NCBI RefSeq assembly: GCF_008704395.1
Contig: NZ_CP023695.1
Span: 4,836,001-4,900,000 of the forward strand
DNA length: 64,000 bases
Source of the DNA: Streptomyces alboniger
Lineage (GTDB): Bacteria; Actinomycetota; Actinomycetes; Streptomycetales; Streptomycetaceae
Direction: 5' to 3'
Translations under genes and position numbers: made by a program
Notes under the pieces: model-generated
The model's input: only the letters and a program-made list of their open reading frames with translations
The model's database searches: none
Told to the model about the DNA's origin: nothing
Shown: piece by piece, positions 1-64,000 of the stretch
Position numbering within the stretch: the stretch's first letter is position 1
Layout of the letters: the number at the start of each line of letters is the position of its first letter

Positions 1-304
1 CGAGTACCTCTATTACGTCCTCGGCCAGCCCAACGACTTCCGCTATCCGACCGGGCAGCGGATCTACGAGAGCTGGACCCCGCTGGTGATCCGCGGCAGC
101 CGGCCGGTGAGCGAGAAGTACGACGACCAGATCCTCGGCGGGTCGTTCGCCGTGTGGTGCGACCTCGCCGGGTCGCAGACGCAGGAGCAGGTCGCCCAGG
201 GCATCCGCATGCCGCTCGCGGCCACCGCCCAGAAGCTGTGGGACCCGGGGAAGCCCGCCCTGACGTGGGAAGATTTCGTGAAACTCGCTGATACCGTCCG
301 GTAG
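1..304 (+). CDS. GH20-type beta-N-acetylhexosaminidase, C-terminal end (partial)
   Basis: Only the last 100 residues are present; the reading frame enters from the left edge at base 2 and stops with TAG at 302-304. The segment reads as the end of a TIM-barrel glycosidase: ESWTPLVIRGSRPV, then ILGGSFAVWCDLAGSQTQEQV and IRMPLAATAQKLWDP. The xGGxxAVWxDxA stretch followed by R.PL.A.AQK.W is typical of the final barrel strand and helix of GH20 hexosaminidases, which remove terminal GlcNAc from chitin or glycan fragments. The start, any signal peptide and the catalytic Asp-Glu pair lie outside the window, so activity cannot be judged. A relative from another family sharing this C-terminal fold is possible. 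Confidence 0.65.
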   Translation, partial: EYLYYVLGQPNDFRYPTGQRIYESWTPLVIRGSRPVSEKYDDQILGGSFAVWCDLAGSQTQEQVAQGIRMPLAATAQKLWDPGKPALTWEDFVKLADTVR

Positions 305-346
305 CCACCGGTCGGCCCCTGGGGGAGGGACGCGGGTGGATCCTCG

Positions 347-382
347 TATGTCCGTGAACCCGTGTATGTCCGTGAACCCGTG
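347..382. repeat. Two tandem copies of an 18-bp unit
   Basis: The unit TATGTCCGTGAACCCGTG occurs at 347-364 and again, identical, at 365-382, immediately upstream of the DUF4328 gene. It lies between that gene's probable promoter and its ribosome-binding site. Confidence 0.8.
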
Positions 383-397
383 GGGGGTCGCTCAGCG

Positions 398-1261
398 ATG
401 CTGTGCACGTCTTGTCAGTTGAATACCGCCTCGACGCCGGAGGGGCTGTGCGGCGTCTGCGTCCAGGCGTCCGCCGCCGTGCCGCCGCCCCCGCCGGCGC
501 CCCAGCCGGGCCCGTCCGGTGCCGCCATGGTGGGCGGGAAGCCCGCCTGGCTGCGCTCGCCGGTGGCACTCGGCCGTGCGGCCGTCGTGGTGCTCGGCCT
601 CGTCATCGCCGCCGACCTGTACTCGCTGTGGGCGGGCACGGTGATGCTCGACGTGATGGGCGACCTGGTCGCGGGGGAGTTCGGGGCGGACATGGAGCGG
701 AGGGCGGAGAACGCCGACAAGATCTACGGGACCACCGGGGGCGCGCAGTTGATCACGCTGCTCGCCGGGTGTGTCGGCTTCCTCCTCTGGTTCCACCGGG
801 TGCGGGTGAACGCCGAGGTGTTCGAGCCGCACATCCACCGGATGAAGCGCGGCTGGACGGTCGGTGGCTGGTTCGTGCCGGTGGTGAACTTCTGGTTCCC
901 GCGGCGGATCGCCGTCGACATCTGGGACGCCAGCTCCCTCCGCCCGGCGGCGCCGGAACACATGACGCCCTTCGGCCCGGTGACGGACCGCGGCCCGCAC
1001 ACCCTCATCAACGCCTGGTGGACGCTGTGGATAGCGAACCTCTTCGCCGGGCGCTGGGCGACCCAGTCGTACTGGAAGGCCGAGGAGGCCGAGGAGGTCA
1101 AGTCGGCCGTCGGCAACATGATGTTCTCGGACGGCCTCGACATCGCGGCCGCCGTCCTCGCCATCGTCGTCGTGCTCCGGATCACGCGCATGCAGGACCT
1201 CAGGGCCCGATCCGGCCCGCCCCTTGCGCCGCCGGTGCCGGGGCCCGTCACCACCGCGTGA
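398..1261 (+). CDS. DUF4328 membrane protein with N-terminal zinc ribbon
   Basis: A 287-residue protein of unknown function. Residues 3-21 hold two CxxC pairs (C3/C6 and C18/C21), a likely zinc ribbon, followed by a proline-rich linker. Several membrane segments follow, about residues 60-85, 115-135 and 240-260. The stretch WFHRVRVNAEVFEPHIHR, then GWTVGGWFVPVVNFWFP and IWDASS, matches the DUF4328 signature as I know it. ATG 398 is preferred over the in-frame GTG 362 because a G-rich ribosome-binding site (GTGGGGGG, 380-387) sits just before it and because the upstream codons only translate the 18-bp repeat. No neighbour points to a role. Confidence 0.8.
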   Translation: MLCTSCQLNTASTPEGLCGVCVQASAAVPPPPPAPQPGPSGAAMVGGKPAWLRSPVALGRAAVVVLGLVIAADLYSLWAGTVMLDVMGDLVAGEFGADMERRAENADKIYGTTGGAQLITLLAGCVGFLLWFHRVRVNAEVFEPHIHRMKRGWTVGGWFVPVVNFWFPRRIAVDIWDASSLRPAAPEHMTPFGPVTDRGPHTLINAWWTLWIANLFAGRWATQSYWKAEEAEEVKSAVGNMMFSDGLDIAAAVLAIVVVLRITRMQDLRARSGPPLAPPVPGPVTTA

Positions 1262-1385
1262 TTTCGCTCTTCCTGTGGCGAACTCGCCCGACTCTGTGGT
1301 GTATTCGGCCAGGAGTGGGGAGAACTGCCGCCGGAACGGGCAGAACGGCCTGAACGTCGTACGGAGCACAGCGGGGGGACGCGCG

Positions 1386-1892
1386 ATGGGTTACTGGGGC
1401 TATTACGTCGTCGGGAGGAGCGAGCGGCCGCTCGCGGAGTTCCCGGCGGTCGCGGGCGTGCGGGACGACCTCGCCCTCCTCGACCGGCGGGCCGACGGCT
1501 GGCAGGTGTGGGAGGTGCCGGGCGGCGAGGGCGCGCGGGACGTGGGGAACATGAACACGCTGGCCCTGGAGACGGGCGCGCCCGCCCTCTTCGGATACGT
1601 GATGGACAGCGACTGCGTGGTCATCGAGGCGGCGGCGCCCGAGAGCGGGGCGTGGACGACGTGCCTGGCGCGGCGCGCGATGGCCGCGTACCTCGGCGAC
1701 GGCGGGCTGACCGTGGAGGACTACTTCCTGGAGCCGCGCGATGCCGCCGAACGCGCGGTCGCCTGGGCCGCCGAGTCGGACAGGACGGTGCGGACGGCGC
1801 CGCTCCTCGACGTCCTGAGAGCCGAGGCCGAGCCCTCCGCGGAGGAGCTCTTCTTCCGTTTCCTGGACCGGCTCGGCGTCGTGCCGCAGTGA
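1386..1892 (+). CDS. Hypothetical protein, 168 aa
   Basis: Not recognised. A soluble acidic protein beginning MGYWGYYVVGRSERPL, with no signal peptide, membrane segment or cysteine motif. ATG 1386 has a G-rich ribosome-binding region (GCGGGGGGACG) just upstream, and codon bias is typical Streptomyces. Such MGYW-start proteins with tryptophan-rich N-termini recur in Streptomyces genomes with no known role. It lies in the same direction as the next unknown gene, 72 bp away, and the two may be co-transcribed. Confidence 0.7.
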   Translation: MGYWGYYVVGRSERPLAEFPAVAGVRDDLALLDRRADGWQVWEVPGGEGARDVGNMNTLALETGAPALFGYVMDSDCVVIEAAAPESGAWTTCLARRAMAAYLGDGGLTVEDYFLEPRDAAERAVAWAAESDRTVRTAPLLDVLRAEAEPSAEELFFRFLDRLGVVPQ

Positions 1893-1964
1893 CGGCAGTG
1901 ACGTTCCCGGGGCAGCGCACGCAGTATGGGTGAAGCGCAGGGTCCGTGACGGGAGACGTACAGC

Positions 1965-2531
1965 ATGAGCCTGGTGGAGCTGATCGCACAGGCCGACGAG
2001 CGGGGCCTCGCGGCCAGCGGATTGGCCTGCCTCGACCGCTGTGTGCCGGTGCTCGGCGGCGACGACGACCTGCTGCGGCCCCTGTGGGCGCGGCTCGCGG
2101 AGGGCGGCGACTGGGGCGGGCCGCTGGCCGAGGCCCGGTCGGCGCTCGGGCCGGCGCCGGACGCCCCCGGAGCCTCGGACGAGGCCGCCGGCCTTGCCCG
2201 CCGCATGCTCGACGCCGTGCCCGCGGCGCACTCGGGCCCCGCGGTGCGGGAGTGGGCCGACGGCTGCTCCGTCGCGGCCCTCCAGGTCCACCGCCTCCTG
2301 GACGCGGCGCCGTGGGGCTCCGCCCGCCCGGTGGCCGCGCGCCGCGAGGGCCGCACGGACGGCATGTCCCCCCTGGTCGCGGCCGAACTCCGCCGCCAGA
2401 TCCGCATCCTGGAGCTGCTCTCCGCCCACGACACCGGCGCCGGCGGGCTGCGCCAGGCCCTGGACGTGTCCCTGGAGGGCCGCAGGGTGCTGCGGGCGGT
2501 GGTGTCGCGGCGGGCGCGCGGGCGGCACTGA
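1965..2531 (+). CDS. Hypothetical protein, 188 aa
   Basis: Not recognised. A soluble, alanine-, leucine- and arginine-rich protein, probably mostly helical, with no motif I can name. ATG 1965 follows a GGGAGA ribosome-binding site about 9 bases upstream. It is followed by a strong hairpin shared with the convergent amidase gene, so it probably ends the short operon begun at 1386. Confidence 0.65.
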   Translation: MSLVELIAQADERGLAASGLACLDRCVPVLGGDDDLLRPLWARLAEGGDWGGPLAEARSALGPAPDAPGASDEAAGLARRMLDAVPAAHSGPAVREWADGCSVAALQVHRLLDAAPWGSARPVAARREGRTDGMSPLVAAELRRQIRILELLSAHDTGAGGLRQALDVSLEGRRVLRAVVSRRARGRH

Positions 2532-2566
2532 CAGGCACTGACAAGAGAAGGGTCGACGACACGTGA

Positions 2567-2600
2567 GGCGCCGCTCCCCGGGGGTCCGTGGAGCGGCGCC
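2567..2600. terminator. Bidirectional hairpin terminator
   Basis: An 11-bp perfect inverted repeat, GGCGCCGCTCC at 2567-2577 and GGAGCGGCGCC at 2590-2600, with a 12-nt loop. It lies between the convergent genes ending at 2531 (+) and 2610 (-) and can serve both. There is no U-tract, which is usual in Streptomyces. Confidence 0.75.
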
Positions 2601-2609
2601 GCGTGGGCG

Positions 2610-5360
2610 TTACGGCGTCAGCGTCTGACCGAGGCGGGCGCCCGCCGGGGTCCCCAGCGTCGTACGCCCGTAGTAGACGCCACTGGCCCCCGGCACGTCC
2701 GAACCGCCGCTGTCCAGCTGGAGGATCGTGCCGTCGCCCGCGTCCTCGCCCTCCACGCCGATGGCCAGGTCCGCGCGGCCGGAGCCGGACAGGTCGGCCA
2801 GGGTCACCGAGGAGCCGAGGCGGTCGCCGGTCTCCGTGGAGCCGGGCACGTCGGGCTCGTCCTGCGAGAAGGCCTTCGCGCCCGTGCCGGTGAGGCCGGC
2901 CGCGGAGCCCTTCAGGAGCAGGGACGTCCCGGCGTCCTTGCGGCTGGTGCCGGAGCGGGTGATGTCCTCGCCGGGAGCGCCCGTGAGGACGTCGGCGTAA
3001 CCGTCGGCGTTGTAGTCGCCCGCCGCGACCGACCAGCCCATCGCGTCGCCCGCCTCGGCCGCGCCGATGACACCGTTCGTCGCCTGGTGGACCGTCCTCA
3101 TGCCGGTCGTGGTGAAGCCCGTCGACGTGCCGGGGACCACCGTCACCTGGCCGCCCGCGTGCGCGCCCGACTCGACGGTGTACGGCTGGCCGATGACCAG
3201 GTCGTCGTAGCCGTTGCCGTCGACGTCGCCCGCCGCGACCGAGTGGCCGCCGGGGACGGAGAGGACCCCGGCCCGGCTCAGGCCCGAGCGGCCGCCCCTG
3301 AACCAGGCGACCTTGGCCTTGCCCGCCTGGTCGCGGTAGGTGAGGGCGACGTCCGCGTACCCGTCGCGGTTGAAGTCGCCCGACGTGGCGTCCGCGTCCG
3401 CTATGGCCGTGTCGCCCGGGGTGAGGCTGCCGCCCGACTCACGGTCCGCGTCGAGCCGCGCGGCCCACGAGCCGCCCGTGCCGGTCGCCGCCGCGAAGAC
3501 GTCCGCCCTGCCGTCGGCGTTGAAGTCGCCGGACGCCACCGCCGAACCGAACCTCGCCCTGGCGTAGTTGAAGTCGTCCGAGAGCTGCATGTCCGTGCCG
3601 GACGTGAAGGACGGGCCGTACAGCATGGTGACCGCGCCGCGGTCCGTGTGGCCCGAGCCGTCGTCCTCGCCCGGCGCACCGATGACGAGGTCCGCGTGGC
3701 CGTCGGCGTTCAGGTCGCCCCACGCGGTGGCGGCCGCCCACTCGTCACCGGGCTCGGAGACGCCGGGGACGCCGGTGCTGGTCTGCGTCAGGGAGATCTT
3801 CGCCCCGGCCACCGGCCCGTCGAGACCGCCGGGCACGACCGTCAGGCGGCCGCGGCCGCCCGACGCCTTCGGGGTGCCCACGACCAGGTCGGTGATGCCG
3901 TCGCCGTTGAAGTCACCGGTCGGGGCGGCGGAGTTCACACCCGGGCCGCTCGCGTAGCGGCGGATCTCGCCCAGCTCGGCGTAGAGGTTCTTGCCGGGGC
4001 CCGCGGCCGCGACGGCGTCGCGGTGACCGGAGACCGTGTGCAGCGAGGCCTGCTCGCCCTTCTTCCACACGCCCGTGTCGTCGGAGGCGGTCAGCGTGAC
4101 CTTGCCGGTCGGGCCCGCGCCGTATTGGCCGAGCTTCCAGGCCGCCACGCGCGCCACCGCCTCCAGGGCGGCGCGGGAGGGCCTGCCCGCGGGCCTGCCC
4201 GTCGCCGGGTCGCCCTCGAAGTCGCCGAGGACCGCGATCCCCGCCGAGTCGCCGTCGAACCCGGAGGTGTGCGCGCCGCGCACGGGTACGTCGACGCCGC
4301 CGCCGCGGCCCTCGAAGACACGGCCGCACTTGTCCACGAGGAAGTTGTAGCCGAGGTCGCCGCGGCCCTCGGTCCTCACCTGGTAGGCCAGCAGGCCGCG
4401 GATCAGGGCGGGGGACTGGGCGCAGCTGTAGTCGTTCGTGTCGGCTGCCTGGTGGACGAAGACCGCCCTGACCTTGTCGAGGTACCGCGGCGATTCCTTG
4501 ACCAGCGACTCGTCGGCGCCCCAGGCCGCGCGGCCGATGATGGGCGGCCGGGTGACGGTGGAGGGCGGGGGCGTCGGCCTGGCCGGGGTGGCGTCCGGGG
4601 GTGTCTGGGCGGGCGTCTGCGTGGATGTCTGCGCGGGCGGCTCGCCGTCGGCGCGCGCGAGAGAGCGTGCGTGAGCGTGTACGTGTGCGGCGGGGGCGCG
4701 TACGTGTGCGGCGGGAGCCAACGCCGTACCGCCCGTGCCGGCGCCTGTGCCAGCCCCCGCATTAGCGTTCGGGCCGCCGTCGAGCGAGGGGTTCGCGGCC
4801 TCCTTGGCCGTCACCCCCGGGTCCACGAGGCTGACCTCAAGTCCCTTGGGCAGTACGCCACTCGCCGATCCGTCGGCCGCGACGACGCGGACCTCGACGC
4901 CGTCCGAGGGGCCGACCCACAGCGGCTCGGAGGCGGCCCGCGTGCCCGCCTCCGCCTTCTCCGGACGGCGTGGCGCCAGGTCCAGCGCGCGCCAGGCGCT
5001 CCACTTCCCGGACCCGAGGGCGCGCGTACGGACCTGCGCGCTGCCCTTCAGCTCCTCGGTGGCGCCGCTCCACACGACGCCGAGCAGGGAGAACTGTTCG
5101 GTCGAGGTGCGCGGCAGCTCCCGCTTCGCGGCGCCGTCGCCCTTGAGTGCGAGGTCGTGCACGCTCGCCGGCCGCTTGGCGCGTGGATCGGCGGGCCCGT
5201 CCCCGGAGTTCGGGCCGGCCGTCGCGTAGGTGACGGCGCCCGCACCTCCCAGCACGACGGCACCGATCGTCAGCCACGCCCTGCGCTTGAGACTCAGCGG
5301 TCGGTACGCATGCGTGGAACGCGCCTTTTCACGCGGTTTGTGCGGGCTCAAGTGCCCCAC
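2610..5360 (-). CDS. Secreted PGRP/amidase-domain protein with FG-GAP repeats
   Basis: A 916-residue exported protein. A basic N-terminus is followed by a hydrophobic signal or anchor at about 28-49. After a low-complexity Ala/Thr/Pro linker (about 190-265), a peptidoglycan-recognition or amidase_2 domain spans about 270-465. Putative zinc ligands are the His in VFVHQAAD, the His in RGAHTSGF and the His in VSGHRDAV. From about 478 to the end there are repeated FG-GAP/VCBS calcium-binding blades of the type DFNGDGITDLVVGTP, roughly seven, forming a likely beta-propeller. By family it would bind or cleave peptidoglycan at the N-acetylmuramoyl-L-alanine bond outside the cell, with the propeller for binding. 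It is monocistronic and divergent from the lipoprotein at 5541. The last residues read GQTLTP, so the propeller looks complete. Confidence 0.85.
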   Translation of the reverse strand: MGHLSPHKPREKARSTHAYRPLSLKRRAWLTIGAVVLGGAGAVTYATAGPNSGDGPADPRAKRPASVHDLALKGDGAAKRELPRTSTEQFSLLGVVWSGATEELKGSAQVRTRALGSGKWSAWRALDLAPRRPEKAEAGTRAASEPLWVGPSDGVEVRVVAADGSASGVLPKGLEVSLVDPGVTAKEAANPSLDGGPNANAGAGTGAGTGGTALAPAAHVRAPAAHVHAHARSLARADGEPPAQTSTQTPAQTPPDATPARPTPPPSTVTRPPIIGRAAWGADESLVKESPRYLDKVRAVFVHQAADTNDYSCAQSPALIRGLLAYQVRTEGRGDLGYNFLVDKCGRVFEGRGGGVDVPVRGAHTSGFDGDSAGIAVLGDFEGDPATGRPAGRPSRAALEAVARVAAWKLGQYGAGPTGKVTLTASDDTGVWKKGEQASLHTVSGHRDAVAAAGPGKNLYAELGEIRRYASGPGVNSAAPTGDFNGDGITDLVVGTPKASGGRGRLTVVPGGLDGPVAGAKISLTQTSTGVPGVSEPGDEWAAATAWGDLNADGHADLVIGAPGEDDGSGHTDRGAVTMLYGPSFTSGTDMQLSDDFNYARARFGSAVASGDFNADGRADVFAAATGTGGSWAARLDADRESGGSLTPGDTAIADADATSGDFNRDGYADVALTYRDQAGKAKVAWFRGGRSGLSRAGVLSVPGGHSVAAGDVDGNGYDDLVIGQPYTVESGAHAGGQVTVVPGTSTGFTTTGMRTVHQATNGVIGAAEAGDAMGWSVAAGDYNADGYADVLTGAPGEDITRSGTSRKDAGTSLLLKGSAAGLTGTGAKAFSQDEPDVPGSTETGDRLGSSVTLADLSGSGRADLAIGVEGEDAGDGTILQLDSGGSDVPGASGVYYGRTTLGTPAGARLGQTLTP

Positions 5361-5540
5361 TCCTTAGCGAATTTCAGGTGAACCAGCGAGTCCGTAGGAC
5401 CCATACGGGGCGCAAAGGGTTGTACCGGCAAGGGAAATCGAGCACGTGATGTTTGCCGCACGCCCCAGGTGTGACGCGGGAGCCGGTGCGCGCGCTGGGC
5501 CATGTGACAGTTGTGAGTGACGCAACGGGTGGGGACTCGG

Positions 5541-6533
5541 GTGGGGAAACAGGTGGCACGTCGCGTGAACGGCCGGATGGGGGCGCGCAGGCGGTGGATA
5601 CGGGCGACGGCGCTCTCCCTCGCGATGGGAGCCGCGGTGGGCACGCTCGCGTCCTGCGGCTCGGACGGCTCGGTGACGTACGCCGGTGGCACGTTCGAGG
5701 AGGTGGACCGCGGGGCATCCACGGTGGACGGCGCGGGCTCCACGACGGACGGCGGCGCGGAGCCCGCGTCCGCCGACGAAGTGCGCGCCAGGAAGCTCGC
5801 CTCGGAGGGCATGGAACTGCTCAGGTCGGCCGACACGGTACGCATCGGCATCGACATGGTGACCCCGAAAGGCCGTCAGAAGGCCTCGCTGCACATGGAC
5901 CGCCGCAGCAACTGCACGGGCACCTTCGACGCGGGACCGGAGCGGCGGGGCGACCTGATCATGATCGCGGGCGGTGCGACGTACGTACGGTTCACCGATG
6001 CCTCGCTCGACGCGATCGTGGAGAGGGGGGCCCTGCGTGGCCCCGAGACGGCGGCCCGCGTGCGCGAGCGGACGGCGCTGGCGCGCGGAAAGTACCTGAA
6101 GCTCCCGGCGAGGTCCGGTTCCGGCACCGGCACCGGCGGGCCCGGGGCGCCGGTGGGGCAGTGCGACCTCGACGAGTTCACCGAGAAGGTCGGCACCCCG
6201 GAGCCGGACGAGGTCATCAAGGCCCTTCCCGTCACCCGGCGGTACGGCAAGGACGTCACCCCGCTCGTAGAGAAGGACGACGGCGAGGAGACGACGGTGT
6301 ACGTGGCAGCCTCCGGCGAGCCGTACATCCTGGGCGTCGAGGTCACGAGGAGCGGCGGAACGCTACGGGGCGGAGTCGGCGGCTCCGGTGGCGAACAGAC
6401 CATGAAACTGCGTATGTCCGACTACGGCGAGCCGGTCGCCGCGGTGGCCCCGGCCCCGGGCCTGACGGTCGACATCTCGCGGATCGGCCCGGGGGGGCCG
6501 GGAAGTCCGGGCGGCGGGCTCTTCGAGGTCTGA
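5541..6533 (+). CDS. Putative lipoprotein, LppX/LprG-like fold possible
   Basis: An exported lipoprotein with an arginine-rich n-region, a hydrophobic core and lipobox LASC, giving lipidated Cys about 39 residues from GTG 5541. The mature part is acidic, with DTVRIGIDMVTPKGRQ and SNCTGTFDAGPERRGDLI, a pattern I associate with actinobacterial lipoproteins of the LppX/LprAFG/LolA type that bind lipids; this assignment is tentative. The start is ambiguous. GTG 5541 has a GGGGA site 5 bases upstream; ATG 5577 would give the neatest signal peptide; GTG 5517 is also open. A terminator hairpin follows at 6537-6560. It is divergent from the amidase gene and not obviously linked to the sigma factor downstream. 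Confidence 0.7.
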   Translation: MGKQVARRVNGRMGARRRWIRATALSLAMGAAVGTLASCGSDGSVTYAGGTFEEVDRGASTVDGAGSTTDGGAEPASADEVRARKLASEGMELLRSADTVRIGIDMVTPKGRQKASLHMDRRSNCTGTFDAGPERRGDLIMIAGGATYVRFTDASLDAIVERGALRGPETAARVRERTALARGKYLKLPARSGSGTGTGGPGAPVGQCDLDEFTEKVGTPEPDEVIKALPVTRRYGKDVTPLVEKDDGEETTVYVAASGEPYILGVEVTRSGGTLRGGVGGSGGEQTMKLRMSDYGEPVAAVAPAPGLTVDISRIGPGGPGSPGGGLFEV

Positions 6534-6536
6534 GAA

Positions 6537-6560
6537 CCCGTGCCGGGATTCCGGCACGGG
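6537..6560 (+). terminator. Hairpin terminator after lipoprotein gene
   Basis: A perfect 10-bp stem, CCCGTGCCGG (6537-6546) and CCGGCACGGG (6551-6560), with a 4-nt loop. It starts 4 bases after the lipoprotein stop codon. Confidence 0.75.
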
Positions 6561-6712
6561 CTTTGGGCGTGCGGAGCCGCCCGGGGCGCCGTTCGGCGCC
6601 AGGAGACGTAGCCGTACGCTCTCGCACTGTGACATTTCCGCGCCCGGCGACGCTGGTGACCGTGGGGGCATGGGCACGGTGGGCGTGCCGCGTTCGGCCG
6701 GATGGGAGAGCG

Positions 6713-7339
6713 TTGGGCCAGGGTGGGGAGCCGCGTCGCGCAAGGGCGCGCGACGAGGAGCTGGGCAGAGCCGTCGCGGCGGCCCAGGAAGGCGACGAGG
6801 CGGCCTTCGCGGTCGCGTACCGGATCGTCCAGCCGGGACTCGTCGGATATCTGCGCGGCCTGGTCGGTACGGACGGCGAGGCCGCGGAGGACGTCGCGGC
6901 CGAGGCCTGGCTGGAGATCGCCAGGGACCTCGGGCGGTTCCGCGGGGACGGGGCGGGCTTCCGCGGCTGGACGGCGACGATCGCGCGGCACCGGGCCTTC
7001 GACCACCTGCGCCGCCAGAAGGCGAGGCCGCGCCCCACCACGCTGGAACAGGACCTGCTCGAACTGCCCGGCCCGCACAGCACGTCGGCGGCGGCCCTGG
7101 AGGCGGTCTCGACCGAGCGGGTGCTCGCGCTGGTCGCGACCCTGCCGCGCGACCAGGCCGAGGCGGTGCTGCTGCGGGTGGTCGTCGGCCTCGACGGCCC
7201 GGCTGCGGCGCGGGTCCTCGGCAAGCGCCCCGGGGCGGTGCGGACGGCCGCGCACCGGGGACTGAAGAAACTGGGCGAGCGGCTGGGACTCGACGGTGTG
7301 ACGGATCACGGGCCCGGCACGCTGGGGGAGTCGAGATGA
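6713..7339 (+). CDS. ECF RNA polymerase sigma factor (first of two paralogues)
   Basis: About 208 residues. Sigma region 2 spans LVGYLRGLV, EDVAAEAWLEIARDL and GFRGWTATIARHRAFDHLR; region 4 is the helix-turn-helix LPRDQAEAVLLRVVVGL through KRPGAVRTAAHRGLKKL. It directs polymerase to specific promoters. The start is uncertain. TTG 6713 follows a GGGAGAG stretch; GTG 6656 and GTG 6629 are in frame without good ribosome sites. The stop overlaps the next start (ATGA at 7336-7339), so it is translationally coupled to a membrane protein likely to control it. It resembles the sigma factor at 10547 over its whole length. I recall two ECF sigma genes (SCO4864 and SCO4866) in this part of S. coelicolor. 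Confidence 0.88.
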   Translation: MGQGGEPRRARARDEELGRAVAAAQEGDEAAFAVAYRIVQPGLVGYLRGLVGTDGEAAEDVAAEAWLEIARDLGRFRGDGAGFRGWTATIARHRAFDHLRRQKARPRPTTLEQDLLELPGPHSTSAAALEAVSTERVLALVATLPRDQAEAVLLRVVVGLDGPAAARVLGKRPGAVRTAAHRGLKKLGERLGLDGVTDHGPGTLGESR

Positions 7340-8031
7340 ACGCAGACGAGCCCTTGGGCCCTGAGGACACGCAGGACCGCCCTTCCCGCCCCTCCCGCCC
7401 CTCCCTCCACGAACTGCTCGCCGCGGCCCTGCTGCCCGGCGCGGACACCGCCGTGGACACGGAGGGGGAACGTGCGGCGGTCGCGGCGTTCCGCGCGGCG
7501 CGCGACGCGGACGCGCACCGGGCGCGCACCCGGCGCCGCGACGACTGGCGTCCCCGGGAGCCCCGCCGCGCCTGGTTCACGCTGCGGGCCACCGGGGGAG
7601 TGGTGCTGGCCGGAGGCCTCCTCGGCGGAGTGGCGCTGGCGGCGGCGGGCACGGTGACCGACGACCCGCCCCCGAGGGAACGCCCCCGCCCCGCGGTGTC
7701 GTCCCCGAAGACCCCGCCGCCTCCGCCCTCCACGGGCCCGGAACGCACGGCGCCGCCGCCCTCGAAGACATCCGCGACCCCCGACCCCGACCCCACACCC
7801 GAGCCCAGGTCCACGTCCGACTCCAAGTCCAAGTCGAAGGACAAGAGCGAGCCACCCAGGAGCAAGAGCAAGCCGGACGAGAGCAAGCCGGACAAGAGCA
7901 AGCCGGACCAGGGAAAAGGAAAGGAAAAGGGGAAGGGAAAGGGAAAGCAGGAGAAGCCTCCCAAGTCCGAGAAGCCGCACCCCAACGGCAAGGCCAACGG
8001 CAAGACCAAGCACGACGAAAAGCGCCGCTGA
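7336..8031 (+). CDS. Membrane protein coupled to sigma factor; putative anti-sigma factor
   Basis: 231 residues, with one membrane segment at about 83-107 (TGGVVLAGGLLGGVALAAAG). The cytoplasmic N-terminus contains ERAAVAAFRAARDA, also present in the partner of the second sigma factor (residues AAALAAFRAARA). The outside part is a low-complexity tail: proline-rich first, then Lys/Ser repeats (KSKSKDKSE, ESKPDKSKPDQGKGKEKG). There is no zinc HxxxCxxC anti-sigma motif. Overlap with the sigma gene (ATGA) and the one-TM topology suggest an anti-sigma role, but that is inference. The lysine-rich tail could bind anionic wall polymers. Confidence 0.7.
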   Translation: MNADEPLGPEDTQDRPSRPSRPSLHELLAAALLPGADTAVDTEGERAAVAAFRAARDADAHRARTRRRDDWRPREPRRAWFTLRATGGVVLAGGLLGGVALAAAGTVTDDPPPRERPRPAVSSPKTPPPPPSTGPERTAPPPSKTSATPDPDPTPEPRSTSDSKSKSKDKSEPPRSKSKPDESKPDKSKPDQGKGKEKGKGKGKQEKPPKSEKPHPNGKANGKTKHDEKRR

Positions 8032-8034
8032 ACG

Positions 8035-8970
8035 TCACTCGGGGCGTGGACGAGGGCGAGCCGCTGGCGGGAACGCGGTCGCCGCGACCCGCTGGGCCGT
8101 CTCCCGGAGCCAGATGTGGGCCGCGTCGTGCGTGTGCGCGGGGTGCCACCACAGGGCCTCTTGCACGGGTACGGCTTCGTAGGGGCACTCCATGACGCGT
8201 ACGGGAGCCACACCGCGCAGCCGGTCGGCGAGCCGTTCCTGGATGAGGGCGACGCGGCGGGTTCCGGCGACGAGCGAGGGCAGCGCGAGGAAGCCGTCCA
8301 CGGACACCTCCGTCCTGGCTTCGATGCCCAGCATGCCGAGCTGGCGGACCGCGGGCGCGTCGTACGTGCGCTGGTAGGTGACCCACGGCAAGCGGCGCAG
8401 GTCGTCGAGCGTGAGGCGTTCGCCCACGTCGGGATGGTCGGCGGAGACGAGGACGACCCAGCGGTCGCGGTACAGGTCGACCGAGGGAAAGCCGCGGATG
8501 ACGCCGTGCGGCAGGAGGACCCCGTCGACCGTGCTCAGCAGCGTCCCGGTGTTCTCGGTGACGTCCGCGGGCGGCTGCCGGAAGCGCAGACGGATGCCCG
8601 GAGCCTCGGCGTGGACCGTGCGGGCCAGTTCGGCGCCGAAGACGGCCACCGCGTAGTCGGAGGCGACGAGGGTGAACGTGTGGGCTTCCAGGGCCGGGTC
8701 GAAGTCGGCCTGGCTGGTGAAGACGCGCTCCAGCACATCGCAGGCGGTGGCGCTGCGGTCCAGGAGGACCTGGCCCAGGGCGGTCAGTTCGTACCGGCTG
8801 CCCACGCGGGAGAGCAGGTCGTCGTCGAAGTGGCGGCGCAGCCGGGCCAGGGCGGCGCTCATGGCGGGCTGGCTGAGCCCGACGCGCAGCCCGGCGCGCG
8901 TGACGTTGCGCTCCTCCAGGAGGGCTTGCAGAGCGGTGACGAGGTTCAGGTCCAGGCTGGCCAGGTTCAT
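8035..8970 (-). CDS. LysR-family transcriptional regulator
   Basis: 311 residues. An N-terminal winged helix (residues 5-65: LDLNLVTALQALLEERNVT, then RVGLSQPAMSAALARLR) precedes a LysR substrate-binding domain with ASDYAVAVFGAEL. ATG 8970 is preferred over GTG 9003 because GGGGAC lies about 6 bases upstream and the helix-turn-helix starts where expected. It is divergent from the FAD monooxygenase at 9098 across 127 bp, the classical layout for a LysR protein controlling its neighbour, so the monooxygenase is the likely target. It converges with the membrane protein ending at 8031, only 3 bp away. Confidence 0.9.
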   Translation of the reverse strand: MNLASLDLNLVTALQALLEERNVTRAGLRVGLSQPAMSAALARLRRHFDDDLLSRVGSRYELTALGQVLLDRSATACDVLERVFTSQADFDPALEAHTFTLVASDYAVAVFGAELARTVHAEAPGIRLRFRQPPADVTENTGTLLSTVDGVLLPHGVIRGFPSVDLYRDRWVVLVSADHPDVGERLTLDDLRRLPWVTYQRTYDAPAVRQLGMLGIEARTEVSVDGFLALPSLVAGTRRVALIQERLADRLRGVAPVRVMECPYEAVPVQEALWWHPAHTHDAAHIWLRETAQRVAATAFPPAARPRPRPE

Positions 8971-9097
8971 GGTGCGTCCCCAGGCGCGATGACCGCGCGT
9001 CATTCACGGTATGGATGAAAGGCATCCAACGAATCTATTTCCCTTATCGGTTGGGCCCGGGCCAGATTAGACCTCTCGCGATCGGGAGGACATCTTC

Positions 9098-10279
9098 GTG
9101 GAACCCGCAGCAGGCGTGAACGGCACTCGCACCCGCGCCCGTACCCATGCCCGTACCGTCCTGGTCGTCGGCGGTGGCACCTCCGGGAGCGCGTTGGCCG
9201 TCCTGCTCAGGGGCGCCGGTGTCGCCGTCGACCTCGTCGAGGCCAAGGCCGACTGGAACGCCACGACAGGCTCCGGCATCACCCTTCAGGGCAACGCCCT
9301 GCGCGTCCTGCGCGAGATCGGCGTCTGGGAGCAGGTGAGCGCCCAGGGCTTCAGCGGCGACGGCGTCACCGTCGTCGCCCCCGACGGCACCGAGCTCTTC
9401 ACGAAGAAGGACGCGCGCACCGGCGGCGACGACCTCCCGGCGATGGTCGGCATGCGGCGTCCCGCGCTCCAGGGGATCCTCATGCGCGCCGTACGGGCCT
9501 CGGGCACCCGGGTCCGGCTCGGCTGCACCATCGAGACGTTGACGCAGGACGCCACGGGTGTCGACGTCTCCTTCACGGACGGCACGTCGAGCCGGTACGA
9601 CCTGGTGGTGGCCGCCGACGGGCTGAACTCCCGCACGCGCGGTCTCATCGGTGTCACCGACGGGCCGGTCCCGACCGGCATGGCGATCTGGCGGGCCCCC
9701 GCGCCCCGGCCGGCCGGTGTCACCCGCGCCCATCTCGCCTACGGCGGCCCCGCCTACATCGCCGGGTTCTGCCCCACCAGCGACACCACCGTCTACGCCT
9801 TCCTCGTCGAACGGAACCGCGACCGGGCCTCCATCGACCCGGCGTCGTACGCCGCGCGGATGCGGCACCTCGCCGAGGGCTACGGCGGCTTCTGGAACGA
9901 GATCCGGGCGTCCCTCACCGACCCGGCGCAGGTCAACTACACCTGGTTCGACCGGCATCTGGTGGAAGGCGCCTGGCACCGCGGCCGGGTCGTGCTCGTC
10001 GGCGACGCCGCCCACGGCTGCCCGCCCACCCTCGCCCAGGGCGCGGCCATGTCACTGGAGGACGCGTCCGTTCTCGCCGAACTGCTCAGCCCGGACGACG
10101 CCTGGGGCGCCTCCCTGGAGAGCACGCTCACCGCCTACCGCGACCGTCGCATGCCGCGCGTGCGGATGGTCGTCGACGCCTCCGTGCAGATCGGCCGCTG
10201 GCAGCTCGACGGGGCACGCGACGCGGACGTACCCGGGCTGATGGGCCGCACCCTGGAGGTGCTGAAGGAACTCCCGTGA
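9098..10279 (+). CDS. FAD-dependent monooxygenase (aromatic hydroxylase type)
   Basis: 393 residues. An FAD Rossmann motif sits near residue 24 (TVLVVGGGTSGSALAVLLR, ending with acidic DLVEAK). It has the DG-containing segment YDLVVAADGLNSRTR and the GD motif GRVVLVGDAAHGCPPTLAQG that binds FAD ribityl/phosphate and NADPH. This is a group A flavin hydroxylase (FAD_binding_3), adding one oxygen atom to an aromatic or related substrate. GTG 9098 follows a strong GGGAGGA site about 8 bases upstream. The substrate cannot be read from the sequence. It is divergent from a LysR regulator and followed by a hairpin at 10323-10356. Confidence 0.88.
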   Translation: MEPAAGVNGTRTRARTHARTVLVVGGGTSGSALAVLLRGAGVAVDLVEAKADWNATTGSGITLQGNALRVLREIGVWEQVSAQGFSGDGVTVVAPDGTELFTKKDARTGGDDLPAMVGMRRPALQGILMRAVRASGTRVRLGCTIETLTQDATGVDVSFTDGTSSRYDLVVAADGLNSRTRGLIGVTDGPVPTGMAIWRAPAPRPAGVTRAHLAYGGPAYIAGFCPTSDTTVYAFLVERNRDRASIDPASYAARMRHLAEGYGGFWNEIRASLTDPAQVNYTWFDRHLVEGAWHRGRVVLVGDAAHGCPPTLAQGAAMSLEDASVLAELLSPDDAWGASLESTLTAYRDRRMPRVRMVVDASVQIGRWQLDGARDADVPGLMGRTLEVLKELP

Positions 10280-10287
10280 CCACCGGT

Positions 10288-10324
10288 CCGACCCGCGGCA
10301 CGACCTCCGACCCGCGGCACGACC
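10288..10324. repeat. 18-bp direct repeat
   Basis: CCGACCCGCGGCACGACC is present at 10288-10305 and again, identical, at 10307-10324, separated by one base. It lies directly after the monooxygenase stop codon and before a hairpin. Function unknown. Confidence 0.75.
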
Positions 10325-10356
10325 GGGGCCGCCACCCCCCACAGGAGAGGCCCCGG
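10323..10356 (+). terminator. Probable terminator hairpin
   Basis: CCGGGGCC (10323-10330) pairs with GGCCCCGG (10349-10356) across an 18-nt loop, 44 bp after the monooxygenase stop. The rest of the 267-bp gap to the next sigma gene carries a possible promoter, TTGCAC at 10447-10452, an 18-bp spacer, then TAGGGC at 10471-10476. Confidence 0.5.
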
Positions 10357-10546
10357 CCGGCACACGGTACGAACCGGCGTGCGGTCCGTACTCCCTTCAG
10401 CGCCGCGCGTGCGTTTTCTGTCACACCGCGTTCTGTCACCCGCTAGTTGCACGTTGTACAAACATGGACGTAGGGCCTGACAAGGCCGTAGCGTGCTGGT
10501 TCGCGCCGGGGCCGGGCGCAGATCTCCGAGTGGCAGGATTGAGAGA

Positions 10547-11212
10547 GTGCTGGGGGACGACGCGGAGCTGACCGCCGCGGTGCTTGCGGCACAGGACGGG
10601 GACGAGAGCGCGTTCCGGACTGTGTACCGCGCTGTGCACCCGCGGCTGTTGGGATACGTACGCACGCTGGTCGCCGACGCGGACGCGGAGGACGTCGCCT
10701 CCGAGGCCTGGCTCCAGATAGCGCGCGACCTGGACCGGTTCAGTGGCGACGCGGACCGCTTCCGGGGCTGGGCCGCGCGCATCGCGCGCAACCGCGCCCT
10801 GGATCACATACGCATGCGGGGCCGCCGCCCGGCGATAGGCGGCGACGAGACCGAGCTGACCGGCAGGCCCGCCGACGCGGACACCGCGGGCGAGGCGATG
10901 GAGTCCCTGGCCACCGGCGACGCCCTGGCGCTGATAGCGAAGCTCCCGCAGGACCAGGCCGAGGCCGTGGTCCTCAGAGTCGTCGTGGGCCTGGACGCCA
11001 AGAGCGCGGCGCAGACCCTCGGCAAGCGTCCGGGAGCCGTCCGCACGGCGGCGCACCGCGGCCTGAAGCGGCTCGCCGAGCTGCTCGGCGCGGACCCCGC
11101 GGACCCCGCGCAAGCACTCGGCGCGGTGCCCCCTCAGAGAGAGCCGCGCGGCCGCGCGGTGACGTCCGCCGGTGTGACGCAATCGCGTACGCGGACGCAG
11201 AAGGACATGTGA
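10547..11212 (+). CDS. ECF RNA polymerase sigma factor (second paralogue)
   Basis: 221 residues from GTG 10547, which has AGGA 9 bases upstream (10534-10537); GTG 10493 is also open. Region 2 contains LLGYVRTLV, EDVASEAWLQIARDL and FRGWAARIARNRALDHIR; region 4 contains LPQDQAEAVVLRVVVGL and KRPGAVRTAAHRGLKRL. The last block is almost identical to that of the sigma factor at 6713, so the two are recent paralogues. The stop codon overlaps the following ATG (TGATG at 11210-11214). It probably controls a stress or envelope regulon, but no target is visible here. Confidence 0.9.
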   Translation: MLGDDAELTAAVLAAQDGDESAFRTVYRAVHPRLLGYVRTLVADADAEDVASEAWLQIARDLDRFSGDADRFRGWAARIARNRALDHIRMRGRRPAIGGDETELTGRPADADTAGEAMESLATGDALALIAKLPQDQAEAVVLRVVVGLDAKSAAQTLGKRPGAVRTAAHRGLKRLAELLGADPADPAQALGAVPPQREPRGRAVTSAGVTQSRTRTQKDM

Positions 11213-12300
11213 TGGCCGACGAGCAGGACAAGTGGCTGGACCGCGACACGGCGGAGCGTCTGCTGCGCGGGGAGCCCCTCGAAGGCGTCGACCCTCACGC
11301 ACGCGCGCAGGCCGACCGGCTCGCCCAGGCGCTCGGCGCGCTGGCCGCCACGGACGGGCCGACGGCGCCCGGCGAAGCCGGTGCCGCCGCGGGGGAACTC
11401 CCGGGCGAGGCCGCCGCGCTGGCCGCGTTCCGCGCCGCACGGGCGGAGTCGGCACGGGAGGAGTCCGTACGGGCCGGCGCCGCGCGGGGCGGCCACCGCT
11501 CGGCCGCGTACGCGACGTCCGCCCATGAGGCCGCCGCGGCCGAAACCGTACGCCTGAGCCGTGCCGCCGACCGGCCCCGGCCGAGCCGTTGGGGCAAGCC
11601 GGTGCGCTTCGGACTCGCCGCGGCGCTCGCGGGCTGCATGATCGGCGGCGTCGCCGTTGCCGCGTCGTCGGGGGTGCTGCCCTCGCCGTTCGGCGGACAC
11701 GGCGGACACGGCGAGCCGGGCCCGGTCGCGTCCGCGTCGTCCGTCGCCACCCCCGAGGAGCCGCGGACCTCCCCGTCGGGCCGGACGGAGGAGCCCTCCG
11801 AGAACCTGGTGCCTGACGACACCACGCCGCCCGACGACGGACCCACCCGTGAGCCGGAGTCCCGTACGCCCCCCGAGGCGGAGGCCGACGGCGGCCACTC
11901 CGACGGGGTCACGCGGCGGCCCGGCCCCGACGCGACGCTGCCGCGCACGGACGGCAAGGACTGGTACCGCACGGTGCTGACCGCCTGCCGCGCCTACCGC
12001 AGCGGCGATCTCCAGGGCGCCAAGCGGCGCCACCTCGAAGAGGCCGCCAGGGGTTCGGCCCGGGTGGAGGAGTTCTGCGGCCGGGTCCTCGGCGGCACGG
12101 GCGGCGGCGGCCAGGGCAACGGCAGCGGCCACGGCAATGGCGGCGGCTCCGGTGGTGGTGACCACCACGGCGACGGCGACGGCGGTGGCGAGAACGGCTC
12201 GGGCGGCGACACCGGCGGCGCCCCCGTCCCGCCCCCCGGCCTCCCCGGCCCGACCCCGACGGGTTCGTACAGCGCCCTGCCGACACTGCCCCACCACTAG
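11212..12300 (+). CDS. Membrane protein coupled to sigma factor, His/Gly-rich tail; putative anti-sigma factor
   Basis: 362 residues, with one membrane segment at about 136-155 (LAAALAGCMIGGVAVAASS). The N-terminal cytoplasmic part (MADEQDKWLDRDTAERLLRG) shares the AAFRAARA element with the partner of the first sigma factor. Outside, a GGHGGHGEPG stretch is followed by an acidic Pro/Thr linker. A short folded-looking segment (TVLTACRAYRSGDL, RVEEFCGRVLGG) holds two cysteines, and a Gly/His/Asn-rich tail (SGGGDHHGDGDGGG) ends the protein. AAGGA at 11201-11205 sets ATG 11212 as start. Coupling to the sigma gene suggests an anti-sigma role; the His-rich tail hints at metal sensing. Both are inference. 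Confidence 0.7.
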   Translation: MADEQDKWLDRDTAERLLRGEPLEGVDPHARAQADRLAQALGALAATDGPTAPGEAGAAAGELPGEAAALAAFRAARAESAREESVRAGAARGGHRSAAYATSAHEAAAAETVRLSRAADRPRPSRWGKPVRFGLAAALAGCMIGGVAVAASSGVLPSPFGGHGGHGEPGPVASASSVATPEEPRTSPSGRTEEPSENLVPDDTTPPDDGPTREPESRTPPEAEADGGHSDGVTRRPGPDATLPRTDGKDWYRTVLTACRAYRSGDLQGAKRRHLEEAARGSARVEEFCGRVLGGTGGGGQGNGSGHGNGGGSGGGDHHGDGDGGGENGSGGDTGGAPVPPPGLPGPTPTGSYSALPTLPHH

Positions 12301-12469
12301 GGCCTGCCCGCAAAGTCCCGCCTGCGCGGCCACGCCCTAGGGTTCCGAAAAGATTCCGCCGCGAGGTGTGACGTTTTTTGAAGCCGCGACGCAGTAAGAA
12401 ATGAGCCGACTGGTCATCGGCCCACGCACGAGCCGGGGGTTCCCCCCGTACCTTCGGCTCCGTGCCCTC

Positions 12470-12508
12470 GGCGTGGGCGGGATACGTTCCCCCGATCCCG
12501 CCCACGCC
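12470..12508. terminator. 14-bp stem hairpin terminator
   Basis: GGCGTGGGCGGGAT at 12470-12483 pairs perfectly with 12495-12508 across an 11-nt loop, followed by GCTTTAT. It lies in the 246-bp gap between convergent genes ending at 12300 (+) and 12547 (-) and could serve both. Nothing else coding is seen in that gap. Confidence 0.75.
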
Positions 12509-12546
12509 GCTTTATCGCGGGGCCCTGGGACCTGGGTCCGGGGCCC

Positions 12547-13407
12547 TCACTTGTAGATGACGACCCGGTCGCCCTTCCGTACCTGGGCGAAGAGACTCGC
12601 GATCTTCTTCTCGTCCCGTACGTTCACACAGCCGTGCGACCCGCCTGCGTACCCCCTTGCCGCGAAGTCCGCCGAGTAGTGCACCGCCTGGCCGCCGCTG
12701 AAGAACATCGCGTACGGCATGGGGGTGTCGTAGAGCGTCGAGACGTGGTGCCGGGACTTCCAGTACACGCGGAAGGTGCCCTCGCGCGTCGGCGTGTACT
12801 GCGAGCCGAAGCGCACGTCCATCGTCGATACGGCCTTGCCGTCGACCATCCACGTGAGCGTCCGGCTGCTCTTGGCGAGGCACAGGACCCGCCCGGTCAG
12901 GCACCGCTTGTCCGGCGCGGCCGGCGGCATCCCGCCGCCCGCGTACAGCTCGTACCGCGTCGGCTCGCGCGTCATGGCCAGCAGCCGCTGCCAGGTGACG
13001 GTGTCCGTCCTGCCGGTGCGGGGCAGGCCGCGCTTGGCCTGGAACCCCTCGACCGCGCTGACCGTGGACGCGCCGTACGTCCCCGAGGGGTACTCGAAGA
13101 ACCAGGCGATCTGCCGGAGCCTGGCCTGGAGCTCCCGCACCTGCCCGCCGCGCTCGCCCTCCCGCATGAGGGTCCTGGGCACGGGCGCCGCGCCGGGCGC
13201 GGCCGGCGCGGCGGAGGCGCTGGGCTTTCCGTCCCCGTCCGCCGTTCCGCCCGCCGTCCCGCCCCTCGGCCCCTCCTCAACCGGCCGCCCGCCATCCGTG
13301 TCGACCGCCACCGCCTTGCACCCCGCGACCAGCGCGAGCACCGTCACGGCACCCACCGACAGCGCGCCCCTGCCCGTCACACTCCTGCCCGTCACACCCC
13401 TGCCCAT
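12547..13407 (-). CDS. L,D-transpeptidase lipoprotein with peptidoglycan-binding domain
   Basis: 286 residues from ATG 13407. The signal peptide ends with lipobox LVAGC (about residues 24-28). After a Gly/Ala/Pro-rich linker, a peptidoglycan_binding_1 domain lies at about 80-140 ([31 protein letters not shown]). A YkuD catalytic domain follows, with the conserved His at YSADF and the active-site motif [10 protein letters not shown], whose Cys forms the acyl-enzyme. Such enzymes make 3-3 peptidoglycan cross-links or attach proteins outside the membrane. Upstream in-frame codons to 13506 are open but lack a signal-peptide pattern. Expressed alone; the divergent neighbour is the acyl-CoA mutase. 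Confidence 0.9.
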
Positions 13408-13497
13408 CACGCCCCCATGCCCCTGGACATCACTTCTGGAAGTGTTTCCCGGTTTGCCGCGCGTGACGCGTCCCGCGGGTGGGCGCAAGCTGGTGCC

Positions 13498-15078
<1,581 letters not shown>

Positions 15079-15107
15079 CCCCTGTACAGGACACGTCGAC
15101 CGGGGGG

Positions 15108-15139
15108 CCCGGCCCGCCCGGCCACCCGGGCCGGCCGGG
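15108..15139. terminator. Interrupted GC-rich hairpin terminator
   Basis: CCCGGCC then CCCGG (15108-15121) pair with CCGGG then GGCCGGG (15126-15139), with a 2-nt internal mismatch and a 4-nt loop. It lies between convergent genes ending at 15078 (+) and 15144 (-). Confidence 0.55.
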
Positions 15140-15143
15140 CGGC

Positions 15144-15614
15144 TCAGTGGTGCCAGGCGGTGCCCCCCACGTTGTGGATCATCCGCTGGAGGACCTTCAG
15201 CGTCCGGACGTACTCCTCGTCCGTGACGCCCTCGCGGATCTCCGCGAGGATCGACCGCTGCCGCTCGGCGACGCGGTCCCGCAGCTCGCGCCCCGCGTCG
15301 GTGAGGGCGATGCGGCCCGCGGCGTCCTCGGTGACCAGGCCGCGGTCGTGCAGGGCGGCGATGTTGTGCAGCAGGGCGCCCTCGCCGGTTTCGAGATACC
15401 CCTTGAGGACCGCCACGACCTCGTCGCGGTCGCGGCCCTCCGGCGGCGTGTCCAGGAGCTGGTTGAGGATCCACCACTGGGGCTGGGTGAGGCCGAGTTC
15501 GGCGAGGGCGGTGCGGATGTGGTTGACCACGGCGGCGCCCGCGGCCGAACTCCAGTATCCGATGGGCTGGTTGAGCAGGTCGGCGTCGCTGTGTGAGTAC
15601 GCGAAGGTCGTCAT
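15144..15614 (-). CDS. MarR-family transcriptional regulator
   Basis: 156 residues with a winged-helix core at about 30-110. The helices are HIRTALAELGLTQPQWWILN and a recognition region ending in LHDRGLV, then a beta-wing TEDAAGRIALTDAGRELRDR. MarR dimers bind a short palindrome and usually repress their own gene and a neighbour, releasing it on binding a phenolic or other small ligand. There is no ribosome-binding site before ATG 15614. Instead TACCTT (15622-15627 on the minus strand) ends 7 bases before it, so the mRNA is probably leaderless. A perfect palindrome overlaps this promoter, indicating autoregulation. Confidence 0.88.
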   Translation of the reverse strand: MTTFAYSHSDADLLNQPIGYWSSAAGAAVVNHIRTALAELGLTQPQWWILNQLLDTPPEGRDRDEVVAVLKGYLETGEGALLHNIAALHDRGLVTEDAAGRIALTDAGRELRDRVAERQRSILAEIREGVTDEEYVRTLKVLQRMIHNVGGTAWHH

Positions 15615-15621
15615 GGAGGTG

Positions 15622-15652
15622 AAGGTAGAACCTCAAGTCGACTTGAGGTCAA
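15622..15652 (-). promoter_or_regulatory. Leaderless promoter of the MarR gene with embedded 20-bp palindromic operator
   Basis: Read on the minus strand: -35 TTGACC (15647-15652), 19-bp spacer, -10 TACCTT (15622-15627), then 7 bases to the ATG. The perfect palindrome acctcaagtcgacttgaggt occupies 15630-15649, between and overlapping the elements, where a bound MarR dimer would block polymerase. Confidence 0.75.
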
Positions 15653-15661
15653 GGACCCCTT

Positions 15662-16804
15662 TTACGCCCTCGGGGTGCCGAGGCCCTTGCGGATCGCCGG
15701 GGTGAGCCGTTCCTCCACGCACCGGTTCAGGAGCCACGCCAGGGCCAGCATCGCGGCGATCGTCAGGGCGAAGGCCGGTGACGCCGGCAGACCGAAGACC
15801 TGGTGCAACGCCCGGACGACGACCCAGCCCAGGTGCTCGTGCACCAGGTAGAAGGGGTACGTGAGGGCTCCCGCCACCGTCAGCCGGTGCCAGTTCAGCC
15901 GGTCCAGGTGGCCGAGCGCGATCAGCAGCACCGCCGCGAAGCCCGCCGTGACGATCGCGATGATCACGAGCGAGGAGCGGTGCGAGAAGGAGGCCGGGTC
16001 CGGCTCGTGCCACAGCTGGGTGACCGCGTAATGCTGGCCGGTCAGCCAGCTGACGCCCACGATGCCCCACGCGGTGAGGTCGCGGCGGTCGCGGTGGACG
16101 AGGTAGATGCCGATGCCGCCGATGAAGTAGGGCGCGAACTGCGGCATGAGGACGAGGTCGAGCAACGGCTCGTTCGCGGCCTCGGAGACCGCTGCCGCCA
16201 GGGTCCACACCGCGCAGAACAGGATCACGCGGGCGCGGGTCGCGCCCGGCAGTACGACACAGAGCGCGAAGAGCGCGTAGAAGCGCAGCTCGGCCCAGAG
16301 GGTCCAGCACACGCCGAGGACCCGGTCCGCGCCCAGCGGCTGCTGGAGCATGGTGAGGTTCACCAGCACGTCGCTGGGCGAGACCGCCTCGTACGCCACG
16401 ACGGGCAGCGCGAAGACCGCCGTCACCAGGAGGACCGCCGCCCAGTAGGAGGGCAGCAGGCGGGCGGCGCGGGAGGCGAAGAAGGAGCGCAGAGGTCTGC
16501 CCCAGCCGCTCATGCAGATGACGAAGCCGCTGATCACGAAGAAGATCTGGACGCCGAGACAGCCGTACGCGAACCACGCGTGGGCGGTGGGGAACTGAAG
16601 CCTGGGGGAGCTGCCCCAGGCCTCGGATATCTCGCCGTCACGCCCGCCGTAGTGGTAGGCGGCGACCATGAGCGCGGCGATCAGCCGCAGCCCGTCCAGG
16701 GCGCGCAGCCGGGGCTTCGCCCGCGCGCGCACGACGGTGGGCGCGGGCGTGCCGGTGCGCGCTCCCGGTGCCGCCCTGGGGAGCGTGGGTGCGGGGGCGG
16801 TCAT
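15662..16804 (-). CDS. Membrane acyltransferase (acyltransferase_3 / OafA type)
   Basis: 380 residues with about ten membrane segments. The family signature is seen at LRALDGLRLIAALMVAAYHY (start of TM1, catalytic His region near residue 48), then FFVISGFVICMSGWGRPLRSF (RxxR-type loop). These proteins O-acylate extracytoplasmic sugars or lipids. Its ATG overlaps the stop of the polysialyltransferase-like gene (ATGA, 16801-16804). It is the third gene of the leftward operon starting at 19133, so its likely substrate is the wall glycopolymer made here. The proline/threonine-rich first 30 residues are probably cytoplasmic. Confidence 0.88.
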   Translation of the reverse strand: MTAPAPTLPRAAPGARTGTPAPTVVRARAKPRLRALDGLRLIAALMVAAYHYGGRDGEISEAWGSSPRLQFPTAHAWFAYGCLGVQIFFVISGFVICMSGWGRPLRSFFASRAARLLPSYWAAVLLVTAVFALPVVAYEAVSPSDVLVNLTMLQQPLGADRVLGVCWTLWAELRFYALFALCVVLPGATRARVILFCAVWTLAAAVSEAANEPLLDLVLMPQFAPYFIGGIGIYLVHRDRRDLTAWGIVGVSWLTGQHYAVTQLWHEPDPASFSHRSSLVIIAIVTAGFAAVLLIALGHLDRLNWHRLTVAGALTYPFYLVHEHLGWVVVRALHQVFGLPASPAFALTIAAMLALAWLLNRCVEERLTPAIRKGLGTPRA

Positions 16805-18156
16805 CCGAGGGCGGTCCGCTTGATGGAGCGCTGCACCGAACGGGCCCGGCGCGCCACGCGCCGCACCGCCGCGTTGCGCGGGATGAACGCCAGCTGCGAG
16901 GGCAGTGCCCCGGGCAGGGCGAGCGCGGTGAGGCGGCGCCGCTTGAAGTAGCGCCAGGTGTCCGGGCCGAGGTTCCGCGCGAGATAGCGCTCGGCGTCGG
17001 GGCGCAGGCCGGGGTAGATCTGCGGCTGCATCGCGAAGCCGACGGCCTTGAGGAGGTTCGTCAGCTCGCCGGTGCCGAGGGCCGCCCGCCGCTCGGTGAC
17101 CGCCGCCCGGTCCGTCAGCTCGGGCAGCAGCGCGTCGACGATGGTGACGGGGACGCGATTGCTGTTCTGGTAGGGCGCGAGGCGCTCCAGGAGGAGGTCC
17201 GTGCCGGTGCGGGCGACGGGCAGGCCGTAGAGCGCGGACGCCGTGAGCAGCGCTGTGGAGAAGCAGCCGATCACGAGCGTGGGGCGCATCCGCTGGTAGA
17301 GCACCTCGGCGAGGACGGGGGAGTCGAGTACCGTCAGCTCGACCCCGATCGCCCGCGCCTCCTTCTCCAGGATGCGCGACCAGCGGGCGGGTGCGGTGGG
17401 GTGGGGCTTGAACACCACCTGGGTGTGACCCAGTTCGGCGGCGCCGCGCACCATGCGGACGTGCAGCTCCTCCTCTTCCTCGGGGGTGAGGATGTTCAGG
17501 GCGGAGAGGTACTGGCCGAGGACGAGGGCGGGCGCCTCGATGTCGGGCAAGCCGGCACTGTCCGCGCCGGGTTCACCGAGTTCACCGAGGACTTTCACGA
17601 ACGCTTCGGTCGGCACGATCTCCGGCTCGACGCCGAACTCGGTGAGCAGGAGCGGGGTGAGGCCCGGCACCAGGTCCAGGTGGAGCAGGCGCCGCACGCG
17701 CGTGCCGACCAGTGGGTCGATCTTGTTGCGGGTGGGGCCGTAGCTCATCAGGCCGTCGGCGTAGACGTCCACGGGGGCGCCGGTGAAGATCTGGGTGAGG
17801 GCGAGCGCCGGGTTCACCTGGATCGACTCGACGGCCAGCTCGACCCGGTCGTCGCCGAGGTCCCAGAGCATCCGCACGTACCGCTCCCACAGCACGACGT
17901 CGTCGCCGCGCGGGGCCCAACCGCCCGGGTGGAAGGGGGAGATGGCCTCGTTCCAGGAGCGTACGTCGTCGAACCGGCCGCGCAGCCGCGCGAATCCCGG
18001 CATCTCGTCGAGCGGGGTCGTCGTCTCCGGGATCGCCGCGTTGTTGCTGACCAGCAGGACACGGCGGTCGGCGGGCCCGAACCGGCCGGCGTCCAGGGCG
18101 GCGGCGAGCGTCGCGACGCCGTACAGCGTGGACGCCAGAAAGATCTGGGTCGGCAT
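16801..18156 (-). CDS. Polysialyltransferase-like glycosyltransferase
   Basis: 451 residues from ATG 18156. It starts MPTQIFLASTLYGVATLAAAL, like bacterial alpha-2,8-polysialyltransferase family proteins (POLYST), which take a CMP-activated nonulosonic acid. Later VVFKPHPTAPARWSRIL carries the conserved KPHP motif, and LVIGCFSTALLTASALYG carries the nucleotide-binding SxxS/T-type loop (FSTALLTAS); both are typical of CMP-sugar-using bacterial sialyltransferases. It probably transfers or polymerises Kdn or a related sugar. It overlaps GT2 upstream by one base (TAATG) and the acyltransferase downstream by four, so all three are translationally coupled. Confidence 0.82.
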   Translation of the reverse strand: MPTQIFLASTLYGVATLAAALDAGRFGPADRRVLLVSNNAAIPETTTPLDEMPGFARLRGRFDDVRSWNEAISPFHPGGWAPRGDDVVLWERYVRMLWDLGDDRVELAVESIQVNPALALTQIFTGAPVDVYADGLMSYGPTRNKIDPLVGTRVRRLLHLDLVPGLTPLLLTEFGVEPEIVPTEAFVKVLGELGEPGADSAGLPDIEAPALVLGQYLSALNILTPEEEEELHVRMVRGAAELGHTQVVFKPHPTAPARWSRILEKEARAIGVELTVLDSPVLAEVLYQRMRPTLVIGCFSTALLTASALYGLPVARTGTDLLLERLAPYQNSNRVPVTIVDALLPELTDRAAVTERRAALGTGELTNLLKAVGFAMQPQIYPGLRPDAERYLARNLGPDTWRYFKRRRLTALALPGALPSQLAFIPRNAAVRRVARRARSVQRSIKRTALG

Positions 18157-19133
18157 TACGCGGCCACCTCCGCCGAGACGGGCCGACGGCGCAGCCTGCG
18201 CAGCCGGGTCGCCCGCTGGAGGTCCATGGAGTCGAGGGCTTCGTCCAGAACGCCCTGCGGCATCCGCTTCAGCGCGGCCGCACTCATTGACTTCAATTTG
18301 CGCGCCACGGATGGCTCGAACCTTTCGATGGATCCCAAATGGTGGGAGATGATCGCACAATAAGTGCGCACGGCCTTCGGCAGGAGTTTTTCGGCATCCC
18401 GGTCCGACGCGGTTTCCCGTATCACCTGGTCAAATGCCTTGATGAAATCGAGTTGGCGCACGTCGCCGATCTGGGTGAGCGACGAGGCGACCCCGCGCCG
18501 GTAGAAAACCCCGAGCAGACCGACGGCGGCGAAGGATTCCGCCTCCCGGTGCAGCCGCCAGATCCAGGGCCGGTCCTCCGCGGTGCGCAGGCCGTCGGTG
18601 AAGTGCAGCAGGCCCGCGTCGGCGAGCCGGCGGTGGTAGATGCCGGCCCAGGCGTACGCGTAGTCGACGGACGTCGACCGGTCGGCGGGGAGTATCACCT
18701 CGCGCGGGCTCATCACGACGCCGCGCCTGCCGTGCGGGACGCGGTGGACCGAACGGGCCCGCGCGGTGCACTGCACATGGTCGGTACGGACGAAGTCGCA
18801 CCCCAACTCCTCGATGGAGGAAAGCAGTTGCTCGTAATAGCCGGGGGCGAGCCAGTCGTCACCGTCCAGGAAGGTGAGGTACTCGCCGCGCGCCGCGTCG
18901 AGGCCCGTGTTGCGGGCGGTCGCGAGCCCGCCGTTCCTCTCATGTCTGAGGTGGACGGCGCCCGGCAGCTCGCGCGCCGCTCGCTCCAGGATGTCCGGAG
19001 TCCCGTCGCGCGAACAGTCGTCGACGAGAATGAATTCGAAGTCGTCGCGCGTGTTCGCGCGCAGACTCCTCAGGGTGTCGGGCGCGTATTGCTGCACGTT
19101 GTAGAACGGCACGATGACGGAGAGCTTAACCAC
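18156..19133 (-). CDS. Family 2 glycosyltransferase
   Basis: 325 residues from GTG 19133. A GT-A fold starts immediately (VKLSVIVPFYNVQQY). The sugar-nucleotide Asp is in FILVDDCSRDGTPDIL, the metal-binding DxD-type motif is LTFLDGDDWLAPGYYE (about 88-103), and a catalytic region is TAEDRPWIWRL. It moves a sugar from a UDP- or similar donor onto a growing glycan in the cytoplasm. It is first in the leftward glycopolymer operon, and the stop overlaps the next ATG. In a Kdn polymer pathway it would add the hexose (for example galactose) that alternates with or decorates Kdn; that is inference. Confidence 0.88.
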   Translation of the reverse strand: MVKLSVIVPFYNVQQYAPDTLRSLRANTRDDFEFILVDDCSRDGTPDILERAARELPGAVHLRHERNGGLATARNTGLDAARGEYLTFLDGDDWLAPGYYEQLLSSIEELGCDFVRTDHVQCTARARSVHRVPHGRRGVVMSPREVILPADRSTSVDYAYAWAGIYHRRLADAGLLHFTDGLRTAEDRPWIWRLHREAESFAAVGLLGVFYRRGVASSLTQIGDVRQLDFIKAFDQVIRETASDRDAEKLLPKAVRTYCAIISHHLGSIERFEPSVARKLKSMSAAALKRMPQGVLDEALDSMDLQRATRLRRLRRRPVSAEVAA

Positions 19134-19331
19134 GTGGGTGACGTTAGGTGTCGGCCCGTCATTCGTGTCGACCCGCAGTGGGATGCCAGGTGAACGACGC
19201 GTGGCGGAATGGTTAACCAGGCTGCCGAGGCGCCCATTCCCGGGCTGATTCGCCATTCGTCGGCGTGCTGTTAACCGTTTGTTGCACCTGAGTTGGGCCG
19301 CGAATCGAAATGGCTTCCTAGCGTCTGGGGC

Positions 19332-20684
19332 GTGCCAGCAAGTAACCGAAACCCGCTGCGGGTGGCCGTACTCGCCGATTCCGATACGCGATGGAAATGG
19401 GGCGCTCTCACCGCGAACCGCATCGTATCGGACAGTCGGCCCGAGTCCGACGGCCATCGGCTCAGCGGATTCCTGCTCCGCGGCCGGGCCACCCCGACGC
19501 CCCGGCAGCTCGAAGAGGTGGGGGTGCGCGCGGACAGCCTGCGCGAGGTCACCGCCGTCGAGTTCCTGCGCGAGATGGAGCGGGACGCGCCCGACGTGAT
19601 CGTGCTCGCCCTGGTGGGCGGGGCGGTCCAGGCGGTGCTGCACGGACTCGCCCGCCTCACCGAGGACGCCCGCCTCACCGGCACCGCGCCGAAGCGCCCC
19701 GTCGTCGTCACCGGCTACGTCGGCGTCGTCTACGAGAAGCTCGCCGACGGCCTCCTCCTGCGGCACGGCGCCGACGTCGTCCTCGCCAACTCCCGCCAGG
19801 ACGCGGAACGTTTCCGCGCGGTGTACGAGGGGGTGGGCGCCGACGCCTCGTCGGTCACGGAGGCCGCGCTGCCCTTCCTCGGCGGCGCGCCCTACGCCGG
19901 GCACGACCCGTACACGGTCGTCTTCGCCGCCCAGCCCTCCGTACCGGACAGCGCCGCGCACCGCACGTACCTGCTGCGCCGCCTCGCCGACCACGCCCGG
20001 CTGCACCCCGACCGTGAGGTCCTGCTCAAGCTGCGCAGCAAGCCCGGCGAGCACACCACACACATCGAGGAGTTGCCCTACCAGAAGCTGGCGCAGCGGC
20101 TGGAGGGCGGCCTGCCCGCCAACTGCCGCCTCGTCTACGGCCACATGGGCGAGGTCCTCGACCGCACCGACCTGCTGGTCACCGTCAGCTCCACGGCCGC
20201 CCTGGAGTCGCTGCACCGCCGCATCCCCACCGCGGTCCTCACCGACCTCGGGGTGCGCGAGGCGCTCGGCAACCACCACTTCACCGGCTCCGGGTGCCTC
20301 GCCTCCTGGGACCAACTGGACGCGGGCCACCTGCCCGTGCCCGACGAGCGCTGGCTGGCCCGGCAGGGCGTCGCCGCCGACGGGGCGTACGAGCGGGCCT
20401 TCGACGCGGCACGGGAGAAGGTCACCGGCCTCCTCGCCGACGCCGCGGCCGGCCGCATCCCGCCCCTGAAGCCCTACTACAGCCTCACCACCGCCCGCGG
20501 CTATCTGCCCGGCATCCTCGCCCGCCACCACCTCGGCCCCGACGGCTCCCCGCTGCCGGGCGCCCCGGCGGCCGACAGGGACCCGGGCCCCGTACGGCAG
20601 ATCGTGCGCCGCGCCGCCCGCGGGGCCTACCGCCACGGGGTGCAGCGCGTGGCCCCCGTCATCCGGCGGATGGGCGAGCTGTGA
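19332..20684 (+). CDS. DUF6716-type putative glycosyltransferase
   Basis: 450 residues from GTG 19332. It opens RVAVLADSDTRWKWGALTAN and contains VVVTGYVGVVYEKLADGLLL, DVVLANSRQDAERFRAVYEG and LVTVSSTAALESLHRRIPTA. The last is a SSTAALES loop like that of GT-B polysialyltransferase or CDP-glycerol-transferase-type enzymes. I recall such proteins as DUF6716 putative glycosyltransferases. It leads the rightward operon with nonulosonate activation genes, 32 bp before the CMP transferase, so a CMP-nonulosonate donor is plausible. The 198-bp gap to the divergent GT2 gene must hold both promoters; its AT-richer stretch is about 19255-19310. Confidence 0.7.
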   Translation: MPASNRNPLRVAVLADSDTRWKWGALTANRIVSDSRPESDGHRLSGFLLRGRATPTPRQLEEVGVRADSLREVTAVEFLREMERDAPDVIVLALVGGAVQAVLHGLARLTEDARLTGTAPKRPVVVTGYVGVVYEKLADGLLLRHGADVVLANSRQDAERFRAVYEGVGADASSVTEAALPFLGGAPYAGHDPYTVVFAAQPSVPDSAAHRTYLLRRLADHARLHPDREVLLKLRSKPGEHTTHIEELPYQKLAQRLEGGLPANCRLVYGHMGEVLDRTDLLVTVSSTAALESLHRRIPTAVLTDLGVREALGNHHFTGSGCLASWDQLDAGHLPVPDERWLARQGVAADGAYERAFDAAREKVTGLLADAAAGRIPPLKPYYSLTTARGYLPGILARHHLGPDGSPLPGAPAADRDPGPVRQIVRRAARGAYRHGVQRVAPVIRRMGEL

Positions 20685-20716
20685 ACTCCCACGACCTCCC
20701 ACCCTCAGGAGCCCCC

Positions 20717-22021
20717 ATGTCCCACCCCGGCCCAGCGAGTGCGCAGGCCCGCCGCGTCCTCGCCGTCATCCCCGCCCGCGGCGGCTCCAAGGGTGTGCCC
20801 GCCAAGAACCTCGCCCCGGTCGGCGGCGTGCCGCTGGTGGGCCGCGCCATCCGCGCGTGCCTGGCCGCACGGCTCGTCACGGACGTCGTGGTCTCCACGG
20901 ACGACCACGTGATCGCCGAGGCCGCCCGCGCCGCCGGCGCCGAGGTGGTACTGCGCCCCGCCGCCATCGCAGGGGACACCGCGACCAGCGAGGCCGCCGT
21001 CCTGCACGCGATGGACGCCCACGAGGCCCTGCACGGCACCCGCGTCGACGTCGTCCTGCTCGTGCAGTGCACCAGCCCCTTCCTGACCCACGAGGACATC
21101 GACGGGGTGGCCGCCGCCGTCGTCGAGAACGGCGCCGACACGGCCGTCACCGTCGCCCCCTTCCACGGCTTCATCTGGCGCGACGCGGCCGACGACGCCG
21201 ACGGCCCCGCCGACGTGCCCGCCCAGCGCACCGACTCCCTGGGCGGCACGGCGACCCTGGCCAACTCCATCCGCACCCGCGGCGGTTACGGCGTCAACCA
21301 CGACAAGTCCTTCCGCCCGCGCCGCCAGGACCGCCCCCAGGACCTCCTGGAGACCGGCGCCGCCTACGCCATGGACGCGGCGGGCTTCCGTGACCACAAG
21401 CACCGCTTCTTCGGCCACACCGAGCCGGTCCGCACCGACCCGGCCCGCGTCCTGGAGGTCGACGACCCGCACGACCTCGCCCGCGCCCGCGCACTGGCCC
21501 CGCTCTTCGACGCGGACCACGCGCAGGCGCTTCCGACCGCCGCCGACATCGACGCGGTCGTCCTCGACTTCGACGGCACCCAGACCGACGACAGGGTGCT
21601 GATCGACTCCGAGGGACGGGAATTCGTCTCCGTGCACCGCGGCGACGGCCTCGGCATCGCGGCCCTGCGCAAGAGCGGCCTGCACATGCTGATCCTGTCC
21701 ACGGAACAGAACCCGGTCGTCGCCGCGCGCGCAAGGAAGCTCAAGCTTCCGGTCCTGCACGGCATCGACCGGAAAGACCTCGCACTGAAGCAGTGGTGCG
21801 AGGAGCAGGGCATCGCGCCCGAGCGCGTGCTCTACGTCGGCAACGACGTCAACGACCTCCCGTGCTTCGCCCTCGTGGGCTGGCCCGTGGCGGTCGGCAG
21901 CGCCCACGACGTCGTGCGCGGCGCGGCCCGCGCGGTCACCACCCTCCCCGGCGGTGAAGGCGCGATCCGAGAGATCGCCACCTGGATCCTCGGCCCCTCT
22001 CTCGACTCCCTCCACAGTTAA
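20717..22021 (+). CDS. CMP-nonulosonate cytidylyltransferase fused to HAD phosphatase
   Basis: 434 residues. The N-terminal domain (about 1-250) is a NeuA/KdsB-type cytidylyltransferase with the CTP-binding signature VIPARGGSKGVPAKNLAPVG and LLVQCTSPFLT. The C-terminal domain (about 280-434) is a KdsC/NeuA-C type HAD phosphatase: nucleophile and acid in VVLDFDGTQTDD (D284, D286), the Thr/Ser motif LILSTEQNPVV, and metal-binding GNDVNDLPC. The two steps, dephosphorylation of a nonulosonate-9-phosphate and CMP activation, are thus in one chain. ATG 20717 has AGGAG 5 bases upstream. It is followed by NeuB 14 bp later. The sugar is probably Kdn, inferred from the missing ManNAc-forming epimerase. 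Confidence 0.9.
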   Translation: MSHPGPASAQARRVLAVIPARGGSKGVPAKNLAPVGGVPLVGRAIRACLAARLVTDVVVSTDDHVIAEAARAAGAEVVLRPAAIAGDTATSEAAVLHAMDAHEALHGTRVDVVLLVQCTSPFLTHEDIDGVAAAVVENGADTAVTVAPFHGFIWRDAADDADGPADVPAQRTDSLGGTATLANSIRTRGGYGVNHDKSFRPRRQDRPQDLLETGAAYAMDAAGFRDHKHRFFGHTEPVRTDPARVLEVDDPHDLARARALAPLFDADHAQALPTAADIDAVVLDFDGTQTDDRVLIDSEGREFVSVHRGDGLGIAALRKSGLHMLILSTEQNPVVAARARKLKLPVLHGIDRKDLALKQWCEEQGIAPERVLYVGNDVNDLPCFALVGWPVAVGSAHDVVRGAARAVTTLPGGEGAIREIATWILGPSLDSLHS

Positions 22022-22035
22022 GGAACGTTCCTGCC

Positions 22036-22995
22036 ATGAGCTCCCTCACCTCCGTCACACCCATCGGCGCCAACTCCCGTCTGCGTCAGTTCGGTTCGAA
22101 GACGGCAGGGCCCGGCCGGCCCGTCTACATCACCGGCGAGATCGGCATCAACCACAACGGTGACCTGGAGAACGCGTTCAAGCTGATCGACGTGGCCGCC
22201 GAGGCCGGGTGCGACGCGGTCAAGTTCCAAAAGCGCACCCCGGAGATCTGCACGCCGCGCGACCAGTGGGACATCGAGCGCGACACCCCCTGGGGCCGCA
22301 TGACGTACATCGACTACCGCCACCGCGTGGAGTTCGGTGAGTCCGAGTACCAGGCGATCAGCGAGCACTGCGCCAAGCGCGGCATCGACTGGTTCGCCTC
22401 CCCGTGGGACACCGAGGCCGTCGCCTTCCTGGAGAAGTTCGACCTGCCCGCCCACAAGGTCGCCTCCGCCTCCCTCACGGACGACGAGCTGCTGCGCGCC
22501 CTGCGCGCCACCGGCCGCACGATCATCCTCTCCACCGGCATGTCGACGCCGAAGCAGATCCGCCACGCCGTCGAGGTCCTCGGCTCCGACAACATCCTGC
22601 TCTGCCACGCCACGTCGACGTACCCGGCCAAGGCCGAGGAGCTGAACCTGCGCGTGATCAACACCCTCCAGCAGGAGTACCCGAACGTCCCGATCGGCTA
22701 CTCCGGCCACGAGACGGGCCTCCAGACGACGCTGGCCGCCGTCGCCCTCGGCGCCACGTTCGTCGAGCGCCACATCACCCTCGACCGCGCCATGTGGGGC
22801 TCCGACCAGGCCGCCTCCGTGGAGCCGCAGGGCCTGACCCGCCTGGTCCGCGACATCCGCACCATCGAGGCCTCCCTCGGCGACGGCGTCAAGAAGGTGT
22901 ACGAGTCGGAGCTGGGCCCGATGAAGAAGCTGCGCCGCGTCGCGGGCGTCGTGGCGGAGTCGGAGACCACCGGCGCCGAGCCGGTCGCGGTCTGA
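22036..22995 (+). CDS. NeuB-family nonulosonic acid synthase (lacks SAF domain)
   Basis: 319 residues forming a NeuB TIM barrel: GRPVYITGEIGINHNGDLEN, AAEAGCDAVKFQKRTPEI, KVASASLTDDELLRAL, STGMSTPKQI, IGYSGHETG and FVERHITLDRAMWGSDQ. It condenses phosphoenolpyruvate with a C6 sugar (mannose-6-P or ManNAc) to a nine-carbon keto-sugar. Usual NeuB proteins are about 345 residues and end in an antifreeze-like SAF domain that reaches into the partner active site. Here the chain stops about 25 residues after the barrel, so the domain is missing. It sits between the CMP-transferase/phosphatase gene and the GT52-like gene, close enough for one transcript. Confidence 0.9.
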   Translation: MSSLTSVTPIGANSRLRQFGSKTAGPGRPVYITGEIGINHNGDLENAFKLIDVAAEAGCDAVKFQKRTPEICTPRDQWDIERDTPWGRMTYIDYRHRVEFGESEYQAISEHCAKRGIDWFASPWDTEAVAFLEKFDLPAHKVASASLTDDELLRALRATGRTIILSTGMSTPKQIRHAVEVLGSDNILLCHATSTYPAKAEELNLRVINTLQQEYPNVPIGYSGHETGLQTTLAAVALGATFVERHITLDRAMWGSDQAASVEPQGLTRLVRDIRTIEASLGDGVKKVYESELGPMKKLRRVAGVVAESETTGAEPVAV

Positions 22996-23031
22996 GCGCC
23001 CACAGGTTACCGGGATACGGACGAGACGACG

Positions 23032-24147
23032 ATGAGTCCCCGAGCCGCCGGCGCCACCGCCCCCTCCACGCTCGCCTTCGTGGAGAGCCCTGTTCAGCTG
23101 CTGAACGTACTGGAGTGGGCGCACGCGGCGGCCGCGACCGGCCCGGCCGGGGGGCTCACCGTCGTCGTCCTCTCGCCCAACGACCCCATGACCCGGGGTC
23201 AGTTGCGCCGCATGGCGCAGCTCGCCCGCGACGAGGGCGTCGAGGTCCGCTGGGAGGAGGCGCGCGGCGGCGCGAGCGCCCCCTTCCAGACGATCGGCGG
23301 CCTGGCGGGCGCGCTGCGCAAGGCGGACCGGGTCGTCATAGGAGACCCGTTCTCCCGCTACGTACAGCTCCTGCTGACCATCACCCGCGCCCGCTCGCTG
23401 GTGGTGGTCGACGACGGCACGGCGACCATGGAGTTCATCTCCCAGCTGGCCCGCGGTGAGCGCCTTGTGCGCTGGCACCGCAAGGGCGGCCGCCCCGGGC
23501 CCCGCGACCTGGTCTTCGCGCCGGTCTCGGCCTCGGCCCGGCGGCGCCTCACCCCCGGCGGGGCGCGCACGGTGGAGGTCTTCTCCTCCATGCCGATCGA
23601 CCAGGCGCCGCCCGGCGTCACCCTCACCGTCAACGCCTTCGCCTGGACCAGAGAGCGCTTCGGCCCGCCCCGCATCACGCGCGGCGCCGACCTGGTCGGC
23701 ACGTCCCTCGTCGAGACGGGCGTGGTGGACCTCGACCGCTATGTGGAAGCGGTCCGCGCCCTCTCCCTGACCCACGGGGCCACGCGCTACTTCGCCCACC
23801 GCCGCGAGAGTTCCGACAAGCTGCACCGGCTCGCGGTGGAGACGGGCCTCCAGGTGGTGCGCCCCGACCTCCCCCTGGAGCTGATCGCCCGCCGCGGCCC
23901 CATCAGCCGTACGATCCTCAGCTTCCCCTCCACGGTCGTCCACACCCTGCCCCTGGCCCTGGCGGGCACGGACGTGAAGGTGGCGGTCTGCGACATCGAC
24001 CCGGCGTGGCTCACGCAGAACGCCTCGCCGCGCGCGCAGGGCTTCCTGTCCGGAGTGACGGGGACGGCGCGGGACGTGCACCGGCTGACGTCCGTCATCA
24101 CCTCGGCGGGCGGCCCGCGGGGCGTGGGGTCACCGGCGCCGGGGTGA
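23032..24147 (+). CDS. Putative sialyltransferase-like protein (GT52-like N-terminus)
   Basis: 371 residues. The beginning, TLAFVESPVQLLNVLEWAH, resembles the opening strand of GT52 lipooligosaccharide sialyltransferases (xxxTPLQLLN). Later parts include DRVVIGDPFSRYVQLLL, SLVVVDDGTATMEFIS (a DDGxxT motif), RYFAHRRESSDKLHRL and LSFPSTVVHTLPLAL, the last again a (F)SSxxxT-type nucleotide loop. With CMP-nonulosonate synthesis genes just upstream (36 bp gap), a transferase using CMP-Kdn is the best reading. Family membership is suggested by motif only. It is last in the rightward operon and ends 9 bp before the convergent phosphatase gene. Confidence 0.65.
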   Translation: MSPRAAGATAPSTLAFVESPVQLLNVLEWAHAAAATGPAGGLTVVVLSPNDPMTRGQLRRMAQLARDEGVEVRWEEARGGASAPFQTIGGLAGALRKADRVVIGDPFSRYVQLLLTITRARSLVVVDDGTATMEFISQLARGERLVRWHRKGGRPGPRDLVFAPVSASARRRLTPGGARTVEVFSSMPIDQAPPGVTLTVNAFAWTRERFGPPRITRGADLVGTSLVETGVVDLDRYVEAVRALSLTHGATRYFAHRRESSDKLHRLAVETGLQVVRPDLPLELIARRGPISRTILSFPSTVVHTLPLALAGTDVKVAVCDIDPAWLTQNASPRAQGFLSGVTGTARDVHRLTSVITSAGGPRGVGSPAPG

Positions 24148-24156
24148 GGAGGCGCC

Positions 24157-24603
24157 TCAGGCGCTGAACCGTGCCACGTACCGCCGCTGCCAGGGTGTCT
24201 CCACCGCGTGCCGGTCGTAGTGCGCCCGTACGAAGGCGACGGCCTCCGCGGCGGGCACCCCGTCCAGGACGGCGATACAGGCGAGGGCGGTCCCGGTCCG
24301 CCCCCGTCCGCCCCCGCAGGCCACCTCGACACGCTCCTCGGCGGCCCGCTCCCACGCCTCGCGCAGCACCTCCCGCGCCAGCGCGCGATCACCCGGCAGC
24401 CGGAAGTCGGGCCAGGCCAGCCACTTCGCCTCCCAGGGGACTTCGGGCGGTTGCTTGCCGAGGAGGTAGACGCCGAGATCGGGCACGTCACCGTCGGGAA
24501 GCGGGCGCCGAAGCCCCCGCCCCCGGACGAGCCGTCCGGAGGGCAACCGCAGGACTCCGACGCCGTCGGCCTTCCACGTATCCGTCTTCGCGCTGCCGGT
24601 CAT
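24157..24603 (-). CDS. Protein-tyrosine/dual-specificity phosphatase-like protein
   Basis: 148 residues. The P-loop VEVACGGGRGRTGTALACIA matches Cx5R(S/T) of cysteine phosphatases, with Cys and Arg present, but the usual preceding His is replaced by Ala. An upstream Asp in WLAWPDFRLP is placed as the general-acid WPD-type loop. It should hydrolyse phosphotyrosine or a small phosphoester in the cytoplasm. Its start overlaps the MFS stop (24600-24603), so it is translationally coupled to the transporter, a combination without an obvious functional link. Confidence 0.82.
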   Translation of the reverse strand: MTGSAKTDTWKADGVGVLRLPSGRLVRGRGLRRPLPDGDVPDLGVYLLGKQPPEVPWEAKWLAWPDFRLPGDRALAREVLREAWERAAEERVEVACGGGRGRTGTALACIAVLDGVPAAEAVAFVRAHYDRHAVETPWQRRYVARFSA

Positions 24604-26054
24604 GCCCGCAGACTAGGCGCCACCACCGGCTCGGGCAGCGCACTTCGCTTCATCCGCAGCCCGAAGGCGCTGATCACCGCGGCCAGCAGGGCGGCGGCCA
24701 GCGGGACCCACAGGGCCGCTCGGTAGCCGTCGAGCACGGCCGCCGGTGAACCGGACGCCGTCGCCGCGACGTTGACCGCCGTGACCGCCGAGAGGCCGAG
24801 CGCCGCGCCGAACTGGAAGGACGTGTAGAGCAGCGCCCCGGCCAGACCCTGCTCCTCCTCGGCGACGCCCTCGGTGGCGACGATGGTGAGCGGGCCGTAC
24901 GCCAGCGAGAACGCGAGGCCGACGACGACCAGGCTCGGGAGCATCATCGCGTACGTCCAGTCGGCGGCGACCGGCAGGAACAGGGCGTAGGCGAGCGCGG
25001 CGAGGAGCAGTCCGCCGAAGATCACCCGGGCGTTGCCGAAGCGGTTCACCAGCCTGGGGGTGAGGAGGGGGGAGAGGATCGCGTCGATGCCCATGACCAG
25101 CATCGCGAAACTGGTCCGGAGCGTCGACCACTCCCGCAGCTCCTGGAGGTAGAGCACCACCAGGAACTGGAAACCGAAGAAGCCCGCGGCGAAGAGCAGC
25201 GCGGAGAGGTTGGCGCGCACGAGGCCGCCGCTCCGCAGGATGCCGAGCCGCACCAGCGGGGCCGGCGAGCGCCGCTCGACCGCGACGAACGCGGCGACGA
25301 GGAGGAGACCGGCGCCGATCGTGGCCGCCGTCCAGGCGGCTGGGGTGTGCGCGGCGCGCTCCACGCCGAGGACGAGCAGCACGATGGCGGAGGTGATGGT
25401 CAATCCGCCCGCCAGATCGAACCCCTGTCCGGCCACCCGCTCGGGACGCGCCGACTTCGGTACGAAGGCGAGGGCCGCCAGGAGGATCACCGCGGAGAGC
25501 ACGACCGGCGCGAAGAACACCCAGCGCCAGCCGGCCGAGGTCAGCAGCCCGCCGACGACGAGCCCGACCGAGAAGCCGCCGGCGGAGGTACCGGAGTAGA
25601 AGAGCAGGGCCTTGCTGCGCTGCGGCCCCTCCGCGAACCCGGTGGTGATGATCGAGAGCCCGGCGGGCGTCATGAAGGCGGCGGCGACCCCGGTGACGAA
25701 GCGCGCCACGATCAGCGTCCAGCCCTCGGTGGCGAACCCGCCGAGCCCGGAGAAGACGAGGAAGACGGAGAGCCAGAACACGAACATCCGGCGGCGCCCG
25801 AAGAGGTCGGCGGCGCGCCCGCCGAGCAGCATGAAGCCGCCGTACCCGAGGACGTACGCGCTCATCACCCACTGCAAGGAGCCCGTGGACAGGCCGAGGT
25901 CGGCGCGGATGGAGGGCAGGGCGACGTTGAGCATCGCGATGTCGACGCCCTCCAGGAAGATCGCCCCGCACAGGACGAGGAGGACGCCCCATTGGCGGCG
26001 GGTCCAGCCGGTGGCCGGCCGTTCTTCGGTGGATCTCGGGGCACTGGCACTCAT
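24600..26054 (-). CDS. MFS drug exporter, DHA2-type (about 14 TM)
   Basis: 484 residues. After a short cytoplasmic start there are about 14 hydrophobic segments. The loop 2-3 motif A is GGRAADLFGRRRMFVF and motif C region is TPAGLSIITTGF. TM1 carries AIFLEGVDIAMLNVALPSI, the motif D1 seen in 14-TM proton-coupled exporters (EmrB/QacA type). It likely extrudes a hydrophobic compound. It is divergent from the LysR gene at 26193 with 138 bp between, which suggests control by that regulator. The stop overlaps the phosphatase start. Confidence 0.9.
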   Translation of the reverse strand: MSASAPRSTEERPATGWTRRQWGVLLVLCGAIFLEGVDIAMLNVALPSIRADLGLSTGSLQWVMSAYVLGYGGFMLLGGRAADLFGRRRMFVFWLSVFLVFSGLGGFATEGWTLIVARFVTGVAAAFMTPAGLSIITTGFAEGPQRSKALLFYSGTSAGGFSVGLVVGGLLTSAGWRWVFFAPVVLSAVILLAALAFVPKSARPERVAGQGFDLAGGLTITSAIVLLVLGVERAAHTPAAWTAATIGAGLLLVAAFVAVERRSPAPLVRLGILRSGGLVRANLSALLFAAGFFGFQFLVVLYLQELREWSTLRTSFAMLVMGIDAILSPLLTPRLVNRFGNARVIFGGLLLAALAYALFLPVAADWTYAMMLPSLVVVGLAFSLAYGPLTIVATEGVAEEEQGLAGALLYTSFQFGAALGLSAVTAVNVAATASGSPAAVLDGYRAALWVPLAAALLAAVISAFGLRMKRSALPEPVVAPSLRA

Positions 26055-26192
26055 GACGTCTCAACTCTCCCGCTACTGGCAGCTGTTGTTGTCTGCTCAA
26101 TCACCCTCGGCCGGGCGGGGAAGAGGAACAACGGCGAAGATCGCAACGTTCGTTCAAGCAGGCTGAACGATCCGACCTACCCGGGGGCACCG

Positions 26193-27083
26193 ATGCCGAT
26201 CGAGCGTGACGAACTGGAGTGCTTCCTCCTCCTCGCCGAGGAGCTGCACTTCGGCCGCACCGCCGAGCGGATGAGGCTCTCCAAGGCCCGCGTGAGCCAG
26301 CTCGTCCAGCGGCTCGAACGCCGCGTGGGCGCCCCGCTGTTCACCCGCACCAGCCGCCGCGTCGCCCTCACCTCGATCGGCCGGCAGCTGCGCGCCGACC
26401 TGGCACCCCACCACCGCGCCATCGAGGAGGGCCTGGACCGGGCGGCGGCCACCGCGCGCGGCATCGAGGGCGTACTGCACGTCGGCTTCTCCAACCCGCT
26501 CACCGGCGAGATCGTGATGAAGGCGACGGAGGCGCTGCGCGTCAGCCACCCCGGCCTCGCCGTGGAGGTGTGCGAAGTGCCGCTCGGCGATCCGTACGGG
26601 CAGCTACGCAGAGGCGAGTTCGACGTGCAGCTCACCGAGCTTCCCGTACGGGAGGAGGACCTCGGCATCGGGCCCCAGCTGTTCGCCGAGGACCGCGTCC
26701 TCGCCCTGCCCGCCACCCACCCGCTGGCCGCCCGGGACACGGTGACCCTGGAGGACCTCGCCGCCGTGACCCTCCTCACCCTCGCGGGCGAGGTCCCCGA
26801 CTACTGGCTGGAGCACCACGTCCCCGCCCGCACCCCGAGCGGCCGCCCGATCGAGCGGGGCCCCGGGGTGGTCAACATGCAGGAGGGCCTGATCCTGGTG
26901 GCGGCGGGCAAGGGCGCGTTCCTCGCCCCCGCCCACACGGCCACGTACTACGCCCGGCCGGGGGTCGCGTACGTCCCCTTCGCGGACGCGGAGCCGACGG
27001 GCTACGGCCTGGTGTGGCGGCTCGGCCACGACACGGGGGTGGTGGCGGCCTTCGCGCGGACGGCGCGGGAGGTCACCGGCTGA
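26193..27083 (+). CDS. LysR-family transcriptional regulator
   Basis: 296 residues. The DNA-binding domain is ELECFLLLAEELHFGRTAER and LSKARVSQLVQRLERRVG, with TSIGRQL closing the wing. The effector domain starts with GVLHVGFSNPLTGEI and has the GPQLFAEDRVLALPATHPLA strand typical of the family. ATG 26193 has GGGGG about 6 bases upstream. It is divergent from the MFS exporter, its most likely target. A G-rich imperfect hairpin at about 27134-27156 follows as probable terminator. Confidence 0.9.
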   Translation: MPIERDELECFLLLAEELHFGRTAERMRLSKARVSQLVQRLERRVGAPLFTRTSRRVALTSIGRQLRADLAPHHRAIEEGLDRAAATARGIEGVLHVGFSNPLTGEIVMKATEALRVSHPGLAVEVCEVPLGDPYGQLRRGEFDVQLTELPVREEDLGIGPQLFAEDRVLALPATHPLAARDTVTLEDLAAVTLLTLAGEVPDYWLEHHVPARTPSGRPIERGPGVVNMQEGLILVAAGKGAFLAPAHTATYYARPGVAYVPFADAEPTGYGLVWRLGHDTGVVAAFARTAREVTG

Positions 27084-27233
27084 GGGCGCGGAGGGCTCCC
27101 TCTGAGGGCGCGTACGAGGAGGGCGAGGAGGTCGGGGGAGGAGTGCTCCCTCCCCCGTCCGGCGGAGCCCGCCGCCACCGGACGCGCCCCCACGACGACG
27201 CGCCCCCCACCGCCGCCGCGCCAGCATCACCCC

Positions 27234-27755
27234 ATGCTGAGAATCACCGCACTCCCCGACGTCCCCCGCTGGGCCGCCCTCGCCGCCCACGCCGTGCCGT
27301 GGACCACCCTGCCCTCCGGGCTGTGGCGGGTCGCCCTGGTAGCCGGGCTCCCCGTCGCCGCGCAGGAGCAGCACGGTGCGGGAGAGGCCGTGTACATCCT
27401 GCTGCTCAGCCTCGTCTCCGAGGGGCTCGCGCTGCTCACGCTCGGGCTGGTGCGCCAGTGGGGTGAGGTGGTGCCCGGGTGGGTACCCGTGCTCGGCGGT
27501 CGGCAGGTGCGGCCGCTCGCCGCCGTCGTACCGGCCCTGCTGGGCGCCGCCGGGCTCTTCGGGCTCATGGGCTGGGCCTTCTACGCACAGATCGCCGGAT
27601 TGGGGGCCGAAGCGGGTGTGACGGACAGTACAGCGCAAACCGCCCTGCTCGTGTTTTGCTATGTACCGCTGATCGCCTGGCCGCCCCTGCTGACAGCGGT
27701 CGCCCTCGCCTACTACAGGCGCCGGACGGCTTACGCATCCCCCGTGGCGGCGTGA
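27234..27755 (+). CDS. Small integral membrane protein, unknown function
   Basis: 173 residues with about four membrane segments (near 28-42, 52-72, 92-115 and 135-160). The sequence is RVALVAGLPVAAQEQHGAGE, then ILLLSLVSEGLALLTLGL and LLVFCYVPLIAWPPLLTAV. Such proteins occur widely in Streptomyces without assigned role. There is no motif for transport or catalysis. It stands alone between LysR and the amidohydrolase. Confidence 0.7.
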   Translation: MLRITALPDVPRWAALAAHAVPWTTLPSGLWRVALVAGLPVAAQEQHGAGEAVYILLLSLVSEGLALLTLGLVRQWGEVVPGWVPVLGGRQVRPLAAVVPALLGAAGLFGLMGWAFYAQIAGLGAEAGVTDSTAQTALLVFCYVPLIAWPPLLTAVALAYYRRRTAYASPVAA

Positions 27756-27874
27756 ATGTTTACCCATCCCGATCAGCGGCCATGCGCCACGAGGCCACTG
27801 TTTCTTCCCCTAACGGGCTGAACTTTTGTTGATCGTGGGTCAGTTGGCCGTTGCATCGCCCTACCCTTCAAAGG

Positions 27875-29140
27875 GTGAACCAACTGATGTCCTGTGCGAC
27901 CGAAGAGGTGTCCGACGGCTTGTCCGCAACGGAGTACGCACTCACGCAGACGCTTCCCGGTGCGCTGCCCGAAGCGCTGCGCACCGAACTCGTCGCCTTC
28001 CGCCGTGACGTGCACATGCACCCGGAGCTCGGCAACCAGGAGTTCCGTACCACCGCCGCCATCAAGACCCGGCTGGAGGAGGCGGGTCTCGCCCCCCGGG
28101 TGCTCAAGGCCGGCACAGGGCTCGTCTGCGACGTGGGGGAGTGGGACGGCGTGCGCCCCATGCTGGCCCTGCGCGCCGACATCGACGCGCTGCCCATCCC
28201 CGACACCAAGCTCGGCGTGCCCTACCGCTCCACGGTGCCCGACCGCGCCCACGCCTGCGGGCACGACGTGCACACCACCGTCGTCCTCGGCGCCGGCCTG
28301 GTCCTCGCGGACCTGGCGCGCAAGGGGCAGCTGCCCTTCGCGGTGCGGCTGATCTTCCAGCCCGCCGAGGAGGTCCTGCCGGGCGGCGCCGCCGACGCCA
28401 TCAAGGAGGGCGTCCTCGACGGCGTAGGGAAGATCATCGCCGTGCACTGCGACCCCCGCGTCGACGCGGGCCGCATCGGCCTGCGGCACGGACCCATCAC
28501 CTCAGCCTGCGACCGCCTGGAGGTCTCGCTCGACGGGCCCGGCGGACACACCGCGCGGCCGCACCTCACCACCGACCTCGTCACCGCCGCCGCCAAGGTC
28601 GCCACCGAGGTCCCGGCCGTCGTCGCCCGCCGCGCCGACGCCCGCTCGGGCCTCTCGGTGACCTGGGGTCGCATCGAGTCCGGCCACGCGCCGAACGTGA
28701 TCCCGCAGCACGCCGAGCTGTCCGGGACCGTGCGCTGCCTGGACCTCAAGGCCTGGCGGGAGGCGCCCGACCTGGTGCACGGCGCGATCCAGGAGATCGC
28801 CGACCTCTACCGCGCCAAGTCCGAGGTCACCTACGTCCGTGGCGTCCCGCCCGTCGTCAACGACCCCGGCGTCGCCGACCTGCTGCGCGACGCCATGGCC
28901 GAGCGGCGCGGCCCGCTCGCGATCGAGGACACCGAACAGAGCCTGGGCGGCGAGGACTTCTCCTGGTACCTGGAGCACGTGCCCGGCGCCATGGCCCGGC
29001 TCGGCGTGCGCAGGCCGGGCGAGCGCACCGTCCGCGACCTCCACCAGGGCGACTTCGACGCGGACGAGTCGGCCATCGCGGTCGGCGTCGAACTCTTCAC
29101 CGCCACCGCACTGCTGGACGCGGCGCGCACCGGGGCGTGA
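27875..29140 (+). CDS. M20-family amidohydrolase (AmiA/hippurate hydrolase type)
   Basis: 421 residues from GTG 27875 (417 from ATG 27887). Metal ligands are seen in ALRADIDALP, HACGHDVHTTV, FQPAEEVLPGG (catalytic Glu-Glu) and IIAVHCDPRV. The dimerisation lid holds DGPGGHTARPHL, and the last ligand region is SLGGEDFSWYLE. The family hydrolyses N-acyl amino acids, peptides or similar amides with two metal ions. TACCCT (27862-27867) ends 7 bases before GTG 27875, so a leaderless mRNA from GTG is likely. I recall that in Mycobacterium tuberculosis amiA1/amiB1 lie beside the nucleoside-salvage genes, as here. Confidence 0.88.
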   Translation: MNQLMSCATEEVSDGLSATEYALTQTLPGALPEALRTELVAFRRDVHMHPELGNQEFRTTAAIKTRLEEAGLAPRVLKAGTGLVCDVGEWDGVRPMLALRADIDALPIPDTKLGVPYRSTVPDRAHACGHDVHTTVVLGAGLVLADLARKGQLPFAVRLIFQPAEEVLPGGAADAIKEGVLDGVGKIIAVHCDPRVDAGRIGLRHGPITSACDRLEVSLDGPGGHTARPHLTTDLVTAAAKVATEVPAVVARRADARSGLSVTWGRIESGHAPNVIPQHAELSGTVRCLDLKAWREAPDLVHGAIQEIADLYRAKSEVTYVRGVPPVVNDPGVADLLRDAMAERRGPLAIEDTEQSLGGEDFSWYLEHVPGAMARLGVRRPGERTVRDLHQGDFDADESAIAVGVELFTATALLDAARTGA

Positions 29141-29189
29141 ACCCGGCACGAATAGGTAACGGCCCCGCGGAAAACCGTTCCCCTCCCTT

Positions 29190-29225
29190 TCTACGCGCGT
29201 TACTGTGCGCCGAAATCAGCGCCGT
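29190..29225 (+). promoter_or_regulatory. Nucleoside operator site 1 and promoter of first BMP lipoprotein
   Basis: CTACGCGCGTTA at 29191-29202 matches the palindrome CTACGCGCGTAG in 10 of 12 positions and overlaps a -10 hexamer TACTGT (29201-29206). The block through 29224 (ending GAAATCAGCGCCG) is repeated almost exactly before the second BMP gene. Confidence 0.7.
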
Positions 29226-29260
29226 CAGCGGTGCGTTGGGGAACGTGAGGAGTACGTCCT

Positions 29261-30346
29261 ATGCGTCGTGTATCGAGACTTTCCCAAGTGGCCGTGGCGG
29301 TGGCGTCGCTCGCCCTCGCCGCTTCGGCGTGCGGCAAGACCAGCAGTGAGGCCGCGCAGGAGGAGGGCGGCAAGGAGCAGGGCTCCGGCGCCTCGTCCTC
29401 GTACAAGGGCAAGGGCATCGGTCTGGCCTACGACATCGGCGGGCAGGGCGACCAGTCCTTCAACGACGCCGCCTACGCGGGCTACACCAAGGCCCGCAAG
29501 GAGTTCAAGATCGGTGGCGTGGACATGGAGCCGGGCGACGGCGAGTCCAGCGCCGACAAGGTCCAGCGCCTCGAACAGCTCGCCAACCAGGGTTACAACC
29601 CCGTCATCGGCGTCGGCTTCGCCTACGCGCCCGCGGTGGAGGCGGCCGCGAAGAAGTTCCCGAAGACCACCTTCGGGATCATCGACGACAACACCGTGAA
29701 GGCCGACAACGTCGCCGGTATCGTGTTCCACGACGAACAGGGCTCCTATCTCGCCGGTGTCGCCGCGGCCAAGGCGAGCAAGGCCAAGCACGTCGGATTC
29801 GTGGGCGGCGTGGACATTCCGCTGATCCATAAATTCGAGGCCGGATTCGTGCAGGGCGTGAAGTCCGTCGATCCCAAGATCGAAATTGAGAAGCGGTATC
29901 TGTCGGAGAAACCGGAGGAGGGCGGATTCGCCAGTCCCGACAAGGGGCAGAACGCGGCCGGCGGCCAGATCGAGGCCGGCGCGGACGTGATCTACCACGC
30001 GGCGGGGCTCTCCGGGCAGGGCGTCATCCAGGAGGCCGGCTCCCAGAAGAAGTGGGTGATCGGCGTCGACTCCGACCAGTACAAGCACAAGGCCCTCGCC
30101 AAGTACAAGCAGTACATCCTCGGCTCGGCGCTCAAGGACATCGGCGGCGCCGTGTACGACCTGACGAAGTCGGTCGTCGAGGGCGACCCGAGGACGGGCG
30201 AGCGGCGCTACGACCTCAAGTCCGGCCGCCTCGGCTTCTCCGACTCCAACCCGAGGTACAGGGCGATGAAGGACGTCGTCGCCGCCGTCGAGAAGGCCAA
30301 GCAGGACGTCATCAGCGGCAAGGTGAAGGTCAGGACGGCGCCGTAG
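29261..30346 (+). CDS. BMP-family nucleoside-binding lipoprotein (first copy)
   Basis: 361 residues. Lipobox LAASAC places the lipidated Cys near residue 23. The mature protein is a Bmp/PnrA-type periplasmic-binding fold: GIGLAYDIGGQGDQSFNDAA, NPVIGVGFAYAPAVEAAAKK, TFGIIDDNTVKADNVAGIVF, GFVGGVDIPLIHKFEAGF, and VIGVDSDQYKH near the ligand pocket. Members bind purine and other nucleosides outside the membrane and pass them to an ABC transporter. GAGGAG lies 8 bases before ATG 29261. The transporter genes follow the second copy downstream. Compared with that copy it has a longer polar linker after the Cys. Confidence 0.93.
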   Translation: MRRVSRLSQVAVAVASLALAASACGKTSSEAAQEEGGKEQGSGASSSYKGKGIGLAYDIGGQGDQSFNDAAYAGYTKARKEFKIGGVDMEPGDGESSADKVQRLEQLANQGYNPVIGVGFAYAPAVEAAAKKFPKTTFGIIDDNTVKADNVAGIVFHDEQGSYLAGVAAAKASKAKHVGFVGGVDIPLIHKFEAGFVQGVKSVDPKIEIEKRYLSEKPEEGGFASPDKGQNAAGGQIEAGADVIYHAAGLSGQGVIQEAGSQKKWVIGVDSDQYKHKALAKYKQYILGSALKDIGGAVYDLTKSVVEGDPRTGERRYDLKSGRLGFSDSNPRYRAMKDVVAAVEKAKQDVISGKVKVRTAP

Positions 30347-30422
30347 CGCGCCGCGAGGACGTTGTACGTAGCACCTCGCGCGCACACCTCACGCCGTTTT
30401 ACGTAGTACGTACTGCGGCGCT

Positions 30423-30450
30423 TGGGCGCCCTCCACGAAGGGGGCGCCCA
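30423..30450 (+). terminator. Hairpin terminator between the two BMP genes
   Basis: TGGGCGCCC (30423-30431) pairs perfectly with GGGCGCCCA (30442-30450), loop 10 nt, 77 bp after the first BMP stop. It lies upstream of the second BMP promoter, so the two genes are probably separate transcription units. Confidence 0.7.
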
Positions 30451-30524
30451 CCGCGTGTTCGCCCCCCGGACGCCTCGTGGCCACAGGTCGATAACGGACC
30501 GGACAGAAGGGTTCTTATGTCAGG

Positions 30525-30560
30525 TCTACGCGCGTTACGCTGCGGCGAAATCAGCGCCGG
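30525..30560 (+). promoter_or_regulatory. Nucleoside operator site 2 and promoter of second BMP lipoprotein
   Basis: CTACGCGCGTTA at 30526-30537 overlaps -10 TACGCT (30536-30541), the same arrangement as site 1. The 36-nt block differs from 29190-29225 at only four or so positions. Confidence 0.7.
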
Positions 30561-30610
30561 GTGAGGCGCTCGTACCGCTTGTGCTTGCTTGACTCAAGGA
30601 GTTCGTCTCT

Positions 30611-31663
30611 ATGCGCCGGGTGTCTCGAATTGCTGTCGCGGGCGCCGCGACCGCAGCCCTCGCCGTCTCCGTCTCCGCCTGTGGTGGCACGTCCAGCGAC
30701 GCCGCCGCGAGCAAGGACGACAAGAACAAGGGCGTCGCCATCGCCTACGACGTCGGCGGCGCCGGCGACCAGTCCTTCAACGACGCCGCGACCGAGGGCA
30801 TGAAGAAGGCCGCCAAGGACTTCAAGACCGGCGAGAAGGCCGTCGAGCCGGTCGACGGCGAGTCGGACGCCGACAAGACGCAGCGCCTGACGCAGCTCGC
30901 CAAGCAGGGCTACAACCCCGTCATCGGTGTCGGCTACGCCTACGCCCCGGCGATCAAGGAGGTCGCGGCGAAGTTCCCGAAGGTCACCTTCGGCATCGTC
31001 GACGACGAGACCGTCAAGGCCGACAACGTCTCCGACCTGGTCTTCAGCGAGCAGGAGGCGTCCTACCTCGCGGGCGTCGCCGCCGCCAAGACCACCAAGA
31101 CCAAGACCGTCGGCTTCGTCGGCGGCGTGGACGTCCCCCTCATCCACAAGTTCGAGGCGGGCTACGCCCAGGGCGTCAAGGACACGAACCCCAAGGTCAA
31201 GGTCGTCAAGCAGTACCTGACGGAGAAGGCCGAGGACGGCGGCTTCACCAGCCCCGACAAGGGCAAGACCGCCGCTCAGGGCCAGATCGAGAAGGGCGCC
31301 GACGTGGTCTACCACGCGGCCGGCCTCTCCGGTCAGGGCGTCATCGAGGCCGCCGCCGCCAAGAAGGTCTGGGCGATCGGCGTCGACTCCGACCAGTACA
31401 AGCAGGACGCCCTCGCCAAGTACAAGAAGTACATCCTGACCTCGGCGACCAAGGACGTCGCGGCCTCGGTGTACAACCTGGCGAAGGCCGTCGAGGACGG
31501 TAACGCCAAGGGCGGCGTCGTCCGCGCCGACCTCAAGTCGGGCGGTGTCGCGCTCGCCAAGTCCAACCCCGAGTTCATGAAGATGAAGGACGTCCAGGCC
31601 GCGCTGGCGAAGGCCGAGGCCGGCATCAAGGACGGCAAGATCAAGGTCAAGACCACGCCGTAA
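30611..31663 (+). CDS. BMP-family nucleoside-binding lipoprotein (second copy)
   Basis: 350 residues, closely similar to the first copy throughout (GGAGDQSFNDAATEGMKK, GFVGGVDVPLIHKFEAGY, GVDSDQYKQDALAKYKKYIL). Signal peptide with lipobox SVSAC. AAGGAG lies 9-10 bases before ATG 30611. It precedes the ABC ATPase by about 200 bp with a hairpin between, a layout that lets the binding protein be made in excess over the membrane parts. It is probably the main receptor of the transporter. Whether the two copies differ in ligand cannot be read from sequence. Confidence 0.93.
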   Translation: MRRVSRIAVAGAATAALAVSVSACGGTSSDAAASKDDKNKGVAIAYDVGGAGDQSFNDAATEGMKKAAKDFKTGEKAVEPVDGESDADKTQRLTQLAKQGYNPVIGVGYAYAPAIKEVAAKFPKVTFGIVDDETVKADNVSDLVFSEQEASYLAGVAAAKTTKTKTVGFVGGVDVPLIHKFEAGYAQGVKDTNPKVKVVKQYLTEKAEDGGFTSPDKGKTAAQGQIEKGADVVYHAAGLSGQGVIEAAAAKKVWAIGVDSDQYKQDALAKYKKYILTSATKDVAASVYNLAKAVEDGNAKGGVVRADLKSGGVALAKSNPEFMKMKDVQAALAKAEAGIKDGKIKVKTTP

Positions 31664-31685
31664 GGCGGTAGTTGACCCTACGCTC

Positions 31686-31716
31686 GCCGTCAGAACCTGT
31701 GTCAGGCTCTGACGGC
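31686..31716 (+). terminator. Attenuator-like hairpin between BMP gene and ABC ATPase
   Basis: GCCGTCAGA (31686-31694) pairs with TCTGACGGC (31708-31716) across a 13-nt loop, 22 bp after the BMP stop. It probably lowers read-through into the transporter genes or protects the upstream mRNA. Confidence 0.65.
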
Positions 31717-31801
31717 AGCGTGCTGCTCGTGTGGCGGGGTGCGGGGGACGCCGGTCCACCCGCGCCCCGTTCGCGCGAGCCACTTTTCACCCGCAGGGGC
31801 A

Positions 31802-31813
31802 CTGCGCGCGTAG
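31802..31813. promoter_or_regulatory. Nucleoside operator site 3 (upstream of ABC ATPase)
   Basis: CTGCGCGCGTAG matches CTACGCGCGTAG in 11 of 12 positions. It lies 56 bp before the probable ATPase start. No clear -10 follows it, so a promoter here is uncertain. Confidence 0.5.
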
Positions 31814-31868
31814 GCGGCCCCTTTCCTTCAGGCCCTTCAGGCCCTCTGGCCCCCGAGGAGAGTGCGCC

Positions 31869-33458
31869 ATCGACGCGTCCACCAACCCTCCGCCCATCGC
31901 CGTCGAACTCGCCGGCATCACCAAGCGCTTCCCCGGAGTCGTCGCCAACCACGACATCCACCTCACCGTCCGCAAGGGCACCGTGCACGCCCTCGTCGGC
32001 GAGAACGGCGCCGGCAAGTCGACGCTGATGAAGATCCTCTACGGCATGCAGAAGCCGGACGAGGGCACCATCACCGTCGACGGTGAGCAGGTCGCCTTCT
32101 CCAGCCCCGCCGACGCCATCGTGCGCGGCATCGGCATGGTCCACCAGCACTTCATGCTCGCCGACCAGCTGACCGTCCTGGAGAACATCGTCCTCGGCAG
32201 CGAGAAACTGCACGGCATCGGCGGCGCGGCCCGCCGCGCGATCCTCGACCTCTCCGACCGCTACGGCCTCGGGGTGCGCCCCGACGCGTACGTCGAGGAC
32301 CTCGGCGTCGCCGACCGCCAGCGCGTGGAGATCCTCAAGGTCCTCTACCGCGGCGCCACCACGCTGATCCTCGACGAGCCGACGGCCGTGCTCGTGCCGC
32401 AGGAGGTCGACGCGCTCTTCGACAACCTCCGCGAGCTCAAGTCCGAGGGCCTGTCCGTCATCTTCATCTCGCACAAGCTGGGTGAGGTCCTCTCCGTGGC
32501 CGACGACATCACCGTCATCCGGCGCGGCACGACGGTCGGCACGGCGATCCCCTCCGAGACGACCCCGCGCCAGCTCGCCGAGCTGATGGTGGGCAGCGAA
32601 CTGCCGACCCCCGAGACGGCGGAGTCCACGGTCACCGACCGCCCGATGATCCAGGTGGAGGGCCTCAAGCTGCTCGCCGACGGCGAGTCGGGCCGCGCCC
32701 TGCTCGACGACATCTCCTTCACGATCCACGAGGGAGAGGTCCTCGGCATCGCGGGCGTCGAGGGCAACGGCCAGACCGAGCTGATCGACGCGCTGATCGG
32801 CCTCAAGCACGCCGACTCCGGCGTCATCCGCATGGCGGGCGAGGACATCACCGGCACGGCGACCCGCAAGCGGCGCGAGGACGGCATCGGGTACATCCCC
32901 GAGGACCGCCACCGCCACGGCCTCCTCCTGGAGTCCCCGCTGTGGGAGAACCGCATCCTCGGCCACGTCACGGAGAAGCCGAACGCACGCGGCTTCTGGC
33001 TGGACCCCAAGGGAGCCCAGGCCGACACCCGCCGCATCGTCGAGGAGTACGACGTCCGTACGCCCGGCATCGACGTGACGGCCGCCTCGCTGTCCGGCGG
33101 CAACCAGCAGAAGCTGATCGTCGGCCGCGAGATGAGCCACCACCCGCGCTTCCTGATCGCCGCCCACCCCACCCGCGGTGTGGACGTCGGCGCGCAGGCG
33201 CAGATCTGGGACCAGATCCGCGAGGCGCGCCGCGAGGGCCTGGCCGTCCTGCTGATCTCCGCCGACCTGGACGAGCTGATCGGCCTCTCCGACACCCTCC
33301 GCGTGATCTACCGCGGACGGCTCGTGGCGGACGCCGACCCGGCCACCATCACGCCGGAGGAGCTGGGCTCGGCGATGACGGGTGCCGCCTCCGGACACCT
33401 GGAACACGTTGAGTCCGGTGACGGCTCCGAGGCGTCCGAGGAGGACGAGACCCGATGA
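31869..33458 (+). CDS. Nucleoside ABC transporter, tandem ATP-binding protein
   Basis: About 529 residues with two ABC domains. Domain 1 has Walker A VGENGAGKSTLMKILYGM and Walker B TLILDEPTAVL. Its signature loop is degenerate (DLGVADRQRVEIL). Domain 2 has degenerate Walker A GVEGNGQTEL and a standard LSGGNQQKLIVGRE signature with HPTRGVD, as in RbsA/YufO (NupO) proteins. No ATG, GTG, TTG or CTG codon lies in frame between GTG 31731 and Walker A. GAGGAG at 31855-31860 points to ATC 31869 as an unusual start. The stop overlaps the next ATG (33455-33458). It energises uptake with the two permeases that follow. Confidence 0.9.
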   Translation: MDASTNPPPIAVELAGITKRFPGVVANHDIHLTVRKGTVHALVGENGAGKSTLMKILYGMQKPDEGTITVDGEQVAFSSPADAIVRGIGMVHQHFMLADQLTVLENIVLGSEKLHGIGGAARRAILDLSDRYGLGVRPDAYVEDLGVADRQRVEILKVLYRGATTLILDEPTAVLVPQEVDALFDNLRELKSEGLSVIFISHKLGEVLSVADDITVIRRGTTVGTAIPSETTPRQLAELMVGSELPTPETAESTVTDRPMIQVEGLKLLADGESGRALLDDISFTIHEGEVLGIAGVEGNGQTELIDALIGLKHADSGVIRMAGEDITGTATRKRREDGIGYIPEDRHRHGLLLESPLWENRILGHVTEKPNARGFWLDPKGAQADTRRIVEEYDVRTPGIDVTAASLSGGNQQKLIVGREMSHHPRFLIAAHPTRGVDVGAQAQIWDQIREARREGLAVLLISADLDELIGLSDTLRVIYRGRLVADADPATITPEELGSAMTGAASGHLEHVESGDGSEASEEDETR

Positions 33459-34603
33459 AGAAGTTCGACAAGGAGCGCGTGCTCCTCGCGGTGGCCGCCC
33501 CGGTCATCGCGCTGTTCGTGGCCGTGGCGCTGACCTCGGTCGTGCTGCTCGCCTCGGGCAAGAGCCCGATCGAGCCGTACACCCTGATGCTGGAGCAGAT
33601 CTCCTACTCCGACGTCCAGGTGCTGACCATCAACCAGGCAGGCATGTACTACCTGGCGGCGCTCGCGGTGGCCATCGGCTTCCGCATGAACCTGTTCAAC
33701 ATCGGCGTGGACGGCCAGTACCGCCTCGCGGCGATGGTCACCGCCGTCGTCGGCGCGCACGTCGCTCTCCCGGCCGCGCTCCAGATCCCGCTGCTCATCG
33801 TGGTCGCCATGCTCACCGGCGCCTTCTGGGCGGGCATCGCGGGTCTCCTCAAGACCACCCGCGGCGTCAGCGAGGTCGTCGCCACGATCATGCTCAACGC
33901 CATCGCGACGAGCGTCATCGGCTACCTCACCCTCACCGAGAACTTCGGTGTGCCGGTGGGCAACAACCAGACCACCGGCGTGATGAAGGAGTCCGGCTGG
34001 TTCCCCGGCATCAAGCTGGCGGGCGGCGAGGTCTACGGCTTCGTCTTCGTCGCCGTCCTCGCGGGCGTCCTGTACTGGCTGGTCCTCAACCGCACCCGGT
34101 TCGGCTTCGACCTGCGCGCCACCGGCGCCTCCGAGTCGGCCGCCGCGGCCTCCGGCGTCAACGCCAAGCGCATGGTGCTCACCGCCATGCTGATCTCCGG
34201 CGCGATGGCGGGCCTCGCGGGCCTGCCGATCCTGCTCGGCGACACCCACACCTACAGCCTCAGCTTCCCCGCGGGCCTCGGCTTCACCGCCATCGGCATC
34301 GCGCTCCTCGGCCGCAACAACCCGGTCGGCATCGCGCTGGCCGCGCTGCTGTGGGCCTTCCTCGACAAGGCCTCGCCCGCCCTGGACTACGCGACCCCGG
34401 TCGCGTACGACAAGGAGATCGCGGTGATCATGCAGGGCCTCATCGTGATCGCGGTCGTCGTCTCCTCGGAGACCGTGCGCCGCTGGGGCCTGCGCCGTCA
34501 GCAGCGGCGCGTCGGTGAGGAACTGGCCGCCGCCGCCCGGGCGAACGCCAACAACGGCAACAACGGCAACAACGACTCCGCGAAGGAGGTGGCTGCCCGA
34601 TGA
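33455..34603 (+). CDS. Nucleoside ABC transporter permease 1 (BPD_transp_2)
   Basis: 382 residues with eight to ten membrane segments. TM1 is at about 8-30 (VLLAVAAPVIALFVAVALTS). Family features include GFRMNLFNIGVDGQYRLAAM and GVSEVVATIMLNAIA, the coupling-loop region contacting the ATPase, and GFDLRATGASESAAAASGVN. It is equivalent to YufP/NupP. Start and stop overlap both neighbours by four bases, so ATPase and permeases are tightly coupled. The polar Asn/Gly-rich C-terminus (NANNGNNGNNDS) is cytoplasmic. Confidence 0.92.
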   Translation: MKKFDKERVLLAVAAPVIALFVAVALTSVVLLASGKSPIEPYTLMLEQISYSDVQVLTINQAGMYYLAALAVAIGFRMNLFNIGVDGQYRLAAMVTAVVGAHVALPAALQIPLLIVVAMLTGAFWAGIAGLLKTTRGVSEVVATIMLNAIATSVIGYLTLTENFGVPVGNNQTTGVMKESGWFPGIKLAGGEVYGFVFVAVLAGVLYWLVLNRTRFGFDLRATGASESAAAASGVNAKRMVLTAMLISGAMAGLAGLPILLGDTHTYSLSFPAGLGFTAIGIALLGRNNPVGIALAALLWAFLDKASPALDYATPVAYDKEIAVIMQGLIVIAVVVSSETVRRWGLRRQQRRVGEELAAAARANANNGNNGNNDSAKEVAAR

Positions 34604-35862
34604 GCACGGCATCCGTGGCCAAGCCCCCGGCCAAGCAGCCCGCCGCGGGCCGCCGCCGCATCTCGCTCCCCGTCCTCCTGCTCTCCATCGCCGGCGTCCT
34701 GGTGCTGATCTCGCTGGTCCGCGTCATCACCGGCGCCGACGGCATCACGTCCACCGGCCAGATGTCCACGGCGCTCAAGCTCGCCGTGCCGATCGGCCTC
34801 GCGGGCCTCGGCGGCCTGTGGGCCGAGCGCGCGGGCGTCGTCAACATCGGCCTCGAAGGCATGCTCATCCTCGGCACCTGGTTCGGTGCCTGGGCGGGCT
34901 TCCAGTGGGGCCCGTGGGTCGGTGTCCTCTTCGGCGTCCTCGGCGGCGCGCTCGGCGGCCTGCTGCACGCGATCGTGACGGTCACCTTCAACGTCAACCA
35001 CATCGTCTCCGGTGTGGCCCTGAACATCCTCGCCCTGGGCGTCACCCGCTACCTCGCGACGTTCGCCTTCGAGGGCGAGGAGGGCGGTACGTCGAAGCAG
35101 TCACCGCCCGTCGAATCTCTGGGGGACTTCTCGGTCCCCGGCCTCTCCGACTGGCTCATGGACCTCAACGGCAAGCACTGGTTCCTGGTCTCCGACCTCG
35201 CGGGCCTGATCGGCGGCCTGGTCACCGGCCTGTCGCCGCTCACCGTGGTGGCGGTCGCGATGGTGCCGCTGAGCTGGTGGGTGCTGTGGCGCACGTCGTT
35301 CGGGCTGCGGCTGCGCTCCTGCGGCGAGAACCCCGTCGCCGCCGAGTCCCTCGGCGTCAACGTCTACAAGTACAAGTACCTCGCCGTGATCATCTCGGGC
35401 GGCTTCGCCGGCCTCGGCGGCGCCTTCCTCTCGCTGGTCGCCTCCAACATCTATCTGGAGGGCCAGACGGGCGGCCGCGGTTACATCGGCCTCGCCGCGA
35501 TGATCTTCGGTAACTGGATGCCGGGCGGACTCGCGCTCGGCGCGGGCCTGTTCGGCTACACCGACAGCCTGAAGCTCCGGGGCGGCGGTACGAACGTCCA
35601 CGCGCTGCTGCTGCTCCTCGCGATCCTGCTGGTCATCGGCGCGATCTACCTCGCCTGGCGCAAGCGCTACGTGCCCGCGGCGATCACCGCGGCCGTCTCC
35701 GTGCTGATGTTCCTGTGGTACGGGTTGACGGACGAGGTGCCCAACCAGGTCGTCACCGCCACCCCGTACGTGGTGACCCTGCTGGTCCTCTCGCTCTCCG
35801 CCCAGCGGCTGCGGATGCCGAAGGCGGACGGAATGCCGTACCGAAGGGGACAAGGAAAGTGA
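34600..35862 (+). CDS. Nucleoside ABC transporter permease 2 (BPD_transp_2)
   Basis: 420 residues. The membrane segments include RISLPVLLLSIAGVLVLISL and LAVPIGLAGLGGLWAERAGV. The family motif is NIGLEGMLILGTWFGAW, and FNVNHIVSGVALNILALGV precedes the coupling loop FGLRLRSCGENPVAAESLGV. It is equivalent to YufQ/NupQ. Its stop overlaps the cytidine deaminase start (GTGA, 35859-35862), tying uptake to the first catabolic enzyme. An extra C-terminal stretch with three further membrane segments follows GGTNVHALLLLLAIL. Confidence 0.92.
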   Translation: MSTASVAKPPAKQPAAGRRRISLPVLLLSIAGVLVLISLVRVITGADGITSTGQMSTALKLAVPIGLAGLGGLWAERAGVVNIGLEGMLILGTWFGAWAGFQWGPWVGVLFGVLGGALGGLLHAIVTVTFNVNHIVSGVALNILALGVTRYLATFAFEGEEGGTSKQSPPVESLGDFSVPGLSDWLMDLNGKHWFLVSDLAGLIGGLVTGLSPLTVVAVAMVPLSWWVLWRTSFGLRLRSCGENPVAAESLGVNVYKYKYLAVIISGGFAGLGGAFLSLVASNIYLEGQTGGRGYIGLAAMIFGNWMPGGLALGAGLFGYTDSLKLRGGGTNVHALLLLLAILLVIGAIYLAWRKRYVPAAITAAVSVLMFLWYGLTDEVPNQVVTATPYVVTLLVLSLSAQRLRMPKADGMPYRRGQGK

Positions 35863-36260
35863 CGACTGCCGCCCAGGACACCGACTGGGACGCCCTGCGG
35901 GAAGCCGCGCGCGAGGCCATGTCCCGCGCGTACGCGCCCTACTCGGGGTTCCCGGTCGGCGCCGCGGCGCTGGTGGACGACGGCAGGACGGTCTCCGGCT
36001 GCAACGTCGAGAACGCCTCCTACGGCCTCGGCCTGTGCGCCGAGTGCGGCCTGGTCTCGCAGCTCCAGCTGACCGGCGGCGGCCGCCTCACCCACTTCAC
36101 GTGCGTGGACGGCAAGGGCGAGATCCTGATGCCCTGCGGCCGCTGCCGCCAGCTGCTCTACGAGTTCGGGGGCCCGGAGCTGCTCCTGGAGACGGCCTCG
36201 GGCGTGCGCACGCTCGCGGACATGCTCCCCGACGCGTTCGGCCCGCAGCACCTCAACTGA
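35859..36260 (+). CDS. cdd: Cytidine deaminase
   Basis: 133 residues from GTG 35859, preceded by an AAGG site (35853-35856). Zinc site: CAEC (Cys and catalytic Glu) in GLGLCAECGLV and PCGRC, giving the three-Cys ligand set of small tetrameric cytidine deaminases. Substrate residues lie in SGCNVENASYG. It converts cytidine and deoxycytidine to uridine and deoxyuridine in the cytoplasm. It overlaps the second permease and ends the transporter operon at a hairpin (36266-36300). The next enzyme, thymidine phosphorylase, has its own promoter. Confidence 0.95.
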   Translation: MTTAAQDTDWDALREAAREAMSRAYAPYSGFPVGAAALVDDGRTVSGCNVENASYGLGLCAECGLVSQLQLTGGGRLTHFTCVDGKGEILMPCGRCRQLLYEFGGPELLLETASGVRTLADMLPDAFGPQHLN

Positions 36261-36265
36261 CGGCA

Positions 36266-36300
36266 GGCCCCGCCCCCTTGGAGATCTTGGGTGCGGGGCC
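36266..36300 (+). terminator. Terminator of the transporter-cdd operon
   Basis: GGCCCCGC (36266-36273) pairs with GCGGGGCC (36293-36300). The 19-nt interior can add further pairs (CCC with GGG). It begins 5 bases after the cdd stop. Confidence 0.7.
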
Positions 36301-36315
36301 ACCTTCAGCTCGGGG

Positions 36316-36332
36316 CTCTATGCGCGTAGAGT
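36316..36332 (+). promoter_or_regulatory. Nucleoside operator site 4 and deoA promoter
   Basis: CTCTATGCGCGTAGAG (36316-36331) is a 16-bp palindrome with one mispair; its core differs from CTACGCGCGTAG at one base. TAGAGT (36327-36332) overlaps it as a possible -10. A run of CGTA repeats (36345-36355) follows in the leader. Confidence 0.7.
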
Positions 36333-36380
36333 CGCCTCGTATCTACGTACGTACGTCGCTGTACTGCTGGAAGGACCGCC

Positions 36381-37658
36381 ATGGACGTCATCTCCGTCAT
36401 CCGCACCAAGCGCGACCGGGGCGAGCTGACCGATGAGCAGATCGACTGGGTCATCGACGCCTACACGCGCGGCGCGGTCGCCGACGAGCAGATGTCGGCC
36501 CTCGCGATGGCGATCCTGCTCAACGGCATGAACCGCAAGGAGATCGCCCGCTGGACCGCCGCGATGATCGCGTCCGGCGAGCGCATGGACTTCTCCTCGC
36601 TCTCCCGCCCCACCGCCGACAAGCACTCCACGGGCGGGGTCGGCGACAAGATCACGCTGCCGCTCGCCCCGCTGGTCGCCGCGTGCGGCGCGGCCGTCCC
36701 GCAGCTGTCGGGCCGCGGTCTCGGCCACACCGGCGGCACCCTGGACAAGCTGGAGGCCATCCCCGGCTGGCGCGCCCTGCTCTCCAACGAGGAGATGCTG
36801 AACGTCCTGGACGGCGTCGGCTCGGTGATCTGCGCGGCGGGCGACGGCCTGGCCCCCGCCGACAAGAAGCTCTACGCCCTGCGCGATGTCACCGGCACGG
36901 TGGAGGCGATCCCGCTGATCGCCTCCTCGATCATGTCCAAGAAGATCGCCGAGGGCACGGGCTCGCTCGTGCTCGACGTGAAGGTCGGCACCGGCGCCTT
37001 CATGAAGAACATCGAGGACGCGCGTGAACTGGCCTCCACGATGGTGGAGCTGGGCACGGACAGCGGCGTCCGCACGGTGGCCCTGCTCACCGACATGTCG
37101 ACCCCGCTCGGCCTGACGGCGGGCAACGCCCTCGAAGTCCGCGAGTCGGTCGAGGTGCTGGCGGGCGGCGGCCCGGCGGATGTGGTGGAACTGACCCTGG
37201 CCCTCGCGCGCGAGATGCTGGACGCGGCCGGCCTGAAGGACGCCGACCCGGCGAAGGCGCTCGCGGACGGCTCGGCGATGGACGTATGGCGCCGGATGAT
37301 CGCGGCGCAGGGCGGAGACCCGGACGCGGAGCTGCCGGTGGCACGGGAGCGGCACGTGGTGACGGCCCCGTCGTCGGGTGTCCTGACCCGCCTCGACGCG
37401 TACGACATCGGCGTCGCGGCCTGGCGCCTGGGCGCGGGCCGCGCGCGCAAGGAGGACGTGGTCCAGGCCGGCGCGGGCGTCGAGCTGCACGCCAAGCCGG
37501 GCGACTCCGTCGAGGCGGGCGCGCCCCTGATGACCCTGCACACGGACACGCCGGAGCGGTTCGCGTACGCGCTGGAGTCGGTGGAGGGGTCGTACGACAT
37601 CGCGCCGTCGGGCACGGACTTCTCGCCGGGGGCGATCGTGCTGGACCGGATCGGCTAG
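36381..37658 (+). CDS. deoA: Thymidine (pyrimidine-nucleoside) phosphorylase
   Basis: 425 residues. N-terminal helical domain VISVIRTKRDRGELTDEQID and MSALAMAILLNGMNRKEIA; phosphate-binding loop DKHSTGGVGDKITLPLAPLV; then LSGRGLGHTGGTLDKLEAIPG, the hallmark of the family; KKLYALRDVTGTVEAIPLI carries the pyrimidine-binding region. It splits thymidine, deoxyuridine and perhaps uridine with phosphate, releasing base and (deoxy)ribose-1-P. GGAAGGA stands 6 bases before ATG 36381. It acts right after cytidine deaminase and feeds the phosphomutase and DeoC. Confidence 0.95.
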   Translation: MDVISVIRTKRDRGELTDEQIDWVIDAYTRGAVADEQMSALAMAILLNGMNRKEIARWTAAMIASGERMDFSSLSRPTADKHSTGGVGDKITLPLAPLVAACGAAVPQLSGRGLGHTGGTLDKLEAIPGWRALLSNEEMLNVLDGVGSVICAAGDGLAPADKKLYALRDVTGTVEAIPLIASSIMSKKIAEGTGSLVLDVKVGTGAFMKNIEDARELASTMVELGTDSGVRTVALLTDMSTPLGLTAGNALEVRESVEVLAGGGPADVVELTLALAREMLDAAGLKDADPAKALADGSAMDVWRRMIAAQGGDPDAELPVARERHVVTAPSSGVLTRLDAYDIGVAAWRLGAGRARKEDVVQAGAGVELHAKPGDSVEAGAPLMTLHTDTPERFAYALESVEGSYDIAPSGTDFSPGAIVLDRIG

Positions 37659-37690
37659 GGGGCGGTCCTCGGGGGCTGGCCGCCGGGCCG

Positions 37691-37743
37691 GCTGCGGGTA
37701 CGTCGTGGCTGATCGCGCAGTTCCCCGCGCCCCTTCGGGGCCC
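37691..37743. repeat. Dispersed Streptomyces intergenic repeat (GATCGCGCAGTTCCCCGCGCCCC type)
   Basis: The stretch around cgcgcagttccccgcgcccc and its flanks is a sequence I know as occurring many times between genes in Streptomyces genomes. Here it fills much of the 188-bp gap after deoA and may act as terminator: GGGGC after CCCC gives a short hairpin with loop TTC. Confidence 0.6.
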
Positions 37744-37846
37744 TCTGTGACCAGCGCTTACTCGTACGGGTGAACGGGATCGGTGGACCGCCGCCGGTCC
37801 CGTTCGGCATGCTGGGATCGGTGACGCACCGAAAGAGGAGACCGCC

Positions 37847-38431
37847 ATGAGCGCACTCACCGTAGGCCACGGATCGGGGCAGGACTGGGACGACCTCGTC
37901 CGGCTCTGGGAGGAGATGGAGTGGCCCGAGGGCAGCAAGGTGGAGATCATCGAAGGGGTCATCACCGTGTCGCCTAGCCCGGCCAATCGCCACAATCTCG
38001 TCACGGAGAAGGTGCAGCGCCTGTTGTACTCCGTGCTTCCGGATGACTGGGGCGTCTTTCAGACCCTGTCCGTCGCCGTGCCCTCGAAGCTCGGCATGTT
38101 CATCCCCGACCTCGTTGTGATCCCCCTCGCGGAAGTGGAAGCTCCGGGGACGTATGTTCCGGCCGGTGCCGCCGAACTCGTGGTCGAGGTGACGTCCCCC
38201 TCCAACGCCCGCCACGACCGCATCAGCAAGCCCGCCGCCTACGCCGCCGCCGGCGTCCCCCTCTACCTCCTCATCGACCGCTGGGCCTCCGGCGGCCCCA
38301 CCATCACCCTGTACGGCGAGCCCAGGGGCGATGTCTACCGAGTCCTGAGGGCCTGCAAGTTCGGCGAGCCCATCAAGCTCCCCGAGCCTTTCGACCTGGA
38401 CCTCGACACGAGCGCGTTCCCCCAGGACTGA
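37847..38431 (+). CDS. Uma2-family (PD-(D/E)XK fold) putative endonuclease
   Basis: 194 residues. The Uma2 pattern is present: KVEIIEGVITVSPSPANRH (opening Glu/Gly and Pro-Ser), FIPDLVVIPL (catalytic Asp), ELVVEVTSPSNARHDRISK (Glu-x-Val-Ser/Thr-Pro with Asp and Lys) and YAAAGVPLYLLIDR. The family is a restriction-nuclease-like fold that is abundant in Streptomyces and cyanobacteria; its biological role is unclear. ATG 37847 follows GAGGAG 6-7 bases upstream. It stands alone; some relatives are present in dozens of copies per genome. Confidence 0.88.
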   Translation: MSALTVGHGSGQDWDDLVRLWEEMEWPEGSKVEIIEGVITVSPSPANRHNLVTEKVQRLLYSVLPDDWGVFQTLSVAVPSKLGMFIPDLVVIPLAEVEAPGTYVPAGAAELVVEVTSPSNARHDRISKPAAYAAAGVPLYLLIDRWASGGPTITLYGEPRGDVYRVLRACKFGEPIKLPEPFDLDLDTSAFPQD

Positions 38432-38584
38432 CCGCGGACGGGGCGTCGACCTGCTAGGACGCGATGAGGCGGCTGGTGAAGCCTGCGGTGAGGAGGCTTT
38501 CGTACGCGGCATGGACGTCGTCCGGCTGCTCTTGGCGTAGGAGCGACGCGCCATATGCGGCTTGGAGACCGGCAGCACTGAGGT

Positions 38585-38681
38585 AGCCCGCCTCCTGAAC
38601 GAGCAGCCCGCCTCCTGAACGAGCAGCCCGCCTTCTGAACGGCACAGTCCGCCCCCTGGACGAGGCAGCCCACCCCCGAAG
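38585..38681. repeat. 20-bp tandem repeat array, partly degenerate
   Basis: The unit AGCCCGCCTCCTGAACGAGC is present at 38585-38604 and 38605-38624, then with one change from 38625. Two weaker copies continue to about 38681. It sits in the 252-bp gap between the Uma2 and STAS genes. A minus-strand frame ending at 38454 runs through the gap and contains AAYGASLLRQEQPDDVHAAY, which looks more protein-like than chance, perhaps a relic of a small gene. Confidence 0.7.
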
Positions 38682-38683
38682 CG

Positions 38684-39082
38684 ATGAGTTCCGCCCGACC
38701 GGACGGTCAACCCTGCGTGGCCGATTCCGAAGCGAACCTCATCCATGTCGCGGGGCCCCTGCGCCCGGGCGACGTCCCGTCCCTGTGCGAGCAGGTCACG
38801 GCCGCCCGGCACGGGCCCGGAGACGTCATCTGTGATGTCTCCGCCGTCACCACCGCCGACCTCACCACCGTCGACGCCATCGCCCGCCTGCACCTCGCCG
38901 CCCGCAGGGCCGGGGGCGGGATCCGCCTGAGGAATCCCGCCCCCGCCCTGCTGGCACTGCTGGGCCTCGTCGGCCTTGTCGAACTGCTCGGGCTAGTCGT
39001 CGAGATGGAGGGGCACCCCGAACAGCGGGAACCACCGCTCGGTGTCCAGGAAGCAGTGGAAGCCGGCGATGCGTCCCTCTGA
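38684..39082 (+). CDS. STAS-domain protein (anti-sigma factor antagonist-like)
   Basis: 132 residues. A STAS fold spans about 15-105: NLIHVAGPLRPGDVPSLCEQ, DVICDVSAVTTADLTTVDAI (the place of the phosphorylatable Ser/Thr loop) and IARLHLAARRAGGGIRLRNP, then ALLALLGLVGLVELLGL. STAS proteins bind anti-sigma factors or act in phosphorelays. The last 30 residues (EMEGHPEQREPPLGVQEAVE) are encoded opposite the 3' end of the sigma factor gene, overlapping it by 90 bp. I recall similar PEQRE-type tails in other Streptomyces STAS proteins, so the overlap may be conserved. Confidence 0.75.
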   Translation: MSSARPDGQPCVADSEANLIHVAGPLRPGDVPSLCEQVTAARHGPGDVICDVSAVTTADLTTVDAIARLHLAARRAGGGIRLRNPAPALLALLGLVGLVELLGLVVEMEGHPEQREPPLGVQEAVEAGDASL

Positions 39083-39976
39083 GATCTCGATGACCTGGAT
39101 CGACCAGGGCATGAAGCCGCCGTTGTCGGGGTCGGGCTTGTACTGCGCGAAGCCCGGCGTGCCGTTCACGTCCACCGGCAGCAGGCGGCCGTTGGCACAC
39201 GCGGCGCCCATCGTGGACATGAAGCCGGTGATGTCCGCCGTGCCGCGCAGCCACAGGTCGAACGGCGGCATCGTCATGACGGCGTCCTCGGCGAGCAGCG
39301 CGGTCAGCGCTGCCATGTCGTACCCCTCGAAGGCGGCGACATAGCGCTCCAGGAGCTTCTGCTGCTCCTCGTCCAGCGGATCGGAGACGGCCGTGTCGTC
39401 CTCCGGCCGCTCGGCGAGGGTGGCGCGGGCCCGCTGGAGCGCGCTGTTCACCGAGGCGACGGAGGTGTCGATCAGCTCGGCGACCTCGCTGGCCTTCCAG
39501 GCGAGGACCTCGCGCAGGATCAGCACCGCCCGCTGCTTGGGCGGCAGGTTCTGGAGGGCCGCGACGAAGGCCAGGCGCACCGACTCCTTGGCGACGGCGG
39601 CCTCGGCGGGGTCACCCGGCGTCGGCAGGATGCGGGCGTCGGGCATCGGCTCCAGCCAGGTGTTGTCCGGACGCGGGGTGAGCGCCGCCTGCGCCAGCGG
39701 GGCGGCGGCTGTCAGGTCCATGGGGCGGGCGCGGCGGTTGCCCGCGTTCAGCATGTCCAGGCAGACGTTGGTCGCGATTCTGTACAGCCATGAGCGGACG
39801 CTGGAGCGGCCCTCGAACTTCTCGAAGCTGCGCCAGGCCCGCACCATCGTGTCCTGCACGGCGTCCTCGGCCTCGAAGGCCGAGCCCAGCATCCGATAGC
39901 AGTACCCGGTCAGCTCGACCCGGTACTTCTCCAGCGTGACGTCCAGATCGGCCGTCGTCCCTGCGATGTCGCTCAT
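38993..39976 (-). CDS. ECF sigma factor with C-terminal SnoaL-like domain (SigG/SigJ type)
   Basis: 327 residues from ATG 39976. Region 2 includes LTGYCYRMLGSAFEAEDAVQ and WLYRIATNVCLDML; region 4 includes LPPKQRAVLILREVLAWKAS and VASVNSALQRARATL. A C-terminal NTF2/SnoaL_2 domain (about 205-320) contains LLERYVAAFEGYDMAALTAL, MPPFDLWLRGTADI and WFPLFGVPLHLDD. In such ECF groups the extension replaces a separate anti-sigma factor and affects activity. It converges with and overlaps the STAS gene. Upstream in-frame codons to 40030 are open but the G-rich ribosome site favours 39976. Confidence 0.9.
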   Translation of the reverse strand: MSDIAGTTADLDVTLEKYRVELTGYCYRMLGSAFEAEDAVQDTMVRAWRSFEKFEGRSSVRSWLYRIATNVCLDMLNAGNRRARPMDLTAAAPLAQAALTPRPDNTWLEPMPDARILPTPGDPAEAAVAKESVRLAFVAALQNLPPKQRAVLILREVLAWKASEVAELIDTSVASVNSALQRARATLAERPEDDTAVSDPLDEEQQKLLERYVAAFEGYDMAALTALLAEDAVMTMPPFDLWLRGTADITGFMSTMGAACANGRLLPVDVNGTPGFAQYKPDPDNGGFMPWSIQVIEISEGRIAGFHCFLDTERWFPLFGVPLHLDD

Positions 39977-40124
39977 CCCAACCCACCCCTGCGGCTTCCG
40001 AGAAGGGCCCGACAGTGAGGCCCGACACACCGGAAGCTACCGCAGCCCACTGACAACGGCCGCCGGAGTGGGAAAACCCGCAGGTGAAATCAGCGCACGC
40101 CCGAATGCGGCAGGGGAGAAGAAC

Positions 40125-41411
40125 TCAGCAGGAGCGGGCCACCAGCCCCCGACGCCGCTCCACCCGCGCCACGTGGGAGCCCCACACCGTCACCGACACG
40201 ACGCCGGTCACCGCGAGCAGACCGAGCGCCACGGTCCCGCCCCAGCCGCCCGCGTGGAAGGCGACGGCGCCGAGCGTGCCGCCCGCGCTGGAGCCCAGGT
40301 AGTACGCGGACTGGTAGAGCGCCGACGCCTGCGCCCGCCCGGTGGTGGCCGTACGGCTCACCGACGAGGACGCGACCGCGTGCCCCGCGAAGAACCCCGC
40401 GGTGATCAGCACGAGCCCCAGCAGCACCAGGACCAGCGAGGCCGAGAGGGACAGCAGCAGCCCGCCCGCCGTCGTGCCCACCGCCAGGTACAGCGCCCCG
40501 CGCCGCCCGAGCCGCGCCACGAGCTTTCCGGCCGCCGCGGAGGAGACCGTACCGACGAGGTAGACGAGGAAGATCGAGCCGATGACGCCCTGGGGGAGCG
40601 AGAACGGCGCCTCGGTGAGCCGGTATCCGATCACCGTGTACACCGCGCCGAAGACGGTCATGAACAGCGCGCCGATCGCGTACAGCCTGCACAGAAGCGG
40701 GTTGGACAGATGCGTACGCACCGTGCGCGCGAGGGACTTGGGGCTGAGCGAGCCCGGCGTGAAGTGCCGCGGCGCGGGCAGCAGCGCGCGGAAGGCGACC
40801 GCGCACAGCACCGCGAGGACGCCGACGACGGCGAGCGCCGCGCGCCAGCCCCAGGCCTGCGCGGCCCAGCCCGTGACGATGCGCCCGCTCATGCCGCCGA
40901 TGGAGTTGCCCGCCACGAACATGCCGATCGCCCCGACCAGCGCCTTGGGCCGCACCTCCTCGGCGAGGAACGCCATCGCGGACGCCGGAAGCCCGGCGAG
41001 GGCCGCGCCCTGCACCGCGCGCAGCGCGATGAGCACCTCGACCGACGGGGCGAAGGGGATGAGGAGCCCGACCACCACCGCGACGGTCAGGGACGCGGTC
41101 ATCACCGCACGCCGCCCGAAGCGCTCGCTGAGCGCGCTCAGCGGAAGGACGAGGAGAGCCAGTGCGCCCGTGGCCGCCGAGACCGTCCAGCTCGCCGTGC
41201 TCGCGCTCGCGCCGAAGTCGGCGGAGAGCAGCGGCAGCAGGGCCTGCGTGGAGTAGAGGAGGGCGAAGGTCGCGACGCCCGCGAGGAAGAGCGCGAAGCT
41301 CATCCGGCGGTAGCCGGGACCGCCCGGTGTCAGACGGGAATCGGCGGCAGGGGATGACGGAGTGAGGGCGACCGCATGGGTGGCGGACGCCCCGCTACTG
41401 GCAGGAGGCAT
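40125..41411 (-). CDS. MFS transporter, 12 TM (DHA1-like, YnfM type)
   Basis: 428 residues from ATG 41411, which has AGGAGG-like sequence in reverse position only weakly; the longer frame to 41552 runs over the divergent LysR promoter and is unlikely. Twelve membrane segments begin at about residue 38 (FALFLAGVATFALLYSTQAL). Motif A-like ALSERFGRRAVMTASL and AVQGAALAGLPASAMAFL, then GWRAALAVVGVLAVLCAV, are typical of drug or metabolite exporters of the DHA1/YnfM group. It is divergent from the LysR gene at 41474 with only 62 bp between, so the two promoters overlap and the regulator probably controls it. Confidence 0.88.
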   Translation of the reverse strand: MPPASSGASATHAVALTPSSPAADSRLTPGGPGYRRMSFALFLAGVATFALLYSTQALLPLLSADFGASASTASWTVSAATGALALLVLPLSALSERFGRRAVMTASLTVAVVVGLLIPFAPSVEVLIALRAVQGAALAGLPASAMAFLAEEVRPKALVGAIGMFVAGNSIGGMSGRIVTGWAAQAWGWRAALAVVGVLAVLCAVAFRALLPAPRHFTPGSLSPKSLARTVRTHLSNPLLCRLYAIGALFMTVFGAVYTVIGYRLTEAPFSLPQGVIGSIFLVYLVGTVSSAAAGKLVARLGRRGALYLAVGTTAGGLLLSLSASLVLVLLGLVLITAGFFAGHAVASSSVSRTATTGRAQASALYQSAYYLGSSAGGTLGAVAFHAGGWGGTVALGLLAVTGVVSVTVWGSHVARVERRRGLVARSC

Positions 41412-41473
41412 GCCACGAACGTACGACTCTCTTTTTGATGCGTCCAATGCATGGAAACGCCATAATCGTTCCC

Positions 41474-42478
41474 ATGCCGCATCAGCAGAGGTCACAGCCG
41501 CGCCTGTCACACAACAGTGACGTGGAGGACATCGTGACGCTGCTTGCGCCACGCCTCGCGTACTTCGCCGGCGTCGCCCGCACCGAGCACGTCACGCGCG
41601 CCGCGCAGGAGATGCAGATCCCCCAGTCGACGCTCTCCCGCGCACTCGTACGTCTCGAACAGGACCTCGGCGTCGACCTGTTCGCCCGCCGCGGCCGCAC
41701 CGTCTCGCTCACCCCGTCCGGCCGCACCTTCCTCGCCTCGGTCGAGCGGGCGCTCGGCGAGGTGGAGCGCGCGGCCGAGTCGGTGCGCGCCGACGCCGAC
41801 CCGGCCTCGGGAAAGGTCGCCTTCGGGTTCCTGCACACCATGGGCTCGGAGACCGTGCCCGGCCTGATCCGCGCCTTCCGCGCCGACCACCCCCGGGTGC
41901 GCTTCAGCCTCGTGCAGAACTACGGCGAGGCGATGCTGGAGCGCCTGCGCGCGGGCGAGCTGGACCTCTGCCTCACCTCTCCCGTGCCCGACGCCCCCGA
42001 CCTGGTCGCCCGCCGCCTCGACGAGCAACGCCTGCGCCTGGTCGTGCCCGACGACCACCGCCTCGCCGCCCGCAAGCGGATCCGCCTCGCCGAGGCCGCC
42101 GACGAGGCCTTCGTGACCCTGGAGCCCGGCTACGGCCTGCGCCGCATCACGGACGACCTCTGCCAGGAGGCGGGCTTCAAGCCCCGCGTGGCCTTCGAGG
42201 GGGAGGAGGCGGAGACCCTGCGCGGCCTGGTGGCGGCGGGCCTGGGAGTGGCCCTGCTGCCCCCGCCGGCCGTACCCCGCCCGGGAGTCGTCGAACTGAC
42301 GGTGACGGGCCAGCGGGCGGTACGGGAGATCGGCGTGGCCTGGCTGGGCGGTCACCCGGACACCCCGCCGGTGGCGGCGTTCAAGGAGTTCCTGCTGAGC
42401 AGAAAGGGAAAACTGCTTCAGCAGGCCGGCGTGCACCAGCCCGGCCCCGGCGGGAGTTCAAGCCCGTCCGGCGATTGA
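41474..42478 (+). CDS. LysR-family transcriptional regulator
   Basis: 334 residues from ATG 41474. A longer polar N-terminus precedes the DNA-binding domain: YFAGVARTEHVTRAAQEM, IPQSTLSRALVRLEQDLG and LTPSGRTFLASVERAL. The effector domain has FGFLHTMGSETVPGLIRAF and VAAGLGVALLPPPAVP. It is divergent from the MFS gene. Its last codons (PGGSSSPSGD) are drawn from a dispersed intergenic repeat, so the natural C-terminus may have been extended by that insertion. GTG or other later starts are possible but remove little. Confidence 0.9.
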   Translation: MPHQQRSQPRLSHNSDVEDIVTLLAPRLAYFAGVARTEHVTRAAQEMQIPQSTLSRALVRLEQDLGVDLFARRGRTVSLTPSGRTFLASVERALGEVERAAESVRADADPASGKVAFGFLHTMGSETVPGLIRAFRADHPRVRFSLVQNYGEAMLERLRAGELDLCLTSPVPDAPDLVARRLDEQRLRLVVPDDHRLAARKRIRLAEAADEAFVTLEPGYGLRRITDDLCQEAGFKPRVAFEGEEAETLRGLVAAGLGVALLPPPAVPRPGVVELTVTGQRAVREIGVAWLGGHPDTPPVAAFKEFLLSRKGKLLQQAGVHQPGPGGSSSPSGD

Positions 42479-42489
42479 GGACGAACACG
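42458..42489. repeat. Dispersed Streptomyces repeat (CCCGTCCGGCGATTGAGGAC type)
   Basis: agcccgtccggcgattgagg and flanks at 42458-42489 match a sequence I recall as frequent at gene ends in Streptomyces. It covers the LysR stop codon and may be a mobile or terminator-like element. Confidence 0.6.
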
Positions 42490-42524
42490 GCGAAGCCGGT
42501 GATCGACCGCGCCCCGGCGCCGGC

Positions 42525-43289
42525 TCACCGCCGAAGCGACCGCCCGAACCCCGAGGCGAGCGGCATCCGCAACCCCAAGGGCGGCGGCGCGGCCAACGCG
42601 TCCTCCAACGGCCGCGCGAAATCCGTACCGAAGAGCGTCCCCCGCACGAAGTCCGAGGCCAGCGCGAGGACTTCGTCCTGGTGCTGATGAAGCCGGTGCC
42701 CGTCGGAGTGCACCTCGAACCGGCACACGTCACGGTTCGTCTTCTTCGCCCGCTCCGCCAGCCGGAACGACAGCTCGGGATCGGTCCGCTCGTCGTTCGT
42801 GCCGTGCACGATCAGAACCCGCCGCCCCGCGAGCTGCTTCACCGGCTCGGGCGGCGCCGCCATGTCGTCCTCGGGCAGCCAAGGGGCGATGGCGAGCACG
42901 GAGTTGACCGCGCGGTGCCCGGCCGCCCGCAGCGCCGCCCGGCCGCCCATGTCCACCCCGGCCAGGCAGACGGGGACATCGCCGTAGAGGCGTACGACCT
43001 CGTCCGCCGCCCAGGCCGTGTCCTCGGCGAGCTGGGCCTGCGCGCCGTTCCAACCCCGGCAGCGGTAGCGCACGACATGCGCGGCGAGCCCGTCCGCCCG
43101 CCCGTCGTGGGCCAGCCTGCGCCCCAGCGCGCGCACGGCGCCGGCGGCCAGCGGCGAGGGTCTGCGCGTGGAGGTCTCGGCGCCGCCGGGCAGCAGAAGG
43201 GCCACGCCGCCCACCGCCGAAGGGGCCGCTTTGATCACTCGCCCGAGCCTCGGCGTGCCCGCGGGCCCCGCCGTCCCTTGCTGTGCCAT
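42525..43289 (-). CDS. Alpha/beta hydrolase with Asp at nucleophile position
   Basis: 254 residues. The core strands are VALLLPGG, VPVCLAGVDMGGRAALRAAG, RVLIVHGTNDERTDPELS and FEVHSDGHRLH. The nucleophile elbow is GVDMGG rather than GxSxG, while an acid (Asp in GTNDERTD) and a His (DGH) are in place, giving an Asp-Asp/Glu-His set as in haloalkane dehalogenases and epoxide hydrolases. No clear cap domain is seen. The family reading otherwise is dienelactone-hydrolase-like. It is divergent from adenosine deaminase, 102 bp away, but has no obvious nucleoside role. Confidence 0.8.
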   Translation of the reverse strand: MAQQGTAGPAGTPRLGRVIKAAPSAVGGVALLLPGGAETSTRRPSPLAAGAVRALGRRLAHDGRADGLAAHVVRYRCRGWNGAQAQLAEDTAWAADEVVRLYGDVPVCLAGVDMGGRAALRAAGHRAVNSVLAIAPWLPEDDMAAPPEPVKQLAGRRVLIVHGTNDERTDPELSFRLAERAKKTNRDVCRFEVHSDGHRLHQHQDEVLALASDFVRGTLFGTDFARPLEDALAAPPPLGLRMPLASGFGRSLRR

Positions 43290-43363
43290 GACAGAACAGT
43301 GTCAGAAGGCATGGTGTACGCCACCCGTCCGCCGGGTCACTGTTACGTATCGACCAGTGAGTT

Positions 43364-43385
43364 CTACGCGCGTAGGCGCTAGAGT
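43364..43385 (+). promoter_or_regulatory. Nucleoside operator site 5 and leaderless add promoter
   Basis: CTACGCGCGTAG (43364-43375) is a perfect 12-bp palindrome. A -10 hexamer TAGAGT (43380-43385) follows 4 bases later and ends 6 bases before ATG 43392, so the message probably begins at the start codon. Confidence 0.78.
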
Positions 43386-43391
43386 GCCGAA

Positions 43392-44561
43392 ATGACGAGC
43401 CAGACACACACGACCGGTCACACGGACCGTGAAACGCCCAGCGCCGAACAGATCCGCCGCGCCCCCAAGGTGCTCCTCCACGACCACCTCGACGGCGGCC
43501 TGCGCCCCGGCACGATCGTCGACCTCGCCCGCGACTGCGGCTACGAGGGACTGCCCGAGACCGACCCCGACAAGCTCGGGATCTGGTTCCGCGAGGCGGC
43601 CGACTCCGGTTCCCTGGAGCGCTATCTGGAGACCTTCGCCCACACCTGCGCGGTGATGCAGACGAAGGACGCCCTCAAGCGGGTGGCCGCCGAGTGCGCC
43701 GTAGACCTCGCCGAGGACGGCGTGGTCTACGCCGAGATCCGCTACGCCCCCGAGCAGCACCTGGAGAACGGCCTCACGCTCGAAGAGGTCGTCGAGGCGG
43801 TCAACGAAGGCTTCCGCGAGGGCGAGCGTCGCGCGAAGGCGAGCGGCCACCGCATCCGCGTCGGCGCGCTGCTCACCGCCATGCGGCACGCCGCCCGCGC
43901 GCTGGAGATCGCCGAGCTGGCCAACCGCTACCGCGATCTGGGCGTCGTCGGCTTCGACATCGCGGGCGCCGAGGCGGGCTTCCCTCCCACCCGCCACCTC
44001 GACGCCTTCGAGTTCCTCAAGCGCGAGAACAACCACTTCACGATCCACGCGGGTGAGGCCTTCGGCCTGCCGTCGATCTGGCAGGCCCTCCAGTGGTGCG
44101 GCGCCGACCGCCTCGGCCACGGCGTGCGCATCATCGACGACATCGAGATCGCCGACGACGGCACCGTCAAGCTCGGCCGCCTCGCGTCGTACGTACGGGA
44201 CAAGCGCATCCCGCTGGAGCTCTGCCCGACGTCCAACCTCCAGACGGGTGCCGCCACCTCCTACGCCGAGCACCCCATCGGCCTCCTGCGCAAGCTGCAC
44301 TTCCGAGCCACGGTGAACACCGACAACCGTCTGATGTCGGGCACCAGCATGAGCCGCGAATTCGAGCACCTGGTCGGCACGTTCGGCTACACGCTCGATG
44401 ACATGCAATGGTTCACAGTCAATGCGATGAAATCAGCGTTCATTCCTTTCGATGAACGGCTGGCCATGATCAGTGATGTGATCAAGCCCGGCTATGCCGA
44501 GCTGAAGTCCGAATGGCTGTTCCGCCAGACGGTCTCGACCAGCGCGTCTGCCGGGAGCTAG
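43392..44561 (+). CDS. add: Adenosine deaminase
   Basis: 389 residues. Zinc ligands are in [13 protein letters not shown] (HxH), [10 protein letters not shown] (His and catalytic Glu), [11 protein letters not shown] and [14 protein letters not shown], where the last Asp-Asp pair of animal enzymes reads Asp-Asn; actinobacterial enzymes share this as I recall. The reaction is adenosine or deoxyadenosine to inosine or deoxyinosine plus ammonia, feeding purine nucleoside phosphorylase. No ribosome-binding site precedes the ATG; see the leaderless promoter. A strong terminator follows at 44594-44621. Confidence 0.95.
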
Positions 44562-44593
44562 CGGGTCGTATCGCGTCCTTGCGCGATGTGTCG

Positions 44594-44621
44594 GCGGCCG
44601 GGTTCTTCGTCACCCGGCCGC
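44594..44621 (+). terminator. add terminator
   Basis: GCGGCCGGGT (44594-44603) pairs with ACCCGGCCGC (44612-44621), 8-nt loop, followed by TTTT at 44622-44625: a classical intrinsic terminator. Confidence 0.85.
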
Positions 44622-44711
44622 TTTTCGCTGCCCGCGGGCCGTGATCGGCGGTGTTTACGGTCGTTGAACCGCGCAGATCCCCGTCATCGAATTCGCAAGG
44701 ACGCATTGAAG

Positions 44712-45134
44712 ATGAAGCAGTCTGCTGCCAAGACCCTCGGTGTCGCCGCTCTCGGTGCCGCCTTCGCCGCCGCCGGTGCCGGTGCCGCGAACGCCGCCGC
44801 CGGTCTCCCTGACGTGACCTCGGCCCTGGGCCCGGTCAGCTCGATCCTCCCCCTGGACCAGGCTGCCAAGACGCTGCCCGCCGGCGCCCCCCAGTCGCTC
44901 GCCGCCGCGCAGGGCGCCATCGCCGGTGGCCTCACCGCCGTGCAGCCCACCCTCGACAAGGTGACCTCCTCCGCCATGCCGCCCGCGGCCAAGGGCGCCG
45001 CGGCTCCCGCCACCGCCGCCCCCGCCACCGCCGCCCCCGTCCCCACCTCCCCGGTCGGCGAGCTGCTCGGCGGCGTGCCCGTGGGCGGCGTGCCCCTCGG
45101 CGGCAGCGCCATCAACGGCCTGCCGCTCGGCTGA
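44712..45134 (+). CDS. Small secreted Ala/Pro-rich protein
   Basis: 140 residues. A Sec signal peptide (KQSAAKTLGVAALGAAFAAA, cleavage near AANAAAG) precedes an alanine- and proline-rich mature part with SILPLDQAAKTLP, repeated PATAAPATAAP and a glycine/leucine-rich end (GGVPVGGVPLGG). Not recognised; similar short exported proteins are common in Streptomyces and resemble the one at 50835 in style (both have a PLD/LDPL element). AAGGA lies 10 bases before ATG 44712. It ends at a strong bidirectional terminator. Confidence 0.75.
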   Translation: MKQSAAKTLGVAALGAAFAAAGAGAANAAAGLPDVTSALGPVSSILPLDQAAKTLPAGAPQSLAAAQGAIAGGLTAVQPTLDKVTSSAMPPAAKGAAAPATAAPATAAPVPTSPVGELLGGVPVGGVPLGGSAINGLPLG

Positions 45135-45151
45135 CCCCGCAGCGCACACAC

Positions 45152-45189
45152 CGATGGGGCGCCCCTCCACAAGGAGGGGCGCCCCATCG
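45152..45189. terminator. 17-bp perfect bidirectional terminator
   Basis: CGATGGGGCGCCCCTCC (45152-45168) pairs perfectly with 45173-45189, loop ACAA, between convergent genes ending at 45134 (+) and 45195 (-). The strongest hairpin in the window. Confidence 0.9.
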
Positions 45190-45194
45190 TGTCG

Positions 45195-45395
45195 TCACCA
45201 GGCGTTACGGGTCTTGCTCTCGTCCGGCAGCAGGAACCACAGGGCGAGGTAGAGCAGGAACTGCGGGCCGGGGAGCAGGCAGGACGCCACGAAGATCACG
45301 CGCATCGTGGTCGCGGAAGTGCCGAAGCGCTTGGCCAGGGAGGCGCACACTCCGCCGATCATCCGGCCGTGGGTGGGGCGGGTAAGGGCGGTCAT
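45195..45395 (-). CDS. PspC-domain small membrane protein
   Basis: 66 residues. The PspC pattern is HGRMIGGVCASLAKRFGTSA, then a membrane segment VIFVASCLLPGPQFLLYLAL with WFLLPDE at the end. AAGGAG sits 6 bases before ATG 45395, so the GTG 45410 upstream is not the start. PspC domains occur in phage-shock and envelope-stress systems, and short versions like this are common in actinobacteria. No other psp gene is near. Confidence 0.85.
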   Translation of the reverse strand: MTALTRPTHGRMIGGVCASLAKRFGTSATTMRVIFVASCLLPGPQFLLYLALWFLLPDESKTRNAW

Positions 45396-45485
45396 GTCGG
45401 GCTCCTTCACGAACCGTAGGGGCGAGGCTGTCGGGTCTGCCTCGATGCTTCAAAGCTACGGGTACCCAACAGGCCGAACGTCGCT

Positions 45486-46034
45486 CTACGGGGCGATCCC
45501 GACCCTGGGAATCGTCGGGGTCGACCCCTGAGGGGCCTCCTCCCGCAGGAGGGCCGTGACGTGCTCCGGATCCACACGGCGACGCAGTCTGGCGCGCACC
45601 GCGGGCACCACGGCCACATGAGCCAGAGCGACCCCGAGGGTGTTCAGGAGCAGCGAGTCGATGTCGACGACCTGCCCGGGCACCCCGGTCTGGAGCAGCT
45701 CGATGCCGAGCGAGAGCAGCGCACCTGCGGCGACCGTACGCACCAGGGAACCCCACGGCGAGACGAGGAGCCGTCCGCCGGCCAGTGGGAGCAGCACGCC
45801 GAGCGGGGCGAGCAGCAGCAGGGCCTCGCCGATCCGGCGGGTCGCCTGGAGGCCGCCGAGCGCCAGATCCGCCTTGATCCCGGCGAGCGGCCGCAGATTC
45901 GCGGCGCTCACCCAGGGAACGTCCAGCGGACGCAGCGTGATCCATCCGACGAGCAGAAGGTGCGCGACGAGGAGGAATCCTCCCGCCGCGCGGAAGCGGA
46001 TGGCGGCAGTACGGCCGCCCGAGCCTTGACGCAC
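45486..46034 (-). CDS. VanZ-family membrane protein
   Basis: 182 residues from GTG 46034 (TTG 46043 also open). The VanZ features are GGFLLVAHLLLVGWITLRPL (TM1 with the TLRP element), RRIGEALLLLAPLGVLLPLA (NxxLFxPLG-like) and ALLSLGIELLQTGVPGQVVD with DIDSLLLNTLGVALA, matching the family IE..Q...R..DxxD.L.N..G pattern. VanZ confers low-level teicoplanin resistance in enterococci; most homologues are of unknown function. Five or so membrane segments. Confidence 0.88.
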   Translation of the reverse strand: MRQGSGGRTAAIRFRAAGGFLLVAHLLLVGWITLRPLDVPWVSAANLRPLAGIKADLALGGLQATRRIGEALLLLAPLGVLLPLAGGRLLVSPWGSLVRTVAAGALLSLGIELLQTGVPGQVVDIDSLLLNTLGVALAHVAVVPAVRARLRRRVDPEHVTALLREEAPQGSTPTIPRVGIAP

Positions 46035-46113
46035 GCCCCCCAAGACGCCAGAGGCGGCAGGATCGGTTCCGCGTACCGCCGCGGGCCGTGCGGCGCGTGC
46101 CGGGCGCGGGCCC

Positions 46114-46716
46114 CTACTCCACCGTCTTCGTGGGCAGCGCCACCGTGCCGGGGCGGGAGCGGACCTCGGGCGTGCAGGAGTAGCGCCGCAGCGGATCGTC
46201 CCCGGGGCCGCCCATGATCACTGTCTGGTCCTCGGCGGCCGCGGCGCTGTCGGCCAGCGTGCACACGATCTGCGCGAGCGCGAACGCGGACAGGTCCTCG
46301 GGCGGCGTACTGAACCGCAGCGTGTCCTCAGGGTCGCCGTCGGCGGGGCCGGAGACCCGCACGCCACCCCGTACGTCCGTGGCGAGGCCCGCCTGCTTCT
46401 CGGACTCCGAGGGCGGTGCGGCCAGCTCGTCGAGGAGGGCCTGGGCGATCCGGACCCGGTCGGTGGCCGCCTTGTCCTCGTGGACCCGCACGGTACGGTC
46501 GACGGCCACCAGCTGGGCCGCGCACACCAGGAAGACCTCGACGGGAACCCCGCTGCCCGACTGCGAGGCGATGGCGGAGCCCGACATCACGCACGGCACC
46601 CGCGACGGCGCGGGCCCGAAGTCGGTGGGCACCTCCGTCGACCTGATCCCGCACCCGGCGAGCGCGGCGGCGAGCACCGCGGTGGCCGCCGCGGCCCGGA
46701 TCCGACGCCCCTTCAC
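46114..46716 (-). CDS. Lipoprotein downstream of afsQ2
   Basis: 200 residues. The signal peptide RRIRAAAATAVLAAALAGC ends in lipobox LAGC (Cys about 22). The mature part has PSRVPCVMSGSAIA, VEVFLVCAAQLVAVDRTVR and LAQIVCTLADSAAAAEDQTV, with four more cysteines that may form disulphides outside the membrane. The start overlaps the afsQ2 stop by four bases. I recall a lipoprotein gene (SCO4905) in the S. coelicolor afsQ operon; it may help the AfsQ2 kinase sense an envelope signal, which is inference. Confidence 0.85.
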   Translation of the reverse strand: MKGRRIRAAAATAVLAAALAGCGIRSTEVPTDFGPAPSRVPCVMSGSAIASQSGSGVPVEVFLVCAAQLVAVDRTVRVHEDKAATDRVRIAQALLDELAAPPSESEKQAGLATDVRGGVRVSGPADGDPEDTLRFSTPPEDLSAFALAQIVCTLADSAAAAEDQTVIMGGPGDDPLRRYSCTPEVRSRPGTVALPTKTVE

Positions 46717-48302
46717 GCCTGGCCTCCCTCGACACGGTCCTCGCTACCGTCCTCGTCGCGGGCCGTGTCCCGCGCGCAGTCCTCCCCGTCGCTCTCGCTG
46801 TCGCACGGCAGCCACAGCGTGAAGACGGCGCCGCCCTTGGGGCAGTTGGCCGCGGAGATGTCCCCGCCGTGGATGTGCGCGTTCTCCAGGGCGATGGAAA
46901 GCCCCAGTCCGCTGCCCTCGGACCGCGGCCGGGACGCGCTCGCCTTGTAGAAGCGGTCGAAGACGTGCGGCAGGACGTCCTCGGGGATGCCGGGGCCGTG
47001 ATCGCGTACGGAGATGACGAGCTTCGTGTCCTCGAGCCGCACCGAGACCTCGACCGGGGAACCGCCGTGCTTGAGGGCGTTGCCGATGAGGTTGGCCAGG
47101 ATGACGTCCAGGCGGCGCGGGTCGAGCCGGGCGGTGATGCCGCGCTCGGCGTCCAGCTCCACCGCGTCCAGCCAGGCGCGCGCGTCGATGCAGGCGGTGA
47201 TCTGGTCGGCGATGTCGACGTCGTCCAGGACGAGCCGCGCGGTGCCCGCGTCGAAGCGGGTGACCTCCATGAGGTTCTCCACGAGATCGCCCAGGCGGCG
47301 CGTCTCGCTCACCACGAGCCGTACGGCGGGCTCGATCATCGGGTCGACGGAACCGGTCTCCGCGTCCAGCTCCTCCTCCAGGACCTCGGTCACCGCGGTG
47401 ATCGCCGTCAACGGCGTACGCAGCTCGTGCGACATGTCGGCGACGAACCGCCGGGACGCCTCCTCGCGGGCGCTCATGTCGGCGACCTTCTTCTCTAGGT
47501 TCTCGGCGGTCCTGTTGAACGTCCTTGAGAGATCGGCGAGTTCGTCGGTGCCGGACACCCGCAGGCGCGTGTCGAGCTTGCCCTCGCCGAGCCGGCGCGC
47601 GGCGACGCCCAGGCGGTGCACGGGTTTGAGTACGGTCGTCGCGGCGGCCTGCGCGAGCAGCGCGGAGCCGATCAGCGCCAGACCGGTGGCGATGGCGAGG
47701 GACCAGCCCAGCGAACTGAGGTCCTTGGCCTCCGGTTCGAGGGACTTGAGCATGTAGCCGGTCGGGCCGCCGCCGATCACCGTGGCGCCGCCGACCAGGT
47801 ACGGGGTTCCGTGGTCGACGGTCCGCTGCCAGTACAGGTGGTAGGGGCTGTCGTTGCCGGAGTTGAGCTCCTGCTTCTCGGTGACGGCCTTTTGCAGCGA
47901 ACCCGGCACCTTGGCGAAGGTGAACGCGTCCAGGTCGGAGTATCCGACGATCCGGCCGCCGCCCTCCTTCTCGGCGACCAGGAGCACGCTGTAGCCCTGG
48001 CTGCTGTTGGCCATCTGCCCGGCGGCCGCCTGGAGTTCCTCCTGCGTCGGGTTGGCGCGCAGCGCGCCCGCGCGGGTCTGCATCTGCTGCCGGAAGTCCT
48101 TGAGCGCCGCGTCCTGGGCGCGCGTCAGCACGGCCTCGCGGTTGAGCCAGTACGCGATGCCGGACGCCGAGACGGCGGCGGTGAGCGCCACGAGACCGAA
48201 GACCAGTACGAGCCTCAGACGCAGGCTCGTGAAGCGCAGTCCCGCCAGAAGGGCCTTGCGTGCCGCGGGCAGGCCGCGGAGCTTGTCCTGCGCTTTGGTC
48301 AC
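46713..48302 (-). CDS. afsQ2: Sensor histidine kinase AfsQ2
   Basis: 529 residues from GTG 48302, overlapping the afsQ1 stop. TM1 is at about 27-49 (LVLVFGLVALTAAVSASGIA), an extracytoplasmic sensor at about 50-195, TM2 at about 200-225, then HAMP (LKPVHRLGVAARRLGEGKLD). The H-box is FVADMSHELRTPLTAITAVT. The ATPase domain has N-box NLIGNALKHGG and G-boxes DHGPGIPEDVLPHVFDRFY and GSGLGLSIALENAHIHGG. It autophosphorylates on the H-box His and passes phosphate to AfsQ1. Identification rests on the complete operon context with sigQ and on sequence as I remember it. In S. coelicolor the pair regulates antibiotic production and nitrogen metabolism. Confidence 0.93.
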   Translation of the reverse strand: MTKAQDKLRGLPAARKALLAGLRFTSLRLRLVLVFGLVALTAAVSASGIAYWLNREAVLTRAQDAALKDFRQQMQTRAGALRANPTQEELQAAAGQMANSSQGYSVLLVAEKEGGGRIVGYSDLDAFTFAKVPGSLQKAVTEKQELNSGNDSPYHLYWQRTVDHGTPYLVGGATVIGGGPTGYMLKSLEPEAKDLSSLGWSLAIATGLALIGSALLAQAAATTVLKPVHRLGVAARRLGEGKLDTRLRVSGTDELADLSRTFNRTAENLEKKVADMSAREEASRRFVADMSHELRTPLTAITAVTEVLEEELDAETGSVDPMIEPAVRLVVSETRRLGDLVENLMEVTRFDAGTARLVLDDVDIADQITACIDARAWLDAVELDAERGITARLDPRRLDVILANLIGNALKHGGSPVEVSVRLEDTKLVISVRDHGPGIPEDVLPHVFDRFYKASASRPRSEGSGLGLSIALENAHIHGGDISAANCPKGGAVFTLWLPCDSESDGEDCARDTARDEDGSEDRVEGGQA

Positions 48303-48985
48303 TGAGGAGTGTCCAGCCGGTATCCGACCCCGCGCACCGTGCGGATCAGCGTGGGCGACGAGGGGACGTCCTCGACCTTGGCGCGCAGCCGCTGCACGCA
48401 GGCGTCGACGAGCCGCGAGTCGCCGAGGTAGTCGTGCTCCCAGACGAGCCGCAGCAACTGCTGCCGGGACAGGGCCTGTCCGGGCCTGCGGCTCAGCTCC
48501 AGGAGCAGCCGCAGCTCGGTCGGCGTGAGCTGGAGGTCCTCGCCGTTCTTCGTCACGGTCATCGCGGCCCGGTCGATGACGAGCGAACCGAACGTCGCCG
48601 CGTCGTTGGCCTCCCGCTCCCCGCGCCGCAGGACGGCCCTGATCCGGGCGTCGAGCACCCGCCCCTGCACGGGCTTGACCACATAGTCGTCGGCGCCGGA
48701 CTCCAGGCCCACCACCACGTCGATGTCGTCGCTGCGCGCGGTCAGCAAAATGATGGGCAGCTGGTCGGTGCGCCGGATGCGACGGCACACCTCGAACCCG
48801 TCGATGCCCGGCAGCATCACGTCCAGCACGATCAGGTCGGGCCGCTGCTCACCGAGCAGTTTCAGGCCGTCCTCGCCGGTGGCAGCAGTGGCCACCCGGT
48901 GCCCCTGGCGCGTCAGCGAAAGCTCCAGGGCCGTCCGGATGGCGTCGTCGTCCTCGATCAGCAACAGGGAAGGCACGGAGGTCAT
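48299..48985 (-). CDS. afsQ1: Response regulator AfsQ1 (OmpR/PhoB type)
   Basis: 228 residues from ATG 48985. Receiver domain: LLLIEDDDAIRTALEL (acidic pair), DLIVLDVMLPGIDGFEV (phosphoacceptor Asp), IILLTARSDDIDVVVGLESG and ADDYVVKPV (Lys). Winged-helix effector domain from about 130: FGSLVIDRAAMTV, LTPTELRLLLELSRRPGQAL, SRLVDACVQRLRAKVEDVP and IRTVRGVGYRL. It is coupled to afsQ2. A matching AfsQ1 operator lies between it and sigQ at 49068-49083. The frame upstream to 49030 is open but the domain begins at 48985. Confidence 0.94.
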   Translation of the reverse strand: MTSVPSLLLIEDDDAIRTALELSLTRQGHRVATAATGEDGLKLLGEQRPDLIVLDVMLPGIDGFEVCRRIRRTDQLPIILLTARSDDIDVVVGLESGADDYVVKPVQGRVLDARIRAVLRRGEREANDAATFGSLVIDRAAMTVTKNGEDLQLTPTELRLLLELSRRPGQALSRQQLLRLVWEHDYLGDSRLVDACVQRLRAKVEDVPSSPTLIRTVRGVGYRLDTPQ

Positions 48986-49067
48986 TCTGTCCCATGCCGG
49001 GCCGCACTTCGACTGCTGGAGCGCTCCCACACCGCACCCTCACGCACGGAAGGGACGCCAAGCCCCT

Positions 49068-49083
49068 GTGACAGGCCTGTGAC
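49068..49083. promoter_or_regulatory. AfsQ1-binding site in the afsQ1-sigQ intergenic region
   Basis: GTGAC at 49068-49072 and GTGAC at 49079-49083 are separated by AGGCCT, exactly the GTnAC-N6-GTnAC pattern I recall as the AfsQ1 consensus. It lies 107 bp before sigQ and 83 bp before afsQ1, within the 204-bp divergent promoter region. Confidence 0.85.
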
Positions 49084-49189
49084 AGTCGGCGGACACCGTC
49101 ATGAAGTGGCTCGGGCAGAGTTCTGGTCACACGCAAGAAGCACGGAAGCAAGACGGAACAGGCCGGACTCCACCGACGGGGGGCGCGAG

Positions 49190-49930
49190 ATGAATACGCT
49201 GCACAGCACCAGCTCAAGCGCAGTTGTCACGCGTCTCCACGACGTCGGGCGGGGATCTGAGAGGTCCGGTGCCGTGAGCGGGCGGGGGTGCGCTCGCGGC
49301 ACCGGGCGTCAGCACACCGCGTACATGACGGTGGTTGACGCGCCGCACGGGGGAAGCGCGTACGGGGAGGGCTCGGGGGAGCGGAAGTCCCTGCCGGAGG
49401 CGGTGAACGCCGAAGCGGCGTTCACCGCCTACGTCCAGGAACGCCGCGCCTCTCTGTACGCGACGGCATACCACCTGACCGGCGACCGTTTCGAGGCGGA
49501 GGACCTGCTCCAGAGCGCCCTCTTCTCGACGTACCGTGCCTGGGACAGGATCAGCGACAAGGCCGCGGTGGGGGGCTACCTCCGCCGCACCATGACGAAC
49601 CTGCACATCAGCGCGTGGCGCCGCCGCAAGCTGAACGAGTACCCGACCGAGGAACTGCCGGAGACCGTGGGCGACACGGACGCGATGCGCGGCACGGAGC
49701 TACGCGCCGTCCTGTGGCAGGCCCTGGCCCGGCTGCCCGAACTCCAGCGCACGATGCTGGTCCTTCGCTACTACGAGGGCCGCACCGACCCGGAGATCGC
49801 GGACATCCTCGACATCAGCGTGGGCACGGTGAAGTCCAGCATCTGGCGCTCGCTGCGCCGGCTGCGCGAGGACGACGTCCTCAGCTTCGGCCGTGACCAG
49901 GAGGAGTCCTTCGGCGAGTTGGTCGCCTGA
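49190..49930 (+). CDS. sigQ: RNA polymerase sigma factor SigQ
   Basis: 246 residues from ATG 49190 after GGGGGGCG. A variable basic N-terminus of about 80 residues precedes region 2: FTAYVQERRASLYATAYHLT, FEAEDLLQSALFSTYRAWDR and YLRRTMTNLHISAWRRRK. Region 4 is LPELQRTMLVLRYYEGRTDP with DISVGTVKSSIWRSLRRLRE. It is divergent from afsQ1 as in S. coelicolor, where SigQ is an AfsQ1 target that dampens antibiotic production. A terminator follows at 50009-50040. ATG 49325 is an internal alternative that would keep all conserved regions. Confidence 0.9.
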   Translation: MNTLHSTSSSAVVTRLHDVGRGSERSGAVSGRGCARGTGRQHTAYMTVVDAPHGGSAYGEGSGERKSLPEAVNAEAAFTAYVQERRASLYATAYHLTGDRFEAEDLLQSALFSTYRAWDRISDKAAVGGYLRRTMTNLHISAWRRRKLNEYPTEELPETVGDTDAMRGTELRAVLWQALARLPELQRTMLVLRYYEGRTDPEIADILDISVGTVKSSIWRSLRRLREDDVLSFGRDQEESFGELVA

Positions 49931-50008
49931 GGGCCGGGGGGAACACGGGGGCCGCCGCTCCGGGGGGACGCGGCGGAAGCACGGGGGAACACGGGGGAAA
50001 AAGCAGCG

Positions 50009-50040
50009 GGACCGGTAGGCCGGGGGGGCCTGTCCGGTCC
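50009..50040. terminator. sigQ terminator hairpin
   Basis: GGACCGG-AGGCC (50009-50021) pairs with GGCCT-CCGGTCC (50027-50040) with one small internal bulge, followed by TTCTGTTTGTT. It is preceded by three spaced copies of an ACGGGGGAA-like motif. It lies between convergent genes. Confidence 0.75.
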
Positions 50041-50060
50041 TTCTGTTTGTTCGGCAGGGG

Positions 50061-50693
50061 TCAGCGCGGGGCAGCCGCGACACGCCGCCCGGCCGCAGCG
50101 GAGGCCACCCGCCCGAGCGCCTCCTCGGCCCCGCAGGGATGCGCCCCGAGCCCGGCCTGCCGCGCCACGATCGCACGCTCCGCGCGCATGAGCCGCCACC
50201 CCCTCCGAAGGAGGAACGGCACGGACTTGCGCCCCTCCCGGAGATCCCGGAGCAGCCGCCGCCGGAAGGTGGTGGAAGGCCGCCCCCGCAGACAGATCGC
50301 GTCGGCGAGCACGCCGATCTCCCGGCACCGCTCCACGATGTCCGCCGCGAAGATCCCCTCCGCGATGAACACGGGTGTCCGCTCGATGTCCAGGGTTGTC
50401 CGCCCGACGCGCGCGCTGGTCGCGATGTCGTACACCGGGACGCTCGTACGCCCGGTGCGGCACAGTTCCTCGATCGCGGCGACCGCCACCTCCGCGTCCC
50501 AGGACGCCGGCGAGTCCCAGTCGATGTCCGAACTGCCCGGGACCAGCGGCAACGTAGGGTCGCCGGCTTCCTTGTAGAAGTCGTCCAGGCACAGTACGGG
50601 CAGCCCGGACCGGGCGGCGAAGGACGACTTGCCCGAGCCTGAGGGGCCGCAGAGCAGCACGACGCGGGCGGGTATCGGGGGATGGGAGCTCAC
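50061..50693 (-). CDS. Uridine-kinase-like P-loop NTPase
   Basis: 210 residues from GTG 50693 (an in-frame TTG at 50768 adds 25). Walker A VVLLCGPSGSGKSSFAAR near the N-terminus, then LCLDDFYKEAGDPTLPLVPG and DIDWDSPASWD, matching the nucleoside-binding and DFY motifs of uridine kinases; later PVYDIATSARVG, VFIAEGIFAAD and RRRLLRDLREGRKS. Uridine kinases phosphorylate uridine and cytidine with ATP or GTP. This would give the window a salvage branch beside nucleoside breakdown, but it has no CTACGCGCGTAG site and family members of this short type are not all characterised. Confidence 0.8.
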   Translation of the reverse strand: MSSHPPIPARVVLLCGPSGSGKSSFAARSGLPVLCLDDFYKEAGDPTLPLVPGSSDIDWDSPASWDAEVAVAAIEELCRTGRTSVPVYDIATSARVGRTTLDIERTPVFIAEGIFAADIVERCREIGVLADAICLRGRPSTTFRRRLLRDLREGRKSVPFLLRRGWRLMRAERAIVARQAGLGAHPCGAEEALGRVASAAAGRRVAAAPR

Positions 50694-50834
50694 GAGAGAA
50701 CAGTGTGCGGCATCGCGCCGCGCGGACACCCCCCGCGGGTCGGCTTTGGTGGCGATGTCACACGTCAACTACGCTACGTGCTCGCTCGATTACGCACGAC
50801 GCACACACACGACGCACGGATATGGGCGGTACTC

Positions 50835-51233
50835 ATGACACGACACACGGCCTCCAGGTCACCCCGTCCCGGCTCCCGCGCACTGCTGCGCGCCGGTCTC
50901 GCCCTCACCGTGGCGGGCGCCGCGCTCGGCGCGGGCAGCGCGAGCGCGGCGGCGGTCCCCACGCCGCTCGGCGACGTCGACGGGGCCTCCGCGGTGCAGG
51001 CGCTCGTGGGGGCGGCGCGCAGCGCGACGGCGGGCGGACTCAACCCCGCCAGGACCCTTCAGCTGGACCCCCTGGCGAACACCAGCGTGGACCCGCTCAA
51101 CAACTCGCTCGGCACGCAGGTGGCGGACTTCAAGCCGCTCACCACGGCCGTGGCCACCGGACCGCTCGCCCGAGGGGCCTCCCTGGACGACCTGCCGGTG
51201 GTGGGCCCGGCGACGGGCCTGCTGGCGGGCTAG
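50835..51233 (+). CDS. Small secreted protein
   Basis: 132 residues. Signal peptide with a basic start (MTRHTASRSPRPGSRALLR) and hydrophobic core AGLALTVAGAALGAG, cleavage near SASAAA. The mature part has TLQLDPLANTSVDPLNNSLG and TAVATGPLARGASLDDLPVV, helical and without cysteines. Not recognised. It is similar in layout to the secreted protein at 44712. It ends in a strong hairpin (51237-51272) shared with the convergent aldehyde dehydrogenase genes. Confidence 0.75.
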   Translation: MTRHTASRSPRPGSRALLRAGLALTVAGAALGAGSASAAAVPTPLGDVDGASAVQALVGAARSATAGGLNPARTLQLDPLANTSVDPLNNSLGTQVADFKPLTTAVATGPLARGASLDDLPVVGPATGLLAG

Positions 51234-51236
51234 ACA

Positions 51237-51272
51237 AAGCCCCGGCCTCCTGGACGGCGGAGGCCGGGGCTT
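51237..51272. terminator. 14-bp bidirectional terminator
   Basis: AAGCCCCGGCCTCC (51237-51250) pairs perfectly with GGAGGCCGGGGCTT (51259-51272), 8-nt loop, between convergent genes ending at 51233 (+) and 51307 (-). Confidence 0.85.
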
Positions 51273-51306
51273 CGTCGGGGAGATGGCCGGGGGGGACTTG
51301 CGCCCG

Positions 51307-52191
51307 CTAGTAGGCCGAGCCCGAGGCGCCGAGCGAGCCCGTGGGGTGCCAGACCGTCTTGGTCTCCAGGAAGGCCGTCAGGCGGTGCGTGCCGGGGTCG
51401 GCGGAGAAATCCACAGGCTGTGGACGCAGTACGCGCTTGAGGTTGTCCGCGGCGGCGATCTCCAGGTCGCGGGCGAGGTCCGCGTCCGCGCCCGTCAGGT
51501 CGATCGCGTTGACGTCCTGGTGCGCGGCGAGCGGGGCGGCGATCTCGGCGGTCCTGCCGGTGAGGATGTTGACCACACCGCCGGGGACGTCCGAGGTCGC
51601 CAGGACCTCGCCCAGCGAGAGCGCCGGGAGCGGGGCCTTCTCGGAGGCGATCACGACGGCCGTGTTGCCCGTCGCGATCACCGGGGCGAGCACGGAGACC
51701 AGGCCGAGGAACGACGACTCCTGCGGCGCGAGCACCGCGACGACGCCCGTCGGCTCCGGGGTCGAGAGGTTGAAGTACGGGCCCGCGACCGGGTTCGCCC
51801 CGCCCACGACCTGGGCGATCTTGTCCGTCCAGCCCGCGTACCAGACCCAGCGGTCGATGGCCGCGTCCACGACCGCGGCGGCCTTGGACTTCGAGAGGCC
51901 CTCGGCGTCGGCGACCTCGCGCACGAACTGGTCGCGGCGGCCCTCCAGCATCTCGGCGATGCGGTAGAGGATCTGGCCGCGGTTGTACGCGGTCGCGCCC
52001 GACCAGCCGCCGAACGCCTTGCGGGCCGCCACGACCGCGTCACGCGCGTCCTTGCGGGACGACAGCGGAGCGTTGGCCAGCCACTTGTCCTTGTTGTCCC
52101 GCACCTCGTACACCCGGCCGCTCTCGCTGCGGGGGAACTTGCCCCCCACATACAGCTTGTAGGTCTTGAAGACAGTGAGTCGCTCAGACAT
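51307..52191 (-). CDS. Non-catalytic aldehyde dehydrogenase-fold protein (ALDH16 C-terminal-like)
   Basis: 294 residues from ATG 52191. It has the N-terminal NAD-domain pattern of ALDH (YKLYVGGKFPRSESGRVYEV, AFGGWSGATAYNRGQILYRI, NAAVV-type segment GNTAVVIASEKAPLPALSL) but stops after about 290 residues. The site of the FTGS loop reads IDLTGADADLARDLE, and there is no GQxCC catalytic segment. It therefore cannot act as a dehydrogenase alone. It overlaps the full-length ALDH gene by 8 bp. Catalytic plus non-catalytic ALDH domains in that order match the architecture of two-domain ALDH16, here split into two chains. It probably forms a complex with its partner. Confidence 0.82.
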   Translation of the reverse strand: MSERLTVFKTYKLYVGGKFPRSESGRVYEVRDNKDKWLANAPLSSRKDARDAVVAARKAFGGWSGATAYNRGQILYRIAEMLEGRRDQFVREVADAEGLSKSKAAAVVDAAIDRWVWYAGWTDKIAQVVGGANPVAGPYFNLSTPEPTGVVAVLAPQESSFLGLVSVLAPVIATGNTAVVIASEKAPLPALSLGEVLATSDVPGGVVNILTGRTAEIAAPLAAHQDVNAIDLTGADADLARDLEIAAADNLKRVLRPQPVDFSADPGTHRLTAFLETKTVWHPTGSLGASGSAY

Positions 52192-53620
52192 CGAGGTACG
52201 CCTCCAGGCCGTGGCGGCCGCCCTCGCGGCCGAAGCCCGACTCCTTGTAGCCGCCGAACGGCGAGGTCGGATCGAACTTGTTGAATGTGTTGGCCCAGAC
52301 GACACCGGCCCGGAGCTTGTTCGCGACCGCGAGGATGCGCGAGCCCTTCTCCGTCCAGATGCCGGCGGAGAGGCCGTACTGGGTGTTGTTGGCCTTGGCG
52401 ACGGCTTCGTCCGGCGTACGGAAGCTGAGCACGGAGAGGACCGGGCCGAAGATCTCGTCGCGGGCGATGGTGTGCGCCTGCGTGACGTTCGTGAAGAGCG
52501 TCGGCGCGAACCAGTAGCCCGACGTGGGCAGTTCGCACGGGGCCGACCAGCGCTCGGCGCCCTCGGCCTCGCCGGTCTCGGCGAGCGCGGTGATGCGGGC
52601 CAACTGCTCGGCGGAGTTGATGGCGCCGATGTCGGTGTTCTTGTCGAGCGGGTCGCCGAGGCGGAGGGTGGACAGGCGCCGCTTGAGCGAGTCGAGCAGC
52701 TCGTCCTGGACCGACTCCTGTACGAGCAGGCGCGACCCGGCGCAGCAGACCTGGCCCTGGTTGAAGAAGATGCCCGTGACGATGCCCTCGACGGCCTGGT
52801 CGATGGGAGCGTCGTCGAAGACGATGTTCGCGCCCTTGCCGCCCAGTTCGAGCGTGACCTTCTTGTCGGTGCCCGCGACCTGGCGTGCGATGGCCTTGCC
52901 GACGGCGGTGGAGCCGGTGAAGGCGACCTTGTTCACGTCCGGGTGGGCGGTCAGGGCCGCGCCCGCGTCGCCGTACCCGGGAAGGATGTTGACGACGCCC
53001 TTGGGCAGGCCCGCCTGGCGGCAGATGTCCGCGAAGAACAGGGCGCTCAGGGGAGTGGTCTCGGCGGGCTTCAGGACGACCGTGTTGCCGGTCGCGAGCG
53101 CCGGAGCGATCTTCCAGGCCAGCATCAGGAGCGGGAAGTTCCAGGGGATGACCTGGCCTGCGACACCGAGGGGCCGCGGGTCGGCGCCGTACCCCGCGTG
53201 GTCGAGCTTGTCGGCCCAGCCCGCGTAGTAGAAGAAGTGCGCGGCGACCAGGGGGAGGTCCGCGTCGCGGGTCTCCTTGATCGGCTTGCCGTTGTCCAGG
53301 GTCTCCAGGACGGCCAGCTCGCGGCTGCGCTCCTGGATGATCCGGGCGATGCGGAAGAGGTACTTGGCGCGCTCGGCGCCCGGCAGCGCCGACCACTTCT
53401 CGAAGGCCTTGCGGGCGGCCTTCACCGCGCGGTCGACGTCCTCGGAGGAGGCCTGCGCGACCTCGGAGAGGACCTCTTCGGTGGACGGGGAGACCGTCTT
53501 GAAGACCTTGCCGTCGGCGGCCTCGGTGAACTCGCCGTCGATGAACAGGCCGTAGCTCGGCGCGATGTCGACGACGGAGCGGGACTCGGGCGCCGGGGCG
53601 TACTCGAAGGGGGAAGTCAT
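52184..53620 (-). CDS. Aldehyde dehydrogenase, catalytic
   Basis: 478 residues. NAD site: GQVIPWNFPLLMLAWKIAPA and TVVLKPAETTPLSALF; FTGSTAVGKAIA; catalytic Glu in VTLELGGKGANIVFDDA; catalytic Cys in FFNQGQVCCAGSRLLV; closing EIFGPVLSVLSF and PFGGYKESGFGREGG. It oxidises an aldehyde with NAD(P). It begins 4 bp after the deoC stop, so acetaldehyde from deoxyribose-5-P cleavage is the likely substrate and acetate or a related acid the product. Its stop overlaps the non-catalytic ALDH gene. There are no signs of decay. Confidence 0.94.
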   Translation of the reverse strand: MTSPFEYAPAPESRSVVDIAPSYGLFIDGEFTEAADGKVFKTVSPSTEEVLSEVAQASSEDVDRAVKAARKAFEKWSALPGAERAKYLFRIARIIQERSRELAVLETLDNGKPIKETRDADLPLVAAHFFYYAGWADKLDHAGYGADPRPLGVAGQVIPWNFPLLMLAWKIAPALATGNTVVLKPAETTPLSALFFADICRQAGLPKGVVNILPGYGDAGAALTAHPDVNKVAFTGSTAVGKAIARQVAGTDKKVTLELGGKGANIVFDDAPIDQAVEGIVTGIFFNQGQVCCAGSRLLVQESVQDELLDSLKRRLSTLRLGDPLDKNTDIGAINSAEQLARITALAETGEAEGAERWSAPCELPTSGYWFAPTLFTNVTQAHTIARDEIFGPVLSVLSFRTPDEAVAKANNTQYGLSAGIWTEKGSRILAVANKLRAGVVWANTFNKFDPTSPFGGYKESGFGREGGRHGLEAYLDV

Positions 53621-53624
53621 CGGA

Positions 53625-54569
53625 TCAGTCCACCGTCACGTAGTCGGGGCCGGAGTAGCGGCCGGTGGCCAGCTTCTGGCGCTGCATCAGCAGGTCGTTG
53701 AGGAGTGACGAGGCGCCGAAGCGGAACCAGTGGTTGTCCAGCCAGTCGGGGCCCGCCGTCTCGTTCACCAGGACGAGGAACTTCACCGCGTCCTTCGTCG
53801 AGCGGATGCCGCCCGCGGGCTTCACGCCGATCTGCACGCCGGTCTGCGCGCGGAAGTCGCGGACGGCCTCCAGCATCAGCAGGGTGTTGGACGGGGTGGC
53901 GTTGACGCCGACCTTGCCGGTCGAGGTCTTGATGAAGTCGGCGCCGGCGATCATGCCGATCCAGCTGGCGCGCTTGATGTTGTCGTACGTGGACAGCTCG
54001 CCCGTCTCGAAGATGACCTTCAGGCGGGCGGTGCCGCAGGCCTCCTTCACGGCGCGGATCTGCTCGTACACCGTCATGTAGTCCCCGGAGAGGAAGGCTC
54101 CCCGGTCGATGACCATGTCGATCTCGTCGGCGCCGGCGGCCACGGCCTCGCGCACGTCGCCGAGCTTCACCTCGATCGCGGCGCGGCCCGCGGGGAAGGC
54201 GGTCGCGACGGAGGCGACCTTCACGCCGCTGCCCGCGACGGCCTCCTTGGCGGTGGCGACCATGTCCGGATAGACGCAGACGGCCGCGGTGCGCGGCGCG
54301 CCACGGTCCGTGGGGTCCGGGTTGACGGCCTTCGCGCCGAGCGCCCGGACCTTGCCCGGGGTGTCGGCGCCCTCCAGCGTCGTCAGGTCGATCATCGAGA
54401 TGGCCAGGTCGATGGCGTACGCCTTCGCCGTGGTCTTGATCGAACGGGTACCGAGCGAGGCGGCACGCGCCTCCAGGCCGACCGCGTCGACGCCGGGCAG
54501 TCCGTGGAGGAAGCGGCGGAGCGTGCTGTCGGACGCTGTCACGTCAGCGAATGCAGTGGACATGGTCAC
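53625..54569 (-). CDS. deoC: Deoxyribose-phosphate aldolase
   Basis: 314 residues from GTG 54569 (ATG 54563 two codons later). Class I aldolase TIM barrel: VCVYPDMVATAKEAVAGSG, AAGADEIDMVIDRGAFLSGD, LKVIFETGELS, the Schiff-base Lys in GADFIKTSTGKVGVNATP and the second Lys in IGVKPAGGIRSTKDA. It cleaves 2-deoxyribose-5-P into acetaldehyde and glyceraldehyde-3-P. The longer N-terminal and C-terminal arms (ending GRYSGPDYVTVD) resemble the eukaryote-type DeoC group rather than E. coli. First gene of a three-gene operon with the ALDH pair, read from a leaderless promoter next to operator site 6. Confidence 0.95.
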   Translation of the reverse strand: MTMSTAFADVTASDSTLRRFLHGLPGVDAVGLEARAASLGTRSIKTTAKAYAIDLAISMIDLTTLEGADTPGKVRALGAKAVNPDPTDRGAPRTAAVCVYPDMVATAKEAVAGSGVKVASVATAFPAGRAAIEVKLGDVREAVAAGADEIDMVIDRGAFLSGDYMTVYEQIRAVKEACGTARLKVIFETGELSTYDNIKRASWIGMIAGADFIKTSTGKVGVNATPSNTLLMLEAVRDFRAQTGVQIGVKPAGGIRSTKDAVKFLVLVNETAGPDWLDNHWFRFGASSLLNDLLMQRQKLATGRYSGPDYVTVD

Positions 54570-54575
54570 GAGGGG

Positions 54576-54594
54576 AGCATATCTACGCGCGTAG
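54576..54594 (-). promoter_or_regulatory. Nucleoside operator site 6 and leaderless deoC promoter
   Basis: CTACGCGCGTAG (54583-54594), perfect palindrome, abuts -10 TATGCT (minus strand, 54576-54581), which ends 6 bases before GTG 54569. No ribosome-binding site is present, so translation from the 5' end is likely. Confidence 0.78.
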
Positions 54595-54676
54595 CTGCTG
54601 TACAGGGGTGGGGGTCAGGGGCGGGGCCGGGGGTGGGGGCCGGGGCCCCGCGCGGGGCTTCAGGCAGAATCAGCGT

Positions 54677-55339
54677 ATGAGCGACCCTCAAAAGCACCGG
54701 GGTACGAGCGAGCCCCAGGAGCCCGCGGCGGAGCCCGCGTACAAGGACCGCACCTTCCGGTCCCCCGCCGGTATCGCCGGCGGCGTCCTGCTGCTCGCCC
54801 TGGGCGCCTGGCTCGGCATCGACGCCGTCATCCGGGGCGAGGGCCGCACCCCGTGGCTCGCGCTCGCCGGGCTGCTCGTCGCGGTGCCGCTGGTCGTCGC
54901 GTTCACCGTGCGGCCCGCCGTCTACGCCAACGACGACCGGCTGCGGATCCGCAACCCCTTCCGGACCATCACCCTGCCGTGGGCGTCCGTCGCGACCCTG
55001 CGCTCCGGCTACTCCAACGAGGCCCTCACCCGGACCGGCGCCAAGTACCAGCTCTGGGCCATCCCCGTCTCCCTGCGCGGCCGCAAGAAGGCGGCGCGCA
55101 GGCAGTCGCAGGCCGCCGCCTCCGGTGACCCGACCGGCGGCCGCCCCTTCCTCGACCCGCACGCCCCGCCCCCGCGCTCCACCGGCGACCAGTCCATGGA
55201 CGAACTGCGCGACCTCGCCGAGCAGCACGCCACCGCCGAGTCCGCGCAGGGCGAGCCCGTGGTCCGGTGGGCCTACGAGATCCTCGCGCCCTGCGCCGCG
55301 GGGGCCCTCCTGCTCGCGGTGCTGCTCGCGGTGACCTGA
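54677..55339 (+). CDS. PH-domain (bPH) membrane protein
   Basis: 220 residues. Two membrane segments near the N-terminus (SPAGIAGGVLLLALGAWLGI and WLALAGLLVAVPLVVAFTV) and one at the C-terminus (EILAPCAAGALLLAVLLAV). Between them is a bacterial PH-like domain: VYANDDRLRIRNPFRTITLP, WASVATLRSGYSNEALTRTG and KYQLWAIPVSLRGRKKAARR. Function unknown. Divergent from deoC across about 107 bp, which includes operator site 6; whether the site also affects this gene is unclear. In-frame codons upstream to 54551 are open. Confidence 0.8.
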   Translation: MSDPQKHRGTSEPQEPAAEPAYKDRTFRSPAGIAGGVLLLALGAWLGIDAVIRGEGRTPWLALAGLLVAVPLVVAFTVRPAVYANDDRLRIRNPFRTITLPWASVATLRSGYSNEALTRTGAKYQLWAIPVSLRGRKKAARRQSQAAASGDPTGGRPFLDPHAPPPRSTGDQSMDELRDLAEQHATAESAQGEPVVRWAYEILAPCAAGALLLAVLLAVT

Positions 55340-55369
55340 CCGCCTGACCTGACCTGAGGACGGCCCGGC

Positions 55370-56575
55370 TCACGGCGGGCCGTGCCACCCCAGCAGCATG
55401 TGCCCGCCGAACGCGGCCGAGCCGAGCGCCGCCGCCGTCAGCAGCGTCACCATCACCGGCGTCCTCGCGCGCGCCAGGGCCACGGCGAGCGGCAGCAGCA
55501 ACGGGAAGCCGGGCAGCAGGAAGCGGGCCCGGGGGAAGTAGACCCCGCTGCTGCCGAGCACGATCAGCAGGAGCAGACCGGTGAAGACCAGCAGGGGGAC
55601 CGGCTGGCGGTCGGCCACCGAAAGCACGTAGAGGACCACCGAGCCCAGCAGGACAGCCGTCACCATCGCGTAGAACAGCGCGGGCCGCTCGGTCATGAGC
55701 AGCGCCTGCATGCGGCGGACCGTCTCGACACCGCCGTCCCACTTGTTGCGCCACAGCTTCTGTACGGCGAAATAGCCGTCCCAGCGGCCCAGGCGCAGGC
55801 CCACCCAGGCGACGTACGCCAACCAGCCCGCGGGGGCCAGAAGGGCGCCCAGGAGCGGGCGGGGCGAGAAGCCGCGCCGCAGCGCGAGGAGCGCGGTCAG
55901 GGAGACCGCCGCCGCCAGCGCCACCCCGGTGGGCCGGGTGAGCCCCGCAAGCGCGGCCAGCGAGCCCGCCCACAGCCAGCGGCCGCTCAGTACGGCGTGG
56001 AGCGACCACGCGGTGAGGGCCGTGAAGAGCGACTCGGTGTAGCCCATCCACTGCACGAGCGCGACCGGCAGGCTGCCCCACAGGACCGCGAGGACGACCC
56101 CGGCCCGCCGCCCGTACAGCCGGTCGCCCACCGCGAAGATCCCCCAAGCCGCCAGGAACGAACAGAGCAGCGAGACACCGAGGCCCACCGCGCCGCGCGG
56201 CAGGGCGGGGACGAGGGCGTCGCCCGCCCGCACGAGCAGTGGGTACAGCGGGAAGAACGCCAGGTTGTTCGCGTCGTACGCGGTGCCGAGCGAGTGCGCG
56301 TAACCCTGCGAGGCGATCCGCAGGTACCAGTCGCAGTCCCATGACGCCATCAGCAGATGCCGCACACCGCGCCGCTCGCCGTGCGCCCAGGGGACGAAGA
56401 CCAGCAGGCCGAGCGTGCGTACGGCCGCGTACGCGAGCAGGGCGGGGGAGGCCTGGCGCAGGGCGCGGGCCGCGCGGCGGCGCAGGCCGGGGGCGGGCCG
56501 GGCCGCGCCGAGGGGGCGCCGGGACGCCGGGACCCTGGACGGGGCGGCGGTGGAGGGAAGTGGTCCGTACGGCAC
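55370..56575 (-). CDS. PIG-V-like integral membrane mannosyltransferase (GT-C)
   Basis: 401 residues with about nine membrane segments. The first lumenal loop after TM1 has MASWDCDWYLRIASQGYAH, the WDxxWYxxIAxxGY pattern of PIG-V-type mannosyltransferases with acidic catalytic residues. Later come NNLAFFPLYPLLVR, MGYTESLFTALTAWSLHAV and GLTRPTGVALAAA, all typical of that family. It would use a polyprenyl-phosphate-mannose donor on the outer face of the membrane. GTG 56575 is the most upstream start; the first 45 residues are Arg/Pro-rich. It lies between deoC and the phosphomutase without clear operon links. Confidence 0.85.
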   Translation of the reverse strand: MPYGPLPSTAAPSRVPASRRPLGAARPAPGLRRRAARALRQASPALLAYAAVRTLGLLVFVPWAHGERRGVRHLLMASWDCDWYLRIASQGYAHSLGTAYDANNLAFFPLYPLLVRAGDALVPALPRGAVGLGVSLLCSFLAAWGIFAVGDRLYGRRAGVVLAVLWGSLPVALVQWMGYTESLFTALTAWSLHAVLSGRWLWAGSLAALAGLTRPTGVALAAAVSLTALLALRRGFSPRPLLGALLAPAGWLAYVAWVGLRLGRWDGYFAVQKLWRNKWDGGVETVRRMQALLMTERPALFYAMVTAVLLGSVVLYVLSVADRQPVPLLVFTGLLLLIVLGSSGVYFPRARFLLPGFPLLLPLAVALARARTPVMVTLLTAAALGSAAFGGHMLLGWHGPP

Positions 56576-56738
56576 TGCGGCGGCTCCCGGAACGTACGTG
56601 ATCGTGCGCTACCGGTCGAACCTTCCTGGGGGACCGGCAGCACACCGTGCCGCTGCGGCAGCCGCAGGAGTGGAATCACTCGGACGGGTGGCCTCTGGGT
56701 GGGGCCACCCGTCCGCCACCCGTCTGAGGGCGGAGGGC

Positions 56739-58382
56739 TCAGATGCCCGCGGCCGCCGAGAGATCGCGCTTGATCTCGGCGAGGAGCTGCGCCGCCCGCG
56801 CGCGGGCCGCCGGGAGTTCCGCCTTCGAGGCCAGCGGGACGACCACTTCGAGGTAGCACTTGAGCTTCGGCTCCGTGCCGCTCGGGCGCACGATGACGCG
56901 GGCGCCGTCGAGCGTGTAACGCAGGCCGTCGGTGGGCGGCAGCGTGTCCGTGCCCCGCGTCAGGTCCTCCGCCAGCGTCACGGGCAGGCCCGCGAGTTCC
57001 GCCGGGGGCTGCTCGCGCAGGCGGCGCATGGCGTCCGCGATCAGGGACAGGTCCTCCACGCGGACCGACAGCTGGTCGGTGGCGTGCAGGCCGTGCTCCA
57101 GGGCAAGGTCGTCCAGGAGGTCGAGGAAGGTGCGGCCCTGCTCCTTCAGCTCGGAGGCCAGCTCCGTGAGGACGAGCGCGGCGGTGATGCCGTCCTTGTC
57201 GCGTACGCCCTCGGGGTCCACGCAGTAGCCGAGCGCCTCCTCGTAGCCGTAGCGCAGGCCGTCGACGCGGGCGATCCACTTGAAGCCCGTCAGCGTCTCC
57301 TCGTACGGAAGACCCGCCTTCTCGGCGATTCGGCCGAGGAGGGAGGAGGAGACGATCGACTCGGCGAAGGTGCCCCGTGCTCCGCGCTTGACGAGGTGCG
57401 CGGCGAGCAGCGCCCCCACCTCGTCGCCCCGGAGCATCCGCCAGTCGGCGCCGTCCTTGACCGCGGCGGCGCAGCGGTCCGCGTCCGGGTCGTTGGCGAT
57501 GATCAGGTCGGGGGCGGGGCTGGTGCGGGCCGCGGTCGCGAAGGCCAGGTCCATCGCGCCCGGCTCCTCCGGGTTCGGGAACGCGACCGTCGGGAAGTCC
57601 GGGTCCGGCTCGGCCTGCTCGGCGACGAGCGTGGGGGCGGGAAAACCGGCGCGCTCGAAGGCCGCGAGGAGGGTGTCCTTGCCGACGCCGTGCATGGCCG
57701 TGTAGACGGCGCGCGCGGTACGGGGGGACTCCGGGGCCAGGACGGCGTCCGTGCGGGCCAGGTAGGCCTCCAGGACGTCGTCGCCGAGGATCTCCCAGCC
57801 GCTCTCGGGGCGGGGGACGTCGTGCAGGCTCGCGATCGCGTCGATCTCGGCGGCGATCTCCGCATCGGCGGGCGGCACGATCTGGGAGCCGTCGCCGAGG
57901 TAGACCTTGTAGCCGTTGTCGCGCGGGGGGTTGTGGCTCGCCGTGACCTCCACGCCCGCCACCGCGCCGAGGTGCCGTATGGCGAAGGCGAGGACGGGGG
58001 TCGGCAGGGGGCGGGGGAGTACGGCCGCGCGGAGCCCGGCGCCGGTCATCACGGCCGCGGTGTCGCGGGCGAAGTCGGCGGACTTGTGGCGGGCGTCGTA
58101 ACCGATGACGACGAGGCCGTCGGTCCGGCCCTTGCCCTTGAGGTACGCGGCGAGTCCGGCGGCTGCGCGGATGACCACGGAGCGGTTCATGCGCATGGGG
58201 CCCGCGCCCAGCTCGCCGCGGAGTCCGGCGGTGCCGAACTGGAGCGTGCCGGCGAAACGGGCGGTCAGCTCGGCGGTGTCCTCGGCGTCGACGAGCTTGG
58301 CCAGCTCTTCGCGGGTCTCGGGGTCCGGGTCCTCGGCCAGCCAGGCCTGGGCTCGCGCGATGAGTTCGGAGTTGTCCTGCAC
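56739..58382 (-). CDS. Phospho-sugar mutase (PGM/PMM family; possible phosphopentomutase)
   Basis: 547 residues from GTG 58382. Family features in order: FGTAGLRGELGAGPMRMNRS; active-site Ser in VEVTASHNPPRDNGYKVYLG; magnesium loop IANDPDADRCAAAV; sugar-specificity loop FKWIARV with GYCVDPEGVRDKDG; phosphate-binding end IVRPSGTEPKLKCYLEV. The domain order is complete. By family it moves phosphate between C1 and C6 of hexoses, and some members act on pentoses. With purine and pyrimidine nucleoside phosphorylases and DeoC nearby, and no DeoB seen, it may convert (deoxy)ribose-1-P to the 5-P. No operator site precedes it. Confidence 0.92.
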   Translation of the reverse strand: MQDNSELIARAQAWLAEDPDPETREELAKLVDAEDTAELTARFAGTLQFGTAGLRGELGAGPMRMNRSVVIRAAAGLAAYLKGKGRTDGLVVIGYDARHKSADFARDTAAVMTGAGLRAAVLPRPLPTPVLAFAIRHLGAVAGVEVTASHNPPRDNGYKVYLGDGSQIVPPADAEIAAEIDAIASLHDVPRPESGWEILGDDVLEAYLARTDAVLAPESPRTARAVYTAMHGVGKDTLLAAFERAGFPAPTLVAEQAEPDPDFPTVAFPNPEEPGAMDLAFATAARTSPAPDLIIANDPDADRCAAAVKDGADWRMLRGDEVGALLAAHLVKRGARGTFAESIVSSSLLGRIAEKAGLPYEETLTGFKWIARVDGLRYGYEEALGYCVDPEGVRDKDGITAALVLTELASELKEQGRTFLDLLDDLALEHGLHATDQLSVRVEDLSLIADAMRRLREQPPAELAGLPVTLAEDLTRGTDTLPPTDGLRYTLDGARVIVRPSGTEPKLKCYLEVVVPLASKAELPAARARAAQLLAEIKRDLSAAAGI

Positions 58383-58863
58383 GGGGTCGTCAGCCTCTCG
58401 TTGCGGCGTCGCTTGAGCGGGGTCTGGGGTGGTTGTACCCCGCCGGGTATGTCTACCCGGTTGGGTTTTGGGGTGGGGCCGGGGCCGGGGTGGGCCGGGG
58501 GCTGTGCCCCCTGGGTGTGCCTGCCCGGTTCGTTTTGGGGCGGGGCCGCGCCGGTATGTCCGTCCTCGCCATCTCGGCGCGGGCGGCCTTCCGCTGTTGC
58601 CTGGGGCGGCAGGCAACGTGCTCCGGGCGGACAAACCGGCACGTCCCTCGCGTCTCGATCAGGGGTGCGGGCCGGTGGGCCCCCACCCCACCCCTCGGTG
58701 CGAGGTAAACGGGCCCCGCTCCGGCCCCCTACCCCACCCATCCGGTACGGGGTAAACGGGTGGGTGGGGGAGCCCGGCGCGGAGCGCCGGAGACCGAGCC
58801 GCAGCGCGGGGCGCGGAGACGAGAGACGGGGAAGCCGGTCCGAGACGCCCCCGTCAGAGCCCG
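58383..58863. repeat. 480-bp non-coding region with decayed GC-rich repeats
   Basis: No convincing gene. CCCGGTTGGGTTTTGGGG (from 58457) and CCCGGTTCGTTTTGGGGC (from 58525) are diverged copies of one unit; each is followed by a CGGGGCC-type run. Near the right end, GGTAAACGGG recurs at 58707-58716 and 58751-58760 within CCCCACCC-rich surroundings. It separates the phosphomutase from the purine phosphorylase and presumably carries the mutase promoter. Confidence 0.6.
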
Positions 58864-59688
58864 TCAGATGCGGTTGAGGACCTTGCCGAGCAGCTCGCCC
58901 ATCCGCGTGGCGCTGTCGCGGCCCGCCTGGAGGACTTCCTCGTGGTTCAGCGGCTCGCCCGTCATACCCGCGGCCAGGTTCGTGACCAGCGAGATGCCCA
59001 GCACCTCCGCGCCCGCCTCGCGCGCGGCGATGGCTTCGAGGACCGTGGACATGCCGACCAGGTCCGCGCCGATCGTGCGGGCCATGCGGATCTCCGCCGG
59101 CGTCTCGTAGTGCGGGCCGGGGAACTGTGCGTAGACGCCCTCCTCCAGGGAGGGGTCGATCTCCTTGCACAGGGCGCGCAGGCGCGGCGAGTACAGGTCC
59201 GTCAGGTCCACGAAGTTCGCGCCGACGATCGGGGACGTCGCCGTGAGGTTCAGGTGGTCGCTGATCAGCACCGGCTGCCCGGGACGCATGCCCTCGCGCA
59301 GGCCACCGCAGCCGTTGGTCAGCACGATCGTCTTGCAGCCGGCGGCCACGGCGGTGCGGACGCCGTGCGAGACGGCGGCCACGCCACGGCCCTCGTAGTA
59401 GTGGGTGCGGCCCAGGAAGACCAGCACGCGCTTGTCGCCGATCTTGAAGGACCGGATACGGCCGCCGTGCCCCTCGACCGCGGGCGGCGGGAAGCCGGGC
59501 AGCTCGGTGACGGCGAAGTCCGCCTCGGGCTCGCCCAGCGCGTCGACGGCCGGCGCCCAGCCGGAGCCCATCACGAGGGCGACGTCGTGGGTCTCGGCGC
59601 CCGTCAGCTCACGCAGGCGCGCGGCGGCGGCGTCGGCGGCGGCGTACGGGTCGCCCTGGATGTCGTCCGGAATAACTGAAGCGTTCAC
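58864..59688 (-). CDS. Purine-nucleoside phosphorylase
   Basis: 274 residues from GTG 59688. Trimeric-type [23 protein letters not shown] (phosphate loop), [60 protein letters not shown], and [20 protein letters not shown] with [12 protein letters not shown], where Glu and Asn bind 6-oxopurines. It phosphorolyses inosine, guanosine and their deoxy forms, following adenosine deaminase. It has a leaderless promoter and an operator site upstream. In M. tuberculosis the equivalent gene sits beside pmmB, as here. Confidence 0.95.
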
Positions 59689-59695
59689 GCCGACG

Positions 59696-59725
59696 AGGGT
59701 AGCGGGTTACGGCCTACGCGCGTAG
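59696..59725 (-). promoter_or_regulatory. Nucleoside operator site 7 and leaderless PNP promoter
   Basis: CTACGCGCGTAG at 59714-59725 lies 12 bp upstream of -10 TACCCT (minus strand, 59696-59701), which ends 7 bases before GTG 59688. The operator covers the spacer towards the -35 position. Confidence 0.75.
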
Positions 59726-59834
59726 ATGACGATGCTCACGGGATTCTCCCCGCCGTCTTGTCGTTTCCGACAAGGGAGCGCCGCGGGGTGCGGCGAAGGG
59801 CCGCCGATGCGCGGCGAGTGAGGGCCGGTGAGGG

Positions 59835-60272
59835 CTAGCAGGGCCTCTTGCGGAGTTCCATCACATAGTCGTGAGGCGCCCCGGCCGACTCCGCCGCGTC
59901 CGCCAGCTCGCCCAGGTAGCGCGCGGAGGGGAGGCCGCCCTCGTATCCGTTGAGGACGTACACCCAGGCCGGCTCCTCGCCCTCCAGGGTGTCCACCCGG
60001 ACCCGCATGCGCCGGTAGATGTCGAGCCCCACGCCCTCCCAGCGGTCCATGGAGTCCTCGTCCATGGGAGCGATGTCGTAGAGGGTCACGAAGACCTGGG
60101 AGCGGGGGGCCTCGACGATCGTCGCGAGCGCGCCCTCCCACCCCATGTGCTCCCCGCCGAAGGTGAGCCGCCAGCCGGTCAGCCAGCCGGTCGAGCGCAG
60201 CGGTGAGTGCGGGGCGCGGCGTGACATGAGCCGCGGATCCAGATTGCCGGCGTACGCGGCGTAGAGCGACAT
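59835..60272 (-). CDS. Gamma-glutamylcyclotransferase-like protein
   Basis: 145 residues from ATG 60272. The fold signature is LYAAYAGNLDPRLMSRRAPH (usually YGSNL, here YAGNL), followed by GWRLTFGG, VFVTLYDIAPMDEDSMDRWE with the acidic catalytic position, and WVYVLNGYEGGLPSARYLGE. The family forms 5-oxoproline from gamma-glutamyl compounds, though many bacterial members have unknown substrates. TACCCT (60280-60285, minus) ends 7 bases before the ATG, so the mRNA is probably leaderless. It is divergent from the flavoprotein at 60393. Confidence 0.85.
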   Translation of the reverse strand: MSLYAAYAGNLDPRLMSRRAPHSPLRSTGWLTGWRLTFGGEHMGWEGALATIVEAPRSQVFVTLYDIAPMDEDSMDRWEGVGLDIYRRMRVRVDTLEGEEPAWVYVLNGYEGGLPSARYLGELADAAESAGAPHDYVMELRKRPC

Positions 60273-60392
60273 GACGTCGAGGGTACGGCAGCAATCAAGG
60301 ACGCAGGTTCCGCGGCGGGAGGACCGCCCGGACGGGGGCGTTCGCACGGACGGTGGGCCCCGGCGCGTCCGTACCTTGAAGCGTGCGGGACA

Positions 60393-61841
60393 ATGGAGTA
60401 CGTGACTCGGATCGTGATCATTGGCGGCGGACCCGGCGGATACGAGGCGGCCCTGGTGGCCGCCCAGCTCGGCGCGGAGGTGACCGTCGTCGACTGCGAC
60501 GGTCTGGGCGGGGCGTCGGTGCTCACCGACTGCGTGCCGTCGAAGACCCTGATCGCCACGGCCGAGGTGATGACCACCTTCGACTCCTCCTACGAGGAGC
60601 TGGGGATCATCGTCGCGGACGACACCCCGCACATCGACACCCCCGCGCGCGTGGTCGGTGTGGACCTGGGCAAGGTCAACCGCCGTGTGAAGCGCCTCGC
60701 GCTCGCGCAGTCCCACGACATCACCGCTTCCGTCACGCGTGCGGGCGCGCGCGTGCTGCGCGGCCGGGGCCGTCTTGAGGGCCAGCAGGAGACCGACGGT
60801 TCGCGCAAGGTCGTGGTGCGGGCCGCCGACGGCAGCGAGGAGACGCTCGTCGCCGACGCGGTGCTCATCGCCACCGGCGGTCACCCGCGCGAGGTCCCGG
60901 ACGCCCTGCCCGACGGCGAGCGGATCCTGAACTGGACCCAGGTCTACGACCTCGACGAGCTGCCCGAGGAACTCATCGTGGTCGGCTCCGGTGTCACCGG
61001 TGCCGAGTTCGCCGGTGCCTACCAGGCGCTCGGGTCGAACGTCACCCTCGTGTCCAGCCGTGACCGCGTGCTGCCCGGTGAGGACCCGGACGCCGCCGCC
61101 GTCCTGGAGGACGTGTTCCGGCGGCGCGGCATGAACGTGATGTCCCGCTCCCGCGCCGCCTCCGCCAAGCGCGTCGGCGACCGCGTCGAGGTCACGCTGG
61201 CCGACGGGCGCGTCATCTCCGGTTCGCACTGCCTGATGGCCGTCGGCGCCATCCCGAACAGCAGCGGCATGGGCCTGGAGGAGGCCGGGGTCAAGCTCAA
61301 GGACTCCGGGCACATCTGGACCGACAAGGTGTCCAGGACCTCCGCCCCGGGTGTCTACGCCGCCGGTGACGTCACCGGCGTCTTCGCGCTCGCCTCCGTC
61401 GCCGCCATGCAGGGGCGCATCGCGATGTACCACTTCCTGGGCGACGCGGTGACCCCGCTGAACCTGAAGACCGTCTCCGCGAACGTCTTCACGGACCCCG
61501 AGATCGCGACCGTCGGCTACAGCCAGGCCGACGTCGACGCGGGCAAGATCGACGCGCGCGTCGTCAAACTGCCGCTGCTGCGCAATCCGCGCGCGAAGAT
61601 GCAGGGCATCCGCGACGGATTCGTCAAGATCTTCTGCCGTCCGGGTACGGGCATCGTGGTCGGCGGCGTGGTCGTCGCGCCGCGCGCTTCGGAACTGATC
61701 CACCCCATCTCGATCGCGGTCGACAACAATCTGACGGTCGAGCAGATCGCGAATGCGTTCACCGTGTACCCATCGCTTTCGGGGTCGATCGCCGAGGTGG
61801 CGCGTCAACTCCACACGCGGAAGACGGCGGGCGAGGGCTGA
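60393..61841 (+). CDS. LpdA-type NAD(P)H-quinone dehydrogenase (lipoamide dehydrogenase-like flavoprotein)
   Basis: 482 residues. FAD motif IVIIGGGPGGYEAALVAAQL; NAD motif LIVVGSGVTGAEFAGAYQAL; FAD-binding SAPGVYAAGDVTGVFALAS; dimerisation domain from about 350. The redox-active CxxxxC of lipoamide dehydrogenase reads ASVLTDCVPSK, so the first Cys is lost. The C-terminal HPTxxE is replaced by YPSLSGSIAE. These two changes mark the M. tuberculosis LpdA (Rv3303c) type, which reduces quinones rather than lipoamide. TACCTT at 60372-60377 is a likely -10. GTG 60402 is an alternative start. Confidence 0.9.
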   Translation: MEYVTRIVIIGGGPGGYEAALVAAQLGAEVTVVDCDGLGGASVLTDCVPSKTLIATAEVMTTFDSSYEELGIIVADDTPHIDTPARVVGVDLGKVNRRVKRLALAQSHDITASVTRAGARVLRGRGRLEGQQETDGSRKVVVRAADGSEETLVADAVLIATGGHPREVPDALPDGERILNWTQVYDLDELPEELIVVGSGVTGAEFAGAYQALGSNVTLVSSRDRVLPGEDPDAAAVLEDVFRRRGMNVMSRSRAASAKRVGDRVEVTLADGRVISGSHCLMAVGAIPNSSGMGLEEAGVKLKDSGHIWTDKVSRTSAPGVYAAGDVTGVFALASVAAMQGRIAMYHFLGDAVTPLNLKTVSANVFTDPEIATVGYSQADVDAGKIDARVVKLPLLRNPRAKMQGIRDGFVKIFCRPGTGIVVGGVVVAPRASELIHPISIAVDNNLTVEQIANAFTVYPSLSGSIAEVARQLHTRKTAGEG

Positions 61842-61929
61842 TCGGTACGGCGGCCTGATTCAACGCTTCGCAGGTCACGCACTGTTGTCACCCATTTGCG
61901 CGGCATAGGCGGAGTAACTAGGCACCTAT

Positions 61930-61942
61930 ACCACTTGGTGGT
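61930..61942. promoter_or_regulatory. Small inverted repeat upstream of DeoR-type gene
   Basis: ACCAC-TTG-GTGGT, a 13-bp imperfectly centred palindrome 76 bp before the GTG of the DeoR-type gene, could be a regulator site. The CTACGCGCGTAG motif is absent here. This 176-bp gap holds no other feature besides the leaderless promoter at 62005. Confidence 0.35.
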
Positions 61943-62017
61943 CTGCCGTGCGAACAACTTCTGTAATTCGGCGCAAACTGCTGAAAGTAGACGGTCGTTG
62001 GGGTTACTGTCAGTTTC

Positions 62018-62989
62018 GTGTTCGCTGCAGAACGTCGCCAATTGATCCTCGAAATGGTGCGGGCCAACGGAGCGGTATCGCTCCGGGAGCTCGCCCGCGT
62101 CGTCCAGACCTCCGAAGTGACCGTACGGCGGGACGTGCGCGCGCTGGAGGCAGAAGGACTCCTCGACCGCCGGCATGGCGGTGCGGTATTGCCGGGCGGA
62201 TTCACGCGGGAGTCCGGCTTTCCGCAGAAATCACATCTCGCGACCGCCGAGAAGACGGCTATCGCCGATCTCGCGGCGGGACTCGTCGAAGAAGGCGAAG
62301 CCATCGTCGTCGGGGCGGGTACGACCACGCAGGAGCTGGCCCGACGGCTCGCGCGGGTCCCCGGCCTGACCGTCGTCACCAACTCCCTGCTGGTGGCACA
62401 GGCGCTGGCCCATGCCAACAGGGTCGAAGTCGTCATGACCGGCGGCACCCTGCGCGGCTCCAACTACGCCCTCGTGGGCAGCGGGGCCGAGCAGTCCCTG
62501 CAAGGGCTCCGGGTGTCGCGCGCGTTCCTGTCGGGCAGTGGTCTGACCGCCGAGCGCGGCCTCTCCACGTCCAACATGCTCTCCGCGAGCGTGGACCGCG
62601 CGCTGGTGCAGGCGGCGGCCGAGGTCGTGGTCCTCGCCGACCACACCAAGCTCGGCACCGACACGATGTTCCAGACCGTGCCGACGGACGTCATCACCCG
62701 CCTGGTCACGGACGAGCCCCCGGCGCACGACGACCGGGCGGCCACGGAACTCCAGGCCCTGGCGGACCAGGGCGTACAGATCGCGGTGACGGGCGGCTCC
62801 GCGAACCCTAGCGCCGGGCCCGGCGTCGATTCCGTCCAGCCGGGGCGCCAGCCGCGCCGGGACGTGCCCCTGCCGGGCCAGCGTCGCAACCACGGGGCGG
62901 GCCCGGGGCAGCAGCTGCGCAGCGCGCTGCTCGGGGAGCAGCCGCCGGGGGAGCGGGCCGCCCGCGTCGCGGATCTGCGCCGCCGCTGA
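62018..62989 (+). CDS. DeoR/GlpR-family transcriptional regulator
   Basis: 323 residues from GTG 62018. N-terminal HTH: FAAERRQLILEMVRANGAVS, ELARVVQTSEVTVRRDVRAL and LLDRRHGGAVLPGG, the DeoR hallmark. Sensor domain (about 75-235): IADLAAGLVEEGEAIVVGAG, TTTQELARRL, VVTNSLLVAQAL and VVMTGGTLRGSNYALVG, which binds a sugar phosphate in the family. The last 65 or so residues are a Pro/Arg/Gln-rich tail beyond the usual 255-residue length. TACTGT (62005-62010) ends 7 bases before GTG, indicating a leaderless mRNA. Located near PNP, it is one candidate regulator for the nucleoside sites. Confidence 0.9.
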   Translation: MFAAERRQLILEMVRANGAVSLRELARVVQTSEVTVRRDVRALEAEGLLDRRHGGAVLPGGFTRESGFPQKSHLATAEKTAIADLAAGLVEEGEAIVVGAGTTTQELARRLARVPGLTVVTNSLLVAQALAHANRVEVVMTGGTLRGSNYALVGSGAEQSLQGLRVSRAFLSGSGLTAERGLSTSNMLSASVDRALVQAAAEVVVLADHTKLGTDTMFQTVPTDVITRLVTDEPPAHDDRAATELQALADQGVQIAVTGGSANPSAGPGVDSVQPGRQPRRDVPLPGQRRNHGAGPGQQLRSALLGEQPPGERAARVADLRRR

Positions 62990-63025
62990 CCGCGGGGCGG
63001 GGCCGGCGTATGGGGGGCAGGGGGC

Positions 63026-63643
63026 TTACGCCGCCGTGCACCCGTCGGCCTTCAGGCCCCGCAGGGTCAGCATCAGCAGGCGGTCGGCCAACTCCGGGTC
63101 GTCCGGCGTCTCTTCGGCCGCCAGCGAGATCGCGTTGGTCAGCTGGAGCAGGTCGGAGATGGAGACGTCGGGCCGCACGGCCCCCGCCTCCTGCGCGCGG
63201 GCGAGCAGGGCAGCGCCCGCCTCGCCCATGGGCTTGCTGCACCGCGCCAGCGCCGAACTGTCGTCGTGCGACGCGGACATGAGCGCGCTCGACAGGCCGC
63301 GGTACTCACCCGCATGAGTGACGATGGCCCGCAGCCACGTCACCAGCGCGGCACAGGGCTGCGGGTCGTCGAGCAGGGCGTGCGAGCGCGCGAGGAGATC
63401 GCTCACCGCGTCCTCCCAGACCGCGCTCATCAGCGCGTGCCGGTTGGGGAAGTGCCGGTAGAGCGTGCCGATGCCGACGCCCGCGCGGCGCGCCACGTCC
63501 TCCAGGGACGTGCCGGTGCCGTGCTCGGCGAAGGCGGCGCGGGCCTCCGCGAGCAGCCGGTCGTAATTGCGGCGCGCGTCGGCCCGCATGGCCCGCGTGG
63601 ACTGCCGCGCCGCGCTCGCCTGCTGGTCCATGCCGGTCGTCAT
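63026..63643 (-). CDS. TetR-family transcriptional regulator
   Basis: 205 residues from ATG 63643. TetR_N helix-turn-helix: NYDRLLAEARAAFAEHGTGT, SLEDVARRAGVGIGTLYRHF and PNRHALMSAVWEDAV. The C-terminal ligand domain is helical, with ALVTWLRAIVTHAGEYRGLS and LTNAISLAAEETPDDPELAD. A probable repressor released by a small molecule. It converges with the DeoR gene; the regulated gene is not evident. It precedes nothing obvious in the same operon except the small membrane protein upstream at 63712. Confidence 0.9.
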   Translation of the reverse strand: MTTGMDQQASAARQSTRAMRADARRNYDRLLAEARAAFAEHGTGTSLEDVARRAGVGIGTLYRHFPNRHALMSAVWEDAVSDLLARSHALLDDPQPCAALVTWLRAIVTHAGEYRGLSSALMSASHDDSSALARCSKPMGEAGAALLARAQEAGAVRPDVSISDLLQLTNAISLAAEETPDDPELADRLLMLTLRGLKADGCTAA

Positions 63644-63711
63644 CCCGCACCCTTCGTGAACGTACGCGTCCTTCAAGGATGCCACTGCCCGGGCGCGGCG
63701 ATCGGTGGCGG

Positions 63712-63891
63712 TCAGGGCTCGCGGCCCCCGAAGAAGGCCTCCAGCTCCGCCCTCGCCCTGCGCTCGCGCGGGTGGGGTGGCAGGCAGCCGCCGCGCAGGT
63801 TCCGGGCCAGCCACAGCACCAGGGGGTACGTGACACAGGTGCCGACGAGCAGTCCGCTCAGCACACCGATGGCCAGCTCTCCCATGATCAT
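63712..63891 (-). CDS. Small membrane protein, 59 aa
   Basis: 59 residues from ATG 63891, which has AAGGTGAG just upstream. One long membrane segment (MGELAIGVLSGLLVGTCVTY, PLVLWLARNL) is followed by a basic, acidic-ended cytoplasmic tail (RERRARAELEAFFGGREP). Not recognised. It lies upstream of the TetR gene on the same strand with 68 bp between. Sequence right of it to base 64000 shows no supportable gene start. Confidence 0.55.
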   Translation of the reverse strand: MIMGELAIGVLSGLLVGTCVTYPLVLWLARNLRGGCLPPHPRERRARAELEAFFGGREP

Positions 63892-64000
63892 CAACTCACC
63901 TTCGCGCGGAGCGTCTTGCTGCCGCTCCCGCACGCGCTCCTCGGCGGCGCGCGGAAGCCGTCGTGGGCCGCGGTGATCATCGTGGTGCCGTCGTCCGGGG

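Follow-up and report, generated by a model that had tools for sequence, protein, structure and literature searches.

A conserved palindrome at nucleoside and purine genes of Streptomycetaceae and its candidate LacI-family regulator

Seven copies of a short palindrome lie ahead of genes for nucleoside uptake and breakdown in the window, by which we mean the whole 64-kb stretch of DNA analyzed here, and they raise the question of whether they mark a single dispersed regulon and, if so, which protein reads them. All seven sites of the preliminary description, which had proposed one repressor for such a regulon, are present (Table 1), and Pfam agrees with the roles that it had assigned to the genes behind them (two BMP lipoproteins, an ABC ATPase, a pyrimidine nucleoside phosphorylase, an adenosine deaminase, a PNP-family phosphorylase and a DeoC aldolase). 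In its complete 14-bp form, TCTACGC followed by GCGTAGA, the element is an even palindrome with a central CG, as is typical of LacI-family operators; the part of the source consulted gives this signature for 1173 of 1303 LacI motifs (PMC4052901).

Operators and promoter layout in the window

Table 1. Operator sites, genes and -10 elements in the window
Feature	Position	Strand	Remarks
Operator CTACGCGCGTTA before BMP lipoprotein 1	29191..29202	+	2 mismatches; last TA starts TACTGT -10
BMP/PnrA-type nucleoside-binding lipoprotein 1	29261..30346	+	PF02608, E 3.8e-57
Operator CTACGCGCGTTA before BMP lipoprotein 2	30526..30537	+	2 mismatches; overlaps TACGCT -10
BMP/PnrA-type nucleoside-binding lipoprotein 2	30611..31663	+	PF02608, E 1.1e-56
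ABC ATPase	31731..33458	+	PF00005; ORF as listed, true start uncertain
Operator CTGCGCGCGTAG before nucleoside ABC ATPase operon	31802..31813	+	1 mismatch
ABC permease 1	33455..34603	+	PF02653
ABC permease 2	34600..35862	+	PF02653
Cytidine deaminase	35715..36260	+	PF00383; ORF as listed, overlapping permease 2
Operator CTATGCGCGTAG before deoA	36318..36329	+	1 mismatch; TAG starts TAGAGT -10
deoA-type pyrimidine nucleoside phosphorylase	36381..37658	+	PF00591/PF07831
Operator before add	43364..43375	+	0 mismatches
-10 TAGAGT of add	43380..43385	+	6 nt before ATG; leaderless arrangement
add, adenosine deaminase	43392..44561	+	PF00962, E 5.1e-103
deoC, deoxyribose-phosphate aldolase	53625..54569	-	PF01791
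-10 TATGCT of deoC	54576..54581	-	6 nt before GTG
Operator before deoC	54583..54594	-	0 mismatches
Phosphohexomutase-family gene downstream of PNP	56739..58634	-	all matches under curated cut-offs
PNP-family nucleoside phosphorylase	58864..59688	-	PF01048, E 4.4e-46
-10 TACCCT of PNP	59696..59701	-	7 nt before GTG
Operator before PNP	59714..59725	-	0 mismatches

Six of the seven sites had been described as lying at or close to a -10 hexamer, and this was borne out: a TANNNT hexamer follows the add, deoC and PNP sites after 4, 1 and 12 nt, respectively, with a further 6-7 nt to the start codon, and overlaps the end of the site at both BMP genes and deoA. At the ABC ATPase site, we saw no clear -10 element. 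Operator, -10 and start codon are spaced identically in the add orthologues among the matches listed, and near-constantly across the orthologues of add, deoC and PNP (60 of 81 matches listed).

The same promoters carry the element in relatives. At loci selected for containing perfect sites, the operator is perfect before add in 6/6, before deoC in 8/8 and before PNP in 7/8 loci, the upstream region of the eighth PNP gene being cut by the locus end. The nucleoside ABC ATPase operator is a perfect copy in several relatives, and there the ATPase ORF begins after it; the BMP genes have the identical variant upstream in 3/3 relatives' loci, and the deoA site, kept in 2/5 relatives, is the least conserved of the seven. 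Cytidine deaminase lacks an operator of its own (site in 0/6 relatives), as does the phosphohexomutase-family gene on the PNP strand (0/8 relatives at 0-2 mismatches), and two aldehyde dehydrogenase-family genes (PF00171) lie behind deoC in the same orientation.

Compared to 200 first-order Markov shuffles of the window, none of which contained a perfect copy, matches with 0 and 1 mismatch are enriched (3 and 2 seen, shuffle means 0 and 0.235, maxima 0 and 2), whereas at up to three mismatches there is no enrichment (43 matches vs a shuffle mean of 56.7). Two additional 2-mismatch sites, at 2662 within an ORF and at 63900, 86 bp ahead of a TetR-type gene, look like chance matches.

Conservation and scope across genomes

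The 7.96-Mb genome contains three perfect copies, all of them within the window at add, deoC and PNP, and no perfect copy of the reversed control sequence. A point against the proposed regulon comes from the 18 one-mismatch sites beyond the window: 11 have neither a nucleotide-related gene nor rpoB beside them, and 5 of these 11 fall within genes. At up to one mismatch, the genome has 23 sites as compared to 28 for the control, so that position and conservation carry meaning rather than number, and the count of such sites was dropped as evidence. Perfect copies occur in 61/61 Streptomyces genomes, with 2-6 in each, adding up to 229 sites vs 37 for a composition-matched control (summed over the genomes). 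At least one perfect copy is present in 60/61 genomes of the family Streptomycetaceae, as compared to 10/224 genomes elsewhere in the class. Related genomes keep one operator ahead of the same genes, placed over or next to the -10 element, as would be expected of a single co-regulated regulon; this supports the proposal of one dispersed regulon with one operator.

The term "nucleoside regulon" fits the genes of the window, yet proved too narrow for the set as a whole. In four genomes, exact CTACNCGNGTAG occurs at 20 sites, 19 of which precede add, deoC, PNP, the nucleoside ABC operon or purS. The degenerate pattern is no commoner than its control (20 vs 17), only its positions being special. 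In 30/30 genomes read, purS, which belongs to de novo purine synthesis, carries the operator with one mismatch, while none of 1200 mononucleotide-shuffled control segments contained it at 0-1 mismatch. A 5'-nucleotidase-like gene, an NCS2 permease and a carbon-nitrogen hydrolase likewise carry the site, each in 4/4 genomes. A one-mismatch copy at rpoB is also conserved in 4/4 genomes; it sits within a long conserved block, and rpoB was rejected as a firm target. Two further candidates were set aside, a nicotinamidase-like gene with a 0-1 mismatch site only in the window's genome among the four, and an NCS1 permease with a site in 2/4.

A LacI-family candidate and its rivals

The preliminary description had named a DeoR-type protein at 62018 and a LacI- or GntR-type protein outside the window as candidate regulators, and of these a LacI protein fits best. 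We consider it quite probable that the regulator is L169, a LacI-family protein conserved throughout Streptomycetaceae, with TCTACnCGnGTAGA as its operator; binding, repression and effector are predictions from sequence comparison. The L169 gene (G000:C1:3698446-3699465) lies directly downstream of glnR, and by synteny the protein is most likely of the SCO4158 type. L169 scores as a LacI-family member (PF00356, 52.4 bits, cut-off 27; PF13377, 116.9 bits, cut-off 26.5), and orthologues are present in 61/61 family genomes, including G069, which lacks a perfect site.

The recognition helix of L169 agrees with this assignment in part. In the LacI recognition code, Arg20 pairs with G at NT-6 (PMC2978694), whereas the present operator has C at this position. 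Among the 16 LacI helices of the genome, two have Tyr20, namely L169 (TA-VVSY) and L161 (RA-TVSY), and VVSY relatives bear CTAC or CAAC operators in their own promoters. For the P/E-x class of VVSY helices, CAACnCGnGTTG is exact in 16/20 own promoters and ranks 1 of 256 half-sites; for the V/A-A class, CTAC ranks 1 of 256, in 3/11 loci, 2 of them exact. One VA-VVSY protein, L310 of Kibdelosporangium, has a perfect TCTACGCGCGTAGA before its gene and a cytosine/purine permease (Transp_cyt_pur) downstream, and two further VA-VVSY proteins have TCTACACGTGTTGA between their own gene and a divergent nucleoside hydrolase. Residues 15, 16 and 20 thus agree with NT-5, NT-4 and NT-6 in the P/E and V/A classes at the frequencies given, but for the exact TA-VVSY class of L169, CTAC is found in only 2/25 local promoters outside the family (rank 10 of 256), making the direct test of the code weak. 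In its own promoter, L169 has the half operator CGCGTAGACT in 45/47 loci read, 2-3 mismatches away from the full palindrome and absent from both deep-branching genomes read (G064 and G069); this half site might serve as a -10 element and not as an operator. Comparison with the effector residues of PurR, RbsR and CytR gave no readable effector for L169.

Three other explanations have to be weighed against L169. The DeoR-type protein (62018-62989), presumably the counterpart of S. coelicolor SCO4920, might repress these genes in response to deoxyribose-5-phosphate or a related sugar phosphate, given that it is encoded near deoC and less than 3 kb from PNP and combines HTH_DeoR with DeoRC sensor domains. 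Its conservation in 61/61 family genomes equals that of L169, so presence and absence cannot decide between the two, and phylogenetic profiling was abandoned as an arbiter. However, its own promoter has the site in 0/6 relatives at 0-3 mismatches (autoregulation being common, not obligatory), the operator has LacI architecture, its half-site recurring in the promoters of LacI genes elsewhere, and a sensor of deoxyribose phosphate is not an obvious regulator for purS, the 5'-nucleotidase and the nucleobase permeases; we regard this protein as a distinctly unlikely regulator. The operators might instead be bound by another protein, such as a TetR or GntR regulator or the LacI protein L161 (G000:C1:7340620), which has Tyr20 and Ala16 in common with L169 and a similar counterpart, L475, in G272. 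In G008 and G043, both of which have perfect sites, the L169 orthologue nevertheless provides the only Tyr20/Ala16 helix (13/16 and 18/21 helices read), and the central CG and C-T-A-C half-site fit the VVSY class, so that another binder appears unlikely.

It is also conceivable that the palindrome is a promoter or DNA-structure element, or a product of chance, rather than a protein operator. Its right half (GTAG or TTA) does overlap -10 hexamers at some promoters, and CG-rich palindromes are frequent in DNA of 72% GC. Yet it stays unchanged while the spacing to the -10 element differs between add, deoC and PNP, its placement is function-specific, and across the 61 genomes it far outnumbers the composition-matched control, which leaves this explanation highly improbable.

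Known systems and a possible mechanism

Like E. coli PurR, L169 is a LacI-family protein with a predicted even, central-CG palindrome operator at purine synthesis genes, and the two proteins align over nearly their full length with ~30% identity. The PurR half-site, however, has G at NT-6, in contrast to C-T-A-C here, and L169 differs by a 4-residue loop insertion and by a His in place of Arg196, positions with a role in the PurR pocket. Furthermore, the present regulon is dominated by catabolism and uptake. L169 stays below the curated equivalog cut-offs for PurR (NF007979, 182.9 vs 501 bits), CytR (NF008269, 172.7 vs 436) and RbsR (NF047341, 189.4 vs 382; NF007743, 181.8 vs 531), and PurR orthologues are reported, in the part of the source consulted, from three gammaproteobacterial orders only (PMC4052901). 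E. coli CytR, also of the LacI family, is described in the excerpt consulted as a regulator of nucleoside transport and utilization (PMC3454398). These are target functions of the present regulon as well, but in contrast to CytR, a single central-CG palindrome is used here, and the helix reads STAVVSY in L169 vs STATVSR in CytR. CytR targets include deo and cdd, and we know of no purine-synthesis operon in its regulon. Bacillus PurR, whose ligand is PRPP, joins purine synthesis with transport as the present regulon does, but does not belong to the LacI family. In the text portion consulted, (p)ppGpp is reported to bind Bacillus PurR as an anti-inducer (PMC8789054).

Within Streptomyces, GvmR, GvmR2 and ScnR1 of S. 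caniferus are LacI regulators of guvermectin, with 14-bp central-CG palindromes given for GvmR and ScnR1 in the sections consulted (PMC12292694); there, GvmR differs in its motif, RTCATWCGYATGAY, and in targeting the gene cluster of a single purine nucleoside. SCO4158 is, judged by gene position, most likely the orthologue of L169, being likewise a LacI-family protein encoded directly downstream of a GlnR gene. The portions consulted place sco4158 next to glnR and suggest its product as a possible glnR regulator (PMC9739823), and include SCO4158 among tabulated ArgR binding sequences (PMC5839063); neither portion mentions a nucleoside or purine role for it.

The operators, their conservation and placement, and the partial fit of the recognition-helix class can be read from the DNA and protein sequences. 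In a mechanism consistent with them, an L169 dimer would cover the -10/-35 region at nucleoside and purine genes and keep RNA polymerase out, until its affinity is altered by an effector related to purines or nucleosides. Such a regulon would place the import, deamination and phosphorolysis of nucleosides and the cleavage of deoxyribose under one control with the 5'-nucleotidase, the nucleobase permeases and the purS operon. Purine pools (GTP, ppGpp and c-di-GMP) steer development and antibiotic production in Streptomyces. More tentatively, one glnR-linked LacI regulator might tie scavenging, nucleobase uptake and purSQL, possibly also rpoB, to a single purine-related signal, and its position behind glnR might link the supply of purines with nitrogen status and, by way of GTP/ppGpp, with development and the start of antibiotic production. 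Now that an operator shared by the family and a candidate regulator can be named, control of purine synthesis and salvage at the level of transcription is open to direct test in S. coelicolor; the LacI recognition code would also come to cover the VVSY helix class. In the part consulted of a review on purines and antibiotics, XdhR is the sole purine-gene regulator mentioned, and the word PurR is absent from the review (PMC6627660). Judged by titles and the beginnings of abstracts, none of the 8 papers found to contain TACGCGCGTA concerns Streptomyces regulation, and the literature matches listed for locus tags and topic include no description of the regulon; an earlier in-silico prediction may exist (RegPrecise, PMC4052901 supplement).

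Outside the family, one genome (G202) is alone in having three perfect sites, an ambiguous case that we do not count as support. The second site falls inside an ORF that matches no known family and is next to a transposase, and the third belongs to a CG-rich repeat, close to which lies a copy of this transposase gene. A homologue of L169 (46%, with the same TA-VVSY helix) is encoded between two of the three sites. The first site is intergenic and not clearly unrelated to the regulon; the genes downstream of it encode PfkB, Radical_SAM, IMPDH and phosphoribosyltransferase domains, a set reminiscent of 7-deazapurine nucleoside pathways.

The operator at nucleoside genes

All seven operator sites reported in the preliminary description were recovered at their positions, and Pfam searches upheld the nucleoside-related identities of the genes behind them: two BMP-type binding lipoproteins, an ABC ATPase, a deoA-type pyrimidine nucleoside phosphorylase, adenosine deaminase (add), DeoC aldolase and a PNP-family phosphorylase. 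Two permeases and a cytidine deaminase were likewise identified, and two aldehyde dehydrogenase-family genes follow deoC on the same strand. The excess of the palindrome in the window is clear at zero and one mismatch, with three perfect sites against a mean and maximum of 0 in 200 first-order Markov shuffles, and two one-mismatch sites against a mean of 0.235 and a maximum of 2; at up to three mismatches there is no excess (43 matches vs a shuffle mean of 56.7). The 7.96-Mb genome contains exactly three perfect copies, all in the window (add, deoC and PNP), and no perfect copy of the control, the same pattern reversed so that its composition is equal. With at most one mismatch, 23 operator sites compare with 28 control sites genome-wide, so that information at this level lies only in position and conservation. 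Fifteen of these control sites were read; ten fall inside predicted genes, and at two of the remaining five, predicted genes lie within 400 bp, the three N-termini shown revealing no nucleotide gene by eye.

Perfect copies number two to six per genome in 61/61 Streptomyces, the window's genome included, giving 229 in total as compared to 37 for the control (summed from the table). Within Streptomycetaceae, 60/61 genomes hold at least one perfect copy, the exception being G069; elsewhere in the class, any perfect copy was found in 10/224 genomes. In relatives' cluster loci, fetched because they hold perfect sites, such a site precedes add in 6/6, deoC in 8/8, the ABC ATPase in 3/3 and PNP in 7/8 cases, the eighth PNP upstream region being cut off. 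The asymmetric BMP variant CTACGCGCGTTA was retained in 3/3 loci and the deoA site in 2/5. Among control neighbours, no site with 0-3 mismatches precedes the cytidine deaminase (0/6), permease (0/4) or DeoR (0/6) genes, and the mutase (8 loci), lpd (7) and M20 peptidase (3) genes showed three mismatches at best. A bPH-domain gene has the site upstream in 4/7 loci because it is divergent from deoC. Gene starts in fetched loci are approximate, coming from a simple GC3-based ORF caller.

In orthologues of add, deoC and PNP (60 of the 81 matches being listed), a TANNNT hexamer comes 4, 1 and 12 nt, respectively, after the operator, at near-constant spacing with rare one-base exceptions, and the start codon follows 5-7 nt later; from this spacing we infer that the three transcripts are leaderless. 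At BMP1, BMP2 and deoA, a -10 includes the operator's right end, a double use that would account for the TTA variant. Any protein bound to the operator would mask the -10/-35 region, which makes repression the simplest mode of control. Both BMP promoters also share a block, GAAATCAGCGCCG, just 3' of the operator, which may be another element or the transcript start.

Purine and nucleobase genes

The regulon is wider than the nucleoside genes of the window. Outside it, the genome holds 18 one-mismatch sites, six before the genes listed in the table, one before rpoB and 11 before neither. Recurrence was checked by reading the contexts of 59 sites at 0-1 mismatch in three further genomes.

Positions of features, and recurrence of one-mismatch sites
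Feature	Position	Genomes with site
Site before purS		4/4
Site before NCS2 permease		4/4
Site before 5'-nucleotidase-like gene with apparent signal peptide		4/4
Site before carbon-nitrogen hydrolase (in G013 identified from its sequence)		4/4
Site before NCS1 permease		2/4
Site before nicotinamidase-like gene (match below curated cut-off)		no recurrence in three further genomes (0-1 mismatch)
GAAATCAGCGCCG block, BMP promoters	window 29203-29225, 30538-30560	
L169, LacI-family candidate	G000:C1:3698446-3699465	
L161, other Tyr20 LacI	G000:C1:7340620	
DeoR-type protein	window 62018-62989	
L390, paired one-mismatch sites	G013:C1:2383855-2383880	
Palindrome in G202 (L228:5062)	G202:C1:2087061	

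The gene purS itself was found in 61/61 genomes, and a site with exactly one mismatch begins 65-116 bp ahead of the inferred start in all 30 upstream regions fetched and read, as CTACCCGCGTAG, CTATGCGCGTAG, or CTACGCGAGTAG in either orientation. Of 1200 mononucleotide-shuffled segments, none had a site at 0-1 mismatch and 12 had one at two. Perfect copies precede purS in G118, a 5'-nucleotidase-like gene (by inspection) in L110, and a PurN-like formyltransferase gene in two genomes of another genus of the family, g14 (L091 and L092), with a purH-like gene (by inspection) coming next in L091. Exact CTACNCGNGTAG occurs at 20 sites in four genomes (add 4, deoC 4, PNP 4, purS 4, ABC operon 3, other 1), the sole other lying 153 bp ahead of the gene for a sugar-type (Peripla_BP_4) binding protein; given 17 control-pattern sites in the same genomes, the evidence is in the positions, not the number.

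Further copies were observed elsewhere. A one-mismatch copy, GTACGCGCGTAG, is kept just before rpoB in 4/4 genomes (L014, L401, L421, L410), within a conserved stretch of more than 50 bp. In several Streptomyces (L034, L053, L054, L055, L119, L127), a perfect palindrome covers the first codons of a second adenosine deaminase paralogue (62-63% identical in L053-L055). In L046 and L109, a perfect palindrome lies just ahead of the start of an HAD-IIB-type phosphatase gene, followed in L046 by a TAGCCT -10 at leaderless spacing. Similar, apparently exported proteins of two genomes (L087, L100) have a perfect site before the gene start, with a second near-copy beside it in L100, where Pfam gave only a sub-threshold ABC_transp_aux match. 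The two adjoining sites of L390 precede an apparently exported metallophosphatase-like gene (by inspection), possibly a second extracellular nucleotidase. In two genomes (L017, L422), CTACGCACGTAG lies between lysozyme-like and MarR-like regulator genes (by inspection).

A LacI-family candidate regulator

As an even palindrome centred on CG, the operator bears the LacI signature (PMC4052901). In the published LacI code (PMC2978694), helix-turn-helix residue 20 pairs with NT-6, with Arg20 specifying G, and residues 15/16 with NT-5/-4; the operator has C at NT-6 and T and A at NT-5/-4. Tyr20 occurs in two of the 16 LacI helices of the genome, those of L169 (TA-VVSY) and L161 (RA-TVSY). L169 starts 23 bp beyond a gene with a GlnR_1st match, the position after glnR at which PMC9739823 describes sco4158, and has an orthologue in 61/61 family genomes. 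In 45/47 loci read (one genome counted twice; mostly best-scoring orthologues), its start is preceded by CGCGTAGACT, which by its sequence appears to be a half operator merged with the -10. CGCGTAGACT is missing in G064 and G069, which branch deeply within the family, and G069 keeps L169 without perfect sites.

Other, less probable candidates for control of the regulon include the following. The DeoR-type protein encoded in the window is as conserved as L169, so that only the operator evidence tells the two apart. A second LacI with the Tyr20 and Ala16 of L169 is present in G000 and G272. L169 itself scores below the curated PurR, CytR and RbsR cut-offs and is therefore not classed as any of them; we propose that it would work like a PurR/CytR-type LacI regulator. 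PMC4052901 reports PurR in three gammaproteobacterial orders only and, for nucleosides, five LacI groups, naming AdeR, HpxR and UriR. None of the literature matches listed described this operator regulon.

The helix-operator match was examined in 80 relatives' loci from named genomes, fetched with patterns including the VVSY helix; 74 helices were read, and the 300 bp preceding each LacI gene were scored for every one of the 256 possible half-sites. P/E-x-VVSY proteins had exact CAACnCGnGTTG in 16/20 loci (rank 1; the runner-up half-site reached six loci, none exact), and V/A-A-VVSY proteins had CTAC at rank 1 (3/11 loci, two exact). For TA-VVSY, CTAC was found in 2/25 loci outside the family (rank 10) and, by strict count, in 1/18 within it (rank 38). 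The VVSY class thus appears to support the LacI code, which the exact TA class tests weakly. Kibdelosporangium philippinense provides the best single case, in which a perfect TCTACGCGCGTAGA lies just upstream of a VA-VVSY LacI with a cytosine/purine permease downstream. In both G189 and G273, a VA-VVSY LacI gene and a nucleoside hydrolase gene (Pfam for G189) are divergent, with TCTACACGTGTTGA between them, and in three other relatives examined the LacI adjoins PfkB kinases or a gene weakly matching nucleoside hydrolase. G202, outside the family, is ambiguous as a case for the operator-LacI link. One of its perfect palindromes, some 15 kb away from the gene of a TA-VVSY LacI, precedes genes whose products have PfkB, Radical_SAM, IMPDH and phosphoribosyltransferase domains, a locus that may be a 7-deazapurine-type nucleoside cluster.
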